64,000 nt of DNA from Emticicia aquatilis (GTDB taxonomy: Bacteria > Bacteroidota > Bacteroidia > Cytophagales > Spirosomataceae), in NCBI RefSeq assembly GCF_014644295.1, contig NZ_BMKK01000010.1:1-64000 (forward strand), in the 5' to 3' direction. Below, in pieces: positions 1-64,000 of the stretch. The notes under the pieces were generated by a model that made no database searches, was not told the DNA's origin, and was given only the letters and a program-made list of their open reading frames with translations. Numbering within the stretch: the stretch's first letter is position 1; every line of letters begins with the position of its first letter. The position numbers and the translations under genes were made by a program.

Positions 1-182
1 TTTACCTGCGGCAACTAACTTTACTGGCTTGGGTTCGTTGGCGTGCGGCTGTCCTTCGGACAGCATATCAGAGCGGTCGCTAAGTTTGCTTAATTCCAAC
101 TCTTGCAAGTGCGTAAAAGTTTGATAATCAATTAATTAACTCAAAACAAAATTCCAATCATCGCCCTTGCGGGTTGTTGGAA
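1..182 (+). repeat. Module A (3' part) with attC1
   Basis: End of the cassette that precedes the window. The stem CTGTCC/GGACAG with loop TTC is at 49-63, followed by the conserved GAGCGGTCGCTAAGT. attC1 spans 95-182: TCCAAC at 95, GTTGGAA at 176, inner arms GCAAGTGCG and CGCCCTTGC. The inner arms differ from those of most sites in the array. Confidence 0.8.
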
Positions 183-191
183 TGAAGACAC

Positions 192-1274
192 TTACAGAAA
201 ATCCTGAAGGTTTACTTTTTTCATTTGTTCTCTAACAAAATTCAAACTTTCTTCATTAGTCATTTTTGTGATTGCATGAGTAAAATTTATTTTATCTTTT
301 AAAATTTGAGCTACTTCCTTAACCCAATAGCTCATACTCATTTGAACAATCTCCCCATTTATTGCTGACGCTAATTCTTTGATTCTACTATTTTGTCCTA
401 TCCTATCTACAATTATTACAGTTGTCATATAGTGCGTTTGACGACCATACTCCATTTCTCGTTCAAATCTTGAGACTTTATCAAGTGATATTTCTGAATT
501 CCCAGGCCCAATGAAACCAATATCAAATCTGACTCCAATTCCTGCTTTTAATAACAAGGTAGCATCACTCTCTCTTTTATTCTCACGTTGAGACATCCAA
601 AATACTTTATCAGATTTTGTACTCTCCTTTGGGTCAATTCTCTGAAAGCCCAGTATAGAGAGAACAGAGCCTAAAATAAACTTTTCAAATAACTTACCAT
701 ACATTGACTTTTCTGACCCACGAATTGCCAATGTTTGAGCACCAATTGCGGTAAATAAAAACATAATACTTTCCCAAGAAATTGAATTTTCTTCTTTACC
801 CAATTTTAATGTACCCGAAAGATTTCCAAAAGAAGAATCTGCTTTTTGAGCCGATTCTTTAAGTAATTTACCCAATTCTTCAAGATATTGCTTCAACTCT
901 TCTTGTTCATTTCCACGTAAAACATTTTGAATACTCTTCTCGGTTAATCCTGCTAACCAAGTTAAATACAATTTCTTTTCTTTAGAAAGTCTTTTTGTTG
1001 CAAGTTCCTCAGCTATCATTTTAGCCGATTTTCCAACCAAACTTTCAATTTGATTAGATGCTTTTAAAAATGTAACTAACATCGCAGCATTCGATAACAT
1101 TAATCTTCTGCGAGTTAAACTTTCTGTTAGTGACCTTACATTTTCACCACATAGAACAGATGAAACTACATTTTTAACAACTTCTTCTCCTATTCTATCA
1201 ATCAACTCACTGCCTTTATAACTTGATAGCTCAACACCCAGTTCGGGTACAAAATCTGAAATTTTCTTTGCCAT
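192..1274 (-). CDS. Type II restriction endonuclease, CfrBI-like (tentative)
   Basis: This 360-residue protein lies directly downstream of a DNA methyltransferase on the minus strand, 1 nt after its stop, so the two form a restriction-modification operon. The first half is helical. The second half contains YGKLFEKFI (192-200), then a VRFDIGF strand (D251) and LDK (264-266), which could supply a PD-(D/E)XK-type active site; I cannot fix the catalytic residues. Similarity to the CfrBI family is my recollection of the family pattern and should be treated as tentative. The stop is 9 nt from attC1, so this pair is inverted relative to all other cassettes. Confidence 0.6.
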   Translation of the reverse strand: MAKKISDFVPELGVELSSYKGSELIDRIGEEVVKNVVSSVLCGENVRSLTESLTRRRLMLSNAAMLVTFLKASNQIESLVGKSAKMIAEELATKRLSKEKKLYLTWLAGLTEKSIQNVLRGNEQEELKQYLEELGKLLKESAQKADSSFGNLSGTLKLGKEENSISWESIMFLFTAIGAQTLAIRGSEKSMYGKLFEKFILGSVLSILGFQRIDPKESTKSDKVFWMSQRENKRESDATLLLKAGIGVRFDIGFIGPGNSEISLDKVSRFEREMEYGRQTHYMTTVIIVDRIGQNSRIKELASAINGEIVQMSMSYWVKEVAQILKDKINFTHAITKMTNEESLNFVREQMKKVNLQDFL

Positions 1275-1275
1275 T

Positions 1276-2463
1276 TTAAAATAGATAGAGATTTGCAGTA
1301 TTATGTTCTACATTTATCCAATTAATATCTTTTGCTTGCCCTTGTAGCCAGTTCTCAGCTTGACTCTTAATTATTTCCATATACTCAGGACTAAGTTCAT
1401 AAAGCACAAAACGTCTATTATGTTTAACTGCCGCTTCACCAACTGTCCCTGTACCAGCGAATGGGTCTAATACTACATCATTTTTAAATGAATAATACTT
1501 TACTACCTTTTCTGCTAACTCAAGTGGAAAAATAGCAGGATGAATTTTGTGATATGCAGGATGAATCTTCCAAAGATTTGTCTTTTCATAATCATCATCA
1601 ATTTTAGACTCTTCAACTAATTCTGGGTCAGTATTTCTAATGTGCCAATCAATTAATTTATCAGTCTTTTTTCTATAAACTAAAATATATTCAGTAACTG
1701 GTACCGCTTTATATTGCATAGGGTTACGGTCTGCTGCAAATCGCCTGCCACGCCCAGTTGCCCAGCCTGCACCTTCAGGTTTTATCCAAATAATATCATC
1801 AACAAATTCAAAACCTTCTTGAATAAATAACTGATGAAAATCGAAAGGAACGGCAATACGCTTTGAGGCCTCACTTCTATTTGCACGTCGAATAAGTACA
1901 GGAGAAATATTAATCACAAAAAAACGCCCATCATTTAAAACACGATGACATTGATTTATAATTTTTCGCATTTTTAGAAGGTATTCTTCGTAAGTAATAT
2001 AATCTGCATATTCAGGTCGTGCATTATAATATGGAGGTGAAGTAAATACTAAATCTACTGATTCTGAAGGTGTTTGAGCTAAAAGCTCTTCTGAATCACC
2101 CAAGCCAATAGTATTTTTCAATGATGATACTTTAGGCTTTATCTGTCCATTTGATTTTGACTTTACACCCTCTTTATTGTATTTACGCCCCAATAATCGA
2201 GATTCCAAAACATCCTTTTGTGAACTTTTCTTATCATTCACAAGTGTTGTAATGGCATCAATCGTAACTTCCCCAATTGTTTCTCCTTTTAAACTTTTCA
2301 AAGGTACACGCCAAATATGATACCTATCATCAACTTCTGGAAGTCCAAACTCTATTGCTTTTTCTAAATCATAGCTTTTCAAATATTCAAAAGCTATCTC
2401 TCTTGCTTGCTTATTTTCAGTTACTCTATATTGTTGTTTCTTAGCTTCTTTTATTCTACTCAT
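1276..2463 (-). CDS. DNA methyltransferase, beta-class (N4-cytosine type likely)
   Basis: A 395-residue S-adenosylmethionine-dependent DNA methyltransferase. The catalytic motif IV is TSPPYY (141-146) and the AdoMet-binding motif I is DPFAGTG (333-339), so the motif order is that of the beta class. SPPY is more typical of N4-cytosine than of N6-adenine enzymes (DPPY). It protects host DNA against the endonuclease encoded next to it and is transcribed first, which lets protection precede cutting. The first 110 residues form an N-terminal extension that I do not recognise. The pair is oriented against the array and has a promoter-like sequence of its own at 2491-2522. Confidence 0.9.
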
Positions 2464-2490
2464 TTCTAAATCTATTTATTATACTTTACA

Positions 2491-2522
2491 CGAAAGTAGG
2501 TAGAGTGTAGCAAATATTCAAA
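2491..2522 (-). promoter_or_regulatory. Bacteroidota-type promoter of the R-M pair
   Basis: On the minus strand TTTG (2519-2522) is followed after 20 nt by TACTTTCG (2491-2498), close to the Bacteroidota pattern TTTG-N19-21-TAnnTTTG (one mismatch in the second box). It lies 28 nt upstream of the methyltransferase start and explains how a reverse-oriented cassette is expressed. Confidence 0.5.
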
Positions 2523-2559
2523 TTTTTCTTTCTGTCTTAGGTTGAATTCAATTAGCATA

Positions 2560-2931
2560 TTCGATTGAAATAGTTTGACAGTTTAATTAAGTTTCGACAA
2601 TCTAACATTTCTAAGTTATCAAAACTTCAAACACATAGGCACTTTCGACGTTTCGGCAGCGTGGCATTTGCTCAAATTTCACTCCGAACAAAAAATCTTT
2701 TGCTTTTCAATATCTTTTTTCAGAACTTGGTATGCAGATTTGGTCAGCGACATTCGATTAGAGCAGGTTCTACCCTTTTTAGTCCTTAGTACGCACCATT
2801 TTTGGCGACAGTTTATCAGCGGTGGCACTCAAAGTTGGCTTCTCTCCAACACGAGCAAATAAGTAAAAGTTTGATATTCAACTAATTAACTCAAAATCCA
2901 ATGCCCATCTTCTTATTTGCGGTCGTTGGAA
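2560..2931 (+). repeat. Module B with attC2
   Basis: Begins with GAAATAGTTTGACAG; contains the family B core (TTTTGCTTTTCAATATC, AGAACTTGGTATGCAG, TCAGCGACATTCGATTAGAG). attC2 is 2845-2931, arms GCAAATAAG and CTTATTTGC, perfectly complementary. The module keeps plus orientation although the genes of this cassette are reversed. Confidence 0.85.
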
Positions 2932-2942
2932 AAATTTAAAAA

Positions 2943-3338
2943 ATGAATGAAAAAATAAAGGCATATCGAGACTTTATTGATTGGTTAACAAACACCGATG
3001 ATGCTTTTTTCTACTCAAAAACAGACTTAGAAAATTACGAACACAAGATTATATCATCAAATAATCAAAAAGAGTCGAAACTTGATGAAACCCTCGCAAT
3101 TCTTGGTCCTATTTTTAAATCTTTATCCGAAGAACAAAAAAATGCCTTAGGCGATTGGAGTGAACATATGTATTTTCAAGGTATTGTCAATTGCTTAGAA
3201 CAGATTCAATTCAATGATGAAATTCAGTTAGCCTTTATTAATCCTGAGTCAAAAATTGAGATATTCGAAAATATAAGTTTTGCCGAAGATTTCAGAAAAC
3301 GACATAAAGTTGTTGGAGCAACGGAGTGGGATACTTAA
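2943..3338 (+). CDS. Hypothetical protein, 131 aa
   Basis: Single cytoplasmic gene of its cassette, starting 12 nt after the attC2 core. The protein is acidic and mostly helical, with no membrane segment, signal peptide or cysteine cluster. Residues 1-30 (AYRDFIDWL) and 60-85 (LSEEQKNALGDWSEHMYFQGI) look like amphipathic helices. I do not recognise a family. Codon use and length are those of a real gene, and it is bracketed by two attC sites. Confidence 0.8.
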   Translation: MNEKIKAYRDFIDWLTNTDDAFFYSKTDLENYEHKIISSNNQKESKLDETLAILGPIFKSLSEEQKNALGDWSEHMYFQGIVNCLEQIQFNDEIQLAFINPESKIEIFENISFAEDFRKRHKVVGATEWDT

Positions 3339-3763
3339 TCCTGTAATCCTAAAACAGTTTGACAGTTTTAGCTAACCTCCGACACGCAAAATCCGCTGGG
3401 TTTTCCAAATTTCAAACGCCTAACTTTTTGCGACGAGGCAACATTCTGGTTCGCCAAGTAAGATTTTTAGCTCGCAAAGTGGGCTGGCGACAATTTCTCT
3501 GCGTGGTATGTTTGCCAACTTTTCTTCGATTCTCAAAATTTCCCTGAACTCATTTGCTTTTTTGTATTTTTCCATGCAAATTTACTTCCAGCAGCCAGCT
3601 TGGTAGGGTTGTTTCACTAACTTGCCAAGTGTCTTTCGACACTTGATTAGAGCGGGTCGCCAATTTTTTCTGATGTCCAACATTCGGAAAAAGTAAAAGC
3701 AAAATAATTGATAATAAAATAATTAATCACCAATCAAAGTCATCATTTTCCTTTTGGTTGGAA
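3339..3763 (+). repeat. Module A with attC3
   Basis: Begins AACAGTTTGACAG. Covarying hairpin AAGTGTC/GACACTT (3627-3644, loop TTTC). attC3 is 3676-3763 with its own arm pair GGAAAA/TTTTCC, unlike the common family A arms. Confidence 0.85.
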
Positions 3764-3775
3764 AAATGAAAAAAA

Positions 3776-4168
3776 ATGCCATTCGAGTTTCTAAGTCCAA
3801 TTGATATTATATTCAGAATTTTAATTTTTATGCTTTTCATAATTCCATATACAAAGCGTAGTCATTTACACTTCAAAATTGAAAAAATTAGAAGAAATAA
3901 TGACTGGGAAAGTTTTTTAGTTTGGTTTCTATTCGGTAGATATTTGAAAAGTTTTAAAAGATTTTTCCAACCTCGGAATTTCAAAAAGAATATCAAAGAA
4001 GCAGAATTTGATACTGAAATTAACATTCATAAAACTATCACACCTTTACCAACTGATTCAAAAGAGGTATTAGATTTAATTTCTAAACATAAAAAATATA
4101 CTATTTTAACGGTGATAATTTCCATCATTTGTGCTGTATATATATCCTTTTCTATTCTCAGTACATAA
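3776..4168 (+). CDS. Small membrane protein, 130 aa
   Basis: The start is 12 nt after attC3. Two hydrophobic segments are visible, one near the N-terminus (about 9-27) and one at the C-terminus (about 106-128). They enclose a basic, lysine- and arginine-rich loop of about 75 residues that probably lies in the cytoplasm. No catalytic motif or family is recognised. An overlapping ATG at 3766 opens only a short out-of-frame reading frame and was not used. Confidence 0.75.
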   Translation: MPFEFLSPIDIIFRILIFMLFIIPYTKRSHLHFKIEKIRRNNDWESFLVWFLFGRYLKSFKRFFQPRNFKKNIKEAEFDTEINIHKTITPLPTDSKEVLDLISKHKKYTILTVIISIICAVYISFSILST

Positions 4169-4616
4169 AATCTTATCCTTTCCGATTTAATATCAATAAA
4201 ATCGTCAATTCGTATGCTGCTAAAATAGTTTGACCGTTTTACTTTGCACTCACAGGCACTTGCAACATAACAAATGCGAAGTTTTCAAGTTTTAGTTCTC
4301 GGCAAAATTTCAAACACATAGTTATCTCCGACATTTCCAATGCGTGGTATTTACTCAAATTTCGCTCCGAAAAATAAATTCTTTTGCTTTTCAATTTCTT
4401 TTTTCAGAACTTGGTATGCAGATTTGGTAAGCGACGTTTAGGCAGAGCTGTTTCTACGCTTTTCAATCCTTAGCACGCATCATTTCTGGCGACTTTTTAT
4501 CAGCGTTGGCATTCAAAGTTGGCTTGTCTCCAACACGAGCAAATAAGTAAAAGTTTAATAAATCAATTAATAAACTCAAAATCTAATGCCCATCTTCTTA
4601 TTTGCGGTCGTTGGAA
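4169..4616 (+). repeat. Module B with attC4
   Basis: Begins TAAAATAGTTTGACCG about 30 nt after the stop. Family B core at 4330-4450. attC4 is 4529-4616 with arms GCAAATAAG/CTTATTTGC. Confidence 0.85.
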
Positions 4617-4628
4617 TTTTTCAAAAAT

Positions 4629-5702
4629 ATGAATGTTAAAAATATTATAGATATTCATAAAGGAGTCATTCCAACTACTTGGGTAGAAAGAAATAGCTTA
4701 TACAAAGAGTATATAAAATTAACCGACGAAGAAGCTTCAAGTTTGGTTGATTTAGTGCTAAATGAAGCAAACAGATATATTGAGGATGTTTTATCAAAAG
4801 TTTCAACTTTCACAAACTACGAAATAAACGATAATCAATATTTACAATTAATTCAAAAAAGAGTTCTTTATCCTTCTGAAATATATAGGCATGCAAGTAA
4901 TTTAATTACCGAAAAGTTGATTGAATTATTCGGCAGAGTAAATGCGGGTATCCTTCTTAGTTGCATTTCTTGGATTAAGAATGAACGTGCACTTGAATTT
5001 TTTCAAAATCTTGAAAGAGTTCAACCAAATTGGCAGAAAGAATTGAATATTCCAGCAAAATTATTTTCTCAATGTGCTGCTTGGAATATTGAAAATAACA
5101 ATTTAAATAAATTATTCTATGACGAGTCTTTTAGATTAATTCAATCCGATTTTAAAGAAATTGATGAAAATTTAAAAACATTTCTTCATGGTAATGATAC
5201 ATGTAAATGTTGCAATCAAACGCTTACAACAGTTTTTAAATTTAAAAAAGAACTCCTTAATATTACTAATTTTAGATTAGATGAATTGGATATTTCAACC
5301 TGTCTAAATTGTATTGGTTACGTTACAATTTATACTAAAATAGACGACAACGGAAAATCTAATTGGCATAATTCGACTCGAATACATGGATTTAATGATG
5401 TTTATATTATGTCTGAAATTCCAGAAAATCTATTAAAAATTTCAAATGAGAAATGGAAGCCTACTTACTCAATTAATCAACCTTTTTCTATTTTAGGAGG
5501 GTATCCTAATTGGATAGATGATTTTCAATTTCCTAACTGCCCAGATTGCAATAAAAATATGAAATTTTTAGGACAGTTTCAAGGCAGTGATTTTTATGAC
5601 GATGAAAATGGAAAATTCAGTTGGATATTTGCAGAAGGTGCTTATTATTTTTTTATTTGTGAACATTGTTTAGTTACAGCTTCTTTTTATCAGCAATCTT
5701 GA
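4629..5702 (+). CDS. Cysteine-motif protein, C-terminal DUF1963-like (tentative)
   Basis: 357 residues from ATG 4629; the frame stays open upstream into attC4 but that part is the attC itself. The N-terminal half is helical. The middle carries CKCC and a second CxxC (TCLNC), and the C-terminal part has LGGYPNW followed by CPDC and CEHC. The LGG-P-W pattern plus a CPxC pair and LGQF resembles YwqG/DUF1963 proteins. The paired cysteines suggest zinc binding. Function unknown; it is the only gene in its cassette. Confidence 0.75.
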   Translation: MNVKNIIDIHKGVIPTTWVERNSLYKEYIKLTDEEASSLVDLVLNEANRYIEDVLSKVSTFTNYEINDNQYLQLIQKRVLYPSEIYRHASNLITEKLIELFGRVNAGILLSCISWIKNERALEFFQNLERVQPNWQKELNIPAKLFSQCAAWNIENNNLNKLFYDESFRLIQSDFKEIDENLKTFLHGNDTCKCCNQTLTTVFKFKKELLNITNFRLDELDISTCLNCIGYVTIYTKIDDNGKSNWHNSTRIHGFNDVYIMSEIPENLLKISNEKWKPTYSINQPFSILGGYPNWIDDFQFPNCPDCNKNMKFLGQFQGSDFYDDENGKFSWIFAEGAYYFFICEHCLVTASFYQQS

Positions 5703-6111
5703 ATCGTTAATTTTACATTATTAAAATAGTTTAACAGTTTTAGCTCAAAAGCTTGTTCGACTGGACAAATGCGAAGTTTTCAAGTGTAAGTTCTCAGTAA
5801 AATATCAAACACTTAGGCTCGTCCGACACTCAAAATGCGTGGTATTTTCTCAAATTTCATTCCGATTAATAAATTCATTTGCTTTTCAACTTCTTTTTTC
5901 AGAACTTGGTATGCAGATTTGGTTTGGGGACAATTAGGCCGAGCAGTTTCTACGATTTTTTTATCTTAGCACGCATCTTTGTTGGTGGACATCAAATCGG
6001 AGCGGTTCGCAAAGTTGGTTTGTCTCCAACACGAGCAAATAAGTAAAAGTTTGATAAATCAATAATTAACTCAAAATCCAATACCCATCTTCTCATTTGC
6101 GGTCGTTGGAA
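5703..6111 (+). repeat. Module B with attC5
   Basis: Begins TTAAAATAGTTTAACAG. Carries the later family B segment GGTGGACATCAAATCGGAGC. attC5 is 6025-6111; arms GCAAATAAG/CTCATTTGC contain one A-C mismatch. Confidence 0.85.
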
Positions 6112-6181
6112 CATATAATAATAATTGAATATACAACAATGATATTGTAATTTTTAAACGTTAAATTTTATAAATGTTCTT

Positions 6182-7627
6182 ATGAATATTGAAATCACTG
6201 ACAATAAATACGATAATTTTATTAAAAAAGCTAATGAATTTAACCTTTTAGAAATATATAATTTTGAATTAATTGAAGATGTCGGTATTGAATCAGGTGG
6301 TCTGCATAGAGATTTTCGTGAATTGAAAAATACGGACGAATATTATTTTTTAGGAACGAAATTAAATGATATAAATGAAATCTGTATTCTTAACAAGGAG
6401 GCTGAAATTTTAATATCTCATAATAGTTTACGGGGAACATTTTATTTAAAAAAATCTCTTTTACACAAAGGGAAGGGAGCTTACGTGCCAAATTATGATT
6501 ATCGATTTTCATATTATGTGCGTGGGGGGTATATATTTATAGATATATTGGATGAATATAAATATGATCACTATCACGAATATTCTTACATGATTAGTCA
6601 TAGTGGAATATATATAAATAATGTTCACATATGGCCTATAATTCTTTATGATAAAACTATAATTCAGAATGGTGCTTCTCTTTTATTAAATAGAGACCTT
6701 GAAAAAGTTGGTAGAATTAAGAGTAGTTTAAGAAATATTCCAAGAGGTTATATTAGAACTGATAATGAAGTTTTTGATATAGAATTAAATGTTATAAATG
6801 AAGGCGATTTAAATTACTTTGAAGATGTTAAAGTCATAAGAAAATCTATAGAAAATTCATCATTATCAAATGCATATAAATATGAGTTTATTAATAGGGA
6901 TGGGCAATCTATCTTTAATATGCAATATGACTTCGCATTAGATTTTTATAACAATGTTTCATGGGTGTTAAATGGAAATAATTGGGAACTCATAGATAAA
7001 ATAGGAAATATTTTTGTAAAAATACCTTCAACTAAAGTAGTAAATGAGAATAAAAAAATTAAGTATACATTTAAGCCTTATTATCAGAATCTTTCTGAGT
7101 TTGATTATGGATTAATCGGTTGTAGTTTCTATCCAAATTTTAGAACAAATGGAGTTTTAAATAATGAATTATTATTTTTTAATGAGACAGTTGATGTTTA
7201 TTCTGATTCAAAAGTTGAGACAACACAAAATATTGTATTACTAAATAAAAATGGAGAAAGGCAGTTGATTTTTGATATAATAAATAATAGTTTGTTCCTA
7301 AAAAACAATAAATTTCGTCATGCATTTGAGGAAAAAAAACACTTTGCTATTAAAAATATATTTGATACCAAAGATAATTTTATTTTTATTTGTTACTTAA
7401 ACAAAGATGGCCTGCTTTATTTAAAGCCATCATGGTTTTTCGGGATAAATATTAAATTTATTACTACCAAAGAATTCTTAACAGATTCAGATATTTCTCA
7501 ACAAAATATAAAGATATTTGAAATTTTTGAAGCATCTGAAAAAATTAGTACCTTAAAAAATATTACAAATAAAAATGTCATTTTAGAAATAATAAATCAA
7601 GAATTATTAAGCTTTTTAACCAGTTAA
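6182..7627 (+). CDS. Hypothetical protein, 481 aa
   Basis: Large soluble protein with no signal peptide, membrane segment or catalytic motif that I recognise. It is rich in aromatic residues and asparagine. Several strands have the look NxxGE-x-LIFD-x-x-NNSLFLKN (around 355-385), suggesting an all-beta repeat architecture. The 70-nt leader between attC5 and the start is longer than in most cassettes and very AT-rich, so it could hold a promoter, but no clear TAnnTTTG box is present. Confidence 0.75.
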   Translation: MNIEITDNKYDNFIKKANEFNLLEIYNFELIEDVGIESGGLHRDFRELKNTDEYYFLGTKLNDINEICILNKEAEILISHNSLRGTFYLKKSLLHKGKGAYVPNYDYRFSYYVRGGYIFIDILDEYKYDHYHEYSYMISHSGIYINNVHIWPIILYDKTIIQNGASLLLNRDLEKVGRIKSSLRNIPRGYIRTDNEVFDIELNVINEGDLNYFEDVKVIRKSIENSSLSNAYKYEFINRDGQSIFNMQYDFALDFYNNVSWVLNGNNWELIDKIGNIFVKIPSTKVVNENKKIKYTFKPYYQNLSEFDYGLIGCSFYPNFRTNGVLNNELLFFNETVDVYSDSKVETTQNIVLLNKNGERQLIFDIINNSLFLKNNKFRHAFEEKKHFAIKNIFDTKDNFIFICYLNKDGLLYLKPSWFFGINIKFITTKEFLTDSDISQQNIKIFEIFEASEKISTLKNITNKNVILEIINQELLSFLTS

Positions 7628-8065
7628 AATTCAACGCGTATGCTGCTGAAGTAGTCTGACAGTTTTTAGTTCAAAGGCTCGTTCGACAAGCCGAAGTCGC
7701 TGGTTTTTCAGTTTTTCAAACGCATAATTTTTGGCGGACAGGACAGTTCTCTCCTACTCTATTCGGGGTTTTCTGCTCTCACAGTGGGTTTGCGAGAAGT
7801 CCTCTGAGTGGTATTTTCGCCAACTTTTCTTCTAATCGCAAAGTTTTATCCAACTCATTTGCTTTTTTGTATTTTTCCATGCAAATTTACTTTCAGCAGC
7901 GTAGTTATTAGGTTGGGTTCGTTGGCGTGCTTGGTGTCTTGCGACACCAAATCAGAGCGGTCGCAAAGTTATTCAAATCCAACACGAAGCATTATGTAAA
8001 GATCTGGTATTTAATCAATTAACTCTAAAACCACTCCAAAACCATCACAATGCTGGTCGTTGGAA
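7628..8065 (+). repeat. Module A with attC6
   Basis: Begins GAAGTAGTCTGACAG. Hairpin TTGGTGTC/GACACCAA, loop TTGC (7931-7950), 8 bp. attC6 is 7978-8065, arms GCATTATG/CACAATGC (one mismatch). Confidence 0.9.
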
Positions 8066-8080
8066 TTAAACAAAAGAAAT

Positions 8081-8677
8081 ATGCCTTCGATTGACGATTT
8101 AAAAATAGCTTATAGCAAACTTTCTAACAGCAGACTTTCTTCACTGCTTTCAGAAATTGATTCTATTTCACCAGAAGCACAGCAGGTTTTAAAAGATGAA
8201 GTTGAAAAAAGAAATTTGTCTAATACAAATTCTACTCCAATCACTGCAAGTGAACTTCCAAAGTTTATAGCAGAATCTTTGCAAACAGCATCACTCGGCA
8301 AGCGGTTTTTAAATTTCTTAATTGATTATTTAGCTTTTACTATATTTTTGATAATATTTTTTGTTTTAGGAGGCGATATTGTAGGTCTTGTTGATAACTC
8401 AATTTTTACATTTTTGTACTTCGTTTTAATATTTGGATTCCCTTTTGTAAACTATATTTATTTAGAAGGAAAATATGGCAAAAGTATCGGCAAATTTGTA
8501 ACAAAGACTTCAGTTGTAAAATTTGATGGCACAAAAATTAGTTTCAAGGATTCATTTATCAGAACTCTATGTAGGTTTATTCCTATTGATTTTATCTTTG
8601 CATTTATGGACGATACTTTAACTTTACATGATAAAATTAGTAAAACATATGTAAAAAATGACATTGAGAATCAGTAA
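8081..8677 (+). CDS. RDD family membrane protein
   Basis: 198 residues from ATG 8081 (the upstream TTG in the attC core is not used). After a helical N-terminal region of about 70 residues comes an RDD-type domain: GKRFLNFLIDYLAF, two or three membrane segments (about 85-145), GKSIGKFVTKTSVV, and a C-terminal HDKISKTYV, matching the family pattern in which charged residues sit in membrane helices. RDD proteins are integral membrane proteins of mostly unknown, sometimes transport-related, function. Single gene of its cassette. Confidence 0.85.
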   Translation: MPSIDDLKIAYSKLSNSRLSSLLSEIDSISPEAQQVLKDEVEKRNLSNTNSTPITASELPKFIAESLQTASLGKRFLNFLIDYLAFTIFLIIFFVLGGDIVGLVDNSIFTFLYFVLIFGFPFVNYIYLEGKYGKSIGKFVTKTSVVKFDGTKISFKDSFIRTLCRFIPIDFIFAFMDDTLTLHDKISKTYVKNDIENQ

Positions 8678-9115
8678 CCTATTTATCGAATGCGACTGAA
8701 ATAGTTTGACAGTTTTTGACTCAAAGTCTCGTTCGACAAGCCGAATTCGCTGGTTTTTCAGTATTCAAACGCATAATTTTTGGCGGACAGGACAGTTTTC
8801 TCCTACTCTATTTGGGGTTTTCTGCTCTCACAGTGGGTTTGCGACAAATTCTCTGCGTGGTAGTCTCTCCACTTTTTCTCCGACTATCAAATTATTTCTG
8901 CACTCGTTTGCTTTTTTAGATTTTTCCGTGCAAATTTACTCTCAACAGCATAGTTTTTGGGTTGGGTTCTTAGCATGCCTGCTGTCCGTTGGACAGCATA
9001 TTAGAGCGGTCGCAAAGTCCATTCAGTCCAACTCGAAAGCATTATGTAAAGGCTTGATAATTAACAAATTAACTCTAAAATCACTCCAAAACCATCATAA
9101 TGCTGGTCGTTGGAA
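8678..9115 (+). repeat. Module A with attC7
   Basis: Begins TGCGACTGAAATAGTTTGACAG. Hairpin TGCTGTCC/GGACAGCA, loop GTT (8980-8998). attC7 is 9027-9115, arms GCATTATG/CATAATGC. TGCG near the start can pair with CGCA in AAACGCATAATT about 75 nt downstream. Confidence 0.9.
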
Positions 9116-9160
9116 ATTTTACATTCTTATTGTTTAAGACAAATCATAATAAAAAAACCT

Positions 9161-9682
9161 ATGCGATTTTTAAGAATATTTATAGTTTTATCTATAATTG
9201 CTTTTTCATGTTCAAAAGAAAAGTTCAAATTAGACGAAGTTGAAGTTTCAAAAATAAAGTCCGAAGTTGTACCCATGACATGTGGAGAAAATACAATAAG
9301 CTCAAATACTTCATTTGGTTTTTTTTGCCCTGGACAACCCGAATCAGACGTTTATCAAGACAACGATAAAAACTTTAATTTCTATTATCATTTCTATGTA
9401 TCAAACAATCCTTATGGAAGGGAGCGATTTTCAGTAAACTTTATTATAAATTCATTGAACGTAGGAACTCAGTACCCTATTTATTCGCAAGTTAAAGCAT
9501 TAAATAAGAATGAGATACCATGGGTTGAATCTGGACAAAAAATACCAAGTAACAAACCAAAAAAAATCATTGTTTTAATAACAGAATCAACACCAACAAG
9601 TGTAAGTGGTTATTATAAAATAGAACTCACCAATGACGTAATTTTTGATGGATATTTTAATAAATTAAAAGTTAGTAATTAA
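9161..9682 (+). CDS. Lipoprotein, 173 aa
   Basis: Start chosen at ATG 9161 because it gives a typical lipoprotein signal (RFLRIFIVLSIIAFSC, cysteine 15). The upstream reading frame only covers attC7. The mature protein has few hydrophobic stretches and reads as a small beta-rich periplasmic or outer-membrane-attached domain (NFYYHFYVSNNPYGRERFSV, then YPIYSQV). No family recognised. Only gene in its cassette. Confidence 0.8.
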   Translation: MRFLRIFIVLSIIAFSCSKEKFKLDEVEVSKIKSEVVPMTCGENTISSNTSFGFFCPGQPESDVYQDNDKNFNFYYHFYVSNNPYGRERFSVNFIINSLNVGTQYPIYSQVKALNKNEIPWVESGQKIPSNKPKKIIVLITESTPTSVSGYYKIELTNDVIFDGYFNKLKVSN

Positions 9683-10118
9683 AAAATAATCGTATGCGAC
9701 TGAAATAGTTTGACAGTTTTAGCTCAAAGGCATACCCGACGAGCAAAATTCGCTGGTTTTTCCAATTTTCTAACGCATAGTTCTCTGTGGACAGGACAGC
9801 TTTTTGGCAGTTTTTTTGTATTTTCTGCTCTCAAAGTGGGTTTGCGACAGGAACTCTGTGTGGTAGTTACGCAACTCTTTCTCCGAAACTCAAAATATTT
9901 TGGTACAGCTTTGCTTTTTTCTATTTTTCCGTGCAATTTTACTTCCAGCACTCAGCTTTGCTGGATTGGGTTTGTTGGTGTGCAAGCCGTCCTTCGGACG
10001 TCTTATCAGAGCGGTCGCTAAGTTCATCAGTCCCAACGGAAGCATTATGTAAAGGTCTGATATTTAATAATTTAACTCTAAAACCACTCCAAAACCATCA
10101 CAATGCTGGTCGTTGGAA
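9683..10118 (+). repeat. Module A with attC8
   Basis: Begins GCGACTGAAATAGTTTGACAG. Hairpin CGTCC/GGACG, loop TTC (9988-10000), with an outer AAG/CTT extension across a C-T mismatch. attC8 is 10031-10118 (TCCCAAC start). Confidence 0.9.
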
Positions 10119-10129
10119 AATTTTCAAAA

Positions 10130-10726
10130 ATGGATGTAGAAAGTGGACATAGATTTACTAACGGAGCAGTTTGGAAGTACCATTTCCGTGACTCCATATT
10201 AGTCCATTGTCCTAAATGCAATAAACAGGCTACTGTAAAAGGGAAAATATCAGATGAAAAAGAAATTGAATGTAAGAATTGCTATTTTAAACAAGTAGGA
10301 CGAATTTCATTATTTAAGCCAATAATTGATTTTTACTGCTATGAATGCGGTAACAAAATTTATCAAGAACTTGCCTATATAAAATCAAAATTTGAAGCCT
10401 TAAAAATAAACTGTTCAAAATGTAAAAATGAACTTATAGCTAAACCTAAGTTTATTGAAGTTGAATTTATTTACAAAGGAACTGAAATAGTTGACCCTTA
10501 CTTCGGTTGTTCATTATGGCTACAAACTAAATTTAAAAATGATGTTTTATGGGCTTTCAACCATGAACATTTAAACTACATTAAAAACTATGTTACTGCA
10601 AAACTCCGTGAAAGACAAGGAAACGGTTATCAAACATTAGCAGAAGTTTTGCCTCAATTTATTAAATCATCCAAAAATAGAATAGGAATCTTAAAAGCAA
10701 TTGAAAAATTAAATACAATAGATTGA
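10130..10726 (+). CDS. Zinc-ribbon protein, 198 aa
   Basis: Contains CPKC and CKNC (about residues 27-49), then CYEC and CSKC (about 72-104), two consecutive four-cysteine zinc ribbons in the N-terminal half. The C-terminal half has WLQTKFKNDVLWAFNHEHLNYIKNYV and a helical tail. No nuclease or polymerase motif seen, so the partner (nucleic acid or protein) is unknown. ATG 10130 was preferred over an in-frame ATG inside attC8 at 10103. Confidence 0.8.
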   Translation: MDVESGHRFTNGAVWKYHFRDSILVHCPKCNKQATVKGKISDEKEIECKNCYFKQVGRISLFKPIIDFYCYECGNKIYQELAYIKSKFEALKINCSKCKNELIAKPKFIEVEFIYKGTEIVDPYFGCSLWLQTKFKNDVLWAFNHEHLNYIKNYVTAKLRERQGNGYQTLAEVLPQFIKSSKNRIGILKAIEKLNTID

Positions 10727-11120
10727 CAATTCATATAAACTACTTATTATCAAATAGATAGATTTACTCTACATCTTAGTAGCGAAGTTTTCAAACGTAA
10801 ATTCTCAGCAAACATTCTAACGCATAGTCATTTGCGACACTCAAAATGCGTGGTATTTTCTCAAATTTCACTCCAAACAATAAATTCTTTTGCTTTTCAT
10901 TTTCTTTTTTTAGAACTTGGTATGCAGATTTGGTGAGCGACATTAGATTGGAGCAATTTCTACAATTTTTTCCACCTTGGCACTTTTAGTTGTTGGTGGA
11001 CATTCGATTGGCGAAGCTTTCAAATTGTGTGAGTCCCAACGCTGCAAATAAGTAAAAGTTATTAATTTTAAACCAAAATACCCAACTCCTCGCCCATCAT
11101 CTCATTTGCGGACGTTGGAA
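10727..11120 (+). repeat. Module D with attC9
   Basis: Family B-like first half (TGCGTGGTATTTTCTCAAA, AGAACTTGGTATGCAG) joined to a different end (GGCGAAGCTTTCAAATTGTGTGAG). attC9 is 11034-11120, starts TCCCAAC; arms GCAAATAAG/CTCATTTGC, spacer unlike family B. Confidence 0.85.
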
Positions 11121-11147
11121 GTTTTCTAAGGCAAGTCTATTTTGCTA

Positions 11148-11798
11148 ATGAACAGATATTCAGTTCAATTTAAAGATGGCAGGGAATACACTCTTTACGG
11201 GAGTGACTATTTTAACGACAAGGCGGTATTTTATCGTCACCACTATTCTAACTTAATTGCATTTTCTGTTGTAGTAGCAGAAAATGGATACCCTATTTCT
11301 ATAAAAGATAACGAATCAAAAGAGTTATTAAATTTTGACAAAATGGAATCCTTTAAACTATGGTTTGAGAAAAATCAGGCTAAAGGAATAGATTTTGGAT
11401 TTAGTGAGTTAGATGATTTGAAGAAGATTGAAAATGAATGTTATATAAGGGTTAATAAAATTATTAGCTTCATTTTGCAGGAAATTAAAGAGCTACAATC
11501 TGAGCAAAAATTTGATACATGGAGAATAGACGGCGGGTATAAAGTATTGAAGATGATATGTAATGTTTCTATTGTATCAATCAATTCTTTTGAATCAAGA
11601 ACAAACTTATCTTCGAATAAATTGACAATATTTAAAAGGATTTTTGATACTCCTAAAGAACTTGTAGATTATAGTCAAACAGCTGATAAAATTAAACCTG
11701 AGAAACTTATTCGGATGTGCAAATCTGATTTAAATTCAATACTAAATTTAAAAAAGAGTTTAGAGCCAATTAAAAGATGGTGGGAAATTTGGAAATGA
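11148..11798 (+). CDS. Hypothetical protein, 216 aa
   Basis: Start ATG 11148 (MNRYSVQF). The first 65 residues look like a small beta domain (YSVQFKDGREYTLYGSDYFNDKAVFY), followed by a long helical part with SLEPIKRWWEIWK at the very C-terminus. No signal peptide and no family recognised. Only gene of its cassette. The following module starts close to the stop codon. Confidence 0.78.
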   Translation: MNRYSVQFKDGREYTLYGSDYFNDKAVFYRHHYSNLIAFSVVVAENGYPISIKDNESKELLNFDKMESFKLWFEKNQAKGIDFGFSELDDLKKIENECYIRVNKIISFILQEIKELQSEQKFDTWRIDGGYKVLKMICNVSIVSINSFESRTNLSSNKLTIFKRIFDTPKELVDYSQTADKIKPEKLIRMCKSDLNSILNLKKSLEPIKRWWEIWK

Positions 11799-12248
11799 AG
11801 GCTACATCAGAAGGAATTTGGCAGTTTTTTCTACTCAAACTCACATTCGACAAACAAAATTCGCTAAATTTTCAACAATTTCAAACGCCTATTTTTTTGC
11901 GACGAAACAGCACTCTGGTTCGCAAAGTAGGGTTTTCTACTTGCAAAGTTGGCTGGCGACAAGTTCTCTGAGTGGTATTTTTGCCAACTTTTCTTCGATT
12001 CTCAAAGTTTTACTCAACTCATTTGCTTTTTTGTATTTTTCCATGCAAATTTACTTCAAGCATTCAGCTTTGCTGGCTTGGGTTAGTTGGCGTGTCAGCC
12101 GTCCTTCGGACGTCTTATCAGAGCGGTCGCAAAGTCAGTTTAGTCCAACTCGAAAGCATTGTGTAAAGGCTTGATATTTAATCGCAGCGGCGAACCGTAA
12201 ATTAACTCTAAAATCACTTCAAAACCATCACAATGCTGGTCGTTGGAA
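11799..12248 (+). repeat. Module A with attC10 (spacer insertion)
   Basis: Lacks a clear AAATAGTTTGACAG box. Hairpin CGTCC/GGACG (12100-12112). attC10 is 12144-12248, arms GCATTGTG/CACAATGC. It is about 16 nt longer than its relatives because a GC-rich CGCAGCGGCGAACCG block sits in the spacer near 12183-12198. Confidence 0.88.
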
Positions 12249-12269
12249 TGAGAAAAAAATATATTAAGT

Positions 12270-13490
12270 ATGCAAAGTTTTTCAGGTTTATACTTAGAAA
12301 TAAGAGAAAAATATCAAGAAATTGTTGATATTAATAGACCAAACTTATCAAATCTTCAAAAGCAATTAGATATTTATAATTCAAAAAAGACAACTAATTT
12401 ATATATTTTAGCTGTTGTATTTGCCAGTTTATCAATGTTCTCAATTCCACTTATTATTGGTTATATATTTCAAACAATTGGATTATTAACATCCAGAATT
12501 GAAATTAATAAATTAATAATCTTGAAAACTGAAAATCCTGCAATTTACTCGTCATTGATGTTAGGCACTTATTCAGTACTCTTCTATTTACTTGTCTTGC
12601 CCTTCTTTTTTCATTATTTTAGAAAACAAGAACCCAATTCGAAGGTGAATATACTTGAAAGAAACTTTATCAAAGCTACAATTATTGGGGTATATATTTC
12701 CACTGGATTGCTTACTGTAATTCTAAATAAATATTTAAAAGAATATTTAGATTTAAGTATTTTTTACAAATATTATTTCACGATTCCATTGTGCATTTTA
12801 TCTCTTTATCTTTATTTTATATCAGTATCTTTTTTTATGGTTCGTCCGCTTCAAAAAGTTATAAATTCAAAGATTAAAACTACCAATAACACTGGAATTG
12901 AAATTTGTTACCTGCTATTAAAAGTTTTAAATAAAATCTATACAATTGAAAACTTTTACTTTATTGATATTGAAGAACTTAGAACAATATCTATGAACTT
13001 AAAAAGAATTAGTCTTTTAATAAAAATATACCCTTTTCAATTTCTTCCATTTGCAATAAATAAAGAATTATTAAATAACTTTGAAAAAGCATCATGTTTC
13101 TTAAATAATAAAATTGAAGATGCTGTTTTAACTAAAAAAATCAATGTAGATGAATTAAAAAAAATACTCGTAAATTATCTAAACTTATTTCTGAACGGTG
13201 ATTTAACAAATTTACCCATAGTTGAAGAATTGCCAAATATTGAAAAAATTAAAAAATCAAAATTAATTCATTATGTTCTTTTTGCATTTTATTTAATTTT
13301 ACCTATTGCTTCAATATTATTATTGAAGATATTTTTCAATATTTCACTTGATGAATATAGTCAATCATTAATAAGAATTTTATATATTATTTGGGCATTT
13401 ATTGGCATTTTTTCAAATCCATTCATTTTAAATGATGATAGCAAAGACTTGTTAAAAGACATGATTAAAACAATTACAGGTAAAGGTTAG
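12270..13490 (+). CDS. Multi-pass membrane protein, 406 aa
   Basis: Six hydrophobic segments are visible at about 45-70, 95-118, 130-150, 165-195, 325-350 and 360-385. A cytoplasmic-looking helical region of about 120 residues (200-320) separates the last two from the first four. No transporter signature, ATP-binding motif or peptidase motif recognised. Very high A/T content and lysine/isoleucine-rich codon use like the other cassettes. Single gene of the cassette. Confidence 0.8.
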   Translation: MQSFSGLYLEIREKYQEIVDINRPNLSNLQKQLDIYNSKKTTNLYILAVVFASLSMFSIPLIIGYIFQTIGLLTSRIEINKLIILKTENPAIYSSLMLGTYSVLFYLLVLPFFFHYFRKQEPNSKVNILERNFIKATIIGVYISTGLLTVILNKYLKEYLDLSIFYKYYFTIPLCILSLYLYFISVSFFMVRPLQKVINSKIKTTNNTGIEICYLLLKVLNKIYTIENFYFIDIEELRTISMNLKRISLLIKIYPFQFLPFAINKELLNNFEKASCFLNNKIEDAVLTKKINVDELKKILVNYLNLFLNGDLTNLPIVEELPNIEKIKKSKLIHYVLFAFYLILPIASILLLKIFFNISLDEYSQSLIRILYIIWAFIGIFSNPFILNDDSKDLLKDMIKTITGKG

Positions 13491-13904
13491 AAAAACTAAA
13501 CAGCAATTCAGACAATTTTATCTTAATTTGTAAAGGGCAATTTTATTAAGAATATTGAACAGAAAGGTTTCAAGGTTTTATTTATTATGTCCATAGTTAC
13601 CCCCGACAATCTATCAGCGAAGCGTTTAAATGTTAATTCTTTGCAACCTTTTTTAAGCATTTTGTTCTCAAAGTTGGTGGGCGACAGGAAATTAGAATAA
13701 TAATTCAAAGGCTTTTTTCTCGAAAACTTTGCGGTTTATACTATGTTTTTTATATCTTTGGGTGGCTTATTTTTCGGGCGACACTCGGAATAAAGAGCTT
13801 GCAAAGTTGGTTTATCTCCAACGTTAGCAAGCAAGTAAAAGTTTGATAATCAACTAATTAACTCAATATTCGCTCAAAAATCATCTTGCTTGCGAGCGTT
13901 GGAA
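13491..13904 (+). repeat. Module C with attC11
   Basis: Family C: ATCTATCAGCGAAGCGTTT, CTCGAAAACTTTGCGG, TATCTTTGGGTGGCTTA, CGGGCGACACTCGGAA. attC11 is 13817-13904, arms GCAAGCAAG/CTTGCTTGC. No family A hairpin. Confidence 0.85.
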
Positions 13905-13920
13905 TGTTTCAGAAAATACA

Positions 13921-14382
13921 ATGAATAACAAATCAATATTGCAATTAACTAAATTGATTTACTTGATTGTATTTTCATTGATTATTGTATTTGGTGTTTC
14001 TCTATATATTTTATTAAAGCCAAGCCAATCAATTCCCGAAGCACAGATTGTATATTTTTGTGGTGTAATAGATACTAATTCTGAGAATTCTCGAATTTTA
14101 GATTCCACTCAATTAAAAGGAAAAGAAATTTTCAACCAAAATTGTGTTCAATGCCATTCTCCTACCGATGAAGTTGTAGTCGGTCCGGGACTAAAAAATA
14201 TTTCTAAAAGGAAATCTACAAAATGGATAATAAATTTCACTAAAAATCCACAACGAATTATAGATTCTGGAGACAAATATGCTATTTCACTTTTTAATAA
14301 ATTCAATAAAACACAAATGACTGCCTTTCAAAATCTCTCTGATGAAGAAATAAAGGCTATCATTAAATATCTTGATTATTGA
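13921..14382 (+). CDS. Membrane-anchored c-type cytochrome
   Basis: 153 residues. An uncleaved-looking hydrophobic anchor (12-32) is followed by a mono-haem cytochrome c domain: CVQCH (75-79) binds haem, GPGL follows, and M133 in TQMTAF is the likely distal ligand, with a C-terminal helix DEEIKAIIKYL. The domain would sit in the periplasm and carry electrons; no oxidase or reductase partner is encoded nearby, so its role is unclear. Cytochrome c cargo in a cassette is unusual. Confidence 0.88.
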   Translation: MNNKSILQLTKLIYLIVFSLIIVFGVSLYILLKPSQSIPEAQIVYFCGVIDTNSENSRILDSTQLKGKEIFNQNCVQCHSPTDEVVVGPGLKNISKRKSTKWIINFTKNPQRIIDSGDKYAISLFNKFNKTQMTAFQNLSDEEIKAIIKYLDY

Positions 14383-14836
14383 GTTTTCTTCTTGAAATCG
14401 TATGTTTAAAACTGAAATAGTTTGATAATTCTAAGCACAAAATCTCGGTCGACACGCAAAATTCGCCGGATTTTCAATTTTTCAAACGCATAGTTTTCGC
14501 TTGACAGGACAGTTCTCCCCCACTCTATTTTTGGGTTTTCTGCTCTTACAGTGGGCTGGCGACAAATCCTCTGAGTGGTATTTTTGCCAACTTTTCTTCG
14601 ATTCACAAAGTTTTATTCAACTCATTTGCTTTTTTGTATTTTTCCGTGCAATTTTACTTCAAGCATTCAGCTTGGCTGGCTTGGGTTCTCTGGCGTGCAA
14701 GCCGTCCTTCGGACGTCTTATCAGAGCGGACTCAAAGTTGGTTCCTCTCCAACTCGAAAGCATTGTGTAAAGGTCTGATGCTTTATTAATTAACTCTAAA
14801 TTTACTCCAAGTCCATCACAATGCTGGTCGTTGGTG
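14383..14836 (+). repeat. Module A with attC12
   Basis: Begins CTGAAATAGTTTGATAATT. Hairpin CGTCC/GGACG (14703-14715). attC12 is 14748-14836, arms GCATTGTG/CACAATGC; the end box reads GTTGGTG instead of GTTGGAA. Confidence 0.88.
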
Positions 14837-14882
14837 GTGACTTTTACAAACACCTTTTATTAATTCGCAACCAGTATAAAAA

Positions 14883-15668
14883 ATGTCTGAATTACTAAAA
14901 AAAAAACCGAACTCTTGTTTATCAGAATTTGTCAAAGAGTACTGGTATGTGCATTGGCAAAATGCCTCTCCAATAAGCCTATCTAACACTCCAACGCCAG
15001 AAGAAGCAGTATGCTTTTTTCCCAGGAATTTGCCCTATGCCAGCACTCACGGAGAATTTGTTAAAACAAATGACACTTTCATAATCCGTCAATCTACTTC
15101 GAGAATCGATATGCTAACCCCAAACGATTATATTATGTTTAAAATCATTTTTCAAACAGGTGGTTTTTATAGATTGTTTGGTATTCCAATGTCATTATTT
15201 ACAAATGTACATACAGAAACAATCTCTGTTTTGGGCAAAAATGTAAAATTACTAAGAGAACAAATTACAAATGCTATAAATTTTGAGGAAATGGCTGGTT
15301 TTGCAGACATGTTTTTTATAGACAAATTAAAAACTGTTAAAACCTATAAGCATCCTATTGATATTGTAATAAACCAAAAGGGGTTACATCAAAACTCATT
15401 AGACAAATTAGCCTCTGATGCATGTATTAGCAAAAGGCAGTTTGAAAGGAAATTTTTTGAGAGAACAGGTGTAAACCCAAAATTGTATCAAAGAATCTTA
15501 AAGTTTAACGAAGCAATGAAAATCAAAAAGAAAACACCAACGCTTTCTTGGATTGATATTACTTATATGGTTGGTTATTATGACCAAATGCATCTACTCC
15601 GAGATTTTAAACAATTTACAAGTATAATTCCGTGCAAATTTGATTTTGAAAATGCTATAATTTATTAA
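14883..15668 (+). CDS. AraC-family transcriptional regulator
   Basis: 261 residues. The N-terminal part (PNSCLSEFVKEYWYVHW) matches the DUF6597-type sensor half found in many Bacteroidota AraC regulators. The C-terminal part carries two helix-turn-helix units: LDKLASDACISKRQFERKFFERTG and WIDITYMVGYYDQMHLLRDFKQFT. It probably controls the membrane-protein gene that follows in the same cassette, because no attC separates them and a promoter-like sequence lies between. The ligand is unknown. Confidence 0.9.
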   Translation: MSELLKKKPNSCLSEFVKEYWYVHWQNASPISLSNTPTPEEAVCFFPRNLPYASTHGEFVKTNDTFIIRQSTSRIDMLTPNDYIMFKIIFQTGGFYRLFGIPMSLFTNVHTETISVLGKNVKLLREQITNAINFEEMAGFADMFFIDKLKTVKTYKHPIDIVINQKGLHQNSLDKLASDACISKRQFERKFFERTGVNPKLYQRILKFNEAMKIKKKTPTLSWIDITYMVGYYDQMHLLRDFKQFTSIIPCKFDFENAIIY

Positions 15669-15702
15669 AGTTGTCGCTTTTTTACTATATCAACCTTTTC
15701 AT

Positions 15703-15720
15703 TTCTATAATCTTTGTATA
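15703..15720 (+). promoter_or_regulatory. Possible promoter before the membrane gene
   Basis: TATAATCTTTG at about 15706-15716 resembles the Bacteroidota TAnnTTTG box with one extra base. It lies in the 159-nt gap between the AraC gene and the next start. A clear upstream TTTG at the usual distance is missing. Confidence 0.3.
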
Positions 15721-15827
15721 AATAATATTTTTAGCCCAAGCCGTTTTTATCAATTATATTTATTGCTGATGTGTGCGGGTAAAGAAGTTATTATCTCAAT
15801 AATAATCAAAATATAATTATACCTCAA

Positions 15828-16685
15828 ATGAAAAGAAAAATATCAATAACACTGGCAACCTTCATTTTAATTATACTTCCATTCTTAGTTGGTATCCCTA
15901 TAAGTAAATATTCACCATATGTAGAAACGAACAGTTTTAAGACATATGTTATTATATGGATAATTATTTCAATTGCTTTGGTTTTGATTGTGTTGGTTCT
16001 ATCAAAGTATTACTCCAAATCATTTGGTGCTTTACTGATTGGTGGTTTATGGCTCTTTTTACTAATAAGCCCAATTGCAGGGATAATTGGTTTAGCCTCA
16101 GCACCTGACCTTAGCCTTAAAATGCTTCAACACCCTGAAAGAGAACATTTGAGATATATCTTCCTTTTCATTGCAGCATTACTATTTGCAGCATTTTCCT
16201 TATTTCTACTTAAAAGCAACTCACTAAAAATCTCAACTTTAAATAGTCAGATAGTAAGATTGATTTTTATTATTGCTTTTGCAGAATTTATCTGGGAGTT
16301 TTCTCATCATTATTTATATCCAGAGGCATTAAAAGAATGGATTAACCAAGGTAACAAAGTTGTAGAATTCAGCAAAAAATATGACAATATAGCTATCATA
16401 AATATTGGAGTATTAGGCAGGCTTGTTCAGTTCTCGTTAGCAGTACTGCTTTCAATTCGATTATACAAGTTGGGACAAATCAAAATTTGGTGCCCAATAA
16501 TAATTACACTATTTAGTTTAATAGGAATCATCTCAGCATCAGTAATATTTCTTACTCAAATGAATATTCCAAAAGGTTTTGAAATTTTATTTTTATTCTT
16601 CATTCCAGGGATACCATTTTTATTATTTTACTGGTTAGGTGTAGCACTGTTGACAAAGTTCAAAAAAAGTGAGATTACGACTTAA
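15828..16685 (+). CDS. Multi-pass membrane protein, 285 aa
   Basis: About seven hydrophobic helices distributed over the whole length, with a C-terminal helix ending in KFKKSEITT. FIWEFSHHYLYPEAL (around 158-172) holds paired histidines that could bind metal or haem. No family recognised. It shares a cassette with an AraC regulator and is separated from it by 159 nt, so it is likely the regulator's target (inference). Confidence 0.78.
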   Translation: MKRKISITLATFILIILPFLVGIPISKYSPYVETNSFKTYVIIWIIISIALVLIVLVLSKYYSKSFGALLIGGLWLFLLISPIAGIIGLASAPDLSLKMLQHPEREHLRYIFLFIAALLFAAFSLFLLKSNSLKISTLNSQIVRLIFIIAFAEFIWEFSHHYLYPEALKEWINQGNKVVEFSKKYDNIAIINIGVLGRLVQFSLAVLLSIRLYKLGQIKIWCPIIITLFSLIGIISASVIFLTQMNIPKGFEILFLFFIPGIPFLLFYWLGVALLTKFKKSEITT

Positions 16686-17207
16686 AAAAACAGTAAACAA
16701 TAGCTTTGCCTGTGGCGGGGTGATGTACAAACTTTAAACCTATTATTTTCATTGAACTTTAGAAATAAATGAAACTTTTTACACAATAACCCACCCGTAT
16801 GCAAAGCCCGAAACCGTTATATGCAAAGAATTTTTTTAGTTCAAAAACTTATGCAAGTGAACTAAAGCGAAGTTTTAGATTGTTAGTTCTCAGCAAACTA
16901 TCAAATGCATAGTCATTTGCGACACTTAAAATGCGTGGTATTTACTCAAATTTCACTCCGAAAAATAAATTCTTTTTCTTTTCAATTTCTTTTTTCAGAA
17001 CTTGGTGTGCAGACTTGGTCAGCGACTTACGATTAGAGAAGTTTCTATGATTTTTTTCATCTTAGCACGCAGCTTTGTTGGTGGACATCAAATCGGAACG
17101 GTTCGCAAAGTTGGTTTGTCTCCAACACAAGCAAATAAGTAAAAGTTTGATAATCAATAATTAACCCAAAATCCAATCCCAAATCTTCTTATTTGCGGTC
17201 GTTGGAA
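16686..17207 (+). repeat. Unique spacer, then module B with attC13
   Basis: The first about 150 nt (to 16840) do not match the other modules and hold no gene. Family B then follows (AAATGCGTGGTATTTACTC, AGAACTTGGTGTGCAG). attC13 is 17121-17207, arms GCAAATAAG/CTTATTTGC. Confidence 0.83.
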
Positions 17208-17219
17208 TGAAACAAAAAA

Positions 17220-17609
17220 ATGGCTCATTATAAGCAAAAATATTTTGATGAAGCAGGTGAGATTTGGAAAAATTTAGTACCCAGAAGAGGTCAGGCTGAC
17301 TCTGTACAAGGGGAACTTCTAAGAATTATTGAAAAACTTAGATATGAAGCACAGAACAATGGGAATGCAAATTGGGACAGACAATATAGAATGTTAACAG
17401 ATTATTTATTGAAGACTTTAATTAAGTCAAATGCTTTTGATGAGTTTGCTTTAAATGAAATTACAAGTGACATAAAAACTTTACAGAACCACATGTACCC
17501 ACAAACTGAAGATGATATATTTGATAGAATAAGCGATAGAATTGTAGAATTTTGCAAAGCAAATCCAACTTTAATCCCTCACATAAAAAATCCAAAACAA
17601 GACCGCTAA
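17220..17609 (+). CDS. Hypothetical helical protein, 129 aa
   Basis: Soluble helical protein starting 12 nt after attC13. The stretch VPRRGQADSVQGELLRIIEKLRYEAQNNGNANWD (20-53) is very regular and reads like a conserved core. I recall similar small proteins as hypothetical in other bacteria but cannot name a family. No catalytic motif seen. Confidence 0.78.
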   Translation: MAHYKQKYFDEAGEIWKNLVPRRGQADSVQGELLRIIEKLRYEAQNNGNANWDRQYRMLTDYLLKTLIKSNAFDEFALNEITSDIKTLQNHMYPQTEDDIFDRISDRIVEFCKANPTLIPHIKNPKQDR

Positions 17610-18015
17610 TTCAATATTTCTTAACTTATTAGCACTTCCGACACGCAAAATTCGATGTTTTTTTTCAAATGTTTAAACTCATAGTTTTCAGCTGACAAGA
17701 CAGCTCTCTCCTACTCAATTTAGGATTTTGTGCTTGCAAAGTGGGTCCGCGACAAGTCCTCTGAGTGGTATGTTTGCAAACTACACGCAAAGTTTTATCC
17801 AACTCGTTTGCTTTTTTGTATTTTTCCATGCAAATTTACCTTCGGCAGCACAATTCTTGGCTTGGGTTCTTGGCGTGCAAGTCGTCCTTCGGACGTCTTA
17901 TCAGAGCGGACGCAAAGTCAGTTTAGTCCAACTCGAAAGCATTGTGCAAAGGCTTTTTAATCTATAAATTAACTCTAAAATAACTCCAAAACCATCACAA
18001 TGCTGGTCGTTGGAA
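17610..18015 (+). repeat. Module A with attC14
   Basis: Lacks the AAATAGTTTGACAG box. Hairpin CGTCC/GGACG (17883-17895). attC14 is 17927-18015 with arms GCATTGTG/CACAATGC. Confidence 0.87.
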
Positions 18016-18035
18016 GTTTTTAACGCAACAAAATT

Positions 18036-18260
18036 ATGAAATTCGACTTACTTAAAATCAAAAACATACTTGAAACGCAAGTTTGTTCAGTACACAACCA
18101 AATCCCAAACGTTTCAATTATTGATGATAAAATACAAACTATTCCTTGTTGCGAAAACTTTGGAGTTGAACTATCAAAGATAGCTGAACAAGAATATCAC
18201 AAACAAGCTGACTTATCTATTCAGTCTATGCTCGATGAATTTCAAGCAAAGTTCCAATAA
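18036..18260 (+). CDS. Small hypothetical protein, 74 aa
   Basis: First gene of its cassette, 20 nt after attC14. The 74-residue protein has CSVHNQIP (12-19) and a CC pair, and ends in a helix LSIQSMLDEFQAKFQ. No family recognised. Its 3' end overlaps a 55-codon minus-strand frame by 35 nt, so the two could form a convergent pair. Confidence 0.65.
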   Translation: MKFDLLKIKNILETQVCSVHNQIPNVSIIDDKIQTIPCCENFGVELSKIAEQEYHKQADLSIQSMLDEFQAKFQ

Positions 18261-18393
18261 CAACAAGTTCTGTTTTTTCATCTGAGTCTATTTTGTCAAC
18301 AATAGCAGGTAACTCTTTTTTAATAGCCTCCTTATCATTTGACCTTACGTAAATTGAATTGTTTTTAATCGTAAATGAAAAGTCTTTAGGCAT
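18226..18393 (-). CDS. Possible small minus-strand gene, 55 aa
   Basis: Reading from ATG 18393 on the minus strand gives MPKDFSFTIKNNSIYVRSND followed by KEAIKKELPAIVDKIDSDEKTELVVIGTLLEIHRA. The composition (strand, helix, strand) looks protein-like rather than random. It overlaps the 3' end of the plus-strand 74-residue gene and its start is 5 nt from the divergent start at 18398. It may be a genuine overlapping gene, or the remnant of a reverse-oriented gene. No family recognised. Confidence 0.45.
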   Translation of the reverse strand: MPKDFSFTIKNNSIYVRSNDKEAIKKELPAIVDKIDSDEKTELVVIGTLLEIHRA

Positions 18394-18397
18394 AATT

Positions 18398-19027
18398 ATG
18401 ATAACAGATAAATTACAATTTTATAAAGACTGCGACATTGTTTTAAATGAAATAAAGAACAATCATAGCCATACAGACTCCAATCTAATAAATAAAAAAT
18501 TGCACTTTATTGATGTTTTTAAAAGCGTTATACAAAACCATGAAATAGAGTATATTAGAGCAATTCATTATGAACTTTATGTTGCTAATGGCTTTTTGGG
18601 AGGGGTTAATTCTGGTGATGAAAAAATAAAGTTTGACCAAGTTTTCCATCTTAACCATTTAACTTCAAAAGGTTTTCATTTTATTAGTACAACATCCTTT
18701 GTTGAACAATATTTGGAGAATCAAAGGACAAAAGAATTAAATGAAAATGCAATTCGTTCGTCCATAGAATCGGCAAAAAGCTCGAAAATAAGTGCAGATT
18801 CATCTGTTAGTTCTAAATATGCGTCTTGGGCTTCTGCTGTCTTTGCAGGTTTAGCAATTATTTTCTCAGTATATCAATATTTAAACTCACAAGAAATTAA
18901 TAATGAATTTAAAGCATTGAAAAAACAAGTAGAATCCCTGATACAAAACCAAAAAGAAATACAACTGCATACCAAGGGCTTGGAGGCTCTGGCGGATTCT
19001 TTAAAAACTTTACCAAAAAAGAAATGA
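18398..19027 (+). CDS. Membrane-anchored hypothetical protein, 209 aa
   Basis: Start at ATG 18398. The first 140 residues are soluble and helical (LQFYKDCDIVLNEIKNNH, then VIQNHEIEYIRAIHYELY). A serine-rich stretch follows, then one membrane segment (WASAVFAGLAIIFSVYQYL) and a C-terminal coiled coil (LKKQVESLIQNQKEIQLHTKGLEALADSL). Family unknown. It shares the cassette with the small genes just upstream. Confidence 0.75.
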   Translation: MITDKLQFYKDCDIVLNEIKNNHSHTDSNLINKKLHFIDVFKSVIQNHEIEYIRAIHYELYVANGFLGGVNSGDEKIKFDQVFHLNHLTSKGFHFISTTSFVEQYLENQRTKELNENAIRSSIESAKSSKISADSSVSSKYASWASAVFAGLAIIFSVYQYLNSQEINNEFKALKKQVESLIQNQKEIQLHTKGLEALADSLKTLPKKK

Positions 19028-19330
19028 ATCTCATAATTACATTCGACAATCAAACACCGTGGTATTCGCTCATTTTTTACTGCGACGAGCAAGCACTTTG
19101 GCGTTTTAGGTTTTTAATTATTTCTTGGCACTCAATTTTGGTGAGCGACAAGCAATCTGAGCAATTACTACGAAATCTTTTCCATCTTGGCGGTCGGTGT
19201 CTCGTTCGACGTCACAAATGAAAAATGTTTCAGCTTTGAAAAGCTCCAACTTACGCATTAGGTAAAGGTAAAATACTTATAATCAATAATTTAATAAATA
19301 TTCCCAACCATTTCAATGTTTTGGTTGGAA
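19028..19330 (+). repeat. Module E with attC15
   Basis: Short variant of about 215 nt before the attC: CGACAATCAAACACCGTGG, GAGCGACAAGCAATCTGAGC, CTCGTTCGACGTCACAAATG. attC15 is 19245-19330, ends TTTTGGTTGGAA, arms ACGCATT/AATGTTT with a G-T pair and one mismatch. Confidence 0.82.
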
Positions 19331-19348
19331 AATAGACAACTTTTATTT

Positions 19349-20317
19349 GTGAAAAAGCAGTTAACAATCTTGTTATTTCTACACTTTTCAATTTTAGGAT
19401 TTGGACAAAATAACTATTCTTTTTTTGTAAAACAAGCGGATTCATTGTTTAAGTTGAAAAGATACTATTCAGCATCGAACAAATATTCAGAAGCATTCAA
19501 ATCAAATAATTGGAAAGGCACATTAACTGACAGATATAACTCAGCACGTTGTTGGTCAATGGCAATGGTTTCGGATAGTGCATTTTTCCAACTAAATAGA
19601 ATAACTACTTTGATGAACTATTCTGATTATAATCAGATTGTTAAAGATACTTGTTTTCACACTCTATATAAAGACTACAGATGGCAACCGCTTATAAATT
19701 TAGTATTACAAAATAAGGAAAAAGAAGAGGCTCATTTTGATAAAATTTTAGTTATACAACTTGATTCAATTTACAATGAAGACCAAAATTATCGCAAACA
19801 ACTTGATTCAATACAAACAAAATTCGGCTGGCAATCAACGGAGGTTCAAAAACTTTGGCAAGTGATAAATCTTAAGGATTCACTAAATTTGATTGAAGTA
19901 AAAAAAATAATTGATAAACATGGCTGGCTGGGTGCTGATATTATTGGCAAAAAAGGAAATCAAACTTTATTTTTGGTTATTCAACATGCAGATATTGAAA
20001 CACAAAAGCAATATCTACCTCTGATGCGAGCTGCCGTAAATGAAGGAAAAGCACAAGCGAGTAGTTTAGCATTATTAGAAGATAGAGTGGCTTTAGGTTC
20101 AGGTAAATGTCAAATTTATGGAAGTCAGATAATGCAGGATGAAACGGGTTATTATGTTCAACCATTAAAAGACCCAAGGAATGTCAATGAGAGAAGGCAA
20201 AAAGCTGGTTTAGGAACAATTGAAGAATATTTACAATATTTCAACTTGAAATGGAATGTCGAAGAATATTTAAAAAAGCTGCCTGAATTGAAAATGAAAT
20301 TTAATATCAAAGAATGA
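19349..20317 (+). CDS. Secreted protein with DUF6624-like domain
   Basis: A signal peptide (KKQLTILLFLHFSILGFGQ) is followed by a tetratricopeptide-like segment (ADSLFKLKRYYSASNKYSEAFK) and a C-terminal DUF6624-like domain with DQNYRKQLDSI, KHGWLGADIIG, LFLVIQHADIETQKQYLPLM, LALLEDRVALGSGKCQIYGSQ. The domain's function is not established. The start is uncertain: ATG 19316 lies inside attC15, whereas GTG 19349 gives an ordinary signal peptide and was chosen. Confidence 0.82.
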   Translation: MKKQLTILLFLHFSILGFGQNNYSFFVKQADSLFKLKRYYSASNKYSEAFKSNNWKGTLTDRYNSARCWSMAMVSDSAFFQLNRITTLMNYSDYNQIVKDTCFHTLYKDYRWQPLINLVLQNKEKEEAHFDKILVIQLDSIYNEDQNYRKQLDSIQTKFGWQSTEVQKLWQVINLKDSLNLIEVKKIIDKHGWLGADIIGKKGNQTLFLVIQHADIETQKQYLPLMRAAVNEGKAQASSLALLEDRVALGSGKCQIYGSQIMQDETGYYVQPLKDPRNVNERRQKAGLGTIEEYLQYFNLKWNVEEYLKKLPELKMKFNIKE

Positions 20318-20784
20318 GTTTTGTGTGCGTGATTTACGGAAATTTCAAAGCGTATGCTGCTAAAATAGTTTGACAGTTTTAGCTAACCTCCGACGAGCCG
20401 AATTCGCTATTTTTTCAACAATTTCAAACGCCTAATTTTTTGCGACGTGGCAGCACTCTGGTTCACCAAATCAGGTTTTCTGCTTGCAAAGTCACCTTCG
20501 ACAATCAAAATGAGTGGTATTTGCTCAAATTTTACTCCGATTAATAAATTCTTTTGCTTTTCATTTTCTTTTTTCAGAACTTGGCACTTAGAGTTGGTTG
20601 TGGACAATAAATCTGAGCAAATTCTACGATTTTTTCAATCTTGGCACTTTTAGTTTTTGGTGGACATTCGATTGGCGAAGCTTTCAAGTTGTGTGAGTCC
20701 CAACGCTGCAAATAAGTAAAAGTTTTTAATTTTAAACCTAAATACCCAACTCCTCGCCCATCTTCTCATTTGCGGTCGTTGGAA
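20318..20784 (+). repeat. Module A/D chimera with attC16
   Basis: Begins like family A (GCTAAAATAGTTTGACAG, AAACGCCTAATTTTTTG), switches to B-like sequence (TGAGTGGTATTTGCTCAAA, AGAACTTGGCACTTAG) and ends as family D. attC16 is 20698-20784, starts TCCCAAC. Confidence 0.83.
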
Positions 20785-20798
20785 ATGGAAATAACAAA

Positions 20799-21797
20799 AT
20801 GGAGAATGACAACAAAATATTAACTGAGTTTTATGAACTAAAAACTAAATACACTTTGTTTGCTGATTTAAGTTATCGACTTGTTCAAAGCCTCCTAAAA
20901 AGTTATGGTATAAATGTTCATCAATTAGTCTTTCGGGTTAAAGACGAAAAAAGTTTAGAAGGTAAACTAAAAAGGAAAGGGGATAAATATTCTTCAATTT
21001 TCCAAATTACTGATATTGTTGGATTAAGAGTAATCACATACTTTGAGGACGATATTGATAAAGTTTCTAAGCTTATTGAAAATGAATTTGATATTGACAT
21101 AAGCAATTCAATTGATAAGCGACAATTAGATTTGGACAAATTTGGTTACAGAAGTCTACACTATGTATTAGGAATTAAAAAAGAAAGATTGCAACTAACA
21201 GAATATAAAGCTTATGAAAATTTTAAGTTTGAAATTCAGATTCGTAGCATTTTGCAACATTCATGGGCTGAAATAGAACATGATTTAGGGTATAAAGGTG
21301 CTGTTGAAATTCCCAATACTGCTAAACGAACATTTTACCGAGTAGCAGCTTTATTAGAACAAGCCGACATAGAGTTTGTGAAACTTAGAGAAGAAATTTT
21401 AATGTACGAAAATTCTGTTAGTGAACAGATTAAAGTAACACCTTCAACTGTACTTTTGAACAAAGCATCTTTAAGGTCATTAATTGAGAATAGCACTATC
21501 ATAAATAACTTTGAGAAAAAAATGGGTTTACAATTGAGTCCTGCAACAGAGGAAAATTTTGACTTTATAATTAAAAATTCACTGCCCAAATTAGAATCTC
21601 TTAGAATTCAAAGCGTAGAACAGCTTGAAAGTGAATTTAAAAAACATGAACATGACCTAACTGAATATGTGATAATAACCAAAAAAGCAGTGAAAGGTTT
21701 AAGTAATACTAATTCTCCCACTTCTTTTCTTAAAGGAGCATCTATTATTTGGCTTGCTAATGTATTAATGAATAAAAATAAAAAACTGGAAGTTTGA
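20799..21797 (+). CDS. RelA/SpoT-domain nucleotide (p)ppGpp-type synthetase
   Basis: 332 residues. The synthetase domain (about 40-200) has RVKDEKSLEGKLKRK, ITDIVGLRVITYF (D72, R77), FGYRSLHYV (115-123), EIQIRSILQHSWAEIEHD (145-162), covering the ATP- and GDP-binding motifs of RelA/SpoT enzymes. No hydrolase or TGS/ACT domain is present, so it is a small alarmone synthetase or a toxic relative (toxSAS). A C-terminal extension of about 130 residues has unknown function. No antitoxin gene is in the cassette. Confidence 0.88.
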   Translation: MENDNKILTEFYELKTKYTLFADLSYRLVQSLLKSYGINVHQLVFRVKDEKSLEGKLKRKGDKYSSIFQITDIVGLRVITYFEDDIDKVSKLIENEFDIDISNSIDKRQLDLDKFGYRSLHYVLGIKKERLQLTEYKAYENFKFEIQIRSILQHSWAEIEHDLGYKGAVEIPNTAKRTFYRVAALLEQADIEFVKLREEILMYENSVSEQIKVTPSTVLLNKASLRSLIENSTIINNFEKKMGLQLSPATEENFDFIIKNSLPKLESLRIQSVEQLESEFKKHEHDLTEYVIITKKAVKGLSNTNSPTSFLKGASIIWLANVLMNKNKKLEV

Positions 21798-22194
21798 TTA
21801 ACATATAGAATGTTACAGATTATCAACGAAGTTTTTAAATGTGAATTCTCAGCAAAATTTCAAACGCATAGTTACCGCCGACATTTTCAATGCGTGGTAT
21901 TTTCTCAAATTTCACTCCGAAAACTAAATTCTTTTGCTTTTCATTTTCTTTTTTCAGAACTTGGTATGCAGATTTGGCTCGGGACAGTTTATTAGCGGGT
22001 TGTGGCTGGCGTGCATATTTAGTTTTTAGCAGCATATTTTGTAGGGTTGGTTGGGGAGGTTGGTGTCGGGTGACACCAAATTAGATCGGTCGCAAAGTCA
22101 GTTTAATCCAACACGAGCAAATAAGTAAAAGTTTGATATTCAACTAATTAACTCAAAATCCAATCCTCAATCTTCTCATTTGCGGTCGTTAGAA
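21798..22194 (+). repeat. Module B/A chimera with attC17
   Basis: Starts as family B (AAATTCTTTTGCTTTTC, AGAACTTGGTATGCAG), then GCTCGGGACAGTTTATTAGC, then a family A hairpin TTGGTGTC/GACACCAA with loop GGGT (22060-22079). attC17 is 22107-22194 with family B arms; the core is GTTAGAA. Confidence 0.85.
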
Positions 22195-22236
22195 TAAAGT
22201 AGGAAATAATCAGTAAATTGAAAAATATATAATAAA

Positions 22237-23034
22237 ATGGATAATTATTGTATTTACTGTAATTCATTATTACCCTCAAGAGGCTTTTTTTGTCCATCAT
22301 GTAAAAAACAAGTTAAGTGTAAGTCTTGCAACGAAATTTTAGAAATTGACTCTTCGATTTGTATTATGTGTGGTGAAGAAATCACTCAAAAACAAACTGG
22401 GACTATAATGAACACAATCGAATTTTCTGAAAGTCATGGAAAGAGAGCTTTTAAAGCATCATTTACAGATACTGTTGGAAATAGTATGAGTGAAACATTT
22501 GGTGCTTTCTTAGCAAACAAGGTGACGCAGCAAATTGCAAAACGAAATTCTACTCAAAAGACTACCGATAATCATTTTGATGTCCAAGATTTTGAAATTG
22601 TTGATAATGACCAAAAGGCACTTCCAAACACAAGTCACTGGAGCGAAATATTTGTGCATGAAGGAGATAAAACAACCTTAATTCAGCCTGCACTTAAAGC
22701 AAAGTCAAAAAATGATTTTGCCAAAAGGCTCGTTTGTTTGTTCCTTCAATATAAAAAGGACAATGGAATAGAAATAGTCCCAAGAAACGAAATATCTGTT
22801 TTAATGCAAGATTGTGGTATTGATGATGGTAATTCAAGAACAATGATTTCACAAGAAAAATCGCTATTTAGGTCCGACAGCTCAGGTGTTAGAATTTTAT
22901 TACCAGGTTCTGAATTTGTCAAAGAAATACGGTCTTCAATATCCAATACAGAAATACAAAATGGATGGAAATTAGGAACAACACGAAAAAACAAAAAATC
23001 TAAGAATAAAGGTGAAAAGGAAGCAGAACAATGA
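22237..23034 (+). CDS. Double zinc-ribbon protein, 265 aa
   Basis: The first 45 residues hold four CxxC pairs (YCIYC, FCPSC, KCKSC, ICIMC), giving two zinc ribbons. A linker follows, and the C-terminal half (SHWSEIFVHEGDKTTLIQPALKA, then LVCLFLQYKKDNG...) resembles a small folded domain of winged-helix size, ending in a basic tail. The stop overlaps the start of the next gene by 4 nt (ATGA), so the two are co-translated. Probably a nucleic-acid or scaffold protein; family not certain. Confidence 0.8.
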   Translation: MDNYCIYCNSLLPSRGFFCPSCKKQVKCKSCNEILEIDSSICIMCGEEITQKQTGTIMNTIEFSESHGKRAFKASFTDTVGNSMSETFGAFLANKVTQQIAKRNSTQKTTDNHFDVQDFEIVDNDQKALPNTSHWSEIFVHEGDKTTLIQPALKAKSKNDFAKRLVCLFLQYKKDNGIEIVPRNEISVLMQDCGIDDGNSRTMISQEKSLFRSDSSGVRILLPGSEFVKEIRSSISNTEIQNGWKLGTTRKNKKSKNKGEKEAEQ

Positions 23035-23762
23035 AATTAAATGATTTTTTAGTGTTAGCAGGTGCTAACCAAAAAAGTGAGATTGAAAAAGTATCCTTAC
23101 TTTGTTTCTACCGAACTGTCATTGAAGATAAGGAGGAATTTGAAGTTACTGAAATTTGTAATCTTCTGAATAGTGTTGGATTTGCAAAACCGAATCCATC
23201 AAGGTTAAGACAAAAATTAATTGAATCTAAACTATTTGTTAAAAGTTCATTATTGGGTAGCCATAAACTTCATTCAAAAGAACTTGAAAGATTAAAAAAA
23301 GAGCACCCCCATTTATCAAAAAAATCAGAGGATATTATTTCAAGTGATATTATTTTACCTGAAATTTTGTATTCTGGAACACGTGGTTATATTGAAAAAA
23401 TTGCTAAACAAATAAACGCCTCATATGAAAATAACATATTTGATGGTTGTGCAGTTTTAATGCGTAGATTAATTGAAATTTTAATAATTCATGTGTACGA
23501 AAATTTAGGTAGAATAAATGAAATAAAAGATTCTAATGGCTATAAGAATCTTAGTTCGATAATAAATTACACTATATCAAATCATGTAGTGAAAAATATG
23601 TCAAAAATAACAGAAGAAACTTTAGATGAGTTTAGGGAACTGGGAAACTTCTCGGCTCATCAAATAAAGTATAATGCAAAAAGAGGTGATATTGAAAGGG
23701 TAAGATTAAAATTTCGATTAGCTGTTGAGGAGTTACTTTATGCTTCTAATATTATTTCATAA
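23031..23762 (+). CDS. DUF4145-like (HEPN-related) protein
   Basis: 243 residues, translationally coupled to the zinc-ribbon gene. The N-terminal half looks like a winged helix (EVTEICNLLNSVGFAKPNPSRLRQKLIESKLF). The C-terminal half has CAVLMRRLIEILIIHVYENLG and FRELGNFSAHQIKYNAKRGDIERVR, which matches the DUF4145/HEPN-like pattern (a helical pair with an (E/R)LGN-x-x-AH motif). Such domains often sit in restriction or abortive-infection proteins, so a defence role is plausible but unproven. Confidence 0.78.
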   Translation: MKLNDFLVLAGANQKSEIEKVSLLCFYRTVIEDKEEFEVTEICNLLNSVGFAKPNPSRLRQKLIESKLFVKSSLLGSHKLHSKELERLKKEHPHLSKKSEDIISSDIILPEILYSGTRGYIEKIAKQINASYENNIFDGCAVLMRRLIEILIIHVYENLGRINEIKDSNGYKNLSSIINYTISNHVVKNMSKITEETLDEFRELGNFSAHQIKYNAKRGDIERVRLKFRLAVEELLYASNIIS

Positions 23763-24136
23763 TTCGAGATTATGTATTTGATAAAGAATAACACTTACAA
23801 AATATTAAAACTTTCAAATCTCTCGTGGACAACGACCTCTTTTGGACTTATCCAAAGAACTTCAAGCATCTCAGCGACCAGTTATTAGGGCGATTTCAAG
23901 GGGTCTTCAACTTCTCCGTCGACAACTACTACCTTTTTTAAAGGAATGCTTGCTTTTCTCCAAATAGTTACTAAATTTGTTTCTGCTTGGTTGGTTTTCA
24001 AAATCAACTTGGGACTGCGTCCCTGCGTTGCTTGCCATCATTCGTGCGTCCCAACAGTCGCATTAAGAAAAGGTAAGTAATTGTAAATCAATAAATTAAC
24101 CTTAAAATCCAACCATCTCAATGCTTTTGGTTGGAA
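23763..24136 (+). repeat. Module E with attC18
   Basis: Family E body: CAGCGACCAGTTATTAGGGC, CGTCGACAACTACTACC, CTTGCTTTTCTCCAAATAG. Hairpin GGGAC/GTCCC, loop TGC (24011-24023). attC18 is 24049-24136, starts TCCCAAC, ends TTTTGGTTGGAA, like attC15 and attC29. Confidence 0.85.
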
Positions 24137-24148
24137 ATTTTCAAAAGC

Positions 24149-24919
24149 ATGGATAGTATTCCATTAATTAATTCTTTTAAGATAGAAATTTTTCACCGTA
24201 AAGAAGAATTTCATGGAGATGCTATTTTAGCTCATTCTGGATTTTACTCTACATCATTAAGTTTCGATAGTTTGCTCTATTTTCTAAAGCACCATGATGA
24301 TAACGAAGGAGTAATTGAACATTTAAGAATTACATTAACAGAGTTCTCAAAGAATTATGCAGAAATTGTATGTTTTTTAGAATACCCTATTCCAAAACTT
24401 TTAACAAAAAAGTTAGAACAATTCGATGTTATAGATTCTAATGAAATCGCTTTTAATAAATCAGATGTATATGTTATAATAAATTCTGACCTTGATGATG
24501 AGCATATACAATTAAGCTCTATTTTTCAGAATAAACAAATTGTCAAAAGAACAACTTCATATGAAGGAGGATTAAGTGCTATTGAAAACGAATGGTTAGT
24601 AGATGTAGTTGAGGTTTTAGGAAAACTTGATGGGACGGTTGGGGGTATTACCGCAATACTTGTGTTTTGGAAAATAATTATACAATTTTTTAAAGGAAAA
24701 CAGTCAATGCCTCTTGAAATAAGTGGGAAACTAAACGCTGCCATTGCAAAAAAAATAAAGAAAAAATATAATGATAAAGTTGCATCTAAGAGTTTCAGAT
24801 TAAGAGAAGATGGAATCCTTGTTTGTATTTATAAAGGAGATAATAATGATTCATACAAAGTTTTATTCAATACGAAGAAAAATAAGATAGTTGATATTGA
24901 TAAAGAAGAATATTTTTAA
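24149..24919 (+). CDS. Single-span membrane protein, 256 aa
   Basis: ATG 24149 chosen; the frame upstream only covers attC18. The N-terminal 145 residues form a soluble domain. One hydrophobic segment is present at about 165-190 (LDGTVGGITAILVFWKIIIQFF), followed by a C-terminal domain of 65 residues with SFRLREDGILVCIYKGDNNDSYKVLFNTKKNKIV. No family recognised. The two-domain layout around one membrane span resembles sensor or effector proteins but nothing more can be said. Confidence 0.75.
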   Translation: MDSIPLINSFKIEIFHRKEEFHGDAILAHSGFYSTSLSFDSLLYFLKHHDDNEGVIEHLRITLTEFSKNYAEIVCFLEYPIPKLLTKKLEQFDVIDSNEIAFNKSDVYVIINSDLDDEHIQLSSIFQNKQIVKRTTSYEGGLSAIENEWLVDVVEVLGKLDGTVGGITAILVFWKIIIQFFKGKQSMPLEISGKLNAAIAKKIKKKYNDKVASKSFRLREDGILVCIYKGDNNDSYKVLFNTKKNKIVDIDKEEYF

Positions 24920-25309
24920 CTAATCCAATTGAATTTTTCGCTCACAGGCACTTGCAACAGGACAAAAGCGAAATTTTCAAGTGTGAGTTCTCAGTAAAAT
25001 GTCAAACGCCAAGTTACCGCCGACATTCTGAATGCGTGGTTTTTTCTCAAATATTACTCCGAAAAATAAATTCTTTTGCTTTTCAATTTCTTTTTTCAGA
25101 ACTTGGTATGCAGATTTGGTCAGCGACATTCGATTAGAGCAGGTGCTACCCTTTTTAGTCCTTAGCACGCACCATTTTTGGCGACAGTTTATCAGCGTTG
25201 GCATTCAAAGTTGGTTTCTCTCCAACGCTAAGTATTATGTAAAGGCTTGATAATTAGCAAATTAACTCTAAAATCATTTCAAAAACCATCATAATACTGG
25301 TCGTTGGAA
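24920..25309 (+). repeat. Module B joined to family A attC19
   Basis: Family B body up to about 25220, yet attC19 (25221-25309) has family A arms GTATTATG/CATAATAC and family A spacer (GTAAAGGCTTGATAATT). A clear chimera with the join near the R'' box. Confidence 0.88.
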
Positions 25310-25414
25310 ATTTCGTTCAAAATATAAAAATGTACCGATAAATAAATTTTTTGAGCAAATAATGTATAATTTACTTATTGTAATTAAATTTGATATTCAT
25401 AACCTAATACACAA

Positions 25415-26071
25415 ATGAAAAAAATAAATATTGCTTTGTCATTATTTTTGATAATTCTTGTTTGTCAAAGCTGTTGGCTACGTGCAGCTAAAGAAGCTCT
25501 TGGAATTGCACGAGATGTAAAAGACTTGATTGCACTTGGAACAGAAATTGTTGAAATAATGAATGAATTTTCAGAACAAAGTAATGAATTCGTTACGAAT
25601 GTAAATGAAATTCAAACAACCGCTGTTACAGGCTTCAATGAAGGAAAACCAACTAATGATATTGCCATTTTTTGGGAGGGTGAATGGAAAGGCATACATT
25701 CAAAATATGATGATTTAAGAACATCATTAAATGCAATAGATGTAAAAACCAATTCATATTTTGAAGAATTAACAAAAAATAATTTAAGTATAAGCGATTC
25801 TACCCTTAGAAAAACGGACGCCGAACAAAACTTACAACTTAGAGAAAAATATAATATAGAAAGACAGAAAGCAATTGAAGGGCTTGATAAGGCACAAGAA
25901 ATGTTAAAAAAAGGGGATGATTTGAATTATGTTTTAAGAAACCAAGTTTTGAGAAGTGCGGTTGAACAAAATATTCAAGTAATTAATGAGATTGCACTTC
26001 AAGCAAAAGGTTTAACTGAGAGTATCCAATCATTTACAACTAATTGTAAGCCCTTATTTCAAACTAACTAA
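25415..26071 (+). CDS. Lipoprotein with coiled-coil, 218 aa
   Basis: Lipoprotein signal KKINIALSLFLIILVCQSC with cysteine 20. The mature protein is helical with long heptad-like stretches (RDVKDLIALGTEIVEIMNEFSEQSNEF; KYNIERQKAIEGLDKAQEMLKKGDDLNYVLRNQVLRSAVEQ). Likely exported to the periplasm or outer membrane. It is the first of two genes in its cassette; the next starts 10 nt after its stop and encodes a membrane protein. Confidence 0.8.
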   Translation: MKKINIALSLFLIILVCQSCWLRAAKEALGIARDVKDLIALGTEIVEIMNEFSEQSNEFVTNVNEIQTTAVTGFNEGKPTNDIAIFWEGEWKGIHSKYDDLRTSLNAIDVKTNSYFEELTKNNLSISDSTLRKTDAEQNLQLREKYNIERQKAIEGLDKAQEMLKKGDDLNYVLRNQVLRSAVEQNIQVINEIALQAKGLTESIQSFTTNCKPLFQTN

Positions 26072-26081
26072 ATTTCAGATT

Positions 26082-26375
26082 ATGAAACGTTCAACTCTAA
26101 TTTTGACTTTTTTTTTAATTGGATTTCTAATACTGGGTAGTTTTTTATCCCCTACTCCAAATTATACCATTGAGAAATATGGTTTTTTTTCAGGATTGCT
26201 TCATGGATTTTGTTCATTCTTTTCTTTGATTCTATCTTTTATAAATTCAAACATTGCAGTCATGGCAAAAAATCATACAACAAGCTATTATGTTGGATTT
26301 TGGTTAATGGCAGTTGTTTCATGGTCTATGATAATAAGTATTTTGAGCGTTATGCTGAAAATGCTATTTAGTTAA
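26082..26375 (+). CDS. Small membrane protein, 97 aa
   Basis: Three hydrophobic segments (about 4-23, 36-57, 68-96). It follows the lipoprotein gene by 10 nt and shares its cassette, so the two probably work together in the envelope. No family recognised. Confidence 0.75.
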   Translation: MKRSTLILTFFLIGFLILGSFLSPTPNYTIEKYGFFSGLLHGFCSFFSLILSFINSNIAVMAKNHTTSYYVGFWLMAVVSWSMIISILSVMLKMLFS

Positions 26376-26729
26376 ATAAAATTTCTTTTAAACAGTTTAA
26401 CTTTATTAAGTTCATAATTCCCACAGACAAATTATTAGCGAAGTTTCAGTGTATTAGCTCTCGAAAACTTCGCTATTTTTTGGTTCTTTGTTCACATCGT
26501 TACTTTCGACATGAAATTAGCGGGGTACTCAAAGTTTTTTTTCGATGTTATGACGTAGTTTTTACTACAATTTTTTATATCTTTAGCTCACTTATTTTTC
26601 GGGCGACACTCGGAAAGAAGAGCTTGCAAAGTTGGTTTATCTCCAACGTGAGCAAGCAAGTAAATGTTTGATAATCAATCAATTAACTCAACATCCGCTC
26701 CAAAATCATCTTGCTTGCGAGCGTTGGAA
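26376..26729 (+). repeat. Module C with attC20
   Basis: Family C: TTATTAGCGAAGTTTCAGT, CTCGAAAACTTCGCTATTT, TATATCTTTAGCTCACTTA, CGGGCGACACTCGGAA. attC20 is 26642-26729, arms GCAAGCAAG/CTTGCTTGC. Confidence 0.87.
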
Positions 26730-26742
26730 AAGTTTCAAAAAT

Positions 26743-27168
26743 ATGAAATTTAGGATTACATACAATCAAATTTTTCAGTATGTAATTCCATTCTCATTGT
26801 TTTCAATTTTAAATATTACAATTGAAAGACAAGTTAATACCGATGGTGGTTATGAAAAGTTGTTTGGCTTTCCTTTTTCATTTATTTCAAGCAATATTGG
26901 CTGTTCGTTTTGTTATCAATTCTATCTTTTAGCTTTTTTAATTGATTTTCTAACCTATTTCATTTTGATTTTTGCGATGCTTGAAATATTGCTAAAAGCT
27001 GGATTCACACTTAAATCAAATAAGATAACCATTTTTGCAGTAAACCTTTTACTCTTCCTATATATTGGATTCATATTTTCAGTTTGTGAATATCATTTAA
27101 ACTTGATAAACACGGACATATTTTCAGTTTCAAAGATTTTAATACATTTTGGCTATTATCCTCTTTAA
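26743..27168 (+). CDS. Membrane protein, 141 aa
   Basis: Start ATG 26743, 13 nt after attC20. Three membrane segments (about 10-25, 60-90, 105-125) and a loop with FISSNIGCSFCYQFYLL. No signal peptidase site or known family. Single gene of the cassette. Confidence 0.75.
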   Translation: MKFRITYNQIFQYVIPFSLFSILNITIERQVNTDGGYEKLFGFPFSFISSNIGCSFCYQFYLLAFLIDFLTYFILIFAMLEILLKAGFTLKSNKITIFAVNLLLFLYIGFIFSVCEYHLNLINTDIFSVSKILIHFGYYPL

Positions 27169-27567
27169 TCGAAAGACTCATTCGACGAGCAAAATTCGCT
27201 GGGTTTTCAATTTTTCAAACGCATAATTTTCATGTGACAGTACAGTTCTCTCCTACTCACTTTAAGATTTTCTGCTTACAAAGTTGGCTGGCGACAAGTC
27301 CTCTGACTGGTATTTTTGCCAACTTTTCTTCGACTCGCAAAGTTTTATCCAACTCATTTGCTTTTTTGTATTTTTCCATGCAAATTTACTATCAGCATTC
27401 AGCCTTGTTGGCTTTGGTTGGTTGGCGTGTCTGCTGTCCTGTGGACAGCAAATCAGAGCGGTCGCAAAGTTCATCAGCTCCAACACGAAGCATTATATAA
27501 AGGCCTGATAATTAATAAATTAACTCTAAAATCACTCCAAAAACCATCATAATGCTGGTCGTTGGAA
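27169..27567 (+). repeat. Module A with attC21
   Basis: No AAATAGTTTGACAG box; starts within 10 nt of the stop at CGAAAGACTCATTCGACG. Hairpin TGCTGTCC/GGACAGCA, loop TGT (27432-27450). attC21 is 27479-27567, arms GCATTATA/CATAATGC with a weak closing pair. Confidence 0.88.
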
Positions 27568-27690
27568 GTTCTCATTCATCATTACAAAAACAAGAACAAC
27601 ACTTTTGCATATTTGGAAATTGGTGGAAACAGCCTCTTTGACATCAATCCATAAAGCATAATTCAGACTTTTTAACTATCCTGAATAAAG

Positions 27691-29655
27691 ATGTGCCAAT
27701 TTTCAAGCCCAAATAAATGTATTTTTGAAGAAAAATACTTATACTGGAATGAAATATTTCCAAATAGTCTGTTAAAGTTTAATCAATTACCAACTGATAC
27801 TTTTGGGAATTGTATATTTCACAGCCAAGAAGTGAAATGGAAAAAAGAAAACCTTTTTTTTGATTACTTTTTAAGGTATATCGACTTATCAATTAAAGAT
27901 GAAAATATAAATTCAATTGATTTAACTCAACTTATAATTACTGGAGATAAATCTGAAATGATTAATCTTAGTGGCATTGATTTTACAAAACCATTAAATA
28001 TGAAACTTTGTACTTTCGAAGGTACACTTGATATGCGAAACTCTACTTTTAATGAAAATGTAGATATTTACAAATCAATGTTTAATGGGCCAGTCTATTT
28101 TAACAAGTCAAAATTTCATGATAGAACTAAAATTAATAACTGTATTTTCAATAAGCCTGCCTATTTCAATGATTCAGAATTTACTTCAAAAAATAGAGAT
28201 AGCTACCTCTCTTTTACGGAATCAATTTTCAAAGAACAGGCAAATTTTTCTGATACGAAATACCTTGGAGCTAACACAGACGTAAATTTTCAACTCGTTA
28301 ATTTCAAGCATAATGTATATTTTACAGCATCAAAGTTTGAGAGACACGCAATATTTAATGGAACACATTTTGAAGGCAACACAGATTTTAGGTCAGTTAT
28401 TTTTGAAAATAATGCTGTTTTTGTCGAAAGAGTACAGAATGATTTATCTAATATTGTTGTATTTAATAGTGTAGACTTTTCTTTGGCAAAATTCAATCGG
28501 TCGGTAATATTTCAAAACACTAAATTCAATAAAGCAGCATCTTTTGATGAAACTATGATTACACAATGTTCATTTAAAGATATTTTCATCAATTCCGACC
28601 TATCATTTAATAATTCAAAATTGGGATTAGCCGATTTTGATAATTTTGAACTAAACACAAATGGTCGAATAATATTTAGAGGAGTACTAAACAATAAAGT
28701 CTTAACAAGTCCAACTAATTTTAATATTGCTGATGAAAAAATTAATGGCTTTATAAGTTTCGAAAATACTAAAATGTCATGGATAAATAAAAATCAAGTT
28801 GACTTTCTATTAACTCTTGAAAAAAAAGGCAAAGTATATTTTGATAATGATTGTGAATTTGAGGCAAATGTAAAAATATTAGCATTTAGAATAGAGGGGC
28901 ATCCAGGTAACTACAAATTATTCAAAACAATTTTTCAGAAATTAGAAGAATGGATTGCCCTGTTTACTAATAATATACAGACTTTTTTGCAAATAGACAC
29001 ATCTTCAATTTCCTCAAATGAAATGAAAATCAAAGTAGTTTGGCAAAGAGAAGAAGATTATAAACTGTTCCAAACACTTTCAAAATATTATTTTGAATGT
29101 TTAAATGAAAAAAGTGAAAATCAAATTTCCGAAATTTTAAGCAAAATAAGTAGTCCTGATTTTCTAAACTCTTTTTCGACTGATAACAATATTTATTTTT
29201 CTAATTTAAACAACAATTTAAAAGATATTATTGATGATGTTATAGACACTTTTGGTAAGTATATAAAAAATTGTGACTTAGTCATGCCACCTGAGCTAAG
29301 CAAAAATTTATTAAATTCACAAACATCCTTAAATTTTTTCCCTAATGAGCAAATAGATATTTTTTATTTCTTAAATTTGGTAAATAATGCTTTAATTAAT
29401 TTTGATTTAAAAAATGTAACATTAAATATAAATATGATTAATAAAACGATAATTTCAGGAAAAGGTCATACAATCGGAAACATTACTCAACAGAATCAAA
29501 TACCTGAGAGTAGTAATGATACGAAGGCACCCGATGATAAGCCTTCAAAAATTAAAACTATTTTATCAGCAATACCTGAATGGGCTAAAATACTTGCTGG
29601 TTTAGGTGCAATAGCTACATTAGTTAAAGTTATAATTGAGTATAACAAACATTAA
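27691..29655 (+). CDS. Pentapeptide-type repeat protein with C-terminal membrane span
   Basis: 654 residues. Residues about 80-300 carry degenerate five-residue repeats with F or L in the centre (IDFTKPLNM, STFNENVDI, SKFHDRTKI, CIFNKPAYF, SEFTSKN), as in right-handed quadrilateral helices. The middle is helical (about 380-560). One membrane segment lies at the C-terminus (WAKILAGLGAIATLVKVIIEY). The leader from attC21 is 123 nt and holds no other gene. Pentapeptide proteins can sense or shield other proteins; the role here is unknown. Confidence 0.8.
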   Translation: MCQFSSPNKCIFEEKYLYWNEIFPNSLLKFNQLPTDTFGNCIFHSQEVKWKKENLFFDYFLRYIDLSIKDENINSIDLTQLIITGDKSEMINLSGIDFTKPLNMKLCTFEGTLDMRNSTFNENVDIYKSMFNGPVYFNKSKFHDRTKINNCIFNKPAYFNDSEFTSKNRDSYLSFTESIFKEQANFSDTKYLGANTDVNFQLVNFKHNVYFTASKFERHAIFNGTHFEGNTDFRSVIFENNAVFVERVQNDLSNIVVFNSVDFSLAKFNRSVIFQNTKFNKAASFDETMITQCSFKDIFINSDLSFNNSKLGLADFDNFELNTNGRIIFRGVLNNKVLTSPTNFNIADEKINGFISFENTKMSWINKNQVDFLLTLEKKGKVYFDNDCEFEANVKILAFRIEGHPGNYKLFKTIFQKLEEWIALFTNNIQTFLQIDTSSISSNEMKIKVVWQREEDYKLFQTLSKYYFECLNEKSENQISEILSKISSPDFLNSFSTDNNIYFSNLNNNLKDIIDDVIDTFGKYIKNCDLVMPPELSKNLLNSQTSLNFFPNEQIDIFYFLNLVNNALINFDLKNVTLNINMINKTIISGKGHTIGNITQQNQIPESSNDTKAPDDKPSKIKTILSAIPEWAKILAGLGAIATLVKVIIEYNKH

Positions 29656-30113
29656 TATTTTTTATTGTCTCATTAGACTTGCGTATGCTTCTAAAATAGT
29701 TTGACAGTTTTTGGCTCAAAATCTCTTTCGACAAGCCGAATCCGCTGGTTTTTCAGTTTTTCAAACGCATAATTTTTGGCGGATAGGACAGTTCTCTCCT
29801 ACTCTATTTTGGGGTTTTCTGCTCTCACAGTGGGTTTGCGACAAAATCTCTGCGTGGTAGTTCCGCAACTTTTTCTCCGACATCCAAAATATTTTGGTTC
29901 ACAATTGCTTTTTTAGATTTTTCAGTGCAAATTTACTTTCAGCAATCAAGTTTGTGGGATGGGTTGACTGGCTGGCTTAGGCGTCGTTCGACGCCAGATT
30001 GGAGCGGTCACAAAGTTCATAAATCCCAACTCGAAAGCATTATGTAAAGGCTTGATAATTAATAAATTAACTCTAAAATCACCCCAAAACCATCATAATG
30101 CTGGTCGTTGGAA
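29656..30113 (+). repeat. Module A with attC22
   Basis: Begins CTAAAATAGTTTGACAG. Hairpin GGCGTC/GACGCC, loop GTTC (29980-29995). attC22 is 30024-30113, starts TCCCAAC, arms GCATTATG/CATAATGC. Confidence 0.9.
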
Positions 30114-30142
30114 AAATTCTTTTCGTCATTAAAAATAAAGTT

Positions 30143-30694
30143 ATGCCTGAACTTTCATTTGAAAAATTACCACCCAATATTCAAATAATTTTAGATAATT
30201 TACACTGCCCCATTTTGCTTAACAGACACTTAATTTTAGTTTACAATGTCAGTAAAGTCTTAACTAAAAAAATCTTATATGAATTTCCCAATTTAGGGCT
30301 TAATGAAGATGAAATATTATTTGGGGCTGCTACACACGATATTGGAAAAATTATTGAAAAAAAAGAATTAAGAGAAAAAGGGAATATTCATGAAGAAACT
30401 GGCTATAAAATATTAATTGACTATGGCATAAATGAAAATCTTGCCCGTTTTACAATAACACATGGAAGTTGGGAAAATGAAAATTTAAGAATAGAAGACT
30501 TAATTGTATCATTAGCAGACAAAATATGGAAAGGGCAAAGAATTGACAAACTTGAAGAGAAATTAATCAAAGAAATTTCAACATTGATAAATTTAGATTA
30601 CTGGGCTACTTATTTAAAATTGGATAGTATAATATCTAAAATTATAATTGGTGCAGACAAAAGGCTGAATTGGCAAAGTAACTTTGAAAATTAG
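30143..30694 (+). CDS. HD-domain phosphohydrolase
   Basis: 183 residues from ATG 30143. The metal-binding HD pattern is complete: H29 (NRHL), H65-D66 (THDIGK), H83 (IHEETGY), H107 (THGSW), D126 (LADKIW). This suits a soluble phosphohydrolase acting on nucleotides or other phosphate esters; the substrate cannot be read from the sequence. Single cytoplasmic gene of its cassette, no regulatory domain. Confidence 0.88.
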   Translation: MPELSFEKLPPNIQIILDNLHCPILLNRHLILVYNVSKVLTKKILYEFPNLGLNEDEILFGAATHDIGKIIEKKELREKGNIHEETGYKILIDYGINENLARFTITHGSWENENLRIEDLIVSLADKIWKGQRIDKLEEKLIKEISTLINLDYWATYLKLDSIISKIIIGADKRLNWQSNFEN

Positions 30695-31127
30695 AACTCG
30701 TATATAATAAATAGTTTGACAATTTTAGCTCATAGGCACATTCGACAAGCAAAATTCGCTGGTTTTTCAGTTTTTCAAACGCATAGTTTTCGGCTGACAA
30801 GACAACAATTTGGTAATTCTTTTTTGGGGTTTTCTGCTCTCAAAGCTGGTTGGCGACAATTTCTCTGCGTGGTAGTTTCGCAACTCTTTCTCATAGATTC
30901 AAAATATTTTGGTATGCAGTTGCTTTTTTAGATTTTTCCGTGCAAATTTACTTTCAGCAATTTAGTTGGTAGGATGGGTTGACTGGCTGGCTGGGCGTCG
31001 TGCGACGCCAAATTAGAGCGGTCTCAATGTTCCGAAATTCCAACACGAAGCATTATGTAAAGGCTTGATAATTAACAAATTAACTCAAAAACCATTCCAA
31101 AAACCATCATAATGCTGGTCGTTGGAA
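30695..31127 (+). repeat. Module A with attC23
   Basis: Begins ATAAATAGTTTGACAATT. Hairpin GGCGTC/GACGCC, loop GTGC (30994-31009). attC23 is 31039-31127, arms GCATTATG/CATAATGC. Confidence 0.9.
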
Positions 31128-31156
31128 CGTTTCTAAAACAATTCGAATAGAGGTAA

Positions 31157-31363
31157 ATGGAGAAACTAATCAGAGAATGTGATGAATGTAAAAGTGCCTA
31201 TTTTAGTGATTCCTCACAAATGCCCAAACTTTGTCCTGAATGTTCACATTTCTTGTACGGTTATGCAAACTGTGAGCATGAGTTTTTGAATAAAAGATGT
31301 ATTAAATGCTATTGGAACGGTAATTCGACATCATATATTAATAGTCTTAAACAGAATAAATAG
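31157..31363 (+). CDS. Small cysteine-rich protein, 68 aa
   Basis: The 68 residues hold CDEC and CPEC (9-12, 28-31), then CEH and CIKC, probably one or two zinc ribbons. The C-terminal CIKCYWNG resembles the tail of small zinc-finger proteins. It is bounded by two attC sites and starts 29 nt after the first, which supports it as a real cassette gene despite its size. Confidence 0.75.
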   Translation: MEKLIRECDECKSAYFSDSSQMPKLCPECSHFLYGYANCEHEFLNKRCIKCYWNGNSTSYINSLKQNK

Positions 31364-31778
31364 TTTGACAATTTGATTTCAGTTCTAAAACTTATCCGAC
31401 AGGCAAAATTCGCTGGTTTTTCAAAATTTCAAACGCATATTTCATGACGGACAGGACAGTCCTTTCCTACTCTATTGGGGGGTTTCTGCTTGCAAAGTGA
31501 GCTGGCGACAAATCCTCTGAGTGGTATTTTTGCCAACTTTTCTTCAGTTCGCAAAGTTTTATCCAACTCATTTGCTTTTTTGTATTTTTCCATGCAAATT
31601 TACCTTCAGCAGTATAGTTCTTGGCTTGGGTTCTTGGCGTGCAAGCCGTCCTTCGGACGTCTTATCAGAGCAGACTCAAAGTTCATCAGTCCCAACACGA
31701 AGCATTATGTAAAGGTCTGATATTTAACAAATTAACTCTAAAATCACTCCAAAACCATCACAATGCTGGTCGTTGGAA
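31364..31778 (+). repeat. Module A with attC24
   Basis: The AAATAGTTTGACAATT box overlaps the stop codon of the preceding gene. Hairpin CGTCC/GGACG (31647-31659). attC24 is 31690-31778; its last base is the A of the next start codon. Confidence 0.9.
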
Positions 31779-32419
31779 TGAGAATAAAAAAAAACATATT
31801 CGATTTGAACATATTAAAGCGAACATATACCATAATTTTACTCTCAACTCTTTTGCTTTTCTTGTGTATAGAAATTACACTAATATTTAAAGCCGAATTT
31901 TGGAATAAATATAAACCTCAACTCTTTTTTGGTTATTTCTTCTTCTACTTACTCATATTATTAGCTTTTTTATTTTGCCTTTTACTCATTTCGGCTGTTC
32001 TAAGAAAAAATAGTATTTCGGCAGTGATAGAACTTAAATGGATATTTTTCTATACCGTATCTTTTATTTTATTTTTTAAATTTTCTCTAAATCTTAACAA
32101 GTGGTTTCATATTGGCAGTGAAGTAAAAACATATATCAGAAATTCAACAAATGAAATAATCGAAGATTTTGTTATTTATGGCAGACATAACAAAATGGAA
32201 GTAGCACAAATTTTGCCCAAGAAAGACACACTTGTACTATTTTATGGTAAAAGTATCGACTACGATACTCAAAATCCAAATGAAAATTCGGTAGAAATTA
32301 GCTTCACAAGTGCAAAATTCTTTACTCAAAAAGAAATATTAAGCAATTGGCGGGTTATTTCAGACAGTTTAAGCATTGAAATTATAAAAAAGGACTCTAT
32401 AAAAGTTGAAATCTGGTAA
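31778..32419 (+). CDS. Membrane-anchored hypothetical protein, 213 aa
   Basis: ATG 31778 lies exactly at the attC24 core (GTTGGAATG), so there is no leader and translation must depend on sequence in the attC. Three hydrophobic segments (about 15-35, 45-72, 85-103) are followed by a soluble domain of about 105 residues (EVKTYIRNSTNEIIEDFVIYG, then KKDTLVLFYGKSIDYD). No family recognised. Confidence 0.75.
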   Translation: MRIKKNIFDLNILKRTYTIILLSTLLLFLCIEITLIFKAEFWNKYKPQLFFGYFFFYLLILLAFLFCLLLISAVLRKNSISAVIELKWIFFYTVSFILFFKFSLNLNKWFHIGSEVKTYIRNSTNEIIEDFVIYGRHNKMEVAQILPKKDTLVLFYGKSIDYDTQNPNENSVEISFTSAKFFTQKEILSNWRVISDSLSIEIIKKDSIKVEIW

Positions 32420-32821
32420 AACACATGCTTATAAAATAGTTTCACAATTTTTAGCTCAAAGGCTCGTTCGACTGGACAAATGCGAAGTTTTTAATTGTTA
32501 ATTCTCAGTAAAATTTCAAACGCAAAGTTAACTTCGACATTTCTAATGCGTGGTATTTACTCAAATTTTACTCCGAAAAAAAATTCTTTTGCTTTTCAAA
32601 TTCTTTTTTCAGAACTTGGTATGCAGATTTGGTCAGCGACTTTCGATTAGAGCAGTTTCTACGCTTTTTTCTATCTTGGCTCTCAAATTTGGCTGGGCGA
32701 CATCAAATTGGAGCGGTCGCAAAGTTGGTTTGTCTCCAACACGAGCAAATAAGTAAAAGTTTGATAATCAACTAATTAAATCTAAAATCAATTCCAATCT
32801 TCTCATTTGCGGTCGTTGGAA
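32420..32821 (+). repeat. Module B with attC25
   Basis: Begins TAAAATAGTTTCACAATT. Family B core at 32550-32650, then GGGCGACATCAAATTGGAGC. attC25 is 32735-32821, arms GCAAATAAG/CTCATTTGC. Confidence 0.87.
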
Positions 32822-33404
32822 CGGTTTTCTTCGAGCAAATTCGTCTGAAATTATCGCTAAAAAGTCAGTTTTTGAAATTCTCCTTCGACATTTCAGCCGT
32901 GAAAACGATAAAATTCGTCGCTGTTTTTCGTAGAAATTTGTCGTTAAAAATCGGTCAGTTTGCATGATTTTTATGTCAGATTTTCAAACAAAACTTCATT
33001 TTTTTTAGCCGTGAAAACGATAAAATTCGTCGCTAAAAATCGGTTAGTTTGCATGGTTTTATGTCAGATTTTCAAGCAAATTATCTCCTTTTCAACTCAA
33101 AAACGATAAAATTTGTCGCAAGCTCATAAGATTTCAAGCTCTCGGTCGACAAGATAAACCAACGGTTTTACTCCAAAATTCTTACATCCATCCGACAATC
33201 ACTCAGAGCGGTTTCTTTGTAAGCACTTTTTCGCCAATCAACTTTTTGGGGTCTTTTCGCTTGGAATGCGTCCGACTTCTCGGACGGGGTTCCAGCGGGT
33301 TTGAAAAAATTTCCCTTGTCCAACAGACGTATTATGAAAAAGTTTTTGCATTTTTGCTTAAAATCAATCAATAATCCCAATCATCATAATACTTTGGGTT
33401 GGAA
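32822..33404 (+). repeat. ORF-less cassette with internal repeats and attC26
   Basis: No plausible gene in 580 bp. AGCCGTGAAAACGATAAAA starts near 32890 and again near 33009, each followed by TCGTCGCT and, somewhat later, AAAAATCGGT-AGTTTGCATG and ATGTCAGATTTTCAA; a third partial copy (AAAACGATAAAATTTGTCGC) is near 33102. Hairpin CGTCCG/CGGACG (33269-33286). attC26 is 33319-33404, arms CGTATTATG/CATAATACT. Its body belongs to no other family. Confidence 0.75.
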
Positions 33405-33423
33405 TTTTTTTTAAAATAATACA

Positions 33424-33774
33424 GTGAGTTCAATGATATCCAAATTTTTTTATCCCACTTACAAGTTTAAAATCTACAAGGTACTGTATTTGTCAATTAT
33501 CATTTATTCAATCCCATTATTTTTATTTTTCCTGCTTACTTTTGACGAACTAACTTTTCATTTTATAAATATTTTCCCTTTATCAATATTACTTGTATTT
33601 CTTGCTCCATTTTCAATAATTGGAATAATTTTCAATATTATCAGTCCAAAAAAGGCAAAAATTGAACTTAATAGTCGAAATAAAGAAATAGCAGAATGGA
33701 TGTTATTTATTGGAATCTTAGGCTTTTTTATTGGGGTATTGGGATTAATGGTTGTTTATTTAGTGATTAATTAG
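33424..33774 (+). CDS. Small membrane protein, 116 aa
   Basis: Three hydrophobic segments (about 18-42, 50-75, 92-115) and a short polar loop with ISPKKAKIELNSRNKEIAEW. The start may be GTG 33424 or ATG 33433, three codons apart. No family recognised; single gene of the cassette. Confidence 0.72.
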   Translation: MSSMISKFFYPTYKFKIYKVLYLSIIIYSIPLFLFFLLTFDELTFHFINIFPLSILLVFLAPFSIIGIIFNIISPKKAKIELNSRNKEIAEWMLFIGILGFFIGVLGLMVVYLVIN

Positions 33775-34210
33775 TTGTATGCTGTGCTGCTAAAATAGTT
33801 TGACCGCCTTTAGCTCAAAGGCACATCCGACACGCAAAATTCGCTGGTTTTTCAGTTTTTCTAACGCATAATTTTTGACGGACAGGACAGTTCTCTACTA
33901 CTCCATTTAGGTTTTTCTGCTTGCAAAGTTGGCTGGCGACAAGTTCTCTGAGTGGTATTTTTGCCAACTTTTCATCGACTCGCAAAGTTTTATCCAACTC
34001 ATTTGCTTTTTTGTATTTTTAAGTGCAAATTTACTTTCAGCAATCGACTTAGCTGGCTTGGGTTGGTTGGCGTGCTTGGTGTCTTGCGACACCAAATCAG
34101 AGCGGTCGCAAAGTTCATAAGCTCCAACACGAAGCATTATGTAAAGGCCTGATGATTAACAAATTAACTCTAAAATCACTCCAAAACCATCACAATGCTG
34201 GTCGTTGGAA
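33775..34210 (+). repeat. Module A with attC27
   Basis: Begins GCTAAAATAGTTTGACCG. Hairpin TTGGTGTC/GACACCAA, loop TTGC (34076-34095). attC27 is 34123-34210, arms GCATTATG/CACAATGC (one mismatch). Confidence 0.9.
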
Positions 34211-34223
34211 CGAGAACAAAAAT

Positions 34224-34838
34224 ATGTATAATATCAATCTACATGACGAATTATTACAAGCTGGCCTTAACCAAGATTTGAATGAAATTAATAGAGATTT
34301 TGATAAAACAATAAATGAACTCGAACAAGTATTATCACTTTATTTAGGTCAATTAGAGTATGCCAAAAGTCAAAAACTACATCCTTACATTGTCTTGCTT
34401 AATTTCACGATTAATCTAAATATATTACTTCTTGATAATAAACTAACATCAAAATATTTAGTCAACTCAAAAACTGAATGGGAAAAAAGATACTTTGCAA
34501 GAACTTTGTGTATATTGACGTATGAAGCAACAGAAGATATTCCCGAATTAACTGGAAGTCTATTTAAGAAAACCTTATCCGAACTAAATAATGGCAATCA
34601 CTATTTGAACGAACTAAAAACATTATCCGCTTCTCTGCATCAATTTAAGGCAAAACACCGTGTTTTTTTGAAAAATATACGAAATAATACTTTTGGACAT
34701 AGAGAACATAATTCTGAAATTCAAATAAAAGCTATTATAGACTTGAATTGGGCAGAAATTATAGATATTAATACTTCGTTCGATTCAATTTTAAGAAATT
34801 ATGGTGCATTCTTACAAAGAATAATGGCTAATATTTAA
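34224..34838 (+). CDS. HEPN-like helical protein, 204 aa
   Basis: ATG 34224; the frame upstream only covers attC27. The protein is helical throughout. The stretch FLKNIRNNTFGHREHN includes R153-x5-H159, the R-x4-6-H signature of HEPN ribonucleases and of AbiU2-type relatives. No second domain or antitoxin is present in the cassette. A role in abortive infection or RNA cleavage is inference from the motif. Confidence 0.7.
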   Translation: MYNINLHDELLQAGLNQDLNEINRDFDKTINELEQVLSLYLGQLEYAKSQKLHPYIVLLNFTINLNILLLDNKLTSKYLVNSKTEWEKRYFARTLCILTYEATEDIPELTGSLFKKTLSELNNGNHYLNELKTLSASLHQFKAKHRVFLKNIRNNTFGHREHNSEIQIKAIIDLNWAEIIDINTSFDSILRNYGAFLQRIMANI

Positions 34839-35307
34839 AGACTTTTCCACTTAACAGTTATTTAGGCTCATGCGACAAGTATGCGATTGAAATAATTTGA
34901 CATTTTTTAACTCAAAGGCTTCGTCGACAAGCCGAAACCGCTGGTTTTTCAAATTATCAAACGCATATTTCTTGGCGGACAGGACAGTTCTCTCCTACTC
35001 TTTTTTGTTTTTTTTGCTCTCAAGGTGGGCTGGCGACAAGAACTCTGTTTGGTAGTCTTGCCACTTTTATTCCAAAACTCAAATTATTTCTGAACTCGTT
35101 TGCTTTTTTGTATTTTTCCATGCAAATTTACTTTCAGCAGCATAGTTCTTGGCTTGGGTTCTTGGCGTGCAAGCCGTCCTTCGGACGTCTTATCAGAGCG
35201 GACGCAAAGTCAGTTTAGTCCAACTCGGGCAAGCAAGTAAAAGTTTGATAATCAATTAATTAACTCAACATTCGCTCCAAAATCATCTTGCTTGCGAGCC
35301 GTTGGAA
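34839..35307 (+). repeat. Module A joined to family C attC28
   Basis: Family A body starting GATTGAAATAATTTGACA, hairpin CGTCC/GGACG (35175-35187). attC28 (35219-35307) carries family C arms GCAAGCAAG/CTTGCTTGC and a family C spacer, so the join lies just after TCCAACTCG. Confidence 0.88.
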
Positions 35308-35331
35308 AAATAAAAACCGAAATTTAAAAAT

Positions 35332-35784
35332 ATGAGACGAATAAAATGGGGAATATTTACTGTCTTAATTGGACTATTGCCTTTTTTTGCTCGACTAATT
35401 ATTTATTTAACAATTAAAAACGTACAACCAATTTACCTTTTGAATGAAATAGATTTAACAGCTTTTGGACTTGTTTTGCATGTAACTAACCTTAATGATT
35501 TAACTGAAAATTATATAGGTGAAGAAAAATGGAAATATAGTAATATTGGCTTGTGTATATTATTTGTAATCGTTTATGCCTTCTTTCTATCTATAACCTA
35601 TTTTGCAGAAATTGATACCGATGGTAAGTATGCTGACAGAAATAGTATAAAAATTTGCTCTTTTGTGCTTAGTTTAGTATCTTTGGGTTACAGCTACTGG
35701 CTTGGTGGGGTTATCTCAAATGATACATCAAATGTGGTTCCTCCTGTAAATACATCAAATGGATATTTTTTTTCAAAATATTGA
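35332..35784 (+). CDS. Membrane protein, 150 aa (first gene of a three-gene cassette)
   Basis: Three or four hydrophobic segments (about 5-27, 65-90, 107-130). The C-terminal tail NDTSNVVPPVNTSNGYFFSKY is polar. The 3' end overlaps the next small gene by 26 nt. The three genes of this cassette overlap in series and probably act together with the DUF6414-like protein. Confidence 0.75.
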   Translation: MRRIKWGIFTVLIGLLPFFARLIIYLTIKNVQPIYLLNEIDLTAFGLVLHVTNLNDLTENYIGEEKWKYSNIGLCILFVIVYAFFLSITYFAEIDTDGKYADRNSIKICSFVLSLVSLGYSYWLGGVISNDTSNVVPPVNTSNGYFFSKY

Positions 35785-35929
35785 TTTAATAGTCAAATCT
35801 GCAACTTTTTTTGCTTCGGCAGGAGCTATTGTCTTATCAATAAAAAATATCCTTGATAGCAGAACAAGACAAAAACATATTGATGACTTTTTACGCAAAA
35901 GGGAAGCACGAAAACGTAAGTCCCTATGA
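35759..35929 (+). CDS. Small overlapping gene, 56 aa
   Basis: Starts at ATG 35759 inside the end of the membrane-protein gene and stops in an ATGA overlap with the next start (35926), the hallmark of translational coupling. The product has one hydrophobic helix (IDLIVKSATFFASAGAIVLSI) and a strongly basic C-terminus (SRTRQKHIDDFLRKREARKRK). Family unknown. Confidence 0.65.
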   Translation: MDIFFQNIDLIVKSATFFASAGAIVLSIKNILDSRTRQKHIDDFLRKREARKRKSL

Positions 35930-36930
35930 AAAAAATCAAATCATTTATCTATCTTGACAATTATAAAATGTATTCTATAGCTTCTCAAATCTTTGAGGGC
36001 TTAACAGAATATATTATCTCCTCAAAGTCTAATCATACTGAAGAATCCAATAAACAAGAAGGCAGCAAAGCAAGTGGATTAATAATGGCTGATATAATTA
36101 CAGAATCTTCAGCACAAACTGAAAAAAAATTTTTGCATGACTATTCATATACACTATTTGAGAATGCACTATTTCAGGAAGATAAAGTAATTGAACTAAA
36201 TGATTCTAACGTAGAAACTAAAATTTTAGAAATACAAAGTAAAAATTTTATTAAAGTTACTGGTAGAATTGCAGTTAAGGATGTTAAAAACATTCATGAA
36301 ACATTATTAAAAATGAATGACCTATTAACTGCAACAAAGTATTTGCAATATCAAAATACATATAAACAAGAAATTGAAAAGTTTAATGAGCAAATCAACA
36401 CGATTTCAGACAGAAATCAGAAGCAAAAGGTTAAAAGTATTTTTGAAAACAAATTTTCATTTGAAAAAATAATTAAAGATGAACTACTTGATAAAAAGTT
36501 TGTTGAACATCTATCGCTTCTATTTAGCTATGGTTATAATGATATGCTTGAGGTATTGCTGCCAATAGAAAAACAAGGTAACTTCTATTTGTTTAGCTGC
36601 AATCTCGACAGACAAATGCTTAAAGAAAAAGTTGATTATATTGTAAAAAAATATTCAAGAGAAACTGAACAAGAATTTACAATATTTGGAATACTAACAC
36701 AGTCAAAACGATACTCTGAAGAATTAGAAACCGAAGATTTAAACCATGTTCATAGAGATGAAGATGCAATGAAATTACAAATGAATAAAGTCAGAAAAGC
36801 ATTAAGTGTGATGGAAAACACATTTAATAAAAAGCTTGAATATGAGTATATAATTGACCCATTGCAATTTATAGAGAGTTATAATTTTACCGACGTGAAA
36901 TTAGGGCTTTTATTCAAGTGGAGCTTCTAA
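35926..36930 (+). CDS. DUF6414-like protein, 334 aa
   Basis: The N-terminus (IKSFIYLDNYKMYSIASQIFEGLTEYII) matches, as I recall it, the start typical of DUF6414 family proteins. The rest is helical with a coiled coil at about 140-185 and a C-terminal KWSF. No catalytic motif. Cotranscribed with, and translationally coupled to, the small basic membrane protein upstream. The family's function is not known to me. Confidence 0.68.
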   Translation: MKKIKSFIYLDNYKMYSIASQIFEGLTEYIISSKSNHTEESNKQEGSKASGLIMADIITESSAQTEKKFLHDYSYTLFENALFQEDKVIELNDSNVETKILEIQSKNFIKVTGRIAVKDVKNIHETLLKMNDLLTATKYLQYQNTYKQEIEKFNEQINTISDRNQKQKVKSIFENKFSFEKIIKDELLDKKFVEHLSLLFSYGYNDMLEVLLPIEKQGNFYLFSCNLDRQMLKEKVDYIVKKYSRETEQEFTIFGILTQSKRYSEELETEDLNHVHRDEDAMKLQMNKVRKALSVMENTFNKKLEYEYIIDPLQFIESYNFTDVKLGLLFKWSF

Positions 36931-37200
36931 TTTTACTTTAGACAGCCACTCAGAGCGATTCAAGGGTTCTTCAACTTTTCGGGCGACAAGCACCGCCTTT
37001 TTGTTAGCTTGCTTGCTTTTCTCCAAATCATTACTATTTTTGTACTGGCTTGGTTAGCACTTTACTTTTTCGGGCGACCAAGTTAAGGCGTTGGTGTTTC
37101 AACTTACTTGGATTCCAACTTCCGCATTAAGAAAAGGTAAGATACTTATAATCAATAATTTAACTTTAATACCCAACCATCTCAATGCTTTTGGTTGGAA
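36931..37200 (+). repeat. Module E with attC29
   Basis: Short: CAGAGCGATTCAAGGG, CGGGCGACAAGCACCGCC, CTTGCTTTTCTCCAAATCA, CGGGCGACCAAGTTAAGG. attC29 is 37114-37200, ends TTTTGGTTGGAA. No AAATAGTTTGACAG box. Confidence 0.83.
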
Positions 37201-37221
37201 TGACAAAAATCCATATAACAA

Positions 37222-37677
37222 ATGAATAAGCTCATGCTTTTTTTTGTATCAACGATTTGTCTATCATGTGCTTTTTTTATTAGACCAAAAGTTCAATTTG
37301 TAATAGAAAATCAAACTTCAAAAGATTTTAAAATGCTTGTTTATAGCAAATCAATTCTTTTAAATAGTATATCAATTAGAAACCAGAGCAAATTTGATAC
37401 TACTCTAACATTTGGTTCCCCTGGTAGCAATGGTCAGAATTCACCATTTAATTCCGAAAAAGTAGATTCTATTATAGTTTTGTTTAGTGATAAACGAATC
37501 ATCAGATACTATTGCGATGGAAAAATACTCTTGTCGGGAACAATTAATGGTTTAAATTGCAAATGGGATAAGTCACCGATGGATTTCCGTTTTGATAAAA
37601 CCAATAAATTTAAACCCGTTACTTATAAAAGTTTGATTTATGATGAATCCGATTATCAAAAGGCAAAGCCACTTTGA
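37222..37677 (+). CDS. Lipoprotein, 151 aa
   Basis: Lipoprotein signal NKLMLFFVSTICLSC (cysteine 16). The mature part looks like a beta-rich domain (VQFVIENQTSKDFKMLVYSKSILLNSISI; IIVLFSDKRIIRYYCDGKILLSGTI). No family recognised. Single gene of its cassette, starting 21 nt after attC29. Confidence 0.8.
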   Translation: MNKLMLFFVSTICLSCAFFIRPKVQFVIENQTSKDFKMLVYSKSILLNSISIRNQSKFDTTLTFGSPGSNGQNSPFNSEKVDSIIVLFSDKRIIRYYCDGKILLSGTINGLNCKWDKSPMDFRFDKTNKFKPVTYKSLIYDESDYQKAKPL

Positions 37678-38076
37678 TAAATAATGTACTTCTAAAATAG
37701 TTTGATAATTTTAGTTTCGAGCAACAAGATAGTAGCGAAGCTTTCAAACGTAAATTCTCAGCAATATTTCAAACGCATAGTCATCGCCGACATTTTTAAT
37801 GCGTGGTATTTTCTCAAATTTTACTCCGATTAATAAATTATTTTGCTTTTAATTTTCTTTTTTCAGAACTTGGTATGCAGATTTGGTCAGCGACTTTCGA
37901 TTTGAGCAGTTTCTACGATTTTTTTCATCTTAGCACGCAGCTTTGTTGGTGGACTTCAAATCGGAACGGTTGGCAAAGTTGGTGTGTCTCCAACACGAGC
38001 AAATAAGTAAAAGTTTGATATTCAACCAATTAACTCAAAATCCAATCCCAAATCTTCTCATTTGCGGTCGTTGGAA
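37678..38076 (+). repeat. Module B with attC30
   Basis: Begins TAAAATAGTTTGATAATT. Family B core at 37800-37900, then GGTGGACTTCAAATCGGAAC. attC30 is 37989-38076, arms GCAAATAAG/CTCATTTGC. Confidence 0.87.
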
Positions 38077-38477
38077 TGAAAAAAAAAGCGAATTATTTGC
38101 AAATATTAAATTTAATTTTCATATTTGTAGCGAAAATATTTTCTAAATCGTTTTCTAAAGCTTGTCAACGATTTTATTTGGTTAATTAACAAAGATAAAT
38201 ATGCTTATGATTAAATGAAATCTAAAGTTATTCGCCGAGAGTCTAAAAAACAACGTAGACAATGTAAAAGCCTTATGCTTTAAAACTCTTTATTCGGTTA
38301 TAATATATAGAAATCTTCATTGAAGTCCGATTCAGGTTTTATTGTTAGAGTGCTTAGCATCAAAGAAATTTTAGTGGGGGAGATTTTCTGATCAATTATC
38401 AAGCTCATAATTTAGAAATTACCGGTAAATTATAACCCCTGTCTATTCAGGGGTTTTTTATTAAAAGCAAATATACG
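38077..38477 (+). other. Leader of about 400 nt without a clear gene
   Basis: No gene supported. An ATG at the attC30 core (38076) opens a 37-codon frame (KKKANYLQILNLIFIFVAKIF...) that is too short to trust. The stretch ends with a strong intrinsic terminator placed before the next gene. It may contain a small RNA or an attenuator that controls the alarmone-synthetase gene downstream. Confidence 0.45.
38434..38460 (+). terminator. Intrinsic terminator upstream of a RelA/SpoT gene
   Basis: AACCCCTG and CAGGGGTT form an 8-bp stem with loop TCTATT, followed by a run of T (TTTTTTATT). It terminates plus-strand transcription 17 nt before the start of the next gene, where no gene ends, which suggests premature termination of a leader transcript. 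Confidence 0.75.
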
Positions 38478-39551
38478 ATGAATGAAATAAATATAAATTT
38501 CAACGAAAAAGAAAGTAAATTCAGATCATTTTACCAACAGAATTTGGAAGTTTTTAATTCAGCAGTTCGCACTTTTGAAACCTTGGTACATTCATTAGTT
38601 GTAGATGAAATCGAAATAGACTCTGTGAGTTCTCGTGTAAAAAACCTTGATGAGTGTATTCATAAATTTAAGCGGAAATATCTATCAAAGTTTGAAGAAT
38701 CAGATACAGACTATGAAGTTTATGACTCAATTACTGACTTACTTGGCGTGAGAATAGTATGTTTGTATGTTTCAGATTTTGATAAAATAAAAGAGTTATT
38801 AGAAGAAAACTTTAAAGAGATTGGGATTACTGATAAAACAGCTCTAATCGAAAGTACAGAAAACCAATTTGGGTATAAAGGGCTTCATTTAGACCTAAAA
38901 CTAAATGAAAGTAGAGAGCAATTACATGAATATAGAAAGTTTAAAGATTTAAGATTTGAATTACAAATTAGGACGATAATTCAAGACGCTTGGAGCGTTT
39001 TAGATCATAAAATAAAGTATAAAAAATCAATTCCCAATAGCTTAAAAAGAAGGATTAATAGACTTTCTGCTTTATTTGAAGTTGCAGATGAGGAATTTTT
39101 AAGAATTAAAAATGAAACAATTGAAGAATCAGATAAAGCTGGCGAGGAGTTCTTAAGAATTAAAGACGAAACAATTGAAGAAAGCACTAATAGTAAATCA
39201 GAGATAGAACAATCTAAGGATATATTTTCAGAAAAAATAAGTGTTTTTTCCTTCTTAAAAATAGCTAACGGTTATTTTAAAGATTATTTGTTTGAAGAAA
39301 GTAGAGCAGATAACTTTGTTGAAGAAATATTAAAAATAAATCCTGATTATCGACCTTTTGACTTGTATATTGCCATCGCTAAAAATATTGAAATAGTAAA
39401 TGAATATAGTTCGACGGAACATAAGTACTTGAATCCATATACCACTTTAAGACATATTATTTATAATTCAGATAGCACAGTATTTAAAGAAATTCTGTAC
39501 CCTAATCAACGTCATACTTTTGATTTATGGAAATCCCATACCAATAGTTAA
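38478..39551 (+). CDS. RelA/SpoT-domain nucleotide synthetase, second type
   Basis: 357 residues. Synthetase motifs: RVKNLDECIHKFKRK (53-67), ITDLLGVRIVCLY (D87), FGYKGLHLDL (131-140), ELQIRTIIQDAWSVLDHKIKY (161-181). There is no hydrolase domain. Residues 204-218 and 222-236 are a tandem duplication (EEFLRIK-N/D-ETIEES). A C-terminal region of about 110 residues follows. It differs clearly from the protein at 20799. The preceding terminator suggests that expression is controlled by readthrough or that this gene has its own start. Confidence 0.85.
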   Translation: MNEININFNEKESKFRSFYQQNLEVFNSAVRTFETLVHSLVVDEIEIDSVSSRVKNLDECIHKFKRKYLSKFEESDTDYEVYDSITDLLGVRIVCLYVSDFDKIKELLEENFKEIGITDKTALIESTENQFGYKGLHLDLKLNESREQLHEYRKFKDLRFELQIRTIIQDAWSVLDHKIKYKKSIPNSLKRRINRLSALFEVADEEFLRIKNETIEESDKAGEEFLRIKDETIEESTNSKSEIEQSKDIFSEKISVFSFLKIANGYFKDYLFEESRADNFVEEILKINPDYRPFDLYIAIAKNIEIVNEYSSTEHKYLNPYTTLRHIIYNSDSTVFKEILYPNQRHTFDLWKSHTNS

Positions 39552-39960
39552 ATTACCTTTTCTGTATACTATTAAATAGGTTGACAGCTTTAACTCAAAG
39601 ATTTGGTCGACTGGACAAAAGCGAAGTTTTCAAACATGAATTCTCAGTAAAATATTTCAGTTTCAAGTTACTGCCGACATTTCCAATGTGTGGCAGTAAC
39701 TCGACTTCGTTCCGACAAATAAAATTTCTTGCATTTTTATTTCTTTTTTCAGACCTTAGTTTGCAGATTTGGCCAGCGACAGGATGAATGAGCAAATTCT
39801 ACGCATCTTTTTAGTCCTTAGCCCTTTTCTATCTTGGGGACACTCTGAAAGCGTAGTACTCAACAATCCGAAATTCCAACGCTAATTATGGCGTAAACGC
39901 TTGATATTCAATTAATTAATACAAAATCAAACCCCAGCATCGCCATAATGGTCGTTGGAA
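39552..39960 (+). repeat. Module B variant with attC31
   Basis: Begins ATTAAATAGGTTGACAG. Diverged B core (TTGCATTTTTATTTCTTTT, AGACCTTAGTTTGCAG, GGCCAGCGACAGGATG). attC31 is 39875-39960, unique arms ATTATGGCG/CGCCATAAT, fully complementary. Confidence 0.85.
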
Positions 39961-39982
39961 AAATTTCACTTTCTAAATAAAT

Positions 39983-40453
39983 ATGTACTCAAAAATTCCT
40001 TTTCAACAAGTAATCAAACAAATTGGTGAGGAGTTTTTTAATGACGAAAATCCAAAATTCATCCTAACACCCGATTCCATATGTTATTATTATAATCTTA
40101 ACTGTAAATGGATTGATATAGTAAATTGGGAAGCTTTTAATTTCAATAGCGATTTTGATTTTGAAAATAAAGACTTAGAAAATCTTTTTCAAAGTTTAAA
40201 TTTCTCATATGAAAATTCGAATTTAATTATCATAACTAATGAAGAATGGAAAGATAAAAAGGAAGCTTTCAAGACTGGTATTAATCTATTTGAGTTCATA
40301 GAATGGTATGAAAATTACAGAAATGTTAACTTTTATCAGCCACATGACTATATATTTTACAGCTTAAACAATTCAGAAATACTATTTATTCATCATGAAG
40401 GAAAAGCTGCTATTCTAACAAAATCAAAGCTAAATTTCTTATCAATTACCTAA
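39983..40453 (+). CDS. Hypothetical protein, 156 aa
   Basis: Soluble protein with many aromatic residues (CYYYNLNCKWIDIVNWEAFNF; FIEWYENYRNVNFYQPHDYIFYSLNNSEILFIHHEGKA). The C-terminal half alternates like a beta sheet. It resembles immunity-type or SMI1-like small proteins in general appearance only; no family call. Single gene of the cassette. Confidence 0.75.
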   Translation: MYSKIPFQQVIKQIGEEFFNDENPKFILTPDSICYYYNLNCKWIDIVNWEAFNFNSDFDFENKDLENLFQSLNFSYENSNLIIITNEEWKDKKEAFKTGINLFEFIEWYENYRNVNFYQPHDYIFYSLNNSEILFIHHEGKAAILTKSKLNFLSIT

Positions 40454-40853
40454 ATCGCATAGGCATTTTCGACAAGCAAAATTCGCTGGCTTTTCAGTTG
40501 TTCAAACGCATAATTTTCGAGCGACTGGACAGTATTTTGGCACTTTTTTGAGATTTTCTGCTCTCAAAGTGGGTTGGCGACAAGTTCTCTGAGTGGTATG
40601 TTTGTCAACTTTTCTTCGATTCTCAAAGTTTTATCCAACTCATTTGCTTTTTTGTATTTTTCCGTGCAATTTTACTTCCTGCATTCATCCTTGCTGGATT
40701 GGGTTAGTTGGTGTGCAAGCCGTCCTTCGGACGTCTTATCAGAGCGGACTCAAAGTCAGTTTTGTCCAACTCGAAAGCATTGTGTAAAGGTCTGATGCTT
40801 TATTAATTAACTCTAAATTTACTCCAAGTCCATCACAATGCTGGTCGTTGGAA
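40454..40853 (+). repeat. Module A with attC32
   Basis: Starts at the stop with CATAGGCATTTTCGACAAGC and lacks the AAATAGTTTGACAG box. Hairpin CGTCC/GGACG (40721-40733). attC32 is 40765-40853, arms GCATTGTG/CACAATGC. Confidence 0.88.
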
Positions 40854-40862
40854 ATTTTTCAA

Positions 40863-41234
40863 ATGAATATTTTTAGTATCAATATTAGTTTTAGAAAATC
40901 TCATCAAACTTATGATAAACTGACTAAGCTTTTTTGTTTAGACCCATTACCATCATTTCAAAAAGGTAGGTTTAGCGAAAAAGTTCCGAGTACTTGGATT
41001 TTTCAAATTGAAAAAGATGAATATTTTGATTTTATTAATCATTTTCTCAACATCTTAGAACCTAAATTTCAAGCATTAGAATCTTTGGGCATTAATCGTA
41101 AGAATAAGGATATTGTGTTTTGGTATATTTATGAATATGAACACCAGTGCAATATGGAGTTTCACCCAGAAGAAATGATTCGATTAGGACAAGCAGGTAT
41201 TCCATTAGCAATTTCTTGCTTCTCTAAACCATAA
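40863..41234 (+). CDS. DUF4279-like protein, 123 aa
   Basis: ATG 40863 chosen, 10 nt after attC32. The pattern FRKSHQTYDKL..., STWIFQIEKDEYFDFINHFLNILEPKFQALESLG and a final HPEEMIRLGQAGIPLAISCF resembles DUF4279, a family of small alpha/beta proteins of unknown function often found in polymorphic-toxin and cassette settings. Tentative. Confidence 0.68.
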   Translation: MNIFSINISFRKSHQTYDKLTKLFCLDPLPSFQKGRFSEKVPSTWIFQIEKDEYFDFINHFLNILEPKFQALESLGINRKNKDIVFWYIYEYEHQCNMEFHPEEMIRLGQAGIPLAISCFSKP

Positions 41235-41660
41235 GCAGCTAAAATAGTTTGACAGTTTTAGGCTCAAATTCTCGTTCGACGAGCCGAATCCGCTGGTTTT
41301 TTAGTTTTTCAAACGCATAATTTTTGGCGAACAGGACAGTTCTCTCTTACTCTATTTTGGGGTTTTCTGCTCTCACGGTGGGTTTGCGACAAATTCTCTG
41401 CTTGGTAGTCTCTCCAATTTTTCTCCGACTATCAAATTATTTCTGCACTCGTTTGCTTTTTTAGATTTTTCAGTGCAAATTTACTTTCAGCAGCATAGTT
41501 GCTGGGTTGGGTTGACTGGCTGGCTTAGGCGTCGTTCGACGCCAGATTAGAGTGGTCGCATAGTTCATCAGTCCCAACACGAAGCATTATGTAAAGGCTT
41601 GATATTTAATTAATTAACTCTAAATTTACTCCAAAACCATCATAATGCTGGTCGTTGGAA
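41235..41660 (+). repeat. Module A with attC33
   Basis: Begins GCTAAAATAGTTTGACAG. Hairpin GGCGTC/GACGCC, loop GTTC (41528-41543). attC33 is 41572-41660, starts TCCCAAC, arms GCATTATG/CATAATGC. Confidence 0.9.
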
Positions 41661-41671
41661 TTTTAAAGCAG

Positions 41672-42316
41672 ATGAAAATCTTTAGTTTAAATTCAAATAG
41701 TTTAATATTAAGCTTGTTTGCAGTTGCTACAATCATATTTAGCTGTGGTGATAAAGGTGTATCCACACCTATAACACCTAATAACCCAACGGGAGTAAAC
41801 AATAATATGAATAACACAACTATTCTTCCAACTGCCAAGTGGTTTGTGTCTGAAATTTTTTCTCAAACCTATGATTTGGTAAATCCTCAAACAGGGAAAA
41901 TAGATTTTGTAGCTTTTTTGAACTTTAGTGGAAAAAATAGCCAAACTAATCAATTGTTCAAAATTGTTAGGTATCCTGAAGATGAAGTTAATATCCAACT
42001 GATTAACTTTGATAAGGCTGAAAAAATGGATGAAGATTCTTATAGAACATCTGTTGGGGATACTTTAGAACTATTACTGACAAATTCAAAAATCAATTCT
42101 AAGACTGGTAATCCAGAACCTATGAATATTGGAGGTCAACTTTATCAAAGCTTAAGGATAAAGACTAAAAATTTCTCTGTGGATTTGGGTTTGAATAGAA
42201 AATTGTCAGAATATCGAGATGGATTTAATGCTGTAAACAATAATCCTTCTGGTACTTTTTATACAATTAAAAATACACCAATTGGAAAGCAAACATTTCG
42301 CCTTGAAATAGAATAA
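41672..42316 (+). CDS. Lipoprotein, 214 aa
   Basis: ATG 41672. The signal LILSLFAVATIIFSC is followed by GDKGV and a threonine/proline/asparagine-rich linker (STPITPNNPTGVNNNMNNTT). The mature domain is beta-rich (NQLFKIVRYPEDEVNIQLINF; GGQLYQSLRIKTKNFSVDLGLNRKL). Surface-exposed or periplasmic lipoprotein of unknown role. Confidence 0.8.
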   Translation: MKIFSLNSNSLILSLFAVATIIFSCGDKGVSTPITPNNPTGVNNNMNNTTILPTAKWFVSEIFSQTYDLVNPQTGKIDFVAFLNFSGKNSQTNQLFKIVRYPEDEVNIQLINFDKAEKMDEDSYRTSVGDTLELLLTNSKINSKTGNPEPMNIGGQLYQSLRIKTKNFSVDLGLNRKLSEYRDGFNAVNNNPSGTFYTIKNTPIGKQTFRLEIE

Positions 42317-42751
42317 TTTGGATATGGATTAATACCATCTTTTGTAACTTAGATAATTTCTTCTAATGAAAAGCAAGCATCGCTAAATTTTCAAAAATTT
42401 AAACGCATATTTCTCGGGTGACAGGACAGTTCTCTCCTACTCCATTTAGGGTTTTCTGCTTGCAAAGTTGGCGTCCGACAAATCCTCTGAGTGGTATGTT
42501 TGCCAACTTTTCTTCGATTCTGAAAGTTTTATCCAACTCATTTGCTTTTTTGTATTTTTCCGTGCAATTTTACTTCCACCATTCAGCCTTGCTGAGTTGG
42601 TTTGGTTGGCGTGTCAGCCGTCCTTCGGACGTCTTATCAGAGCAGACGCAAAGTTCATCGACTCCAACTCGAAAGCATTGTGTAAAGGCTTGATATTTAA
42701 TAAATTAACTCTAAAATCACTCCAAAACCATCACAATGCTGGTCGTTGGAA
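42317..42751 (+). repeat. Module A with attC34
   Basis: No AAATAGTTTGACAG box; enters the family at GCATCGCTAAATTTTC. Hairpin CGTCC/GGACG (42619-42631). attC34 is 42663-42751, arms GCATTGTG/CACAATGC. Confidence 0.88.
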
Positions 42752-42917
42752 CGAAAAATAAAAAATAAAAAAATAAATTCCCCCCAATTAGCTACACATC
42801 TCAATTCTTCAGATAGTATAAATTAATAATGAAAGTACCGAATAATAAAAATGCTACACCTATTCTTGAATTATAGAAAAACATCTGCAAAATTTACAAA
42901 AAAAACTTAATAATATC

Positions 42918-44267
42918 ATGAAAAACAAAATCATAATTTTCTTGTTATTTTTTCCATTTATAGTTTCAGCTCAAACAGTAGAAACACAAGAAGAAAAAGA
43001 TACGAAAGCAGCAGCTACCAAACAATTCAAAAAAGATAGTACTGAATTAGCCAGAAAGAAGACATTAACGGGATTGGCAAATGATATTAATGGCCTTGAA
43101 AGAACAGATGATGCTGCTATATCAAAAGCAAAGTTAGATGAAATATCTAATAATTTAAAAGCATTTGGAGAGAATAAACTAACTCCATTAAGTGGAGATA
43201 TTACCATTTCAGAAGGGAAATTTTCAACTGCTGAAACAAAGGCTCTTGTTGACGATGCACTCAATGGAGCAATTCAACAATTTAAAAATAGTTTAACAGC
43301 TTCAATAGGTGATAAAGAAGTATTAGTTTACGATGCTTCACATTTTAAAGGTATTTATCAATATAGAATAATAGAATCTGAACTAAAAAAGATTAGTTCT
43401 AACTATGAGGATTTAAAAAATGAAATTACTCCACCTGTAGTCGAGCCATCTTCAGTTGCTGCAGGCATTGCTTTGGGTGTAAGTGTAGCTCGAGCAGTAG
43501 CCGATTTAGCTACAATTTTTAAGACAGAAACCCAGATAACTGTAAATAATGAGACAGTTGCAGAAAGCTATATTATATCAAAAATTGTCAAAGAATTAAA
43601 TAACAAAAAATTTTATTACCCTTCTCTTTTCCCTATAAATCCTACCGATGATTCAGAGTTATTGAAGAAGCTTAGCGAAATTGAGGCTTCCAAAGATAAA
43701 ATTTTAGCTGGGATAAAAAAGTTTAAAAAAGACAAAAAAATTAATGAAACAAACGAAAACATTGATAAGAAAAACACTGAATTGGCTAAAAAAAATGTAG
43801 AATTACTAAAAGCAAAAAAAGATAGTCCCAAAGATACAATAAACATAAAAAAAGAAATTAATATTATTAACGGCGAAATAGCTGTATTGAAACAAAGTAT
43901 CGAAGCAGTATCTAAAACTCTTAGCGGATTCGAAGAGGAATTAAAAAAAATAAATACAGAATATGACTTAATAACAGAAAGTTTAAAACAGGCTATAAAT
44001 AAAGAAACCAATGTAACTGCAATGGGTATATTATTAAGTGTTGAACAAATTTATAAAAAGTTAAAAACAGATAGTGCCTTAACACTAAGAATTTCCGCCA
44101 ATGGTATTGGAACAACTATTGTGAAAAAGAGTCAATGGAAAACCAAGTTATCATCTACTGGGGCTCTCCAAATTGAATACTTGCTTTTTGAAAAAAGTGG
44201 CAAAATTCTGGACTCTGACGCATTTAATAAGTATGGAGAGAAGAGCTTCAACAATAATTTAAGATAA
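42918..44267 (+). CDS. Secreted coiled-coil protein, 449 aa
   Basis: Signal peptide KNKIIIFLLFFPFIVSAQT. The mature protein is lysine/glutamate-rich; a long coiled coil spans about 265-365 (KKNTELAKKNVELLKAKKDS; INGEIAVLKQSIEAVSKTLSGFEEELKKI). A less polar segment (VAAGIALGVSVARAVADLATIF, about 178-200) is reminiscent of pore-forming helices. It is followed after 2 nt by a subtilisin-like protease gene, so the two form an operon. The leader of 166 nt contains no other gene. Confidence 0.8.
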   Translation: MKNKIIIFLLFFPFIVSAQTVETQEEKDTKAAATKQFKKDSTELARKKTLTGLANDINGLERTDDAAISKAKLDEISNNLKAFGENKLTPLSGDITISEGKFSTAETKALVDDALNGAIQQFKNSLTASIGDKEVLVYDASHFKGIYQYRIIESELKKISSNYEDLKNEITPPVVEPSSVAAGIALGVSVARAVADLATIFKTETQITVNNETVAESYIISKIVKELNNKKFYYPSLFPINPTDDSELLKKLSEIEASKDKILAGIKKFKKDKKINETNENIDKKNTELAKKNVELLKAKKDSPKDTINIKKEINIINGEIAVLKQSIEAVSKTLSGFEEELKKINTEYDLITESLKQAINKETNVTAMGILLSVEQIYKKLKTDSALTLRISANGIGTTIVKKSQWKTKLSSTGALQIEYLLFEKSGKILDSDAFNKYGEKSFNNNLR

Positions 44268-44269
44268 TT

Positions 44270-45562
44270 ATGAAGACAAGGAGCAGGGTGATAATACGTG
44301 TAAAGGAAAATAGTGATTTCAATAATTCTTTTGAAATATTGAAAAGCAGGAACTTAAATCCTTCAAAAGTTTTTTCATTTCAAAATGACCCTTTTGAAAT
44401 AGAGCGTAATTTTCCAATAGAGAATCTTGATTCAAGTGGTTATTTATACGATAATGAATATTATCGTAAACTTGGTAAACGTCAAAAAGACTACTATCGA
44501 ACCTATAAAATAGATTTTACAGATGATGAATCTGCAAAAGAATATTGTTTAGCATTGCAAAAAAACGAGAATATTGATGATGCCTATTTAGATGGTTATG
44601 TTCACTTAGCAACAAATCCCAATGATAGTTTACTTAGTAAACAGATAGCACTTATAAATATTCAATGTGAACAAGCATGGGATATTTCGAGTGGAAATCC
44701 AAATATTATCGTTTCAGTAATCGATACAGGAATCAATGATAATCATGAAGATTTAAGAGGGAATATCTTTGTTGATAATACAGGAAAACGAGGCTTTAAT
44801 TTTACAGATGATGCTGATTTCAATGATAGCAGGCCTGATAAAGGGCACGGTACCTGTGTTGCAGGATTAATTGCAGCAAGTTGGAATAATAGTCGAGGGA
44901 TAGCTGGAGTTGCACCTAATTGTAGAGTAATTAATTGCAAGGTTTTTCCTACGAATGATATAACAGCTTTTTTTTCAGACTGCCAAGAAGCAATTAATAC
45001 TTCAATTAGAAATGGTGCAAAAATTCTTAATTGCAGTTGGGAGATTAATTTGGATAAAGATGATAAGATTGTAACTGATTTCATTGATTTTATCAATAAA
45101 GAAGCAACCAAATCAGTTTTTGTGTTTTCTTCAGGCAATAAAAACAAAAATATAGCTGAAACGGCATGGAGCAAATTAGAAAATTGTTTGATTGTCGGTG
45201 CCATGAATATTAATGATAATATCTGGACTGAAAACGATAAGAAAGGCTCAAACTTTGGTCAGAATATAATATATAGCTACGGTTCAGGGGTGTTCGGTTT
45301 AACAAATGAAAATAATGATTCCTACAACGTTTTAGATTCAGGGACTTCATTTGCGGCTCCCCATGTGTCAGGTATTTGTGCTCTAATTCTAAGTTATAAT
45401 CCAACAATTTCACCAAAACAAGTGAGAGACATTATTATTGATTCTCGAGAAATGGTTCTGGGAATGAGTTCAACGTTAGGTATCGGCAAAGTTAATGCAC
45501 TAAAAGCCTTAAATTTGACCCAACAACGGTTTGCAAAACTAAGTCCAAATTTATTTTCTTAA
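44270..45562 (+). CDS. Subtilisin-like serine protease (S8)
   Basis: 430 residues. Catalytic triad visible: D152 (SVIDTGIN), H193 (GHGTCVAG), S360 (SGTSFAAPH). An N-terminal stretch of about 130 residues (RVIIRVKENSDFNNSFEIL...) looks like an I9-type pro-domain. No signal peptide is visible, which is unusual for this family and hints at an intracellular role. Co-encoded with the secreted coiled-coil protein 2 nt upstream, its possible substrate or partner. Confidence 0.9.
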   Translation: MKTRSRVIIRVKENSDFNNSFEILKSRNLNPSKVFSFQNDPFEIERNFPIENLDSSGYLYDNEYYRKLGKRQKDYYRTYKIDFTDDESAKEYCLALQKNENIDDAYLDGYVHLATNPNDSLLSKQIALINIQCEQAWDISSGNPNIIVSVIDTGINDNHEDLRGNIFVDNTGKRGFNFTDDADFNDSRPDKGHGTCVAGLIAASWNNSRGIAGVAPNCRVINCKVFPTNDITAFFSDCQEAINTSIRNGAKILNCSWEINLDKDDKIVTDFIDFINKEATKSVFVFSSGNKNKNIAETAWSKLENCLIVGAMNINDNIWTENDKKGSNFGQNIIYSYGSGVFGLTNENNDSYNVLDSGTSFAAPHVSGICALILSYNPTISPKQVRDIIIDSREMVLGMSSTLGIGKVNALKALNLTQQRFAKLSPNLFS

Positions 45563-46019
45563 CCCGTATGATAATGAAATGTCTTGACACTTTTAGGCGT
45601 ATGCTGCTAAAATAGTTTGACAGTTTTAGCCAACCTCAGACGTGCCGAAACCGCTGCTTTTCAAGAATTTCAAACGCCTAATTTTTTGCGACGAGGCAGC
45701 ATTTGGATTCGCCATGTAAATTTTCCTGCTTGCAAAGTGGGCTGGCGACGATTTCTCTGCGTGGTATGTTTGCCAACTTTTTTTCGATTTGCAAAGTTTC
45801 ACCCAACTCATTTGCTTTTTTGTATTTTTCCGTGCAATTTTACTTTCAGCAATCGACTTGGCTGGCTTGGGTTGGTTGGCGTGCAAGACGTTCTTCGGAC
45901 GTCTTATCAGAGCGGTCGCAAAGGTTATCAGTTCCAACACGAAGCATTATGTAAAGGTCTGTTATTTATTAAATTAACTCCAAAATCACTCCAAAAACCA
46001 TCATAATGCTGGTCTTTGG
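45563..46019 (+). repeat. Module A with degenerate attC35
   Basis: Begins GGCGTATGCTGCTAAAATAG. TAGGCGT can pair with ACGCCTA (about 75 nt downstream). Hairpin AAGACGTTC/GGACGTCTT, loop TTC (45885-45905), with one T-G pair. attC35 is 45933-46019; its right core reads CTTTGGC instead of CGTTGGA, so it is probably inactive. Confidence 0.85.
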
Positions 46020-46325
46020 CGGTTTCTCTCGCAAGTCTTTCTTTTCAGTTTTTTCGACAACGCCAAAATCAAAGAATTCAACCTTTTTCTCGAAAACTTC
46101 GCCCCTATTTTCGGTAATTTTCTCGTCAATTTCTCGCATTTTTCGCTCATAATTCTCGCAAATGTCTCGCTTTTTCTCGCCAATTTTAAGCATAAAACTT
46201 AAAAGACTTTTTTCAAATTCTACGCAATCAAATTTCATACTTTTAAGACTTTTAGCAGTTATTTTCAGCATTTCTCTCTCAATTCTCGCTCTATTTTTGC
46301 CTTTTTCTCCATTTTTGTCAAGCAT
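46020..46325. other. Gene-poor segment rich in CTCGC repeats
   Basis: Between the damaged attC35 and the next module. No plus-strand gene. A 118-codon minus-strand frame (45969-46325) exists, but it reads as charged low-complexity (EKKRDICENYERKMREIDEKITENRGE) and runs through the attC, so I do not count it as a gene. The plus strand has repeated TTTTCTCGC, TTCTCGC and TTTTTCTCG words, suggesting local expansion. Confidence 0.5.
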
Positions 46326-46718
46326 TTAGGCACTTTCGACACGCAAAATTCGCTGGTTTTTCAATTTTTCAAACGCATAGTTCTCAGTGGACAGGACAGC
46401 TTTTTGGTATTTTATTTAGGTTTTCTGTTCGCAAAGTTGGTCTGCGACATTTATAATGCTTGGTAGTTTCGCAACTTTTGCTCCGAATCGCAAAATATTT
46501 CTAAACTCGTTTGCTTTTTTAGTTTTTTAAGTGCTAATTTACTTTCAGCAATCAAGTTTTTGGGTTGGGTTCGTTGGCGTGCTGCTGTCCGTTGGACAGC
46601 AAATTAGAGCGGTCGCTAAGTCCATTTTCTCCAACGCTAAGTATTATGTAAAGGCTTGATAATTAACAAATTAACTCTAAAACTACTCCAAAAACCATCA
46701 TAATACTGGTCGTTGGAA
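46326..46718 (+). repeat. Module A with attC36
   Basis: Starts at GGCACTTTCGACACGC. Hairpin TGCTGTCC/GGACAGCA, loop GTT (46583-46601). attC36 is 46630-46718, arms GTATTATG/CATAATAC, the same compensated variant as attC19. Confidence 0.9.
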
Positions 46719-46765
46719 ATTTTTCAACAAAAAAGTATCTTTAAATTTAAAACACAAAAAATAAT

Positions 46766-47266
46766 ATGGAAGATTTAAGGTACGATTTTTCAAAAGAAGT
46801 TTATAAAAACGAATGTGATAGAGAAAATGGATTAAACAATAAATCTCAAATCTATTTATCTCTTTTGACAATAATTTTATCATCAATAATTTTTAATATT
46901 AAAGATGTATATGATTTAATAAAAATGCCTGAATTTAGCAATATAAACAATACAATTATTGGGGTTTTGGTATCAATATTAGTTACATCATCCATAGCCA
47001 TATCAATGATATTTTTATCCATGAGGCTATTTGAATATAAAAATCCTTATTTATTTGAGACTCTAAAAAAATTCTATGAAAAGAATGAATATGACAAAAA
47101 AATATTTGACTTAGAAACGTCTAAAAATTATTTAAAGGCTGCAAGAAGTAATGAGAGAGTAAATGATTCAAAAGCGAAGTTTTTAAGTTATTCTTATTTT
47201 TTTATTATACTATCTTTTATTTTAAGTGTTGTTTTTTTAACCTTAATTATAACTGTAAAAAAATGA
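46766..47266 (+). CDS. Membrane protein, 166 aa
   Basis: Three hydrophobic segments (about 28-45, 65-90, 140-164) separated by a charged helical stretch (FYEKNEYDKKIFDLETSKNYLKAARSNERVNDSKAKF). Stop overlaps the start of a small downstream gene (ATGA). No family recognised. The leader has a TATCTTTA near 46736 which resembles a TAnnTTTG box. Confidence 0.75.
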   Translation: MEDLRYDFSKEVYKNECDRENGLNNKSQIYLSLLTIILSSIIFNIKDVYDLIKMPEFSNINNTIIGVLVSILVTSSIAISMIFLSMRLFEYKNPYLFETLKKFYEKNEYDKKIFDLETSKNYLKAARSNERVNDSKAKFLSYSYFFIILSFILSVVFLTLIITVKK

Positions 47267-47436
47267 ATCTTATTCCAGACCCAGCCGAAGAAGGTACTTC
47301 AACCCCAAACCCAGAACCAACACCAATTCCTGATGGTGGTGATTGGTGGGATGATTCAAATTTAGGTGGTACTAAAAGAAATGTACCGCCACCTGAGCCA
47401 CAAAAAACGGAAATATTTATAAGAGAATCATCTTGA
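47263..47436 (+). CDS. Small acidic proline-rich gene, 57 aa
   Basis: ATG 47263 overlaps the membrane-protein stop by 4 nt, so translation is probably coupled. The product is proline- and glycine-rich (PDPAEEGTSTPNPEPTPIPDGGDWWDD, then RNVPPPEPQKTEIFIRESS) and looks unstructured. No known family. Confidence 0.6.
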   Translation: MNLIPDPAEEGTSTPNPEPTPIPDGGDWWDDSNLGGTKRNVPPPEPQKTEIFIRESS

Positions 47437-47838
47437 TTTTTTTGTAATTATATACAGTAGAAGAAACCAAAAAAGTAAAATCATAAACTTGACAATTTAA
47501 AAGTTTTTAATTAATTTAGATTGTTGTTTATGGGTGTTCATATTCACGAGCGACAGGATATTCTAACAAAATTTGGCCGTGGAGTTAGGTATATCACTTG
47601 GACAGGATATTTGGAGTGTTTTCTTTAGTTCAAAAGCACTTCAAATATCACTCCGACATTTGATTAGAGCAGATTCTATGATTTTTACCATCTTAGCATG
47701 CAGCTTTGTTGGTGGACATCAAATCGGAGCGGTTCGCAAAGTTGGTTTGTCTCCAACACGAGCAAATAAGTAAAAGTTTGATAATCAATTAATTAACTCA
47801 AAATCCAATCCCCATCTTCTTATTTGCGGTCGTTGGAA
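47437..47838 (+). repeat. Shortened module B with attC37
   Basis: Only the second half of family B is intact (from CACTCCGACATTTGATTAGAG). The first part (to about 47640) is diverged. attC37 is 47752-47838, arms GCAAATAAG/CTTATTTGC. Confidence 0.83.
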
Positions 47839-47876
47839 AATATTTACACCTAATGATTTTATTTCACAACAACTAA

Positions 47877-48514
47877 ATGGAGATAGCTAATAATATAAAC
47901 GACTTCGATTCATATAAACAGATAGTTTTCAATTTCAATCGAAGTAACGTACCCTATACAGAACGAGTCGGAGAACCCGATGAATTGAGTTCGGTTATTG
48001 GGTTAGTTTCTATGGGTTTCCAACAATTAGAAGATACTTTATCTGCATTTATTATTGAAATGTTAAGTGTTGAAGTAGCAATGGGAAAATTATTGTTGCT
48101 GAATTATCATTTACAAATAAAGTAAATATATTTAGTTCTCTTTTTCATTTACTCAAAGAGAATAGGCAATTTAATTATGGTCATTTTGAAAAAGATGAGT
48201 ATTTTAAAGAATTAATTAAATCAATCCTAAGGTGTCAGGACTATAGAAACCAAGTCATTCATTCAAGTTTTTTACAAAATTTCAAAACTGACTCCAATAT
48301 AATTCGACATAAATTAAGTGCGAAGTCTAAAAAGGGGTTAGTAGAAATTGAAGAGAAAATAGATATTCCATTTTTATTTGATATTTATGACTACTCAATT
48401 TCTATATCTTGGGAAATTCAACAGTTTTTTATTGACTTTAATCCAAGTAGACAAAAAGGTGAAGATATGTACATAGGAACAGAAGTGAGTGATGTATTTA
48501 AATATCGTATGTAA
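47877..48514 (+). pseudogene. Frameshifted HEPN-like gene
   Basis: The first 82-codon frame (MEIANNINDFDSYKQIVFNF..., to 48125) breaks in an AAAA run at GGGAAAATTATTG (about 48082). One added base would continue the protein as KIIVAELSFTNKVNIFSSLFHLLKENRQF and on to a stop at 48514, giving about 212 residues. The restored part contains RNQVIH (R-x4-H, near 48245), the HEPN ribonuclease motif. Either the gene is broken, or a frameshift in the A run restores it, or a base call is missing. Confidence 0.72.
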
Positions 48515-48950
48515 CAGTCCGTATGCTGCTACAATAGTTTAACAGCTTTTAACTCAAAGGCTCAGTCGACACGCAAAATTCGCTGGGTTTTCAACTTTTC
48601 AAACGCCTAATTTTTTGCGACGAGGCAGCATTTTGGTTCGCCAAGTAAGATTTTCGGCTTGCAAAGTTGGCTGGCGACAATTTCTCTGAGTGGTATGTTT
48701 GCTAACTTTTCTTCGGCTCGCAAAGTTTTATCCAACACATTTGCTTTTTTGTATTTTTCCGTGCAATTTTACCTCCAGCATCCAGCTTTGCTGGACTGGG
48801 TTGGTTGGCGTGTCAGCCGTCCTTCGGACGTCTTATCAGAGCGGACGCAAAGTTAGTTTAGTCCAACTCGAAAGCATTGTGTAAAGGCCTGATGTTTTAT
48901 TAATTAACTCTGAAATCACTCCAAGTCCATCACAATGCTGGTCGTTGGAA
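48515..48950 (+). repeat. Module A with attC38
   Basis: Begins GCTACAATAGTTTAACAG. Hairpin CGTCC/GGACG (48818-48830). attC38 is 48862-48950, arms GCATTGTG/CACAATGC. Confidence 0.9.
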
Positions 48951-49024
48951 TTTTGTTCACGCAAATCTTTCTTTCAATTCTTTTTACACCTTTGTTATAA
49001 TGCAACAAAAAGTAATTTTTCAAC

Positions 49025-49032
49025 TATCTTTG
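49025..49032 (+). promoter_or_regulatory. Possible promoter box of the GNAT gene
   Basis: TATCTTTG lies 50 nt before the start and matches the Bacteroidota TAnnTTTG box. The leader of 131 nt between attC38 and the gene is long enough for a promoter. A TTTG at the usual upstream spacing is not evident. Confidence 0.35.
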
Positions 49033-49081
49033 TTGTTTTACTCACTTTTAAAGTATTTTTACAATAAATCTTTATACAACA

Positions 49082-49636
49082 ATGGTTACTATTACTCTTA
49101 AAAATGATTCAAAAATTGATGTAAAAATTTGTAGTGCTGAATTTATAAATGTACAAAAACTTGTAATACTAAATCATAAGTGGCAAAAAGCAGCACTTGG
49201 TGACCAGCTGCAAGATGGATACATCGGTGCCGCATTTTCCACAGACACATTTTACGCCATAATTGAAAAGAAACAAATTGTAATTACAGAATATAACGAT
49301 GAAGTGATTGGTTATTATCTACTTAACAATATTTCAAAAGATGGGGTTATTGGTAGGCATGAAGAAATAGTCAAAGAATTGAAAAATAGTGGTATTATTG
49401 ACAAAAAAAAGAACATTTGTGTTGGTGGCCAAGTAGTGGTAGATTCTTCCTATATGGGTTCTGGTATTAGACAACAAATGTTGAAAGAATTAGTTAGCAA
49501 TATGAAAGGGTGTTATGACTTTTTATTTGGTACGATTGCAAAAGACAATCCAAGAGCATATACTGCACACACCAGAGATGGTTGGAAGGTGTATGGTGAA
49601 GATGACAATTTGTTTTTCGTCTTATATGAAGTTTAG
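49082..49636 (+). CDS. GNAT-family acetyltransferase
   Basis: 184 residues. GNAT architecture: strand YNDEVIGYYLLN, then CVGGQVVVDSSYMGSGIRQQMLKELVSN (about 119-146) with the acetyl-CoA-binding SxxMGxGIxxxML loop, then FLFGTIAKDNPRAYTAHTRDGWKVYG, typical of the last strands. Substrate unknown; acetylation of an antibiotic or a small molecule is possible, as in other integron cassettes. Its leader carries a promoter-like box. Confidence 0.82.
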   Translation: MVTITLKNDSKIDVKICSAEFINVQKLVILNHKWQKAALGDQLQDGYIGAAFSTDTFYAIIEKKQIVITEYNDEVIGYYLLNNISKDGVIGRHEEIVKELKNSGIIDKKKNICVGGQVVVDSSYMGSGIRQQMLKELVSNMKGCYDFLFGTIAKDNPRAYTAHTRDGWKVYGEDDNLFFVLYEV

Positions 49637-50089
49637 TAAAAAAATACTTTGTCGTTTTGTATCGGCTCTTAGTTATTGCCGACAACATATCAAAAAAACA
49701 AAATACAAGTTTGCAAAAAAACTCAGTAAATTGTGCCAGTTTTTAGGCTACAGCGACACGATGAAAGCGAAGTTTTACAAGGCTAATTTCGCAAAAACTT
49801 CTACGCAAATTGTCCCGCCTAGAGGCTCGTGCGACACGATGAAAGCGAAGTTCTAAGGCTTTTTTTTCGCAAAAACCTCTCACCCACTTTTTTAAAATTT
49901 GTAAAGTTGGTTTTCAGCAATTATATTTGTTAGGCTGGATTGACTGGTTGGCTTTTGCGTCTGGTGACGCAATATTAGAGCGGTCGCAAAGTTAGCTTCG
50001 TCCAACACGAAGCATTATGTAAAGGCTTGATAATAAACAAATTAACTCTAAAATCACTCCAAAAACCATCATAATGCTGGTCGTTGGAA
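49637..50089 (+). repeat. Diverged module A with attC39
   Basis: The first 250 nt differ from family A and contain an internal duplication: CGACACGATGAAAGCGAAGT at about 49754 and 49830. Hairpin TTGCGTC/GACGCAA, loop TGGT (49955-49972). attC39 is 50001-50089, arms GCATTATG/CATAATGC. Confidence 0.85.
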
Positions 50090-50103
50090 TAATCTTCAAA
50101 CCA

Positions 50104-50637
50104 ATGACTTTAAAGCAAATCAACATTATTGTTATTCCAATTATGTTTTTCTTTAATAATGCTATTGGACAAACAACTCAAAGGAAGGGTGAAATACAAA
50201 AGGATACGATTGTTTCATTATTGCAAAAAGAAAAATACGGCAAAACGGTAATTTTATTTCAAAGTGATAAATATAATATAAAAACCTCATTAGATACTTT
50301 TAAAGAAAATATTGAAAATTGGGTAGCAAAATATCCTCACTTAAAGGAAGATTTAAATTTACTGAGACTTATTATTGAAGAATCAAATAGCAAAAATGAA
50401 ATTAATGCACCGAGTATTGCTAAAAACAACAATTTGCTTCATAGACTTGAATATAGATTAAGTGATATTATTCAAAGCGGAAAATGCATCATTCTTAATA
50501 AGGAAAACCATAAAGTTTTAAACTCTATTAAGGTACAGACTTATAGTTACCATTGTGGAAGATTCTGTGGTGGTGGGGGGAGAAGGTTTTTTGTTGATGA
50601 TTTTATTCTGCTTCAAGTTGTGGATTGGATAAGTTAG
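50104..50637 (+). CDS. Secreted protein, 177 aa
   Basis: ATG 50104 gives a signal peptide (KQINIIVIPIMFFFNNAIGQ). The mature protein has a helical centre (FKENIENWVAKYPHLKEDLNLLRLIIEE) and a glycine- and cysteine-containing C-terminal part (YHCGRFCGGGGRRFFVDDFILLQVVDWIS). No family recognised. An in-frame ATG inside attC39 (50074) would add ten residues, but the internal start fits export better. Confidence 0.77.
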   Translation: MTLKQINIIVIPIMFFFNNAIGQTTQRKGEIQKDTIVSLLQKEKYGKTVILFQSDKYNIKTSLDTFKENIENWVAKYPHLKEDLNLLRLIIEESNSKNEINAPSIAKNNNLLHRLEYRLSDIIQSGKCIILNKENHKVLNSIKVQTYSYHCGRFCGGGGRRFFVDDFILLQVVDWIS

Positions 50638-51017
50638 AATCGTATGCGACTGAAATAGTTTGACAATTTTTATAATTTGCGACACACAAACATCGCTAAG
50701 TTTTCTAAAAATCAAACGCATAGTCATTTGCGACACTCAAAATGCGTGGTATTTTCTCAATTTTCACTCCGAAAAATAAATTCTTTTGCTTTTCAATTTC
50801 TTTTTTCAGAAATTGGTATGCAGATTTGGTGAGTGACATTCGATTAGAGCAGTTTCTACGATTTTACCATCTCAGCACGCAGCTTTATTGGTGGACATCT
50901 AATCGGAACGGTACTCAAAGTTGGTTTGTCTCCAACACGAGCAAATAAGTAAAAGTTTGATAATCAAATAATTAACTCTAAAATCAATTCCAATCTTCTC
51001 ATTTGCGGTCGTTGGAA
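50638..51017 (+). repeat. Module B with attC40
   Basis: Begins GCGACTGAAATAGTTTGACAA. Family B core at 50740-50840, GGTGGACATCTAATCGGAAC. attC40 is 50931-51017, arms GCAAATAAG/CTCATTTGC. Confidence 0.88.
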
Positions 51018-51045
51018 GTATATTCTCCTAAATTTTCAAACAATT

Positions 51046-51642
51046 ATGAAGCACACACTTTGCATTATTTTCTTTTACTGTTTCATATTTTCTGCACACT
51101 CTCAATTTAATAAGAATGATTTATTCATTTCAACAGGCATAACTATAAATAACTTCAAATATTCAAAGTTACCTTGGAAAACTTATGAATTTCAGCCATT
51201 ACAGTCTCTTTACTTGGTAAATAAAAACATTGGTATTGGTTTATCAACCAACTATATTTACAAATTAGTAGCAGGAACAACTACATACCATGATTTTGTA
51301 ACTTATGCTAATGTAAGAGGTATTTTAAATAGTAGTTTTTTTGTTAAGCCTTATTTACAGTTTTCAGCAGGTCTTGGAAATTACAAAATCACTCAAACTA
51401 ATATAGATAGGTTTTCTCCTAACACACCTACTATTAAAGAAATATGGAATGCCAATACAGTTAATTACGCCCCAACAATAGGTACAATGATTTCATTTTC
51501 TCCGAAGATAGGACTTGACTTCAATTATCAATATCGTATTAATAATTTAAAATTTAAGAAACCTTTTTTTACTACAAATGAAATGACAGTAAAAGAATCG
51601 AAATTAAATTGTTCACTATTTTATAAATTCAACACAAAATGA
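51046..51642 (+). CDS. Outer-membrane beta-barrel-like protein, 198 aa
   Basis: A signal peptide (KHTLCIIFFYCFIFSAHSQ) is followed by alternating strands: FISTGITINNFKYSKL, NIGIGLSTNYIYKLV, TYANVRGILNSSFFVKPYLQFSAGLGNYKIT, KIGLDFNYQYRINNLKF, SKLNCSLFYKFNTK. The C-terminal aromatic residue and strand pattern fit a small OmpW/opacity-like barrel. Likely an outer-membrane protein; no precise family. Confidence 0.78.
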   Translation: MKHTLCIIFFYCFIFSAHSQFNKNDLFISTGITINNFKYSKLPWKTYEFQPLQSLYLVNKNIGIGLSTNYIYKLVAGTTTYHDFVTYANVRGILNSSFFVKPYLQFSAGLGNYKITQTNIDRFSPNTPTIKEIWNANTVNYAPTIGTMISFSPKIGLDFNYQYRINNLKFKKPFFTTNEMTVKESKLNCSLFYKFNTK

Positions 51643-52073
51643 TAATTAAAAATCACTTCTCAAATTTCGTTTTGAGCTAGTTAGTGACGTTAGCTTAACG
51701 AAGTTTTCAATCGTTAATTCTCAGCAAAATATCAAACGCATAGTTATCGTCGACATTTTTAATGCGTGGTATTTGCTCAAATTTCACTTCGACAAATAAA
51801 TTCTTTTGCTTTTCCATTTCTTTTTTCAGAACTTGGTATGCAGATTTGGCTCGGGACAGTTTATTAGCGGGTTGTGGTTGGTGTGCAAGTTTGGTTTTCA
51901 GCATCCTATTTTGTGGGGTTGGTTTGGTTCGTGACTCAAATTGTCCTGCGGACAATTTATTAGCGAGGTTCGCCAAGTTCAAAAAGTCCAACTTACGCAT
52001 TATGTAAAAGTTCATAATTAAAATCCTTATAATCAATGCTTTACCAAAATCATCACAATGCTTTTGGTTGGAA
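51643..52073 (+). repeat. Module B/A chimera with family E attC41
   Basis: Family B first half (AGAACTTGGTATGCAG, then GCTCGGGACAGTTTATTAGC as in attC17's module). Hairpin AAATTGTCC/GGACAATTT, loop TGC (51938-51958), 9 bp. attC41 is 51987-52073 with family E right end TTTTGGTTGGAA. Confidence 0.87.
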
Positions 52074-52110
52074 GTTAAAATATGTTTCAATAATTAATTT
52101 AATCTAACCA

Positions 52111-54924
52111 ATGTCAGATATTGCTATTGAATTGATTGAAAAAAATTTACTATCAAAAGATAGGGTTTTAGATTTAGGTAATTGTGGATTAAATGGCTAT
52201 TTGCCAGAAATTCTTTCAAAATGCCATTGGTTAAAAAAAGTAAATTTAGGAAATAAGTACTTTGACGAAGACACCTCACAATGGGTTTATTCCAGAAATT
52301 CTGGCCTTCCAAACTCATTTAATGGAAATGAATTAAGCCAATTAAATTCATTAAAAAAATTAGAATTTTTGTCATGCAATAATTGTGAAATTAACGATAT
52401 ATTATTTTTAACTAAATTAGGCAATTTGAAATATCTTGATTTGAGTAACAATAAAATTGATGATTGCAGATTTATATCCCATTTGGAAAATATTCAAATT
52501 TTAATTTTGGAAAATAGTAATATTTGGGATATAGGATACCTCTCAAATTTAAATAAATTAAGGAAGATTATTTTATCAAATAATAATGTTGAAAGACTCA
52601 ATTCATTACAAAATTTGGAGGGATTAGAATATGTAGACTTATCTAATAATTTGATTTCTTTTTTAGGCTTTATATCAAATTTGGCAAATCTTAAATACTT
52701 AAATTTGAGTAATAATAAAATTTATGATATTTCTCCAATTGCAAATTTACATAAGATAGAAATATTAGATTTAAGTAAAAATTACATAATTAAAATAAAT
52801 CCAATAGAAAAGTTAATAAATTTAAAATCTTTAAATTTTAGTAGTAACGAAATTCACGAAATTCCAATTAGGATTGTAAAGAACATAAAAATTGATTGGT
52901 TATTAGAAAATGACTATTCTTTAAGTAACAAAGTCATGCTATTTGATAACCCACTTTCCGAAAATATTAAAAACTCAATAAAAATTGGAGGTCGAGAGGG
53001 ATTATTGGAGTTTTTGAAGAGTATCCAATATAACCAACATACAAGTCCATTAAATGAATGTAAAGTCATTATAGTTGGTCTTGGAAGTGCCGGTAAAACA
53101 AGTTTAATGAGAAGACTATACGATGGTTCATATAAAAAAGGAGAAGCCGAAACTCATAGTATCAATAAACTAAGCAAAAACTTTGGTGAAATAAAAGTTA
53201 ATTTTTGGGATTTTGGAGGCCAGCACATAAAACATGCATTACACCAATTCTTTTTTACACAAAAAACATTTTATATTTTGGTTTTGGATGGTCGCAAAGA
53301 AGAGAAACCTACCTATTGGTTGGAACAAATTGATAGTCTTGGGAGACATTCCCCAGTCTTTATTGTTTTTAATAAAATTGATTACCCGTCTCAATTAGAA
53401 GAAATTGATACCGAAGAGATTAGAGATAAGTATCGCAATATAAAAGATTTTTACTACTTATCTTGTGAGACAAAATTAAATTTAAATAAGTTTATTAGTG
53501 ATTTATCAAAGTGTATTGCTGAAGCTGATTTTTTAAAAGAGCCTTATCATGATGAATTTTTTATTTTAAAAGAAGTTTTAGAAAATGTTACAGAACACTA
53601 TATTTCATATTCTCAATATGAAGAGTTAGTTCAAAAACAAAAATTCAAAACAATCGAAAATAAAGAATTTTGGTTGAAAACATTGCATCAAATTGGAGTA
53701 ATTAGTTATTTTCCTAAAGTTCCAGACTTTCAAATTCTTAACCCTGAATGGCTTACAGTAGGTATTTATCATTTATTTTTGCATCCCATCTGTGTCTCAA
53801 AAAAGGGACGCCTTGTTGAAAGTGACTTATATGAAATTTTTAAATACCCTGTGATAAATAGTATAAATAAAAAGGAATTTTTCTATAATAATCATCATCA
53901 TAAGTATTTGTTAAATTTGATGAAAGAATTTCAATTATGCACGGAAAATCCAATAAAAAATAATGAGTGGTTAATTCCTAAAGGCTTTGCACCTAAGGCA
54001 AAAATTTCTTTCGATATTTTTAGGAATCGTCCGTTAGCTGGCAAACTACCTGTATTGTATGCCTTTGAATATATAACTTGGATTCCATCAACTATTTTAA
54101 GGGTTATTGCTTCATTATTACCATTTGCTCATGAAGAAGACTATTGGAAAAATGGCATTTTAGTAAAACATGCTGAAAGTAATACTCAAGCATTAGTTTA
54201 CGGAGATGAAGACTCTAAAAGGATAAATGTTTGGATAAAAGGAGAACAGATTAGAGAGTTTTGGATAGTACTTGATACAGTAATTACGATGATGAGTAGT
54301 TTTTTTGAAACCAATAAATTTCAAAAAATAGTATTCATTGATATACAAAAAAATCAATTCATAAGTTATCAATACTTACTAAATGCATTTATAGATGGCA
54401 TTGATAATTTTTATCATCCCGAGTTTCGAAAAAATATCAATGTAATTGATTTACTAAAATTGTTTAAGAAAAATGAAGACCTTAAAAATGAAATTTCAAG
54501 ATACCGAAAAGAATTGGATGAAAATATTTTTAAAGATGATAATAATGAAGGTAAAAAAACATACCAAACTTTAGCAGAACTTAAACTTGAGGAGTACGAG
54601 AGAAAAGAATTATTAAAAGTATATAGAAATTGGAAGTTATTTTCGCTAGCATTGTTTGTGATTAGTCTAATTTCTACTTCTTTAATAATCCTTTCCTATG
54701 AGTATGAATTAATAATTTCAAATACAAAATGGGCAATTATTAAACAATCTAATATGACAAAATACTTTGGTTTTTTTATTGGCTTTATTTGGAATTCAAT
54801 TGTTGGAAAATTACTATATGATAGGTATTTTGATAATACAAAGCAAAAGACAAAGATTGAACAAATTGAAAAAGAAATGCAGAAAAAAAATAATGCAGGT
54901 TCCTATTTTGAAACTTTAGGATAG
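52111..54924 (+). CDS. LRR-Roc (Roco-type) GTPase with membrane anchor
   Basis: 937 residues. N-terminal leucine-rich repeats of LxxLxxLxxLxLSxNxI type (about 15-260), a Roc GTPase domain with P-loop GLGSAGKTS (323-331), switch DFGGQ (about 367-371) and NKID (about 421), then a COR-like region (about 490-780). Two hydrophobic helices near the end (about 847-867, 886-910) precede a C-terminal coiled coil. Roco proteins are GTP-regulated dimers; LRR sensing plus GTPase switching is reminiscent of immune receptors. It fills a 2.9-kb cassette alone, with its C-terminus probably in the inner membrane. Confidence 0.9.
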   Translation: MSDIAIELIEKNLLSKDRVLDLGNCGLNGYLPEILSKCHWLKKVNLGNKYFDEDTSQWVYSRNSGLPNSFNGNELSQLNSLKKLEFLSCNNCEINDILFLTKLGNLKYLDLSNNKIDDCRFISHLENIQILILENSNIWDIGYLSNLNKLRKIILSNNNVERLNSLQNLEGLEYVDLSNNLISFLGFISNLANLKYLNLSNNKIYDISPIANLHKIEILDLSKNYIIKINPIEKLINLKSLNFSSNEIHEIPIRIVKNIKIDWLLENDYSLSNKVMLFDNPLSENIKNSIKIGGREGLLEFLKSIQYNQHTSPLNECKVIIVGLGSAGKTSLMRRLYDGSYKKGEAETHSINKLSKNFGEIKVNFWDFGGQHIKHALHQFFFTQKTFYILVLDGRKEEKPTYWLEQIDSLGRHSPVFIVFNKIDYPSQLEEIDTEEIRDKYRNIKDFYYLSCETKLNLNKFISDLSKCIAEADFLKEPYHDEFFILKEVLENVTEHYISYSQYEELVQKQKFKTIENKEFWLKTLHQIGVISYFPKVPDFQILNPEWLTVGIYHLFLHPICVSKKGRLVESDLYEIFKYPVINSINKKEFFYNNHHHKYLLNLMKEFQLCTENPIKNNEWLIPKGFAPKAKISFDIFRNRPLAGKLPVLYAFEYITWIPSTILRVIASLLPFAHEEDYWKNGILVKHAESNTQALVYGDEDSKRINVWIKGEQIREFWIVLDTVITMMSSFFETNKFQKIVFIDIQKNQFISYQYLLNAFIDGIDNFYHPEFRKNINVIDLLKLFKKNEDLKNEISRYRKELDENIFKDDNNEGKKTYQTLAELKLEEYERKELLKVYRNWKLFSLALFVISLISTSLIILSYEYELIISNTKWAIIKQSNMTKYFGFFIGFIWNSIVGKLLYDRYFDNTKQKTKIEQIEKEMQKKNNAGSYFETLG

Positions 54925-55365
54925 AATAAAAAATATTCGTGTTCTGCTAAAATAGTTTGATTTTTTTAGTTCATCGGCTTGGTTGACACGCAGAATCCGC
55001 TGGTTTTTGATTTTTCAAACGCATATTTCTCGTGTGACAGGACAGTTCTCTCCTACTCAATTTAGGATTTTCTGCTTGCAAAGTGGGTTGGCGACAAGTT
55101 CTCTGAGGGGTATTTTTGCCAACTTTTTTCCGAAACTCAAAGTTTTATTCAACTCATTTGCTTTTTTGTATTTTTCCATGCAAATTTACCTTCAGCAGCA
55201 TACTTCTTGGCTTGGGTTCTTGGCGTGCCTGCCGTCCGTTGGACGGCATATCAGAGCGGTCGCAAAGTTATTCGAGTCCAACGTAAAGCATTATGTAAAG
55301 GTCTGATATTTAATAAATTAACTCTAAAATCACTCCAAAAACCATCATAATGCTGGTCGTTGGAA
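54925..55365 (+). repeat. Module A with attC42
   Basis: Begins GCTAAAATAGTTTGATTTT. Hairpin TGCCGTCC/GGACGGCA, loop GTT (55230-55248). attC42 is 55277-55365, arms GCATTATG/CATAATGC. Confidence 0.9.
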
Positions 55366-55412
55366 ATGTGGACGAGTATTTTCAAAATTATATAATATCT
55401 ACAATCACATAA

Positions 55413-56879
55413 ATGAAACTAAATATTACACTACTTACATCTATATTTCAAATATTAATTTTTCAAAAAATGTACTCACAAATTCCACATATTGAGTGGC
55501 AAAGATGCTATGGAGGGACAGGAAATGAGTATATAAGAGACCTAATTCCAACTAAGGATGGTAATTATATTGTAATGGGTAGCACTACTTCTCTTGATGG
55601 TGACGTTGGACCACGCATAATTACTGATGCAGACGCTTGGGTCCTAAAATTTAATAAACGAGGGGATATTATTTGGTCTAAAACTTTATTTAATAGAGGA
55701 TACTATGGTGTAGCTCTTGCAGGAAACGAAACTGAAAATGAGGACATATTGATATCAGCTTACGTGTATTCTAGTGACGCATGGGGGTTTAAACTAAATA
55801 AAAATGGTAATAAAATTTGGAGTAAATATGGTATCCCATTGGTCAGTCAACAAATTATTAAAGATTTTGAACCTAACAAATTTGTAGGGATTAGAAATAC
55901 TTATAATATAAATCATCAATCCAGCTCTGACTTCACATTAGCCAAAATTGATACAACAGGATTGGCTTCCTATGATAATAAATATGGAGGAAATCGTACT
56001 GAAAATGTTTACTCAGTTACAAAAACAACAGATAATTGCTATATCATGGTTGGGTGGACTTTTTCAAATAATAGTGGAGATGTTGGAATTAATAATGCTC
56101 GAGAGGACAGTGGCGATATTTGGGTTGTCAAAATTAATTCTACTGGAAATATTATTTGGCAAAAAAGTTTGGGTAAAGCAAATGTTTGGGAAGAGTGCTT
56201 TTCAGTTGTTTCAGATGGAGCAGGTGGGTGTGTTTTAGCGGGTACTTTTTATCCAAGTACCTATGATGCAATTCCTGACATTGGCATCTATCATCTCGAT
56301 AATTTAGGTAATCTTGTATGGCAAAAAAACTATGGAGGAACTGGCTCAGAAAGACCTACTTGTATTGCAAAAGATATTGACGGTGGTTATGTAGTTTCAG
56401 CTAGGACAAACTCAACTAATGGAAATATTTCTGGTTATCATGGAGGAGATTATGATGGATGGTTACTAAAAGTTGATAGGAATGGTAATTTAGTTTGGCA
56501 AATATGTTTAGGAGGTAGTTCAGTTGATGAGCTTCAAAGAGTATATGTTACTCCCGGAGGAGACTATATTGTAGCAGGCTATACAAAAAGTAATGATGGA
56601 GATGTAAGCGGATATCATGGTAGTAATCCAAATCAAGAATGGGGGGACTCTTGGATTTTACGCTTATCAAATTCATATTGTTCAAATTCAGAATATATTA
56701 CTTCTACAATTTCTAATTCACAAACTTTTAAGACAAATAGTACAATAACTGCATTAAATACTATAACTAATACTGGAAATGTTATTTACAATGCAAAAAA
56801 TAACATTATTCTGAATCCAGGCTTTCAAGTAAGTCAAAATGGAAAGTTCTATGCGGTTGTTGATGGATGTGATAATTAA
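55413..56879 (+). CDS. Secreted repeat protein, probable C-terminal 3-coathanger stack
   Basis: Signal peptide (LNITLLTSIFQILIFQKMYSQ). Residues about 25-430 are about seven repeats of the type W-x-K/Q-x-x-GG-x-x-x-E-x-x-x-S-x-x-x-x-DGGYI-x-x-G-x-T-x-S-x-DGD (beta-propeller-like). The last 60 residues (FKTNSTITALNTITNTGNVIYNAKNNIILNPGFQVSQNGKFYAVVDGC) match the 3-coathanger stack domain of Bacteroidota surface proteins. Likely exported and surface-located, possibly via a type IX system. An adhesive or scaffolding role is inference. Confidence 0.85.
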   Translation: MKLNITLLTSIFQILIFQKMYSQIPHIEWQRCYGGTGNEYIRDLIPTKDGNYIVMGSTTSLDGDVGPRIITDADAWVLKFNKRGDIIWSKTLFNRGYYGVALAGNETENEDILISAYVYSSDAWGFKLNKNGNKIWSKYGIPLVSQQIIKDFEPNKFVGIRNTYNINHQSSSDFTLAKIDTTGLASYDNKYGGNRTENVYSVTKTTDNCYIMVGWTFSNNSGDVGINNAREDSGDIWVVKINSTGNIIWQKSLGKANVWEECFSVVSDGAGGCVLAGTFYPSTYDAIPDIGIYHLDNLGNLVWQKNYGGTGSERPTCIAKDIDGGYVVSARTNSTNGNISGYHGGDYDGWLLKVDRNGNLVWQICLGGSSVDELQRVYVTPGGDYIVAGYTKSNDGDVSGYHGSNPNQEWGDSWILRLSNSYCSNSEYITSTISNSQTFKTNSTITALNTITNTGNVIYNAKNNIILNPGFQVSQNGKFYAVVDGCDN

Positions 56880-57396
56880 AAAACTCACACGTCCTCCCAA
56901 TTTGGTACTTTTTACAAACAGAATAAATACGAGTTTTTCAAGGGGTTTTTATATTTTACTGACGACAGTAAAGCCTTTTTTTAGTTCATTGGGGGTCTTT
57001 TTATATCGCTTCAGACAGGCAAGTAGCGAAATTCTAAAAGCTGCTTGTTTTATTCCTAAAAGTAGCTATTTTTATTCTGCATTTCGGGCGTTCAAAATTA
57101 GTTTGGGGACATCAAAAATGCGTGGTATTTGCTCAAATTTCACTCCGACAAATAAATTCTTTTGCTTTTCATTTTCTTTTTTCAGAACTTGGTATGCAGA
57201 TTTGGTCAGCGACTTTCGATTAGAGTAGTTTCTACGATTTTTATCATCTTAGCACGCAGCTCTGTCGGTGGACATCAAATTGGAGCAGTTCGCATAGTTG
57301 GTTTGTCTCCAACACGAGCAAATAAGTAAAAGTTTGATAAATCAATTAATAAACTCAAAATCTAACCCCGAATCTTCTCATTTGCGGTCGTTGGAA
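56880..57396 (+). repeat. Unique spacer, then module B with attC43
   Basis: The first about 230 nt have no family match and no gene; CAGACAGGCAAGTAGCGAAAT is the first recognisable piece. Family B then follows (GCGTGGTATTTGCTCAAA, AGAACTTGGTATGCAG). attC43 is 57308-57396, arms GCAAATAAG/CTCATTTGC; it is the last intact site. Confidence 0.85.
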
Positions 57397-57449
57397 AAAT
57401 TTTAAACGAATCGGTAGTGGGTAATATCGGCATACATTGAATTTTTGAG

Positions 57450-57457
57450 TATCTTTG
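57450..57457 (+). promoter_or_regulatory. Probable promoter box of the IS
   Basis: TATCTTTG, a perfect TAnnTTTG box, directly behind the left inverted repeat and 4 nt before the InsA start. Confidence 0.5.
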
Positions 57458-57461
57458 TGGC

Positions 57462-57734
57462 ATGGCAACGATAAATTTAATGTGTGTTCACTGCGAAAGC
57501 GAAAAGGTAGTAAAATGCAGTCTTCATCCCGATACAGGTAAACAGCGTTATCTCTGCAAAGAGTGCGGACGAAGATTTGTAAATGGTTATACATGGAGAG
57601 CAAATGACCCTACAATCAAGGCATTGATAATCAGTATGAGTCATAATGGAAGTGGGACAAGAGATATAGAAAGAGTCTTAAAAGTAGCCCGTCAAACCGT
57701 GAGCAATACTTTTAAAAAAAAGCCTCAGAAGTAA
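57462..57734 (+). CDS. InsA-like protein of IS1 family
   Basis: 90 residues: zinc-finger CVHC...CKEC (8-11, 31-34) and helix-turn-helix ISMSHNGSGTRDIERVLKVARQTVSNTF. In IS1 elements InsA is a repressor and the N-terminal part of the InsAB' transposase made by -1 frameshifting. The run of eight A near 57715 is at the expected place. Confidence 0.85.
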   Translation: MATINLMCVHCESEKVVKCSLHPDTGKQRYLCKECGRRFVNGYTWRANDPTIKALIISMSHNGSGTRDIERVLKVARQTVSNTFKKKPQK

Positions 57735-58200
57735 GTTATGTAAATACAGAGCTCTTAAAAAAGCTACCAGACCACCAAGAGCGAGAATCACTAAAAAGGC
57801 TTGATTGTCAAGTATTTATATCATCAGAAGCAGATGAACAATGGAGTTTCATAGGCTCCAAAAAGACTCAAAGGTGGCTATGGTATATATTGGAAAAACA
57901 GACACGGAAAGTAATAGCCTTTACTTTTGGACCGAGAACAGATGCCACTTTTAAAAAGCTTTTAGGCTTATTTGACCAATGTAAAATTGACCGAATAGAT
58001 ACTGACGGGGAGCCTACAATAGAGTTTGGTTCAGACCTATGCATCGAATTGGAAAGGCTTTCACTTGGAGAATTGAACGTAAAAATCTTGATTTGAGAAC
58101 AAGAATAAAACGCCTAAATCGACGAACTATTGGATTTTCTAAATCTGAAATTGTACATGATTCGGTCATTGGATTATTCATAAATCAGTATATGTTTTAG
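57735..58200 (+). pseudogene. InsB-like transposase, frameshifted
   Basis: The InsB frame carries DEQWSFIGSKKTQRWLWYIL and RTDATFKKLLGLF, then breaks at GACGGGGAGCC (about 58007), where a T seems to be missing (expected TGG before GGA). In the next frame the protein continues as GAYNRVWFRPMHRIGKAFTW, then RIERKNLDLRTRIKRLNRRTIGFSKSEIVHDSVIG to a stop near 58200. The transposase is therefore inactive. Confidence 0.85.
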
Positions 58201-58229
58201 AATATATGCCGATATTAACCATTACCGAT

Positions 58230-58500
58230 AGATTTACTCTTTAGTCTGAAGATTTTTTTGCTTTTCATCTTCTTTTTTTAGAACTTGATAAGCAGACTGG
58301 GCTAAGATATATAGGCAAAGTTGTTTCTTCTATCATCCTAACATTCTATTTGTTAAATTGGTAGATGCTATAATTAAAGCTGGCTTAGCTACAAAAAGCA
58401 TTGTTTTAAGACATAAAAACAACTATGAACTCAAAATCTAATTTCAAAACAAAATCTCAATTTCGTGTTCTCTAAGATATGTAAAACCTTGATATTTTTA
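58230..58500 (+). repeat. Decayed module B, end of the array
   Basis: TTTTTGCTTTTCATCTTC, AGAACTTGATAAGCAGACTGG and AAAGTTGTTTCTTC correspond to the B core with substitutions and deletions; AACTCAAAATCTAATTTC recalls the attC spacer, but neither TCCAAC nor GTTGGAA remains. It marks the right end of the array. Confidence 0.75.
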
Positions 58501-58591
58501 TTGCATTTATGGACAAGTACGAGCTAATTTGAAGCAAAACTTCTCAGTTTTTAATCTACTATCAATCATCGATAATTAAAACTCTATTCCA

Positions 58592-60859
58592 TTAATTTAC
58601 GATTATTTCATCTACTAATAGCCAGGCTTTTCCACCTGCACCATACTCCCCTGCTGGGATTATGCCTTTATTTTTTGCAAATACCTTTATGAAACGTGCT
58701 TGAGTCGGTTTGATGATAGCATTGATTTTATTTATTCCATTAACTGAGAATTCACTTGTGCTATATACTTCTTGATAGTTAACTCCATCGGTAGATAGTG
58801 AAAAAGTCAGCACATTAGGTTCCCACATTCTTTGCCAGTGATACTTCAATAGATTCAATCCAATTTGAGAAACACTTTGAGTACTTTCTAAATCAATAAT
58901 GGCTTCCAAATCTTCTCCACTAAAACCTACCCATTGGCCATTGTTGTACCGACTATTTCCTGCTAAACCATTTCCCAGTGCAAACTGAATTGAAGGATTA
59001 TAATTTGCTTTAGGCTGATTTTTGAGTGTAATATTTTTAGCAATTGCTTTATGATATGTAAAGTTTTGTTCTAATATTTTTCCGTACGGCTTATTCTCAA
59101 CAAATAACTGGGCTTTCAATATGGTGCTTTTTTCAATAGCAATATGGTCTTTAAAAATACTATCTTGAGGAGTGGGATTCTTTCTATTTAAAGTATAATG
59201 GATTTTGGCATTTGGTAAAGTTGATGCAAGATGAATAATGCTCTTACCCGATTTCTCCATCAAAAAAACATAATTTAATTCTTCAAAACGATTGAAGTAG
59301 TTTACATTTTTGTGCTGTAAAAAAAGCCTATTTTGACGTAATCTACTCAGGAAATCATCATAATCTTTCAATTCCTTAGGTGTCCATGCAATTTCTGCCA
59401 GTGCCAAAGCCCTTGGAAAAGTCATATATTCCACTTGCTCGGAGCTTGGCATATATTCTGTCCAAACGTTGGCTTGTACACCTTTGATAAAAGGATAATA
59501 GGCTTCTTGTAGGTCTTTTGTATGTGGTTCATAACTGTAAACTTTTGTCAAAGATGTATATCCTGCGGCAGCGGTCGGTTCGTCTGAATGCAATGATTGA
59601 TAATAATCTAAGTATAAATGACTTTCGGGGGTCATTATAACTTCGTGTTTTTGTTGGGCGGCAGCAATGCCACCTGCTTCTCCACGCCAACTCATCACAG
59701 TTGCATTCGGACTCAAACCACCTTCCAGAATTTCATCCCAACCAATAATTTCACGACCTTTTCCATTCAAATATTTTTCAATTCTTTGTATAAAGTAGCT
59801 TTGCAGTTCATGTTCATCCGCTAAACCTTGAGTTTTTATACGTTGTTGGCATTTTGGGCAGGCTTTCCAACGTACTTTTGGGCATTCATCACCACCGATA
59901 TGTATATATTTTGAAGAAAAAAGTGGTAAGACTTCGTCTAAGACATCTTGTAAAAACGAAAAAGTTTTATCATTTCCTGCACAAAAGACTTCATCAAAAA
60001 CTCCCCAGAAAGTAGCAGTTTGATAGCCTTCCTGACGACACCCAAATTCTGGATAAGCAGCTAAAGCAGCAGAAGCATGGCCAGGCATTTCTATTTCAGG
60101 GATAATTGTAACGTGTCTTTGAGTGGCATACCTCACCAACTCTTTCACTTCCAGCTGGGTATAAAATCCGCCATAAGGTTTCCCATCAAAGCGGTGTGGC
60201 GAATCTTTTTTATGGCCTATAATTGTCTCTTGACGATACGCCGCAACAGTTTGTAGGCGAGGATATTTCTTTATTTCTATCCGCCAACCTTGGTCATCAG
60301 TCAAGTGCCAATGAAATGTATTGAGCTTGTAGGAAGCCAATAAATCTATATATTTTTTAAGAAACGAAATTGGAAACATATTGCGACCCACATCTAAATG
60401 CAAGCCACGATACGCAAATCGAGGATAATCTTCAATGCGACAAGCGGGAATAGATTTCGATTGAACTGATAATTGAATAAGACTTTGAACTCCATAAAAT
60501 ACTCCAGCGACATCATGGCCAATAATAGAAATCTGCGATGAACTGACCGTAAGAAAATACCCTTCTCTATTACGAACTTTCACCGAATCTATTCTCAATT
60601 CAATAGCTTGCTTTGATTTATTGGTAATGGCGAAAGAAAAGTGGTGTATATGCTGCAAAGCGGTTTGTAAAAACTTAGCGTTTGCTTCAAGAGATTTTTC
60701 AGCTAAAATCGTGGTTTGCTTATCGAAAATAAAAGAACCTGTCTCATAGGTAATTGAGACAGGTTTAGGAATAATTGCCAAAGTTTTTTGTGTCTGCTGA
60801 GCAAATCCCAAACAGTTGTAAATACACAAAATACCTACCAGTAAGGTTCTTTTTAGCAT
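58592..60859 (-). CDS. Beta-N-acetylhexosaminidase (GH20)
   Basis: 755 residues with a signal peptide (KRTLLVGILCIYNCLGFAQ). A GH20 N-terminal domain (about 28-140) is followed by the catalytic barrel with RGLHLDVGRN (151-160), WHLTDDQGWRIEIK (184-197) and the catalytic pair D324-E325 in HIGGDECP. The C-terminal 180 residues contain a beta-sandwich domain similar to chitobiase C-terminal or discoidin modules. The enzyme removes terminal GlcNAc/GalNAc from chitin-like or host glycans in the periplasm. It belongs to the chromosomal flank and is ordinary for this phylum. Confidence 0.93.
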   Translation of the reverse strand: MLKRTLLVGILCIYNCLGFAQQTQKTLAIIPKPVSITYETGSFIFDKQTTILAEKSLEANAKFLQTALQHIHHFSFAITNKSKQAIELRIDSVKVRNREGYFLTVSSSQISIIGHDVAGVFYGVQSLIQLSVQSKSIPACRIEDYPRFAYRGLHLDVGRNMFPISFLKKYIDLLASYKLNTFHWHLTDDQGWRIEIKKYPRLQTVAAYRQETIIGHKKDSPHRFDGKPYGGFYTQLEVKELVRYATQRHVTIIPEIEMPGHASAALAAYPEFGCRQEGYQTATFWGVFDEVFCAGNDKTFSFLQDVLDEVLPLFSSKYIHIGGDECPKVRWKACPKCQQRIKTQGLADEHELQSYFIQRIEKYLNGKGREIIGWDEILEGGLSPNATVMSWRGEAGGIAAAQQKHEVIMTPESHLYLDYYQSLHSDEPTAAAGYTSLTKVYSYEPHTKDLQEAYYPFIKGVQANVWTEYMPSSEQVEYMTFPRALALAEIAWTPKELKDYDDFLSRLRQNRLFLQHKNVNYFNRFEELNYVFLMEKSGKSIIHLASTLPNAKIHYTLNRKNPTPQDSIFKDHIAIEKSTILKAQLFVENKPYGKILEQNFTYHKAIAKNITLKNQPKANYNPSIQFALGNGLAGNSRYNNGQWVGFSGEDLEAIIDLESTQSVSQIGLNLLKYHWQRMWEPNVLTFSLSTDGVNYQEVYSTSEFSVNGINKINAIIKPTQARFIKVFAKNKGIIPAGEYGAGGKAWLLVDEIIVN

Positions 60860-60927
60860 AGAATTTATGTAGTTAAACCATCATCAAAGAGTAATGCTTT
60901 TACAGTCTAAACTTTGACGATGATATG

Positions 60928-61998
60928 TTATTTCCAGTTTTTTCTTAAAAATCTCAACCAGTTTCCGTGCATGATATTCTCAATATCGGTTGATGAATAC
61001 CCTCTTTGCTCAAGAATTATTGTTACTTTCTGCAAATCTGCAATCGTATCCAAATCATACGGACTTTGTTCTAAACCAAAAGCCCCGTCGAGGTCAGAAC
61101 CAATACCTACATGAAGAGCATTACCTGCCAACTGACAGATATGGTCAAGGTGGTCAACCATTACGGCTAAATTACAGTTCATACCAATCGGGGTTGATTT
61201 TCCTCTTACCCAATCGGGTACCATCATCCAAGCATCTAAAGCTCCACCAATAACAGCACCTCTACTGATGAGTTCTTTTATTTGTTCATCACTAAACTGT
61301 CGATTATGATTGACCAAACTTCTACATAAATTATGACTTGCCCAAATTGCTCCATGAAAATGCTCCATTGCTTCCCAAAAACTATCATCACATAGATGAG
61401 TAGCATCTAAAATGATACCCAAACGCTCCATTTCTTTAAGCAAAGCTTGGCCATTCGGCCCCATAAAACCTGTTGCATCAGTGCCTTGTGCATATCTGCC
61501 AGGGCCATAATGTGCAGGGCCGATTGCTCTAAGTCCATATTTATAAGCATGCTCTACATGGTCGATTGTCACCAATGAATCGGCACCTTCAAGGCTCAAA
61601 ATATAACCAATCGGCTTATGGTCGTTTGGAGTTCCATCATTCCAAAGCTTTAGGTGGTTTTCTAAGGTTTCAAGGTTATGGATTTGGGTCATTTCGCCAC
61701 ATTCTTCCATACTTTTATACCAAGCAAGCTGTCCTTGGGTTTGTGACCATGCTTGCTCGGGCGAAAACCAACCTGGCAATGAGCTATCGGGTTTGACAAA
61801 TCTTGCAATTTGTGTGGCTACGACCAGACCGATATTTCCTTTTCTTAGAGCGGGAAAAGTCACAGTTCCTTTGGCACGGTCGGGCTTATCGTTCATGCCA
61901 GCCTCTCTTACTCGTACTTCTTCAACAGGCAATCGTAAATCTCGATTCCATTCCATTGCGTTCATACTAAGGTCGAGATGAGCATCTATTATAAACAT
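60928..61998 (-). CDS. Dipeptidase, peptidase family M19 (renal dipeptidase-like)
   Basis: 356 residues without a signal peptide. Metal ligands in the family pattern: H7 and D9 (DAHLD), E137 (LSLEGAD), H201 (DATHL), H222 (SHNLCR); GSDLDGAFG near 298 completes the site. Membrane-dipeptidase relatives hydrolyse dipeptides, sometimes D-amino-acid containing. It lies between GH20 and RidA genes on the same strand and may form a transcription unit with them. Confidence 0.88.
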   Translation of the reverse strand: MFIIDAHLDLSMNAMEWNRDLRLPVEEVRVREAGMNDKPDRAKGTVTFPALRKGNIGLVVATQIARFVKPDSSLPGWFSPEQAWSQTQGQLAWYKSMEECGEMTQIHNLETLENHLKLWNDGTPNDHKPIGYILSLEGADSLVTIDHVEHAYKYGLRAIGPAHYGPGRYAQGTDATGFMGPNGQALLKEMERLGIILDATHLCDDSFWEAMEHFHGAIWASHNLCRSLVNHNRQFSDEQIKELISRGAVIGGALDAWMMVPDWVRGKSTPIGMNCNLAVMVDHLDHICQLAGNALHVGIGSDLDGAFGLEQSPYDLDTIADLQKVTIILEQRGYSSTDIENIMHGNWLRFLRKNWK

Positions 61999-62056
61999 AG
62001 TTTCAGCGAAATATTTTATTTAAAAAATAAGAGAAATTTATTCAAGCTACTTCTAC

Positions 62057-62539
62057 TTAATCATTTAACTCAAATAAAGCCTCTACCTCTACTGGAATAT
62101 TATCAGGCAAAGAACCCATTCCAACTGCACTTCTTACTCCTATCCCATTTTCGGTTCCCCAAACCTCAGCAAAGAGTTCGCTGCAACCATTGATAACGTA
62201 CGGGTGGCGTTCAAAATCAGGTGTGCAATTTACCATACCTAAAACTTTAATAACTCTTTTTACTCGGTCAAGGCTACCGATGTGTGTTTTGATTGTAGAA
62301 AGCATCGTTAAGCCAACTTGACGTGCAGCCAATTTGCCTTGCTCAATATCTAAATCTTGTCCGATTCGGCCAATTATCAAGCTTTTATCATCTTGCACAG
62401 GCCCATGTCCCGATAAGTATAAATATTTTCCATCAATCAAGTATGGCTTATACACTCCCAAAGGCGTTGGAGCAGGTGGAAGAGAAAGTTGTAGTGTGTC
62501 CAATGCTTCTTCTGGACTGATTGTTTCAATGATAGTCAT
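62057..62539 (-). CDS. RidA-family protein (YjgF/YER057c/UK114)
   Basis: 160 residues, length usual for long RidA relatives. Typical YjgF-type elements: YLIDGKYLYLSGHGPV, GRIGQDLDIEQGKLAARQVGLTMLSTI, VNCTPDFERHPYVINGCSELFAEVWG, and GVRSAVGMGSLPDNIPVEVEALFEL. The family includes enamine/imine deaminases, but this branch lacks an obvious known assignment. Encoded upstream of the dipeptidase on the same strand. Confidence 0.88.
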   Translation of the reverse strand: MTIIETISPEEALDTLQLSLPPAPTPLGVYKPYLIDGKYLYLSGHGPVQDDKSLIIGRIGQDLDIEQGKLAARQVGLTMLSTIKTHIGSLDRVKRVIKVLGMVNCTPDFERHPYVINGCSELFAEVWGTENGIGVRSAVGMGSLPDNIPVEVEALFELND

Positions 62540-62782
62540 GTTGTTAATTGCTCTAAAGGCGTTTTGTTGATTTATTTATTTGTGTGATTTTCAATTTGCA
62601 CCATCTAAATTGCTACAATAAGAATTCTTTTAGAAATCATGGGTATAAATACAAATTGACAGTATTTTTCTGCTAATTGATTTTCGTTTGATGAAAGAAT
62701 ACTTATCAAGTAGTAGCAAAATTCTCTCGAAAATTGCCACTACTAATAAGCGTTTTTATAGATTGAATTGAATAGATGCTAA

Positions 62783-64000
62783 TTATTTATCCCACCATAC
62801 ACGAGTCAATAAATCATCATTACCTTGACGTTGTACGGCTTCGTTGTAAGAAACTCGATTGAGGGTTTGCTCAGAAACTGGATATAAGAATCGACGGAAG
62901 ATTTTGCCACCAGTGGCATTTCCTGGATATACATTCGGTACTAAGGCAGGGTAGCCAGTACGACGATAATTATTGTAAACTTCCTGTGCATCAGGGAAAA
63001 GTCCAACCCAAAACTCATTGTATATTTGTTCGGTTTGTTCAGCTATCGTACCAGTTGTCTTCAATGTATGAGCTGCTACATAGCTATCAATACGAGCTTT
63101 GCTGATAGTATTGACTGTACCACTAATCAAATCCCATTGTTGCATAGCTGCTCTGATGCCAGTTTCGTATAAACTGGCAGCCGTTTCGGCTTTATACCAT
63201 CCTTTTAATGCTGCTTCGGCCAACAAATAGTTAGATTCGGCAACTGTAAATAACAATAAAGGAGCATCTACTTTTAATACGGTCGTTTGTTTAGGCTCCG
63301 AGAACGTTACAAAATTTGAAGGTTTGGTACCGTTGATGGTTGCTGGCATACCTTTCTGAATACTTTCATCAGAACTGGCAACTCCGTTTACATAAACAAC
63401 CGAAAGCACACCTAATCTTGGGTCATTATTAGCTTTTAAGTAATTAATAAACACCTCTTGATACTTACCACCTTCGGTGTTATTGATACCATCGGCACGC
63501 AAATAATTATCGTTGAGCAACTGCCATGCAATCGGATTTTTATTGATGTTTTGTCCGCTTGAAGTATAGGTCATCTTTGCAATGTCGGCATAGTCACGTA
63601 TTACACCTCCCGCAATGGCTTTATTTACCCAGCTTTGAGCAGCGGCAGCATCTACTTTGCTTAGACGCATACCCAGTCTCAACATAAGCGAATATGCGAA
63701 CTTCTTCCATTTAGCTACATTGCCTTGATAAATCAAATCAGAGTTTCCGAATGTTGTTGTGTTTGAAGCATCTAATGCCGTAGCTGCAGCTTCAAGTTCT
63801 TTCAACATATCGGCATAAATAGCACTTTGAGAATCATACTTAGGTTGGAAAATCGAAAGATTATATCCTTGTCCAGCTTCAGAATAAGGAATATCTCCGT
63901 ACAAATCAGTAAGACGACTAAAGCAATATGCTCTCCAAATACGAGCAGTTGCGTATAAGTTTACTTTCGATGGGTCATCTTTTACTCCTTTTATCACCTC
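62783..64000 (-). CDS. SusD/RagB-like nutrient-binding lipoprotein, partial
   Basis: 404 residues are visible; the N-terminus with its lipobox lies beyond the right edge. The pattern ATARIWRAYCFSRLTDLYGDIPYSEA, RIDSYVAAHTLKTTG, EQTEQIYNEFWVGLFPDAQEVYNNYRRTGYP and the end FRRFLYPVSEQTLNRVSYNEAV fits the SusD-like_2 type. The protein would cover a SusC-like TonB receptor in a polysaccharide or peptide utilisation locus that continues outside the window. Confidence 0.9.
   Translation of the reverse strand, partial: EVIKGVKDDPSKVNLYATARIWRAYCFSRLTDLYGDIPYSEAGQGYNLSIFQPKYDSQSAIYADMLKELEAAATALDASNTTTFGNSDLIYQGNVAKWKKFAYSLMLRLGMRLSKVDAAAAQSWVNKAIAGGVIRDYADIAKMTYTSSGQNINKNPIAWQLLNDNYLRADGINNTEGGKYQEVFINYLKANNDPRLGVLSVVYVNGVASSDESIQKGMPATINGTKPSNFVTFSEPKQTTVLKVDAPLLLFTVAESNYLLAEAALKGWYKAETAASLYETGIRAAMQQWDLISGTVNTISKARIDSYVAAHTLKTTGTIAEQTEQIYNEFWVGLFPDAQEVYNNYRRTGYPALVPNVYPGNATGGKIFRRFLYPVSEQTLNRVSYNEAVQRQGNDDLLTRVWWDK

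Follow-up and report, generated by a model that had tools for sequence, protein, structure and literature searches.

Candidate accessory recombination sites in a conserved non-coding module ahead of attC in an integron-like cassette array of Emticicia aquatilis

A cassette array with a non-coding module ahead of its attC sites

The stretch of DNA analysed here (the window) covers the initial 64 kb of contig C10 in the 6.75 Mb genome of Emticicia aquatilis. Positions 1–57,395 are occupied by a cassette array that is already running at the contig start and is carried on at contig C19, where 9 further attC lie near the contig end with a recombinase gene ahead of them; C19 and C10 presumably adjoin each other. 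The original prediction had placed the modules at 2464..57396; the array itself begins at position 1 and extends to C19. With a profile search at E≤1 we detected 52 attC-like sites, of which 43 belong to the window and 9 to C19; at E≤0.01 the number was 50. The sites are about 98 nt long and foldable, with R″ (NCCAAC), R′ (GTTGGA) and an inverted L box whose two arms change together, as in integron attC; all have one orientation, and the cassettes mostly hold a single gene.

Between gene and attC we found a non-coding module with a median size of about 290 nt. Profiles for modules A, B and C matched ahead of attC in 48 of the 50 intervals (A 24, B 21, C 3), which bears out the predicted conserved module before nearly every attC, with the circularity that the profiles were built from these very copies. 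In 41 of the 50 intervals, 33 out of the window's 41 and 8 out of the 9 from C19, the match reached at least 200 bits. The two attC without a module match scored low as attC, and the scores of attC and module were correlated (Spearman 0.46). The distance from stop codon to attC was 253–368 nt in 40 of 46 cases. A module match together with a forward ORF of 60 codons or more was present in 44 cassettes. In 31 of them the match started −16 to +31 nt from the end of the stop codon, a position favoured by the choice of ORF, whose end was allowed to reach at most 60 nt into the module; in the remaining 13 it started 32–407 nt past the stop codon. The near-stop start held also for copies lacking the first 14–33 model positions.

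The motifs that had been read in the module are real, each occurring far beyond chance: AAATAGTTTGACAG with up to 2 mismatches had 24 matches (22 on the plus and 2 on the minus strand) against 1.6 expected, while AGAGCGGTCGCAAAGT had 22 and GCGTGGTA 15, exclusively on the plus strand, against 0.0 and 0.33 expected. Even with up to 3 mismatches AAATAGTTTGACAG was found in just 26 of the 52 stretches upstream of attC, the remaining modules starting later, though not far from the stop codon either. The modules fall into at least three families, of which A and B share the same motif order.

All module and attC pairs of the window lie on the plus strand. Module A precedes attC at 1..181 (its 5′ part lost at the contig start), 3349..3760 (with a divergent attC, E 0.015), 7649..8064, 8699..9114 (the reference copy), 9703..10117, 11813..12247, 14415..14834, 17621..18014, 27171..27566, 29694..30112, 30709..31126, 31358..31777, 33793..34209, 34890..35306, 40455..40852, 41242..41659, 42363..42750, 45610..46019, 46325..46717, 48533..48949 and 54950..55364. 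Module B is found with attC at 2568..2930, 4223..4615, 5724..6110, 10754..11119, 16834..17206, 21811..22193, 24934..25308, 32434..32820, 37695..38075, 39574..39959, 50653..51016, 51683..52072 and 57008..57395, which holds the last attC detected. Less complete module B matches lie at 19024..19320 (weak and partial, 57 bits, with a divergent attC), 20485..20783 (partial, 150 bits), 47654..47837 (3′ part, 59 bits) and 49734..50088 (weak, 32 bits). Module C occurs at 13509..13903 and 26401..26728 (128 bits). Two divergent attC, at 24041..24135 and 37109..37199, have no module match and a GAC box, and a divergent attC-like site (E 0.015) lies at 33313..33402, also on the plus strand. One cassette has its large genes, which form a type II restriction-modification pair (192–2463), on the minus strand and still carries module B ahead of attC (2568..2930), so the module belongs with attC and not with the 3′ end of the gene.

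GAC boxes at a fixed distance from attC

The reference copy carries on the plus strand a CGACA box (8734..8738), a GGACA box (8785..8789, the first of GGACAGGACAG), a GCGACA box (8841..8846), a near-invariant T-rich tract (8907..8940) and, 35 nt ahead of the NCCAAC at 9027, an R″-proximal GAC box (8992..8994), which lies within the 3′ arm of a covarying type A hairpin, GCTGTCC/GGACAGC (8981..8997). We found that a GAC started 35–38 nt upstream of R″ in all 49 of the genome's own attC with NCCAAC (1 of the 50 was unassessed), against a mean of 1.5 and a maximum of 6 in 500 shuffles; these 49 copies are related and do not count as 49 independent cases. The variants of this box were GACA in 26, GACG in 18, GACT in 4 and GACC in 1. 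Further boxes lie near −296, −243 and −186 in the genome's type A modules, followed by the one near −36, and near −266, −204, −98 and −38 in its type B modules. Spacings of 53–62 nt are frequent, but gaps of 106 and 150 nt occur too.

The fixed position was also seen in other genomes. Across six Emticicia genomes the GAC box stood at −38 to −35 before R″ in 112 of 115 assessed attC (own genome 49/49, E. oligotrophica 14/14, G007 23/25, G009 10/10, G010 12/13 and G005 4/4), a further 12 of the 127 attC being unassessed because no NCCAAC was found or the site lay too near an end. At ten loci from other genera of the same GTDB family, Spirosomaceae (the named taxa are Spirosoma telluris, S. sordidisoli and Rudanella), a GACA started at −34 to −32 in 56 of 58 attC, these sites having been located by pattern. 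Such Spirosoma-type loci also have boxes past R′, at +37 to +39 (41 boxes), +92 to +94 (33) and +147 to +150 (25), so that boxes flank attC on either side; within 300 nt we counted 252 boxes against 26 reverse complements. In an unbiased count of strand-asymmetric intergenic 5-mers, CGACA and GACAG took the first two ranks in four of the five Spirosoma-type arrays and ranks two and three in the remaining one. CGACA ranked third in the window (69 versus 5) and seventh on C19 (15 versus 0). Of 12 arrays from other lineages, three had CGACA or TGACA among the top eight, in no more than 11 copies. For the CGACA units of the Spirosoma type, a hairpin at the level of the unit was considered and rejected, since 222 windows gave no diagonal of covarying columns.

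The search of other Bacteroidota genomes that had been proposed did recover the module. Besides the own genome, a scan of 98 related genomes returned the module from 5 of the 10 other Emticicia genomes, with weak matches in 2 further genomes. A module match at the 5′ side accompanied 68 of the 77 attC matches in stretches of genomes other than the own one, or 116 of 127 once the own genome is counted in, which independently supports the pairing of module and attC; some module matches in those other genomes have no attC match beside them. Within the genus, the module-bearing genomes are those in which the array recombinase is retained, whole or as a piece; the piece in G005 is only 30 residues. 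On plasmids the module was found in two records, both of Emticicia oligotrophica, namely pEMTOL01 and a second one (a 46-nt match). As a separate observation, three stretches on viral contigs contain an exact T-rich 20-mer.

Sequence constraint without coding or a module-wide RNA fold

The module does not code for protein. When 22 other own type A copies were compared with one reference copy, 110 of 114 indels were not multiples of 3, and substitution rates per codon position were 0.241, 0.241 and 0.219, with no 3-base periodicity, in agreement with the claim that frames are broken between copies. A coding module was rejected on these grounds; 13 of 69 forward frames in 23 type A copies were open for at least 80 codons, against 8.6 after shuffling. 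The copies are related, with a median identity of 79% over 356 pairs, and their columns evolve at strongly uneven rates: gamma rate variation raised the likelihood by 399 in family A (44 rows) and by 249 in family B (40 rows), and GCGACA, GTGG and the T-rich tract TTTGCTTTTTT-n2-ATTTTT form near-invariant blocks. Furthermore, the 15 closest module pairs were 88–94% alike over 65–100% of their length with no similarity between their genes, and in the whole array just 2 pairs of longest ORFs were similar. Alike modules after unrelated genes, uneven column rates and frame-breaking indels fit neither tandem amplification nor neutral drift nor coding. That a single cassette was recently amplified in tandem and then drifted neutrally, which the relatedness of the copies would suit, is already contradicted by these data, by the rejection of homogeneous rates and by the presence of modules in six Emticicia genomes, and is hardly credible. 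The original prediction was to fall if covariation was absent and such an amplification explained the copies; covariation was indeed absent over most of the module, whereas amplification with neutral drift was rejected by the rates and the unrelated genes. Modules up to 94% alike on unrelated genes, starting near the stop codon even without the first model positions, would also suit a leftover of cassette genesis, in which module and attC are a donor piece joined to many genes and the module is a functionless hitch-hiker. The uneven rates and near-invariant blocks argue against this, and the motif order common to A and B and the box spacing kept across genera indicate constraint, making such a leftover unlikely.

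The suggestion that each cassette yields a structured RNA, or a processing or termination element, found no support for the module as a whole. Rfam returned no match at gathering in the window and none at E≤1 in the 2.5 kb from 7600 to 10150. Mean folding z-scores (MFE, 12 modules per family) were −0.39 for A and +0.17 for B on the forward strand, with none of 24 below −2, and −0.97 and −0.19 on the reverse strand, with 3 of 24 below −2, compared with −2.1 and −1.8 for attC. The covariance check that had been called for picked out attC and one short type A hairpin, and not the rest of the module. Changes on both sides were seen in 8 of 21 tested pairs, of which 5 belong to the attC L box and 3 are among the 7 of the hairpin, and attC and hairpin cells were paired in 94% against 27–50% when slid; the structure for this pair count was taken from the same alignment, and one of the five measures (further pair types) was not above shuffles, 489 of 500 being at least as high. 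The hairpin has UUCG loops in many copies, a point for an RNA along with its covariation, but by eye it is missing from most family B copies. Long-range helices proposed by RNAalifold on both strands (A 44 rows, B 40), such as GCGAC/GTCGC in family A, were discarded: they showed no covariation, and their pairs break in 1–13 of 44 rows each. In a consensus scan, intrinsic terminators (a G+C-rich stem plus a T run) numbered 9 in 27001–47000 against 9.2 expected, which lends no support to a termination element. We therefore regard an RNA or processing/termination role as very unlikely.

Module and attC sit upstream of the next gene, and the main rival to the recombination-site reading developed below is that the 3′ module is an expression element, that is, a promoter, antitermination or other RNA-polymerase signal for the next cassette, through which each gene would be expressed at any place in the array. 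In its favour, the longest ORF starts within 30 nt past the preceding attC in 25 of 48 intervals, leaving little room for a promoter there, and Vibrio gene-less cassettes carry promoters that software predicted poorly, according to PMC11014356. Bacteroidota-type promoter matches were at chance (29 versus 26.4), and sigma70-type matches over 20 kb numbered 98 versus 87 (sd 9); these scans, and that for terminators, count against an expression element as weak evidence, because prediction failed in the Vibrio cassettes. The locking of the nearest box to attC within 4 nt and the boxes on both attC sides in Spirosoma-type arrays also argue against it, and such a role appears somewhat doubtful.

The array recombinase and a possible role of the module

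The gene on C19 encodes a 390-aa tyrosine recombinase, lies on the same strand as attC and has its 3′ end facing the array. The protein is without the IntI-specific insertion in its catalytic domain: TIGR02249 matches it in two pieces (2–179 and 237–314) at 192.6 bits against a cut-off of 265, and no match beyond that cut-off was found in the genome. The insertion is visible in the L236 sequence. The span from GKG to HxxRH is 71–72 residues in 17 of 23 clade members (6 were not measurable), a figure without a good IntI control, one IntI row being shortened (76) and the other not measured. The array recombinase groups beside IntI in a small tree with just 2 IntI and 2 Xer rows, one IntI shortened, which gives a placement and not proof; host_L015 (empty) and host_L010 (a fragment) were removed ahead of the tree, and L176, L200 and L205, with stops in the match, were kept out of the recombinase alignment. 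At its N-terminus the array recombinase has an extra domain with a weak resemblance to the DNA-structure-recognition domains of HARP, XPB and UvsW; a search with this domain gave no match at E≤0.001, and a fold search with the whole recombinase returned Xer, IntI and lambda Int and said little on it. A repeat scan past the recombinase gene, covering 61 of 80 loci, many on contigs that end shortly past the gene, gave more than 40 self-hits at five (L184, L193, L196, L200 and L203) and 0–9 at most others. The interval that separates the recombinase gene from the first cassette holds a core matching attC R′, the presumed attI, at which no boxes were seen by eye.

The array resembles a sedentary chromosomal integron in its single attC orientation and mostly one gene per cassette, in the inverted R (CCAAC/GTTGG) and L boxes of attC with a covarying L box, and in a recombinase at one array end next to a presumed attI core like attC R′. 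It differs in that the recombinase lacks the IntI-specific insertion and has the extra N-terminal domain, in the gene's 3′ end facing the array on the attC strand, and in the box-bearing non-coding module of about 300 nt that ends most cassettes. Phage and ICE arm-binding integrases likewise combine an extra N-terminal domain with short sites that are repeated at defined distances from their core (PMC8138268). Arm-binding domains are described in that paper, in whose text the word HARP is absent. The Emticicia N-terminal domain is only weakly HARP/XPB/UvsW-like and its box binding is putative. Phage and ICE integrases use attP/attB and not cassette arrays. DR1 and DR2 in attI1, described in PMC8946536 as supplementary binding sites that favour attI1 × attC recombination, are likewise direct repeats near a core site, but they lie within attI, whereas the Emticicia boxes flank attC. 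A survey that requires the IntI-specific domain (PMC9668308) would probably label the Emticicia array a CALIN, a cluster of attC sites lacking IntI, from which it differs in having a candidate integrase of another subfamily. PMC9024848 names one complete integron in Bacteroidetes, that of Salinibacter ruber. We found no description of the present system by title or abstract start in open-licence PMC, preprints lying outside this search.

The attC-tied position of the module, its presence and taxonomic range, and the extra domain of the recombinase are best explained by accessory sites, and the GAC box at a fixed distance from attC suggests that the module probably helps the recombinase to find or use attC. 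Judging from the sequence, we tentatively favour, at somewhat under even chances, the reading of the module as attC-anchored accessory recombination sites of an integron-like system; among the options originally put forward, this one gains from the box locked to attC and from co-occurrence with the recombinase, while binding of the boxes is conjectural. The module would be a cis-acting DNA element owned by attC and not by the preceding gene. Its GACA-type boxes, one fixed 35–38 bp ahead of R″ and others upstream, several of them 53–62 bp apart, would be 'arm-type' accessory sites for the array's own recombinase, bound by its N-terminal domain or by a host partner. Binding may promote recombination by loading the recombinase, aiding attC folding or ordering synapsis with attI. 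A wider view, possible and rather less probable, is a second kind of integron in which a clade of IntI-sister recombinases from Bacteroidota, Spirochaetota and Bacillota would run 'integrase-less' attC arrays; a DNA-structure-recognition domain would replace the IntI-specific insertion, and the Emticicia–Spirosoma attC would have been extended by arrays of arm sites.

The system bears on two questions of integron biology, the selection of attC sites and the acquisition of attC by genes. Dozens of unrelated genes with a conserved module attached near the stop codon offer a handle on cassette formation. Among the hosts, Emticicia oligotrophica and Spirosoma are not known to be pathogens. The boxes locked to attC suggest accessory sites at attC; to our knowledge, accessory sites are familiar from attI only. 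The recombinase is a candidate enzyme for some attC clusters labelled integrase-less in surveys, and is a natural comparison for the role of the IntI-specific insertion.

Cassette genes and an attC variant in the window

One cassette interval (192-2463, minus strand) was found to hold a type II restriction-modification pair, made up of a CfrBI-like endonuclease and an N4/N6 methylase. Another interval (42918-45562) contains two neighbouring genes, and the protein of the second matched subtilase and IetS-type defence models. We also found that one attC (12132-12247) bears an additional GC-rich insert of ~16 nt in its loop.

Loci of related recombinases in other genomes

Repeat-rich DNA was found after recombinases that group with the array enzyme in Cohnella (L196 and L203) and Flavobacterium (L184 and L193). 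A repeat scan of up to 10 kb after the recombinase gave 98, 89, 48 and 73 self-matches, respectively, and a strand-asymmetric word count revealed different asymmetric words in these four loci. Three attC-like sites were readable in the sequence of L196. In three further loci (L141, L143 and L145), an inverted repeat was seen by eye immediately upstream of the presumed attI core, with arms that vary among genomes (GCGGAACTAA/TTAGTTCCGC, CACTAAATG/CATTTAGTG).

A second tyrosine recombinase and a plasmid-borne array

A 295-aa open frame encoding another tyrosine recombinase, 34-35% to the array enzyme, occurs in locus L076 (4199-5023, 10016-10840 and 19190-19999) and in locus L078 (13181-14005; Emticicia oligotrophica). 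In the annotated copy on plasmid NC_018742.1 (53183-55179), an IS91 family transposase gene adjoins it. At four places the start of the recombinase gene lies 132-135 bp from an attC match; the gene near attC may represent a mobile element that targets attC sites. Plasmid pEMTOL01 (L239), typed as conjugative, holds part of an E. oligotrophica cassette array, module-attC units included. The array on this plasmid is a possible route for cassette spread.
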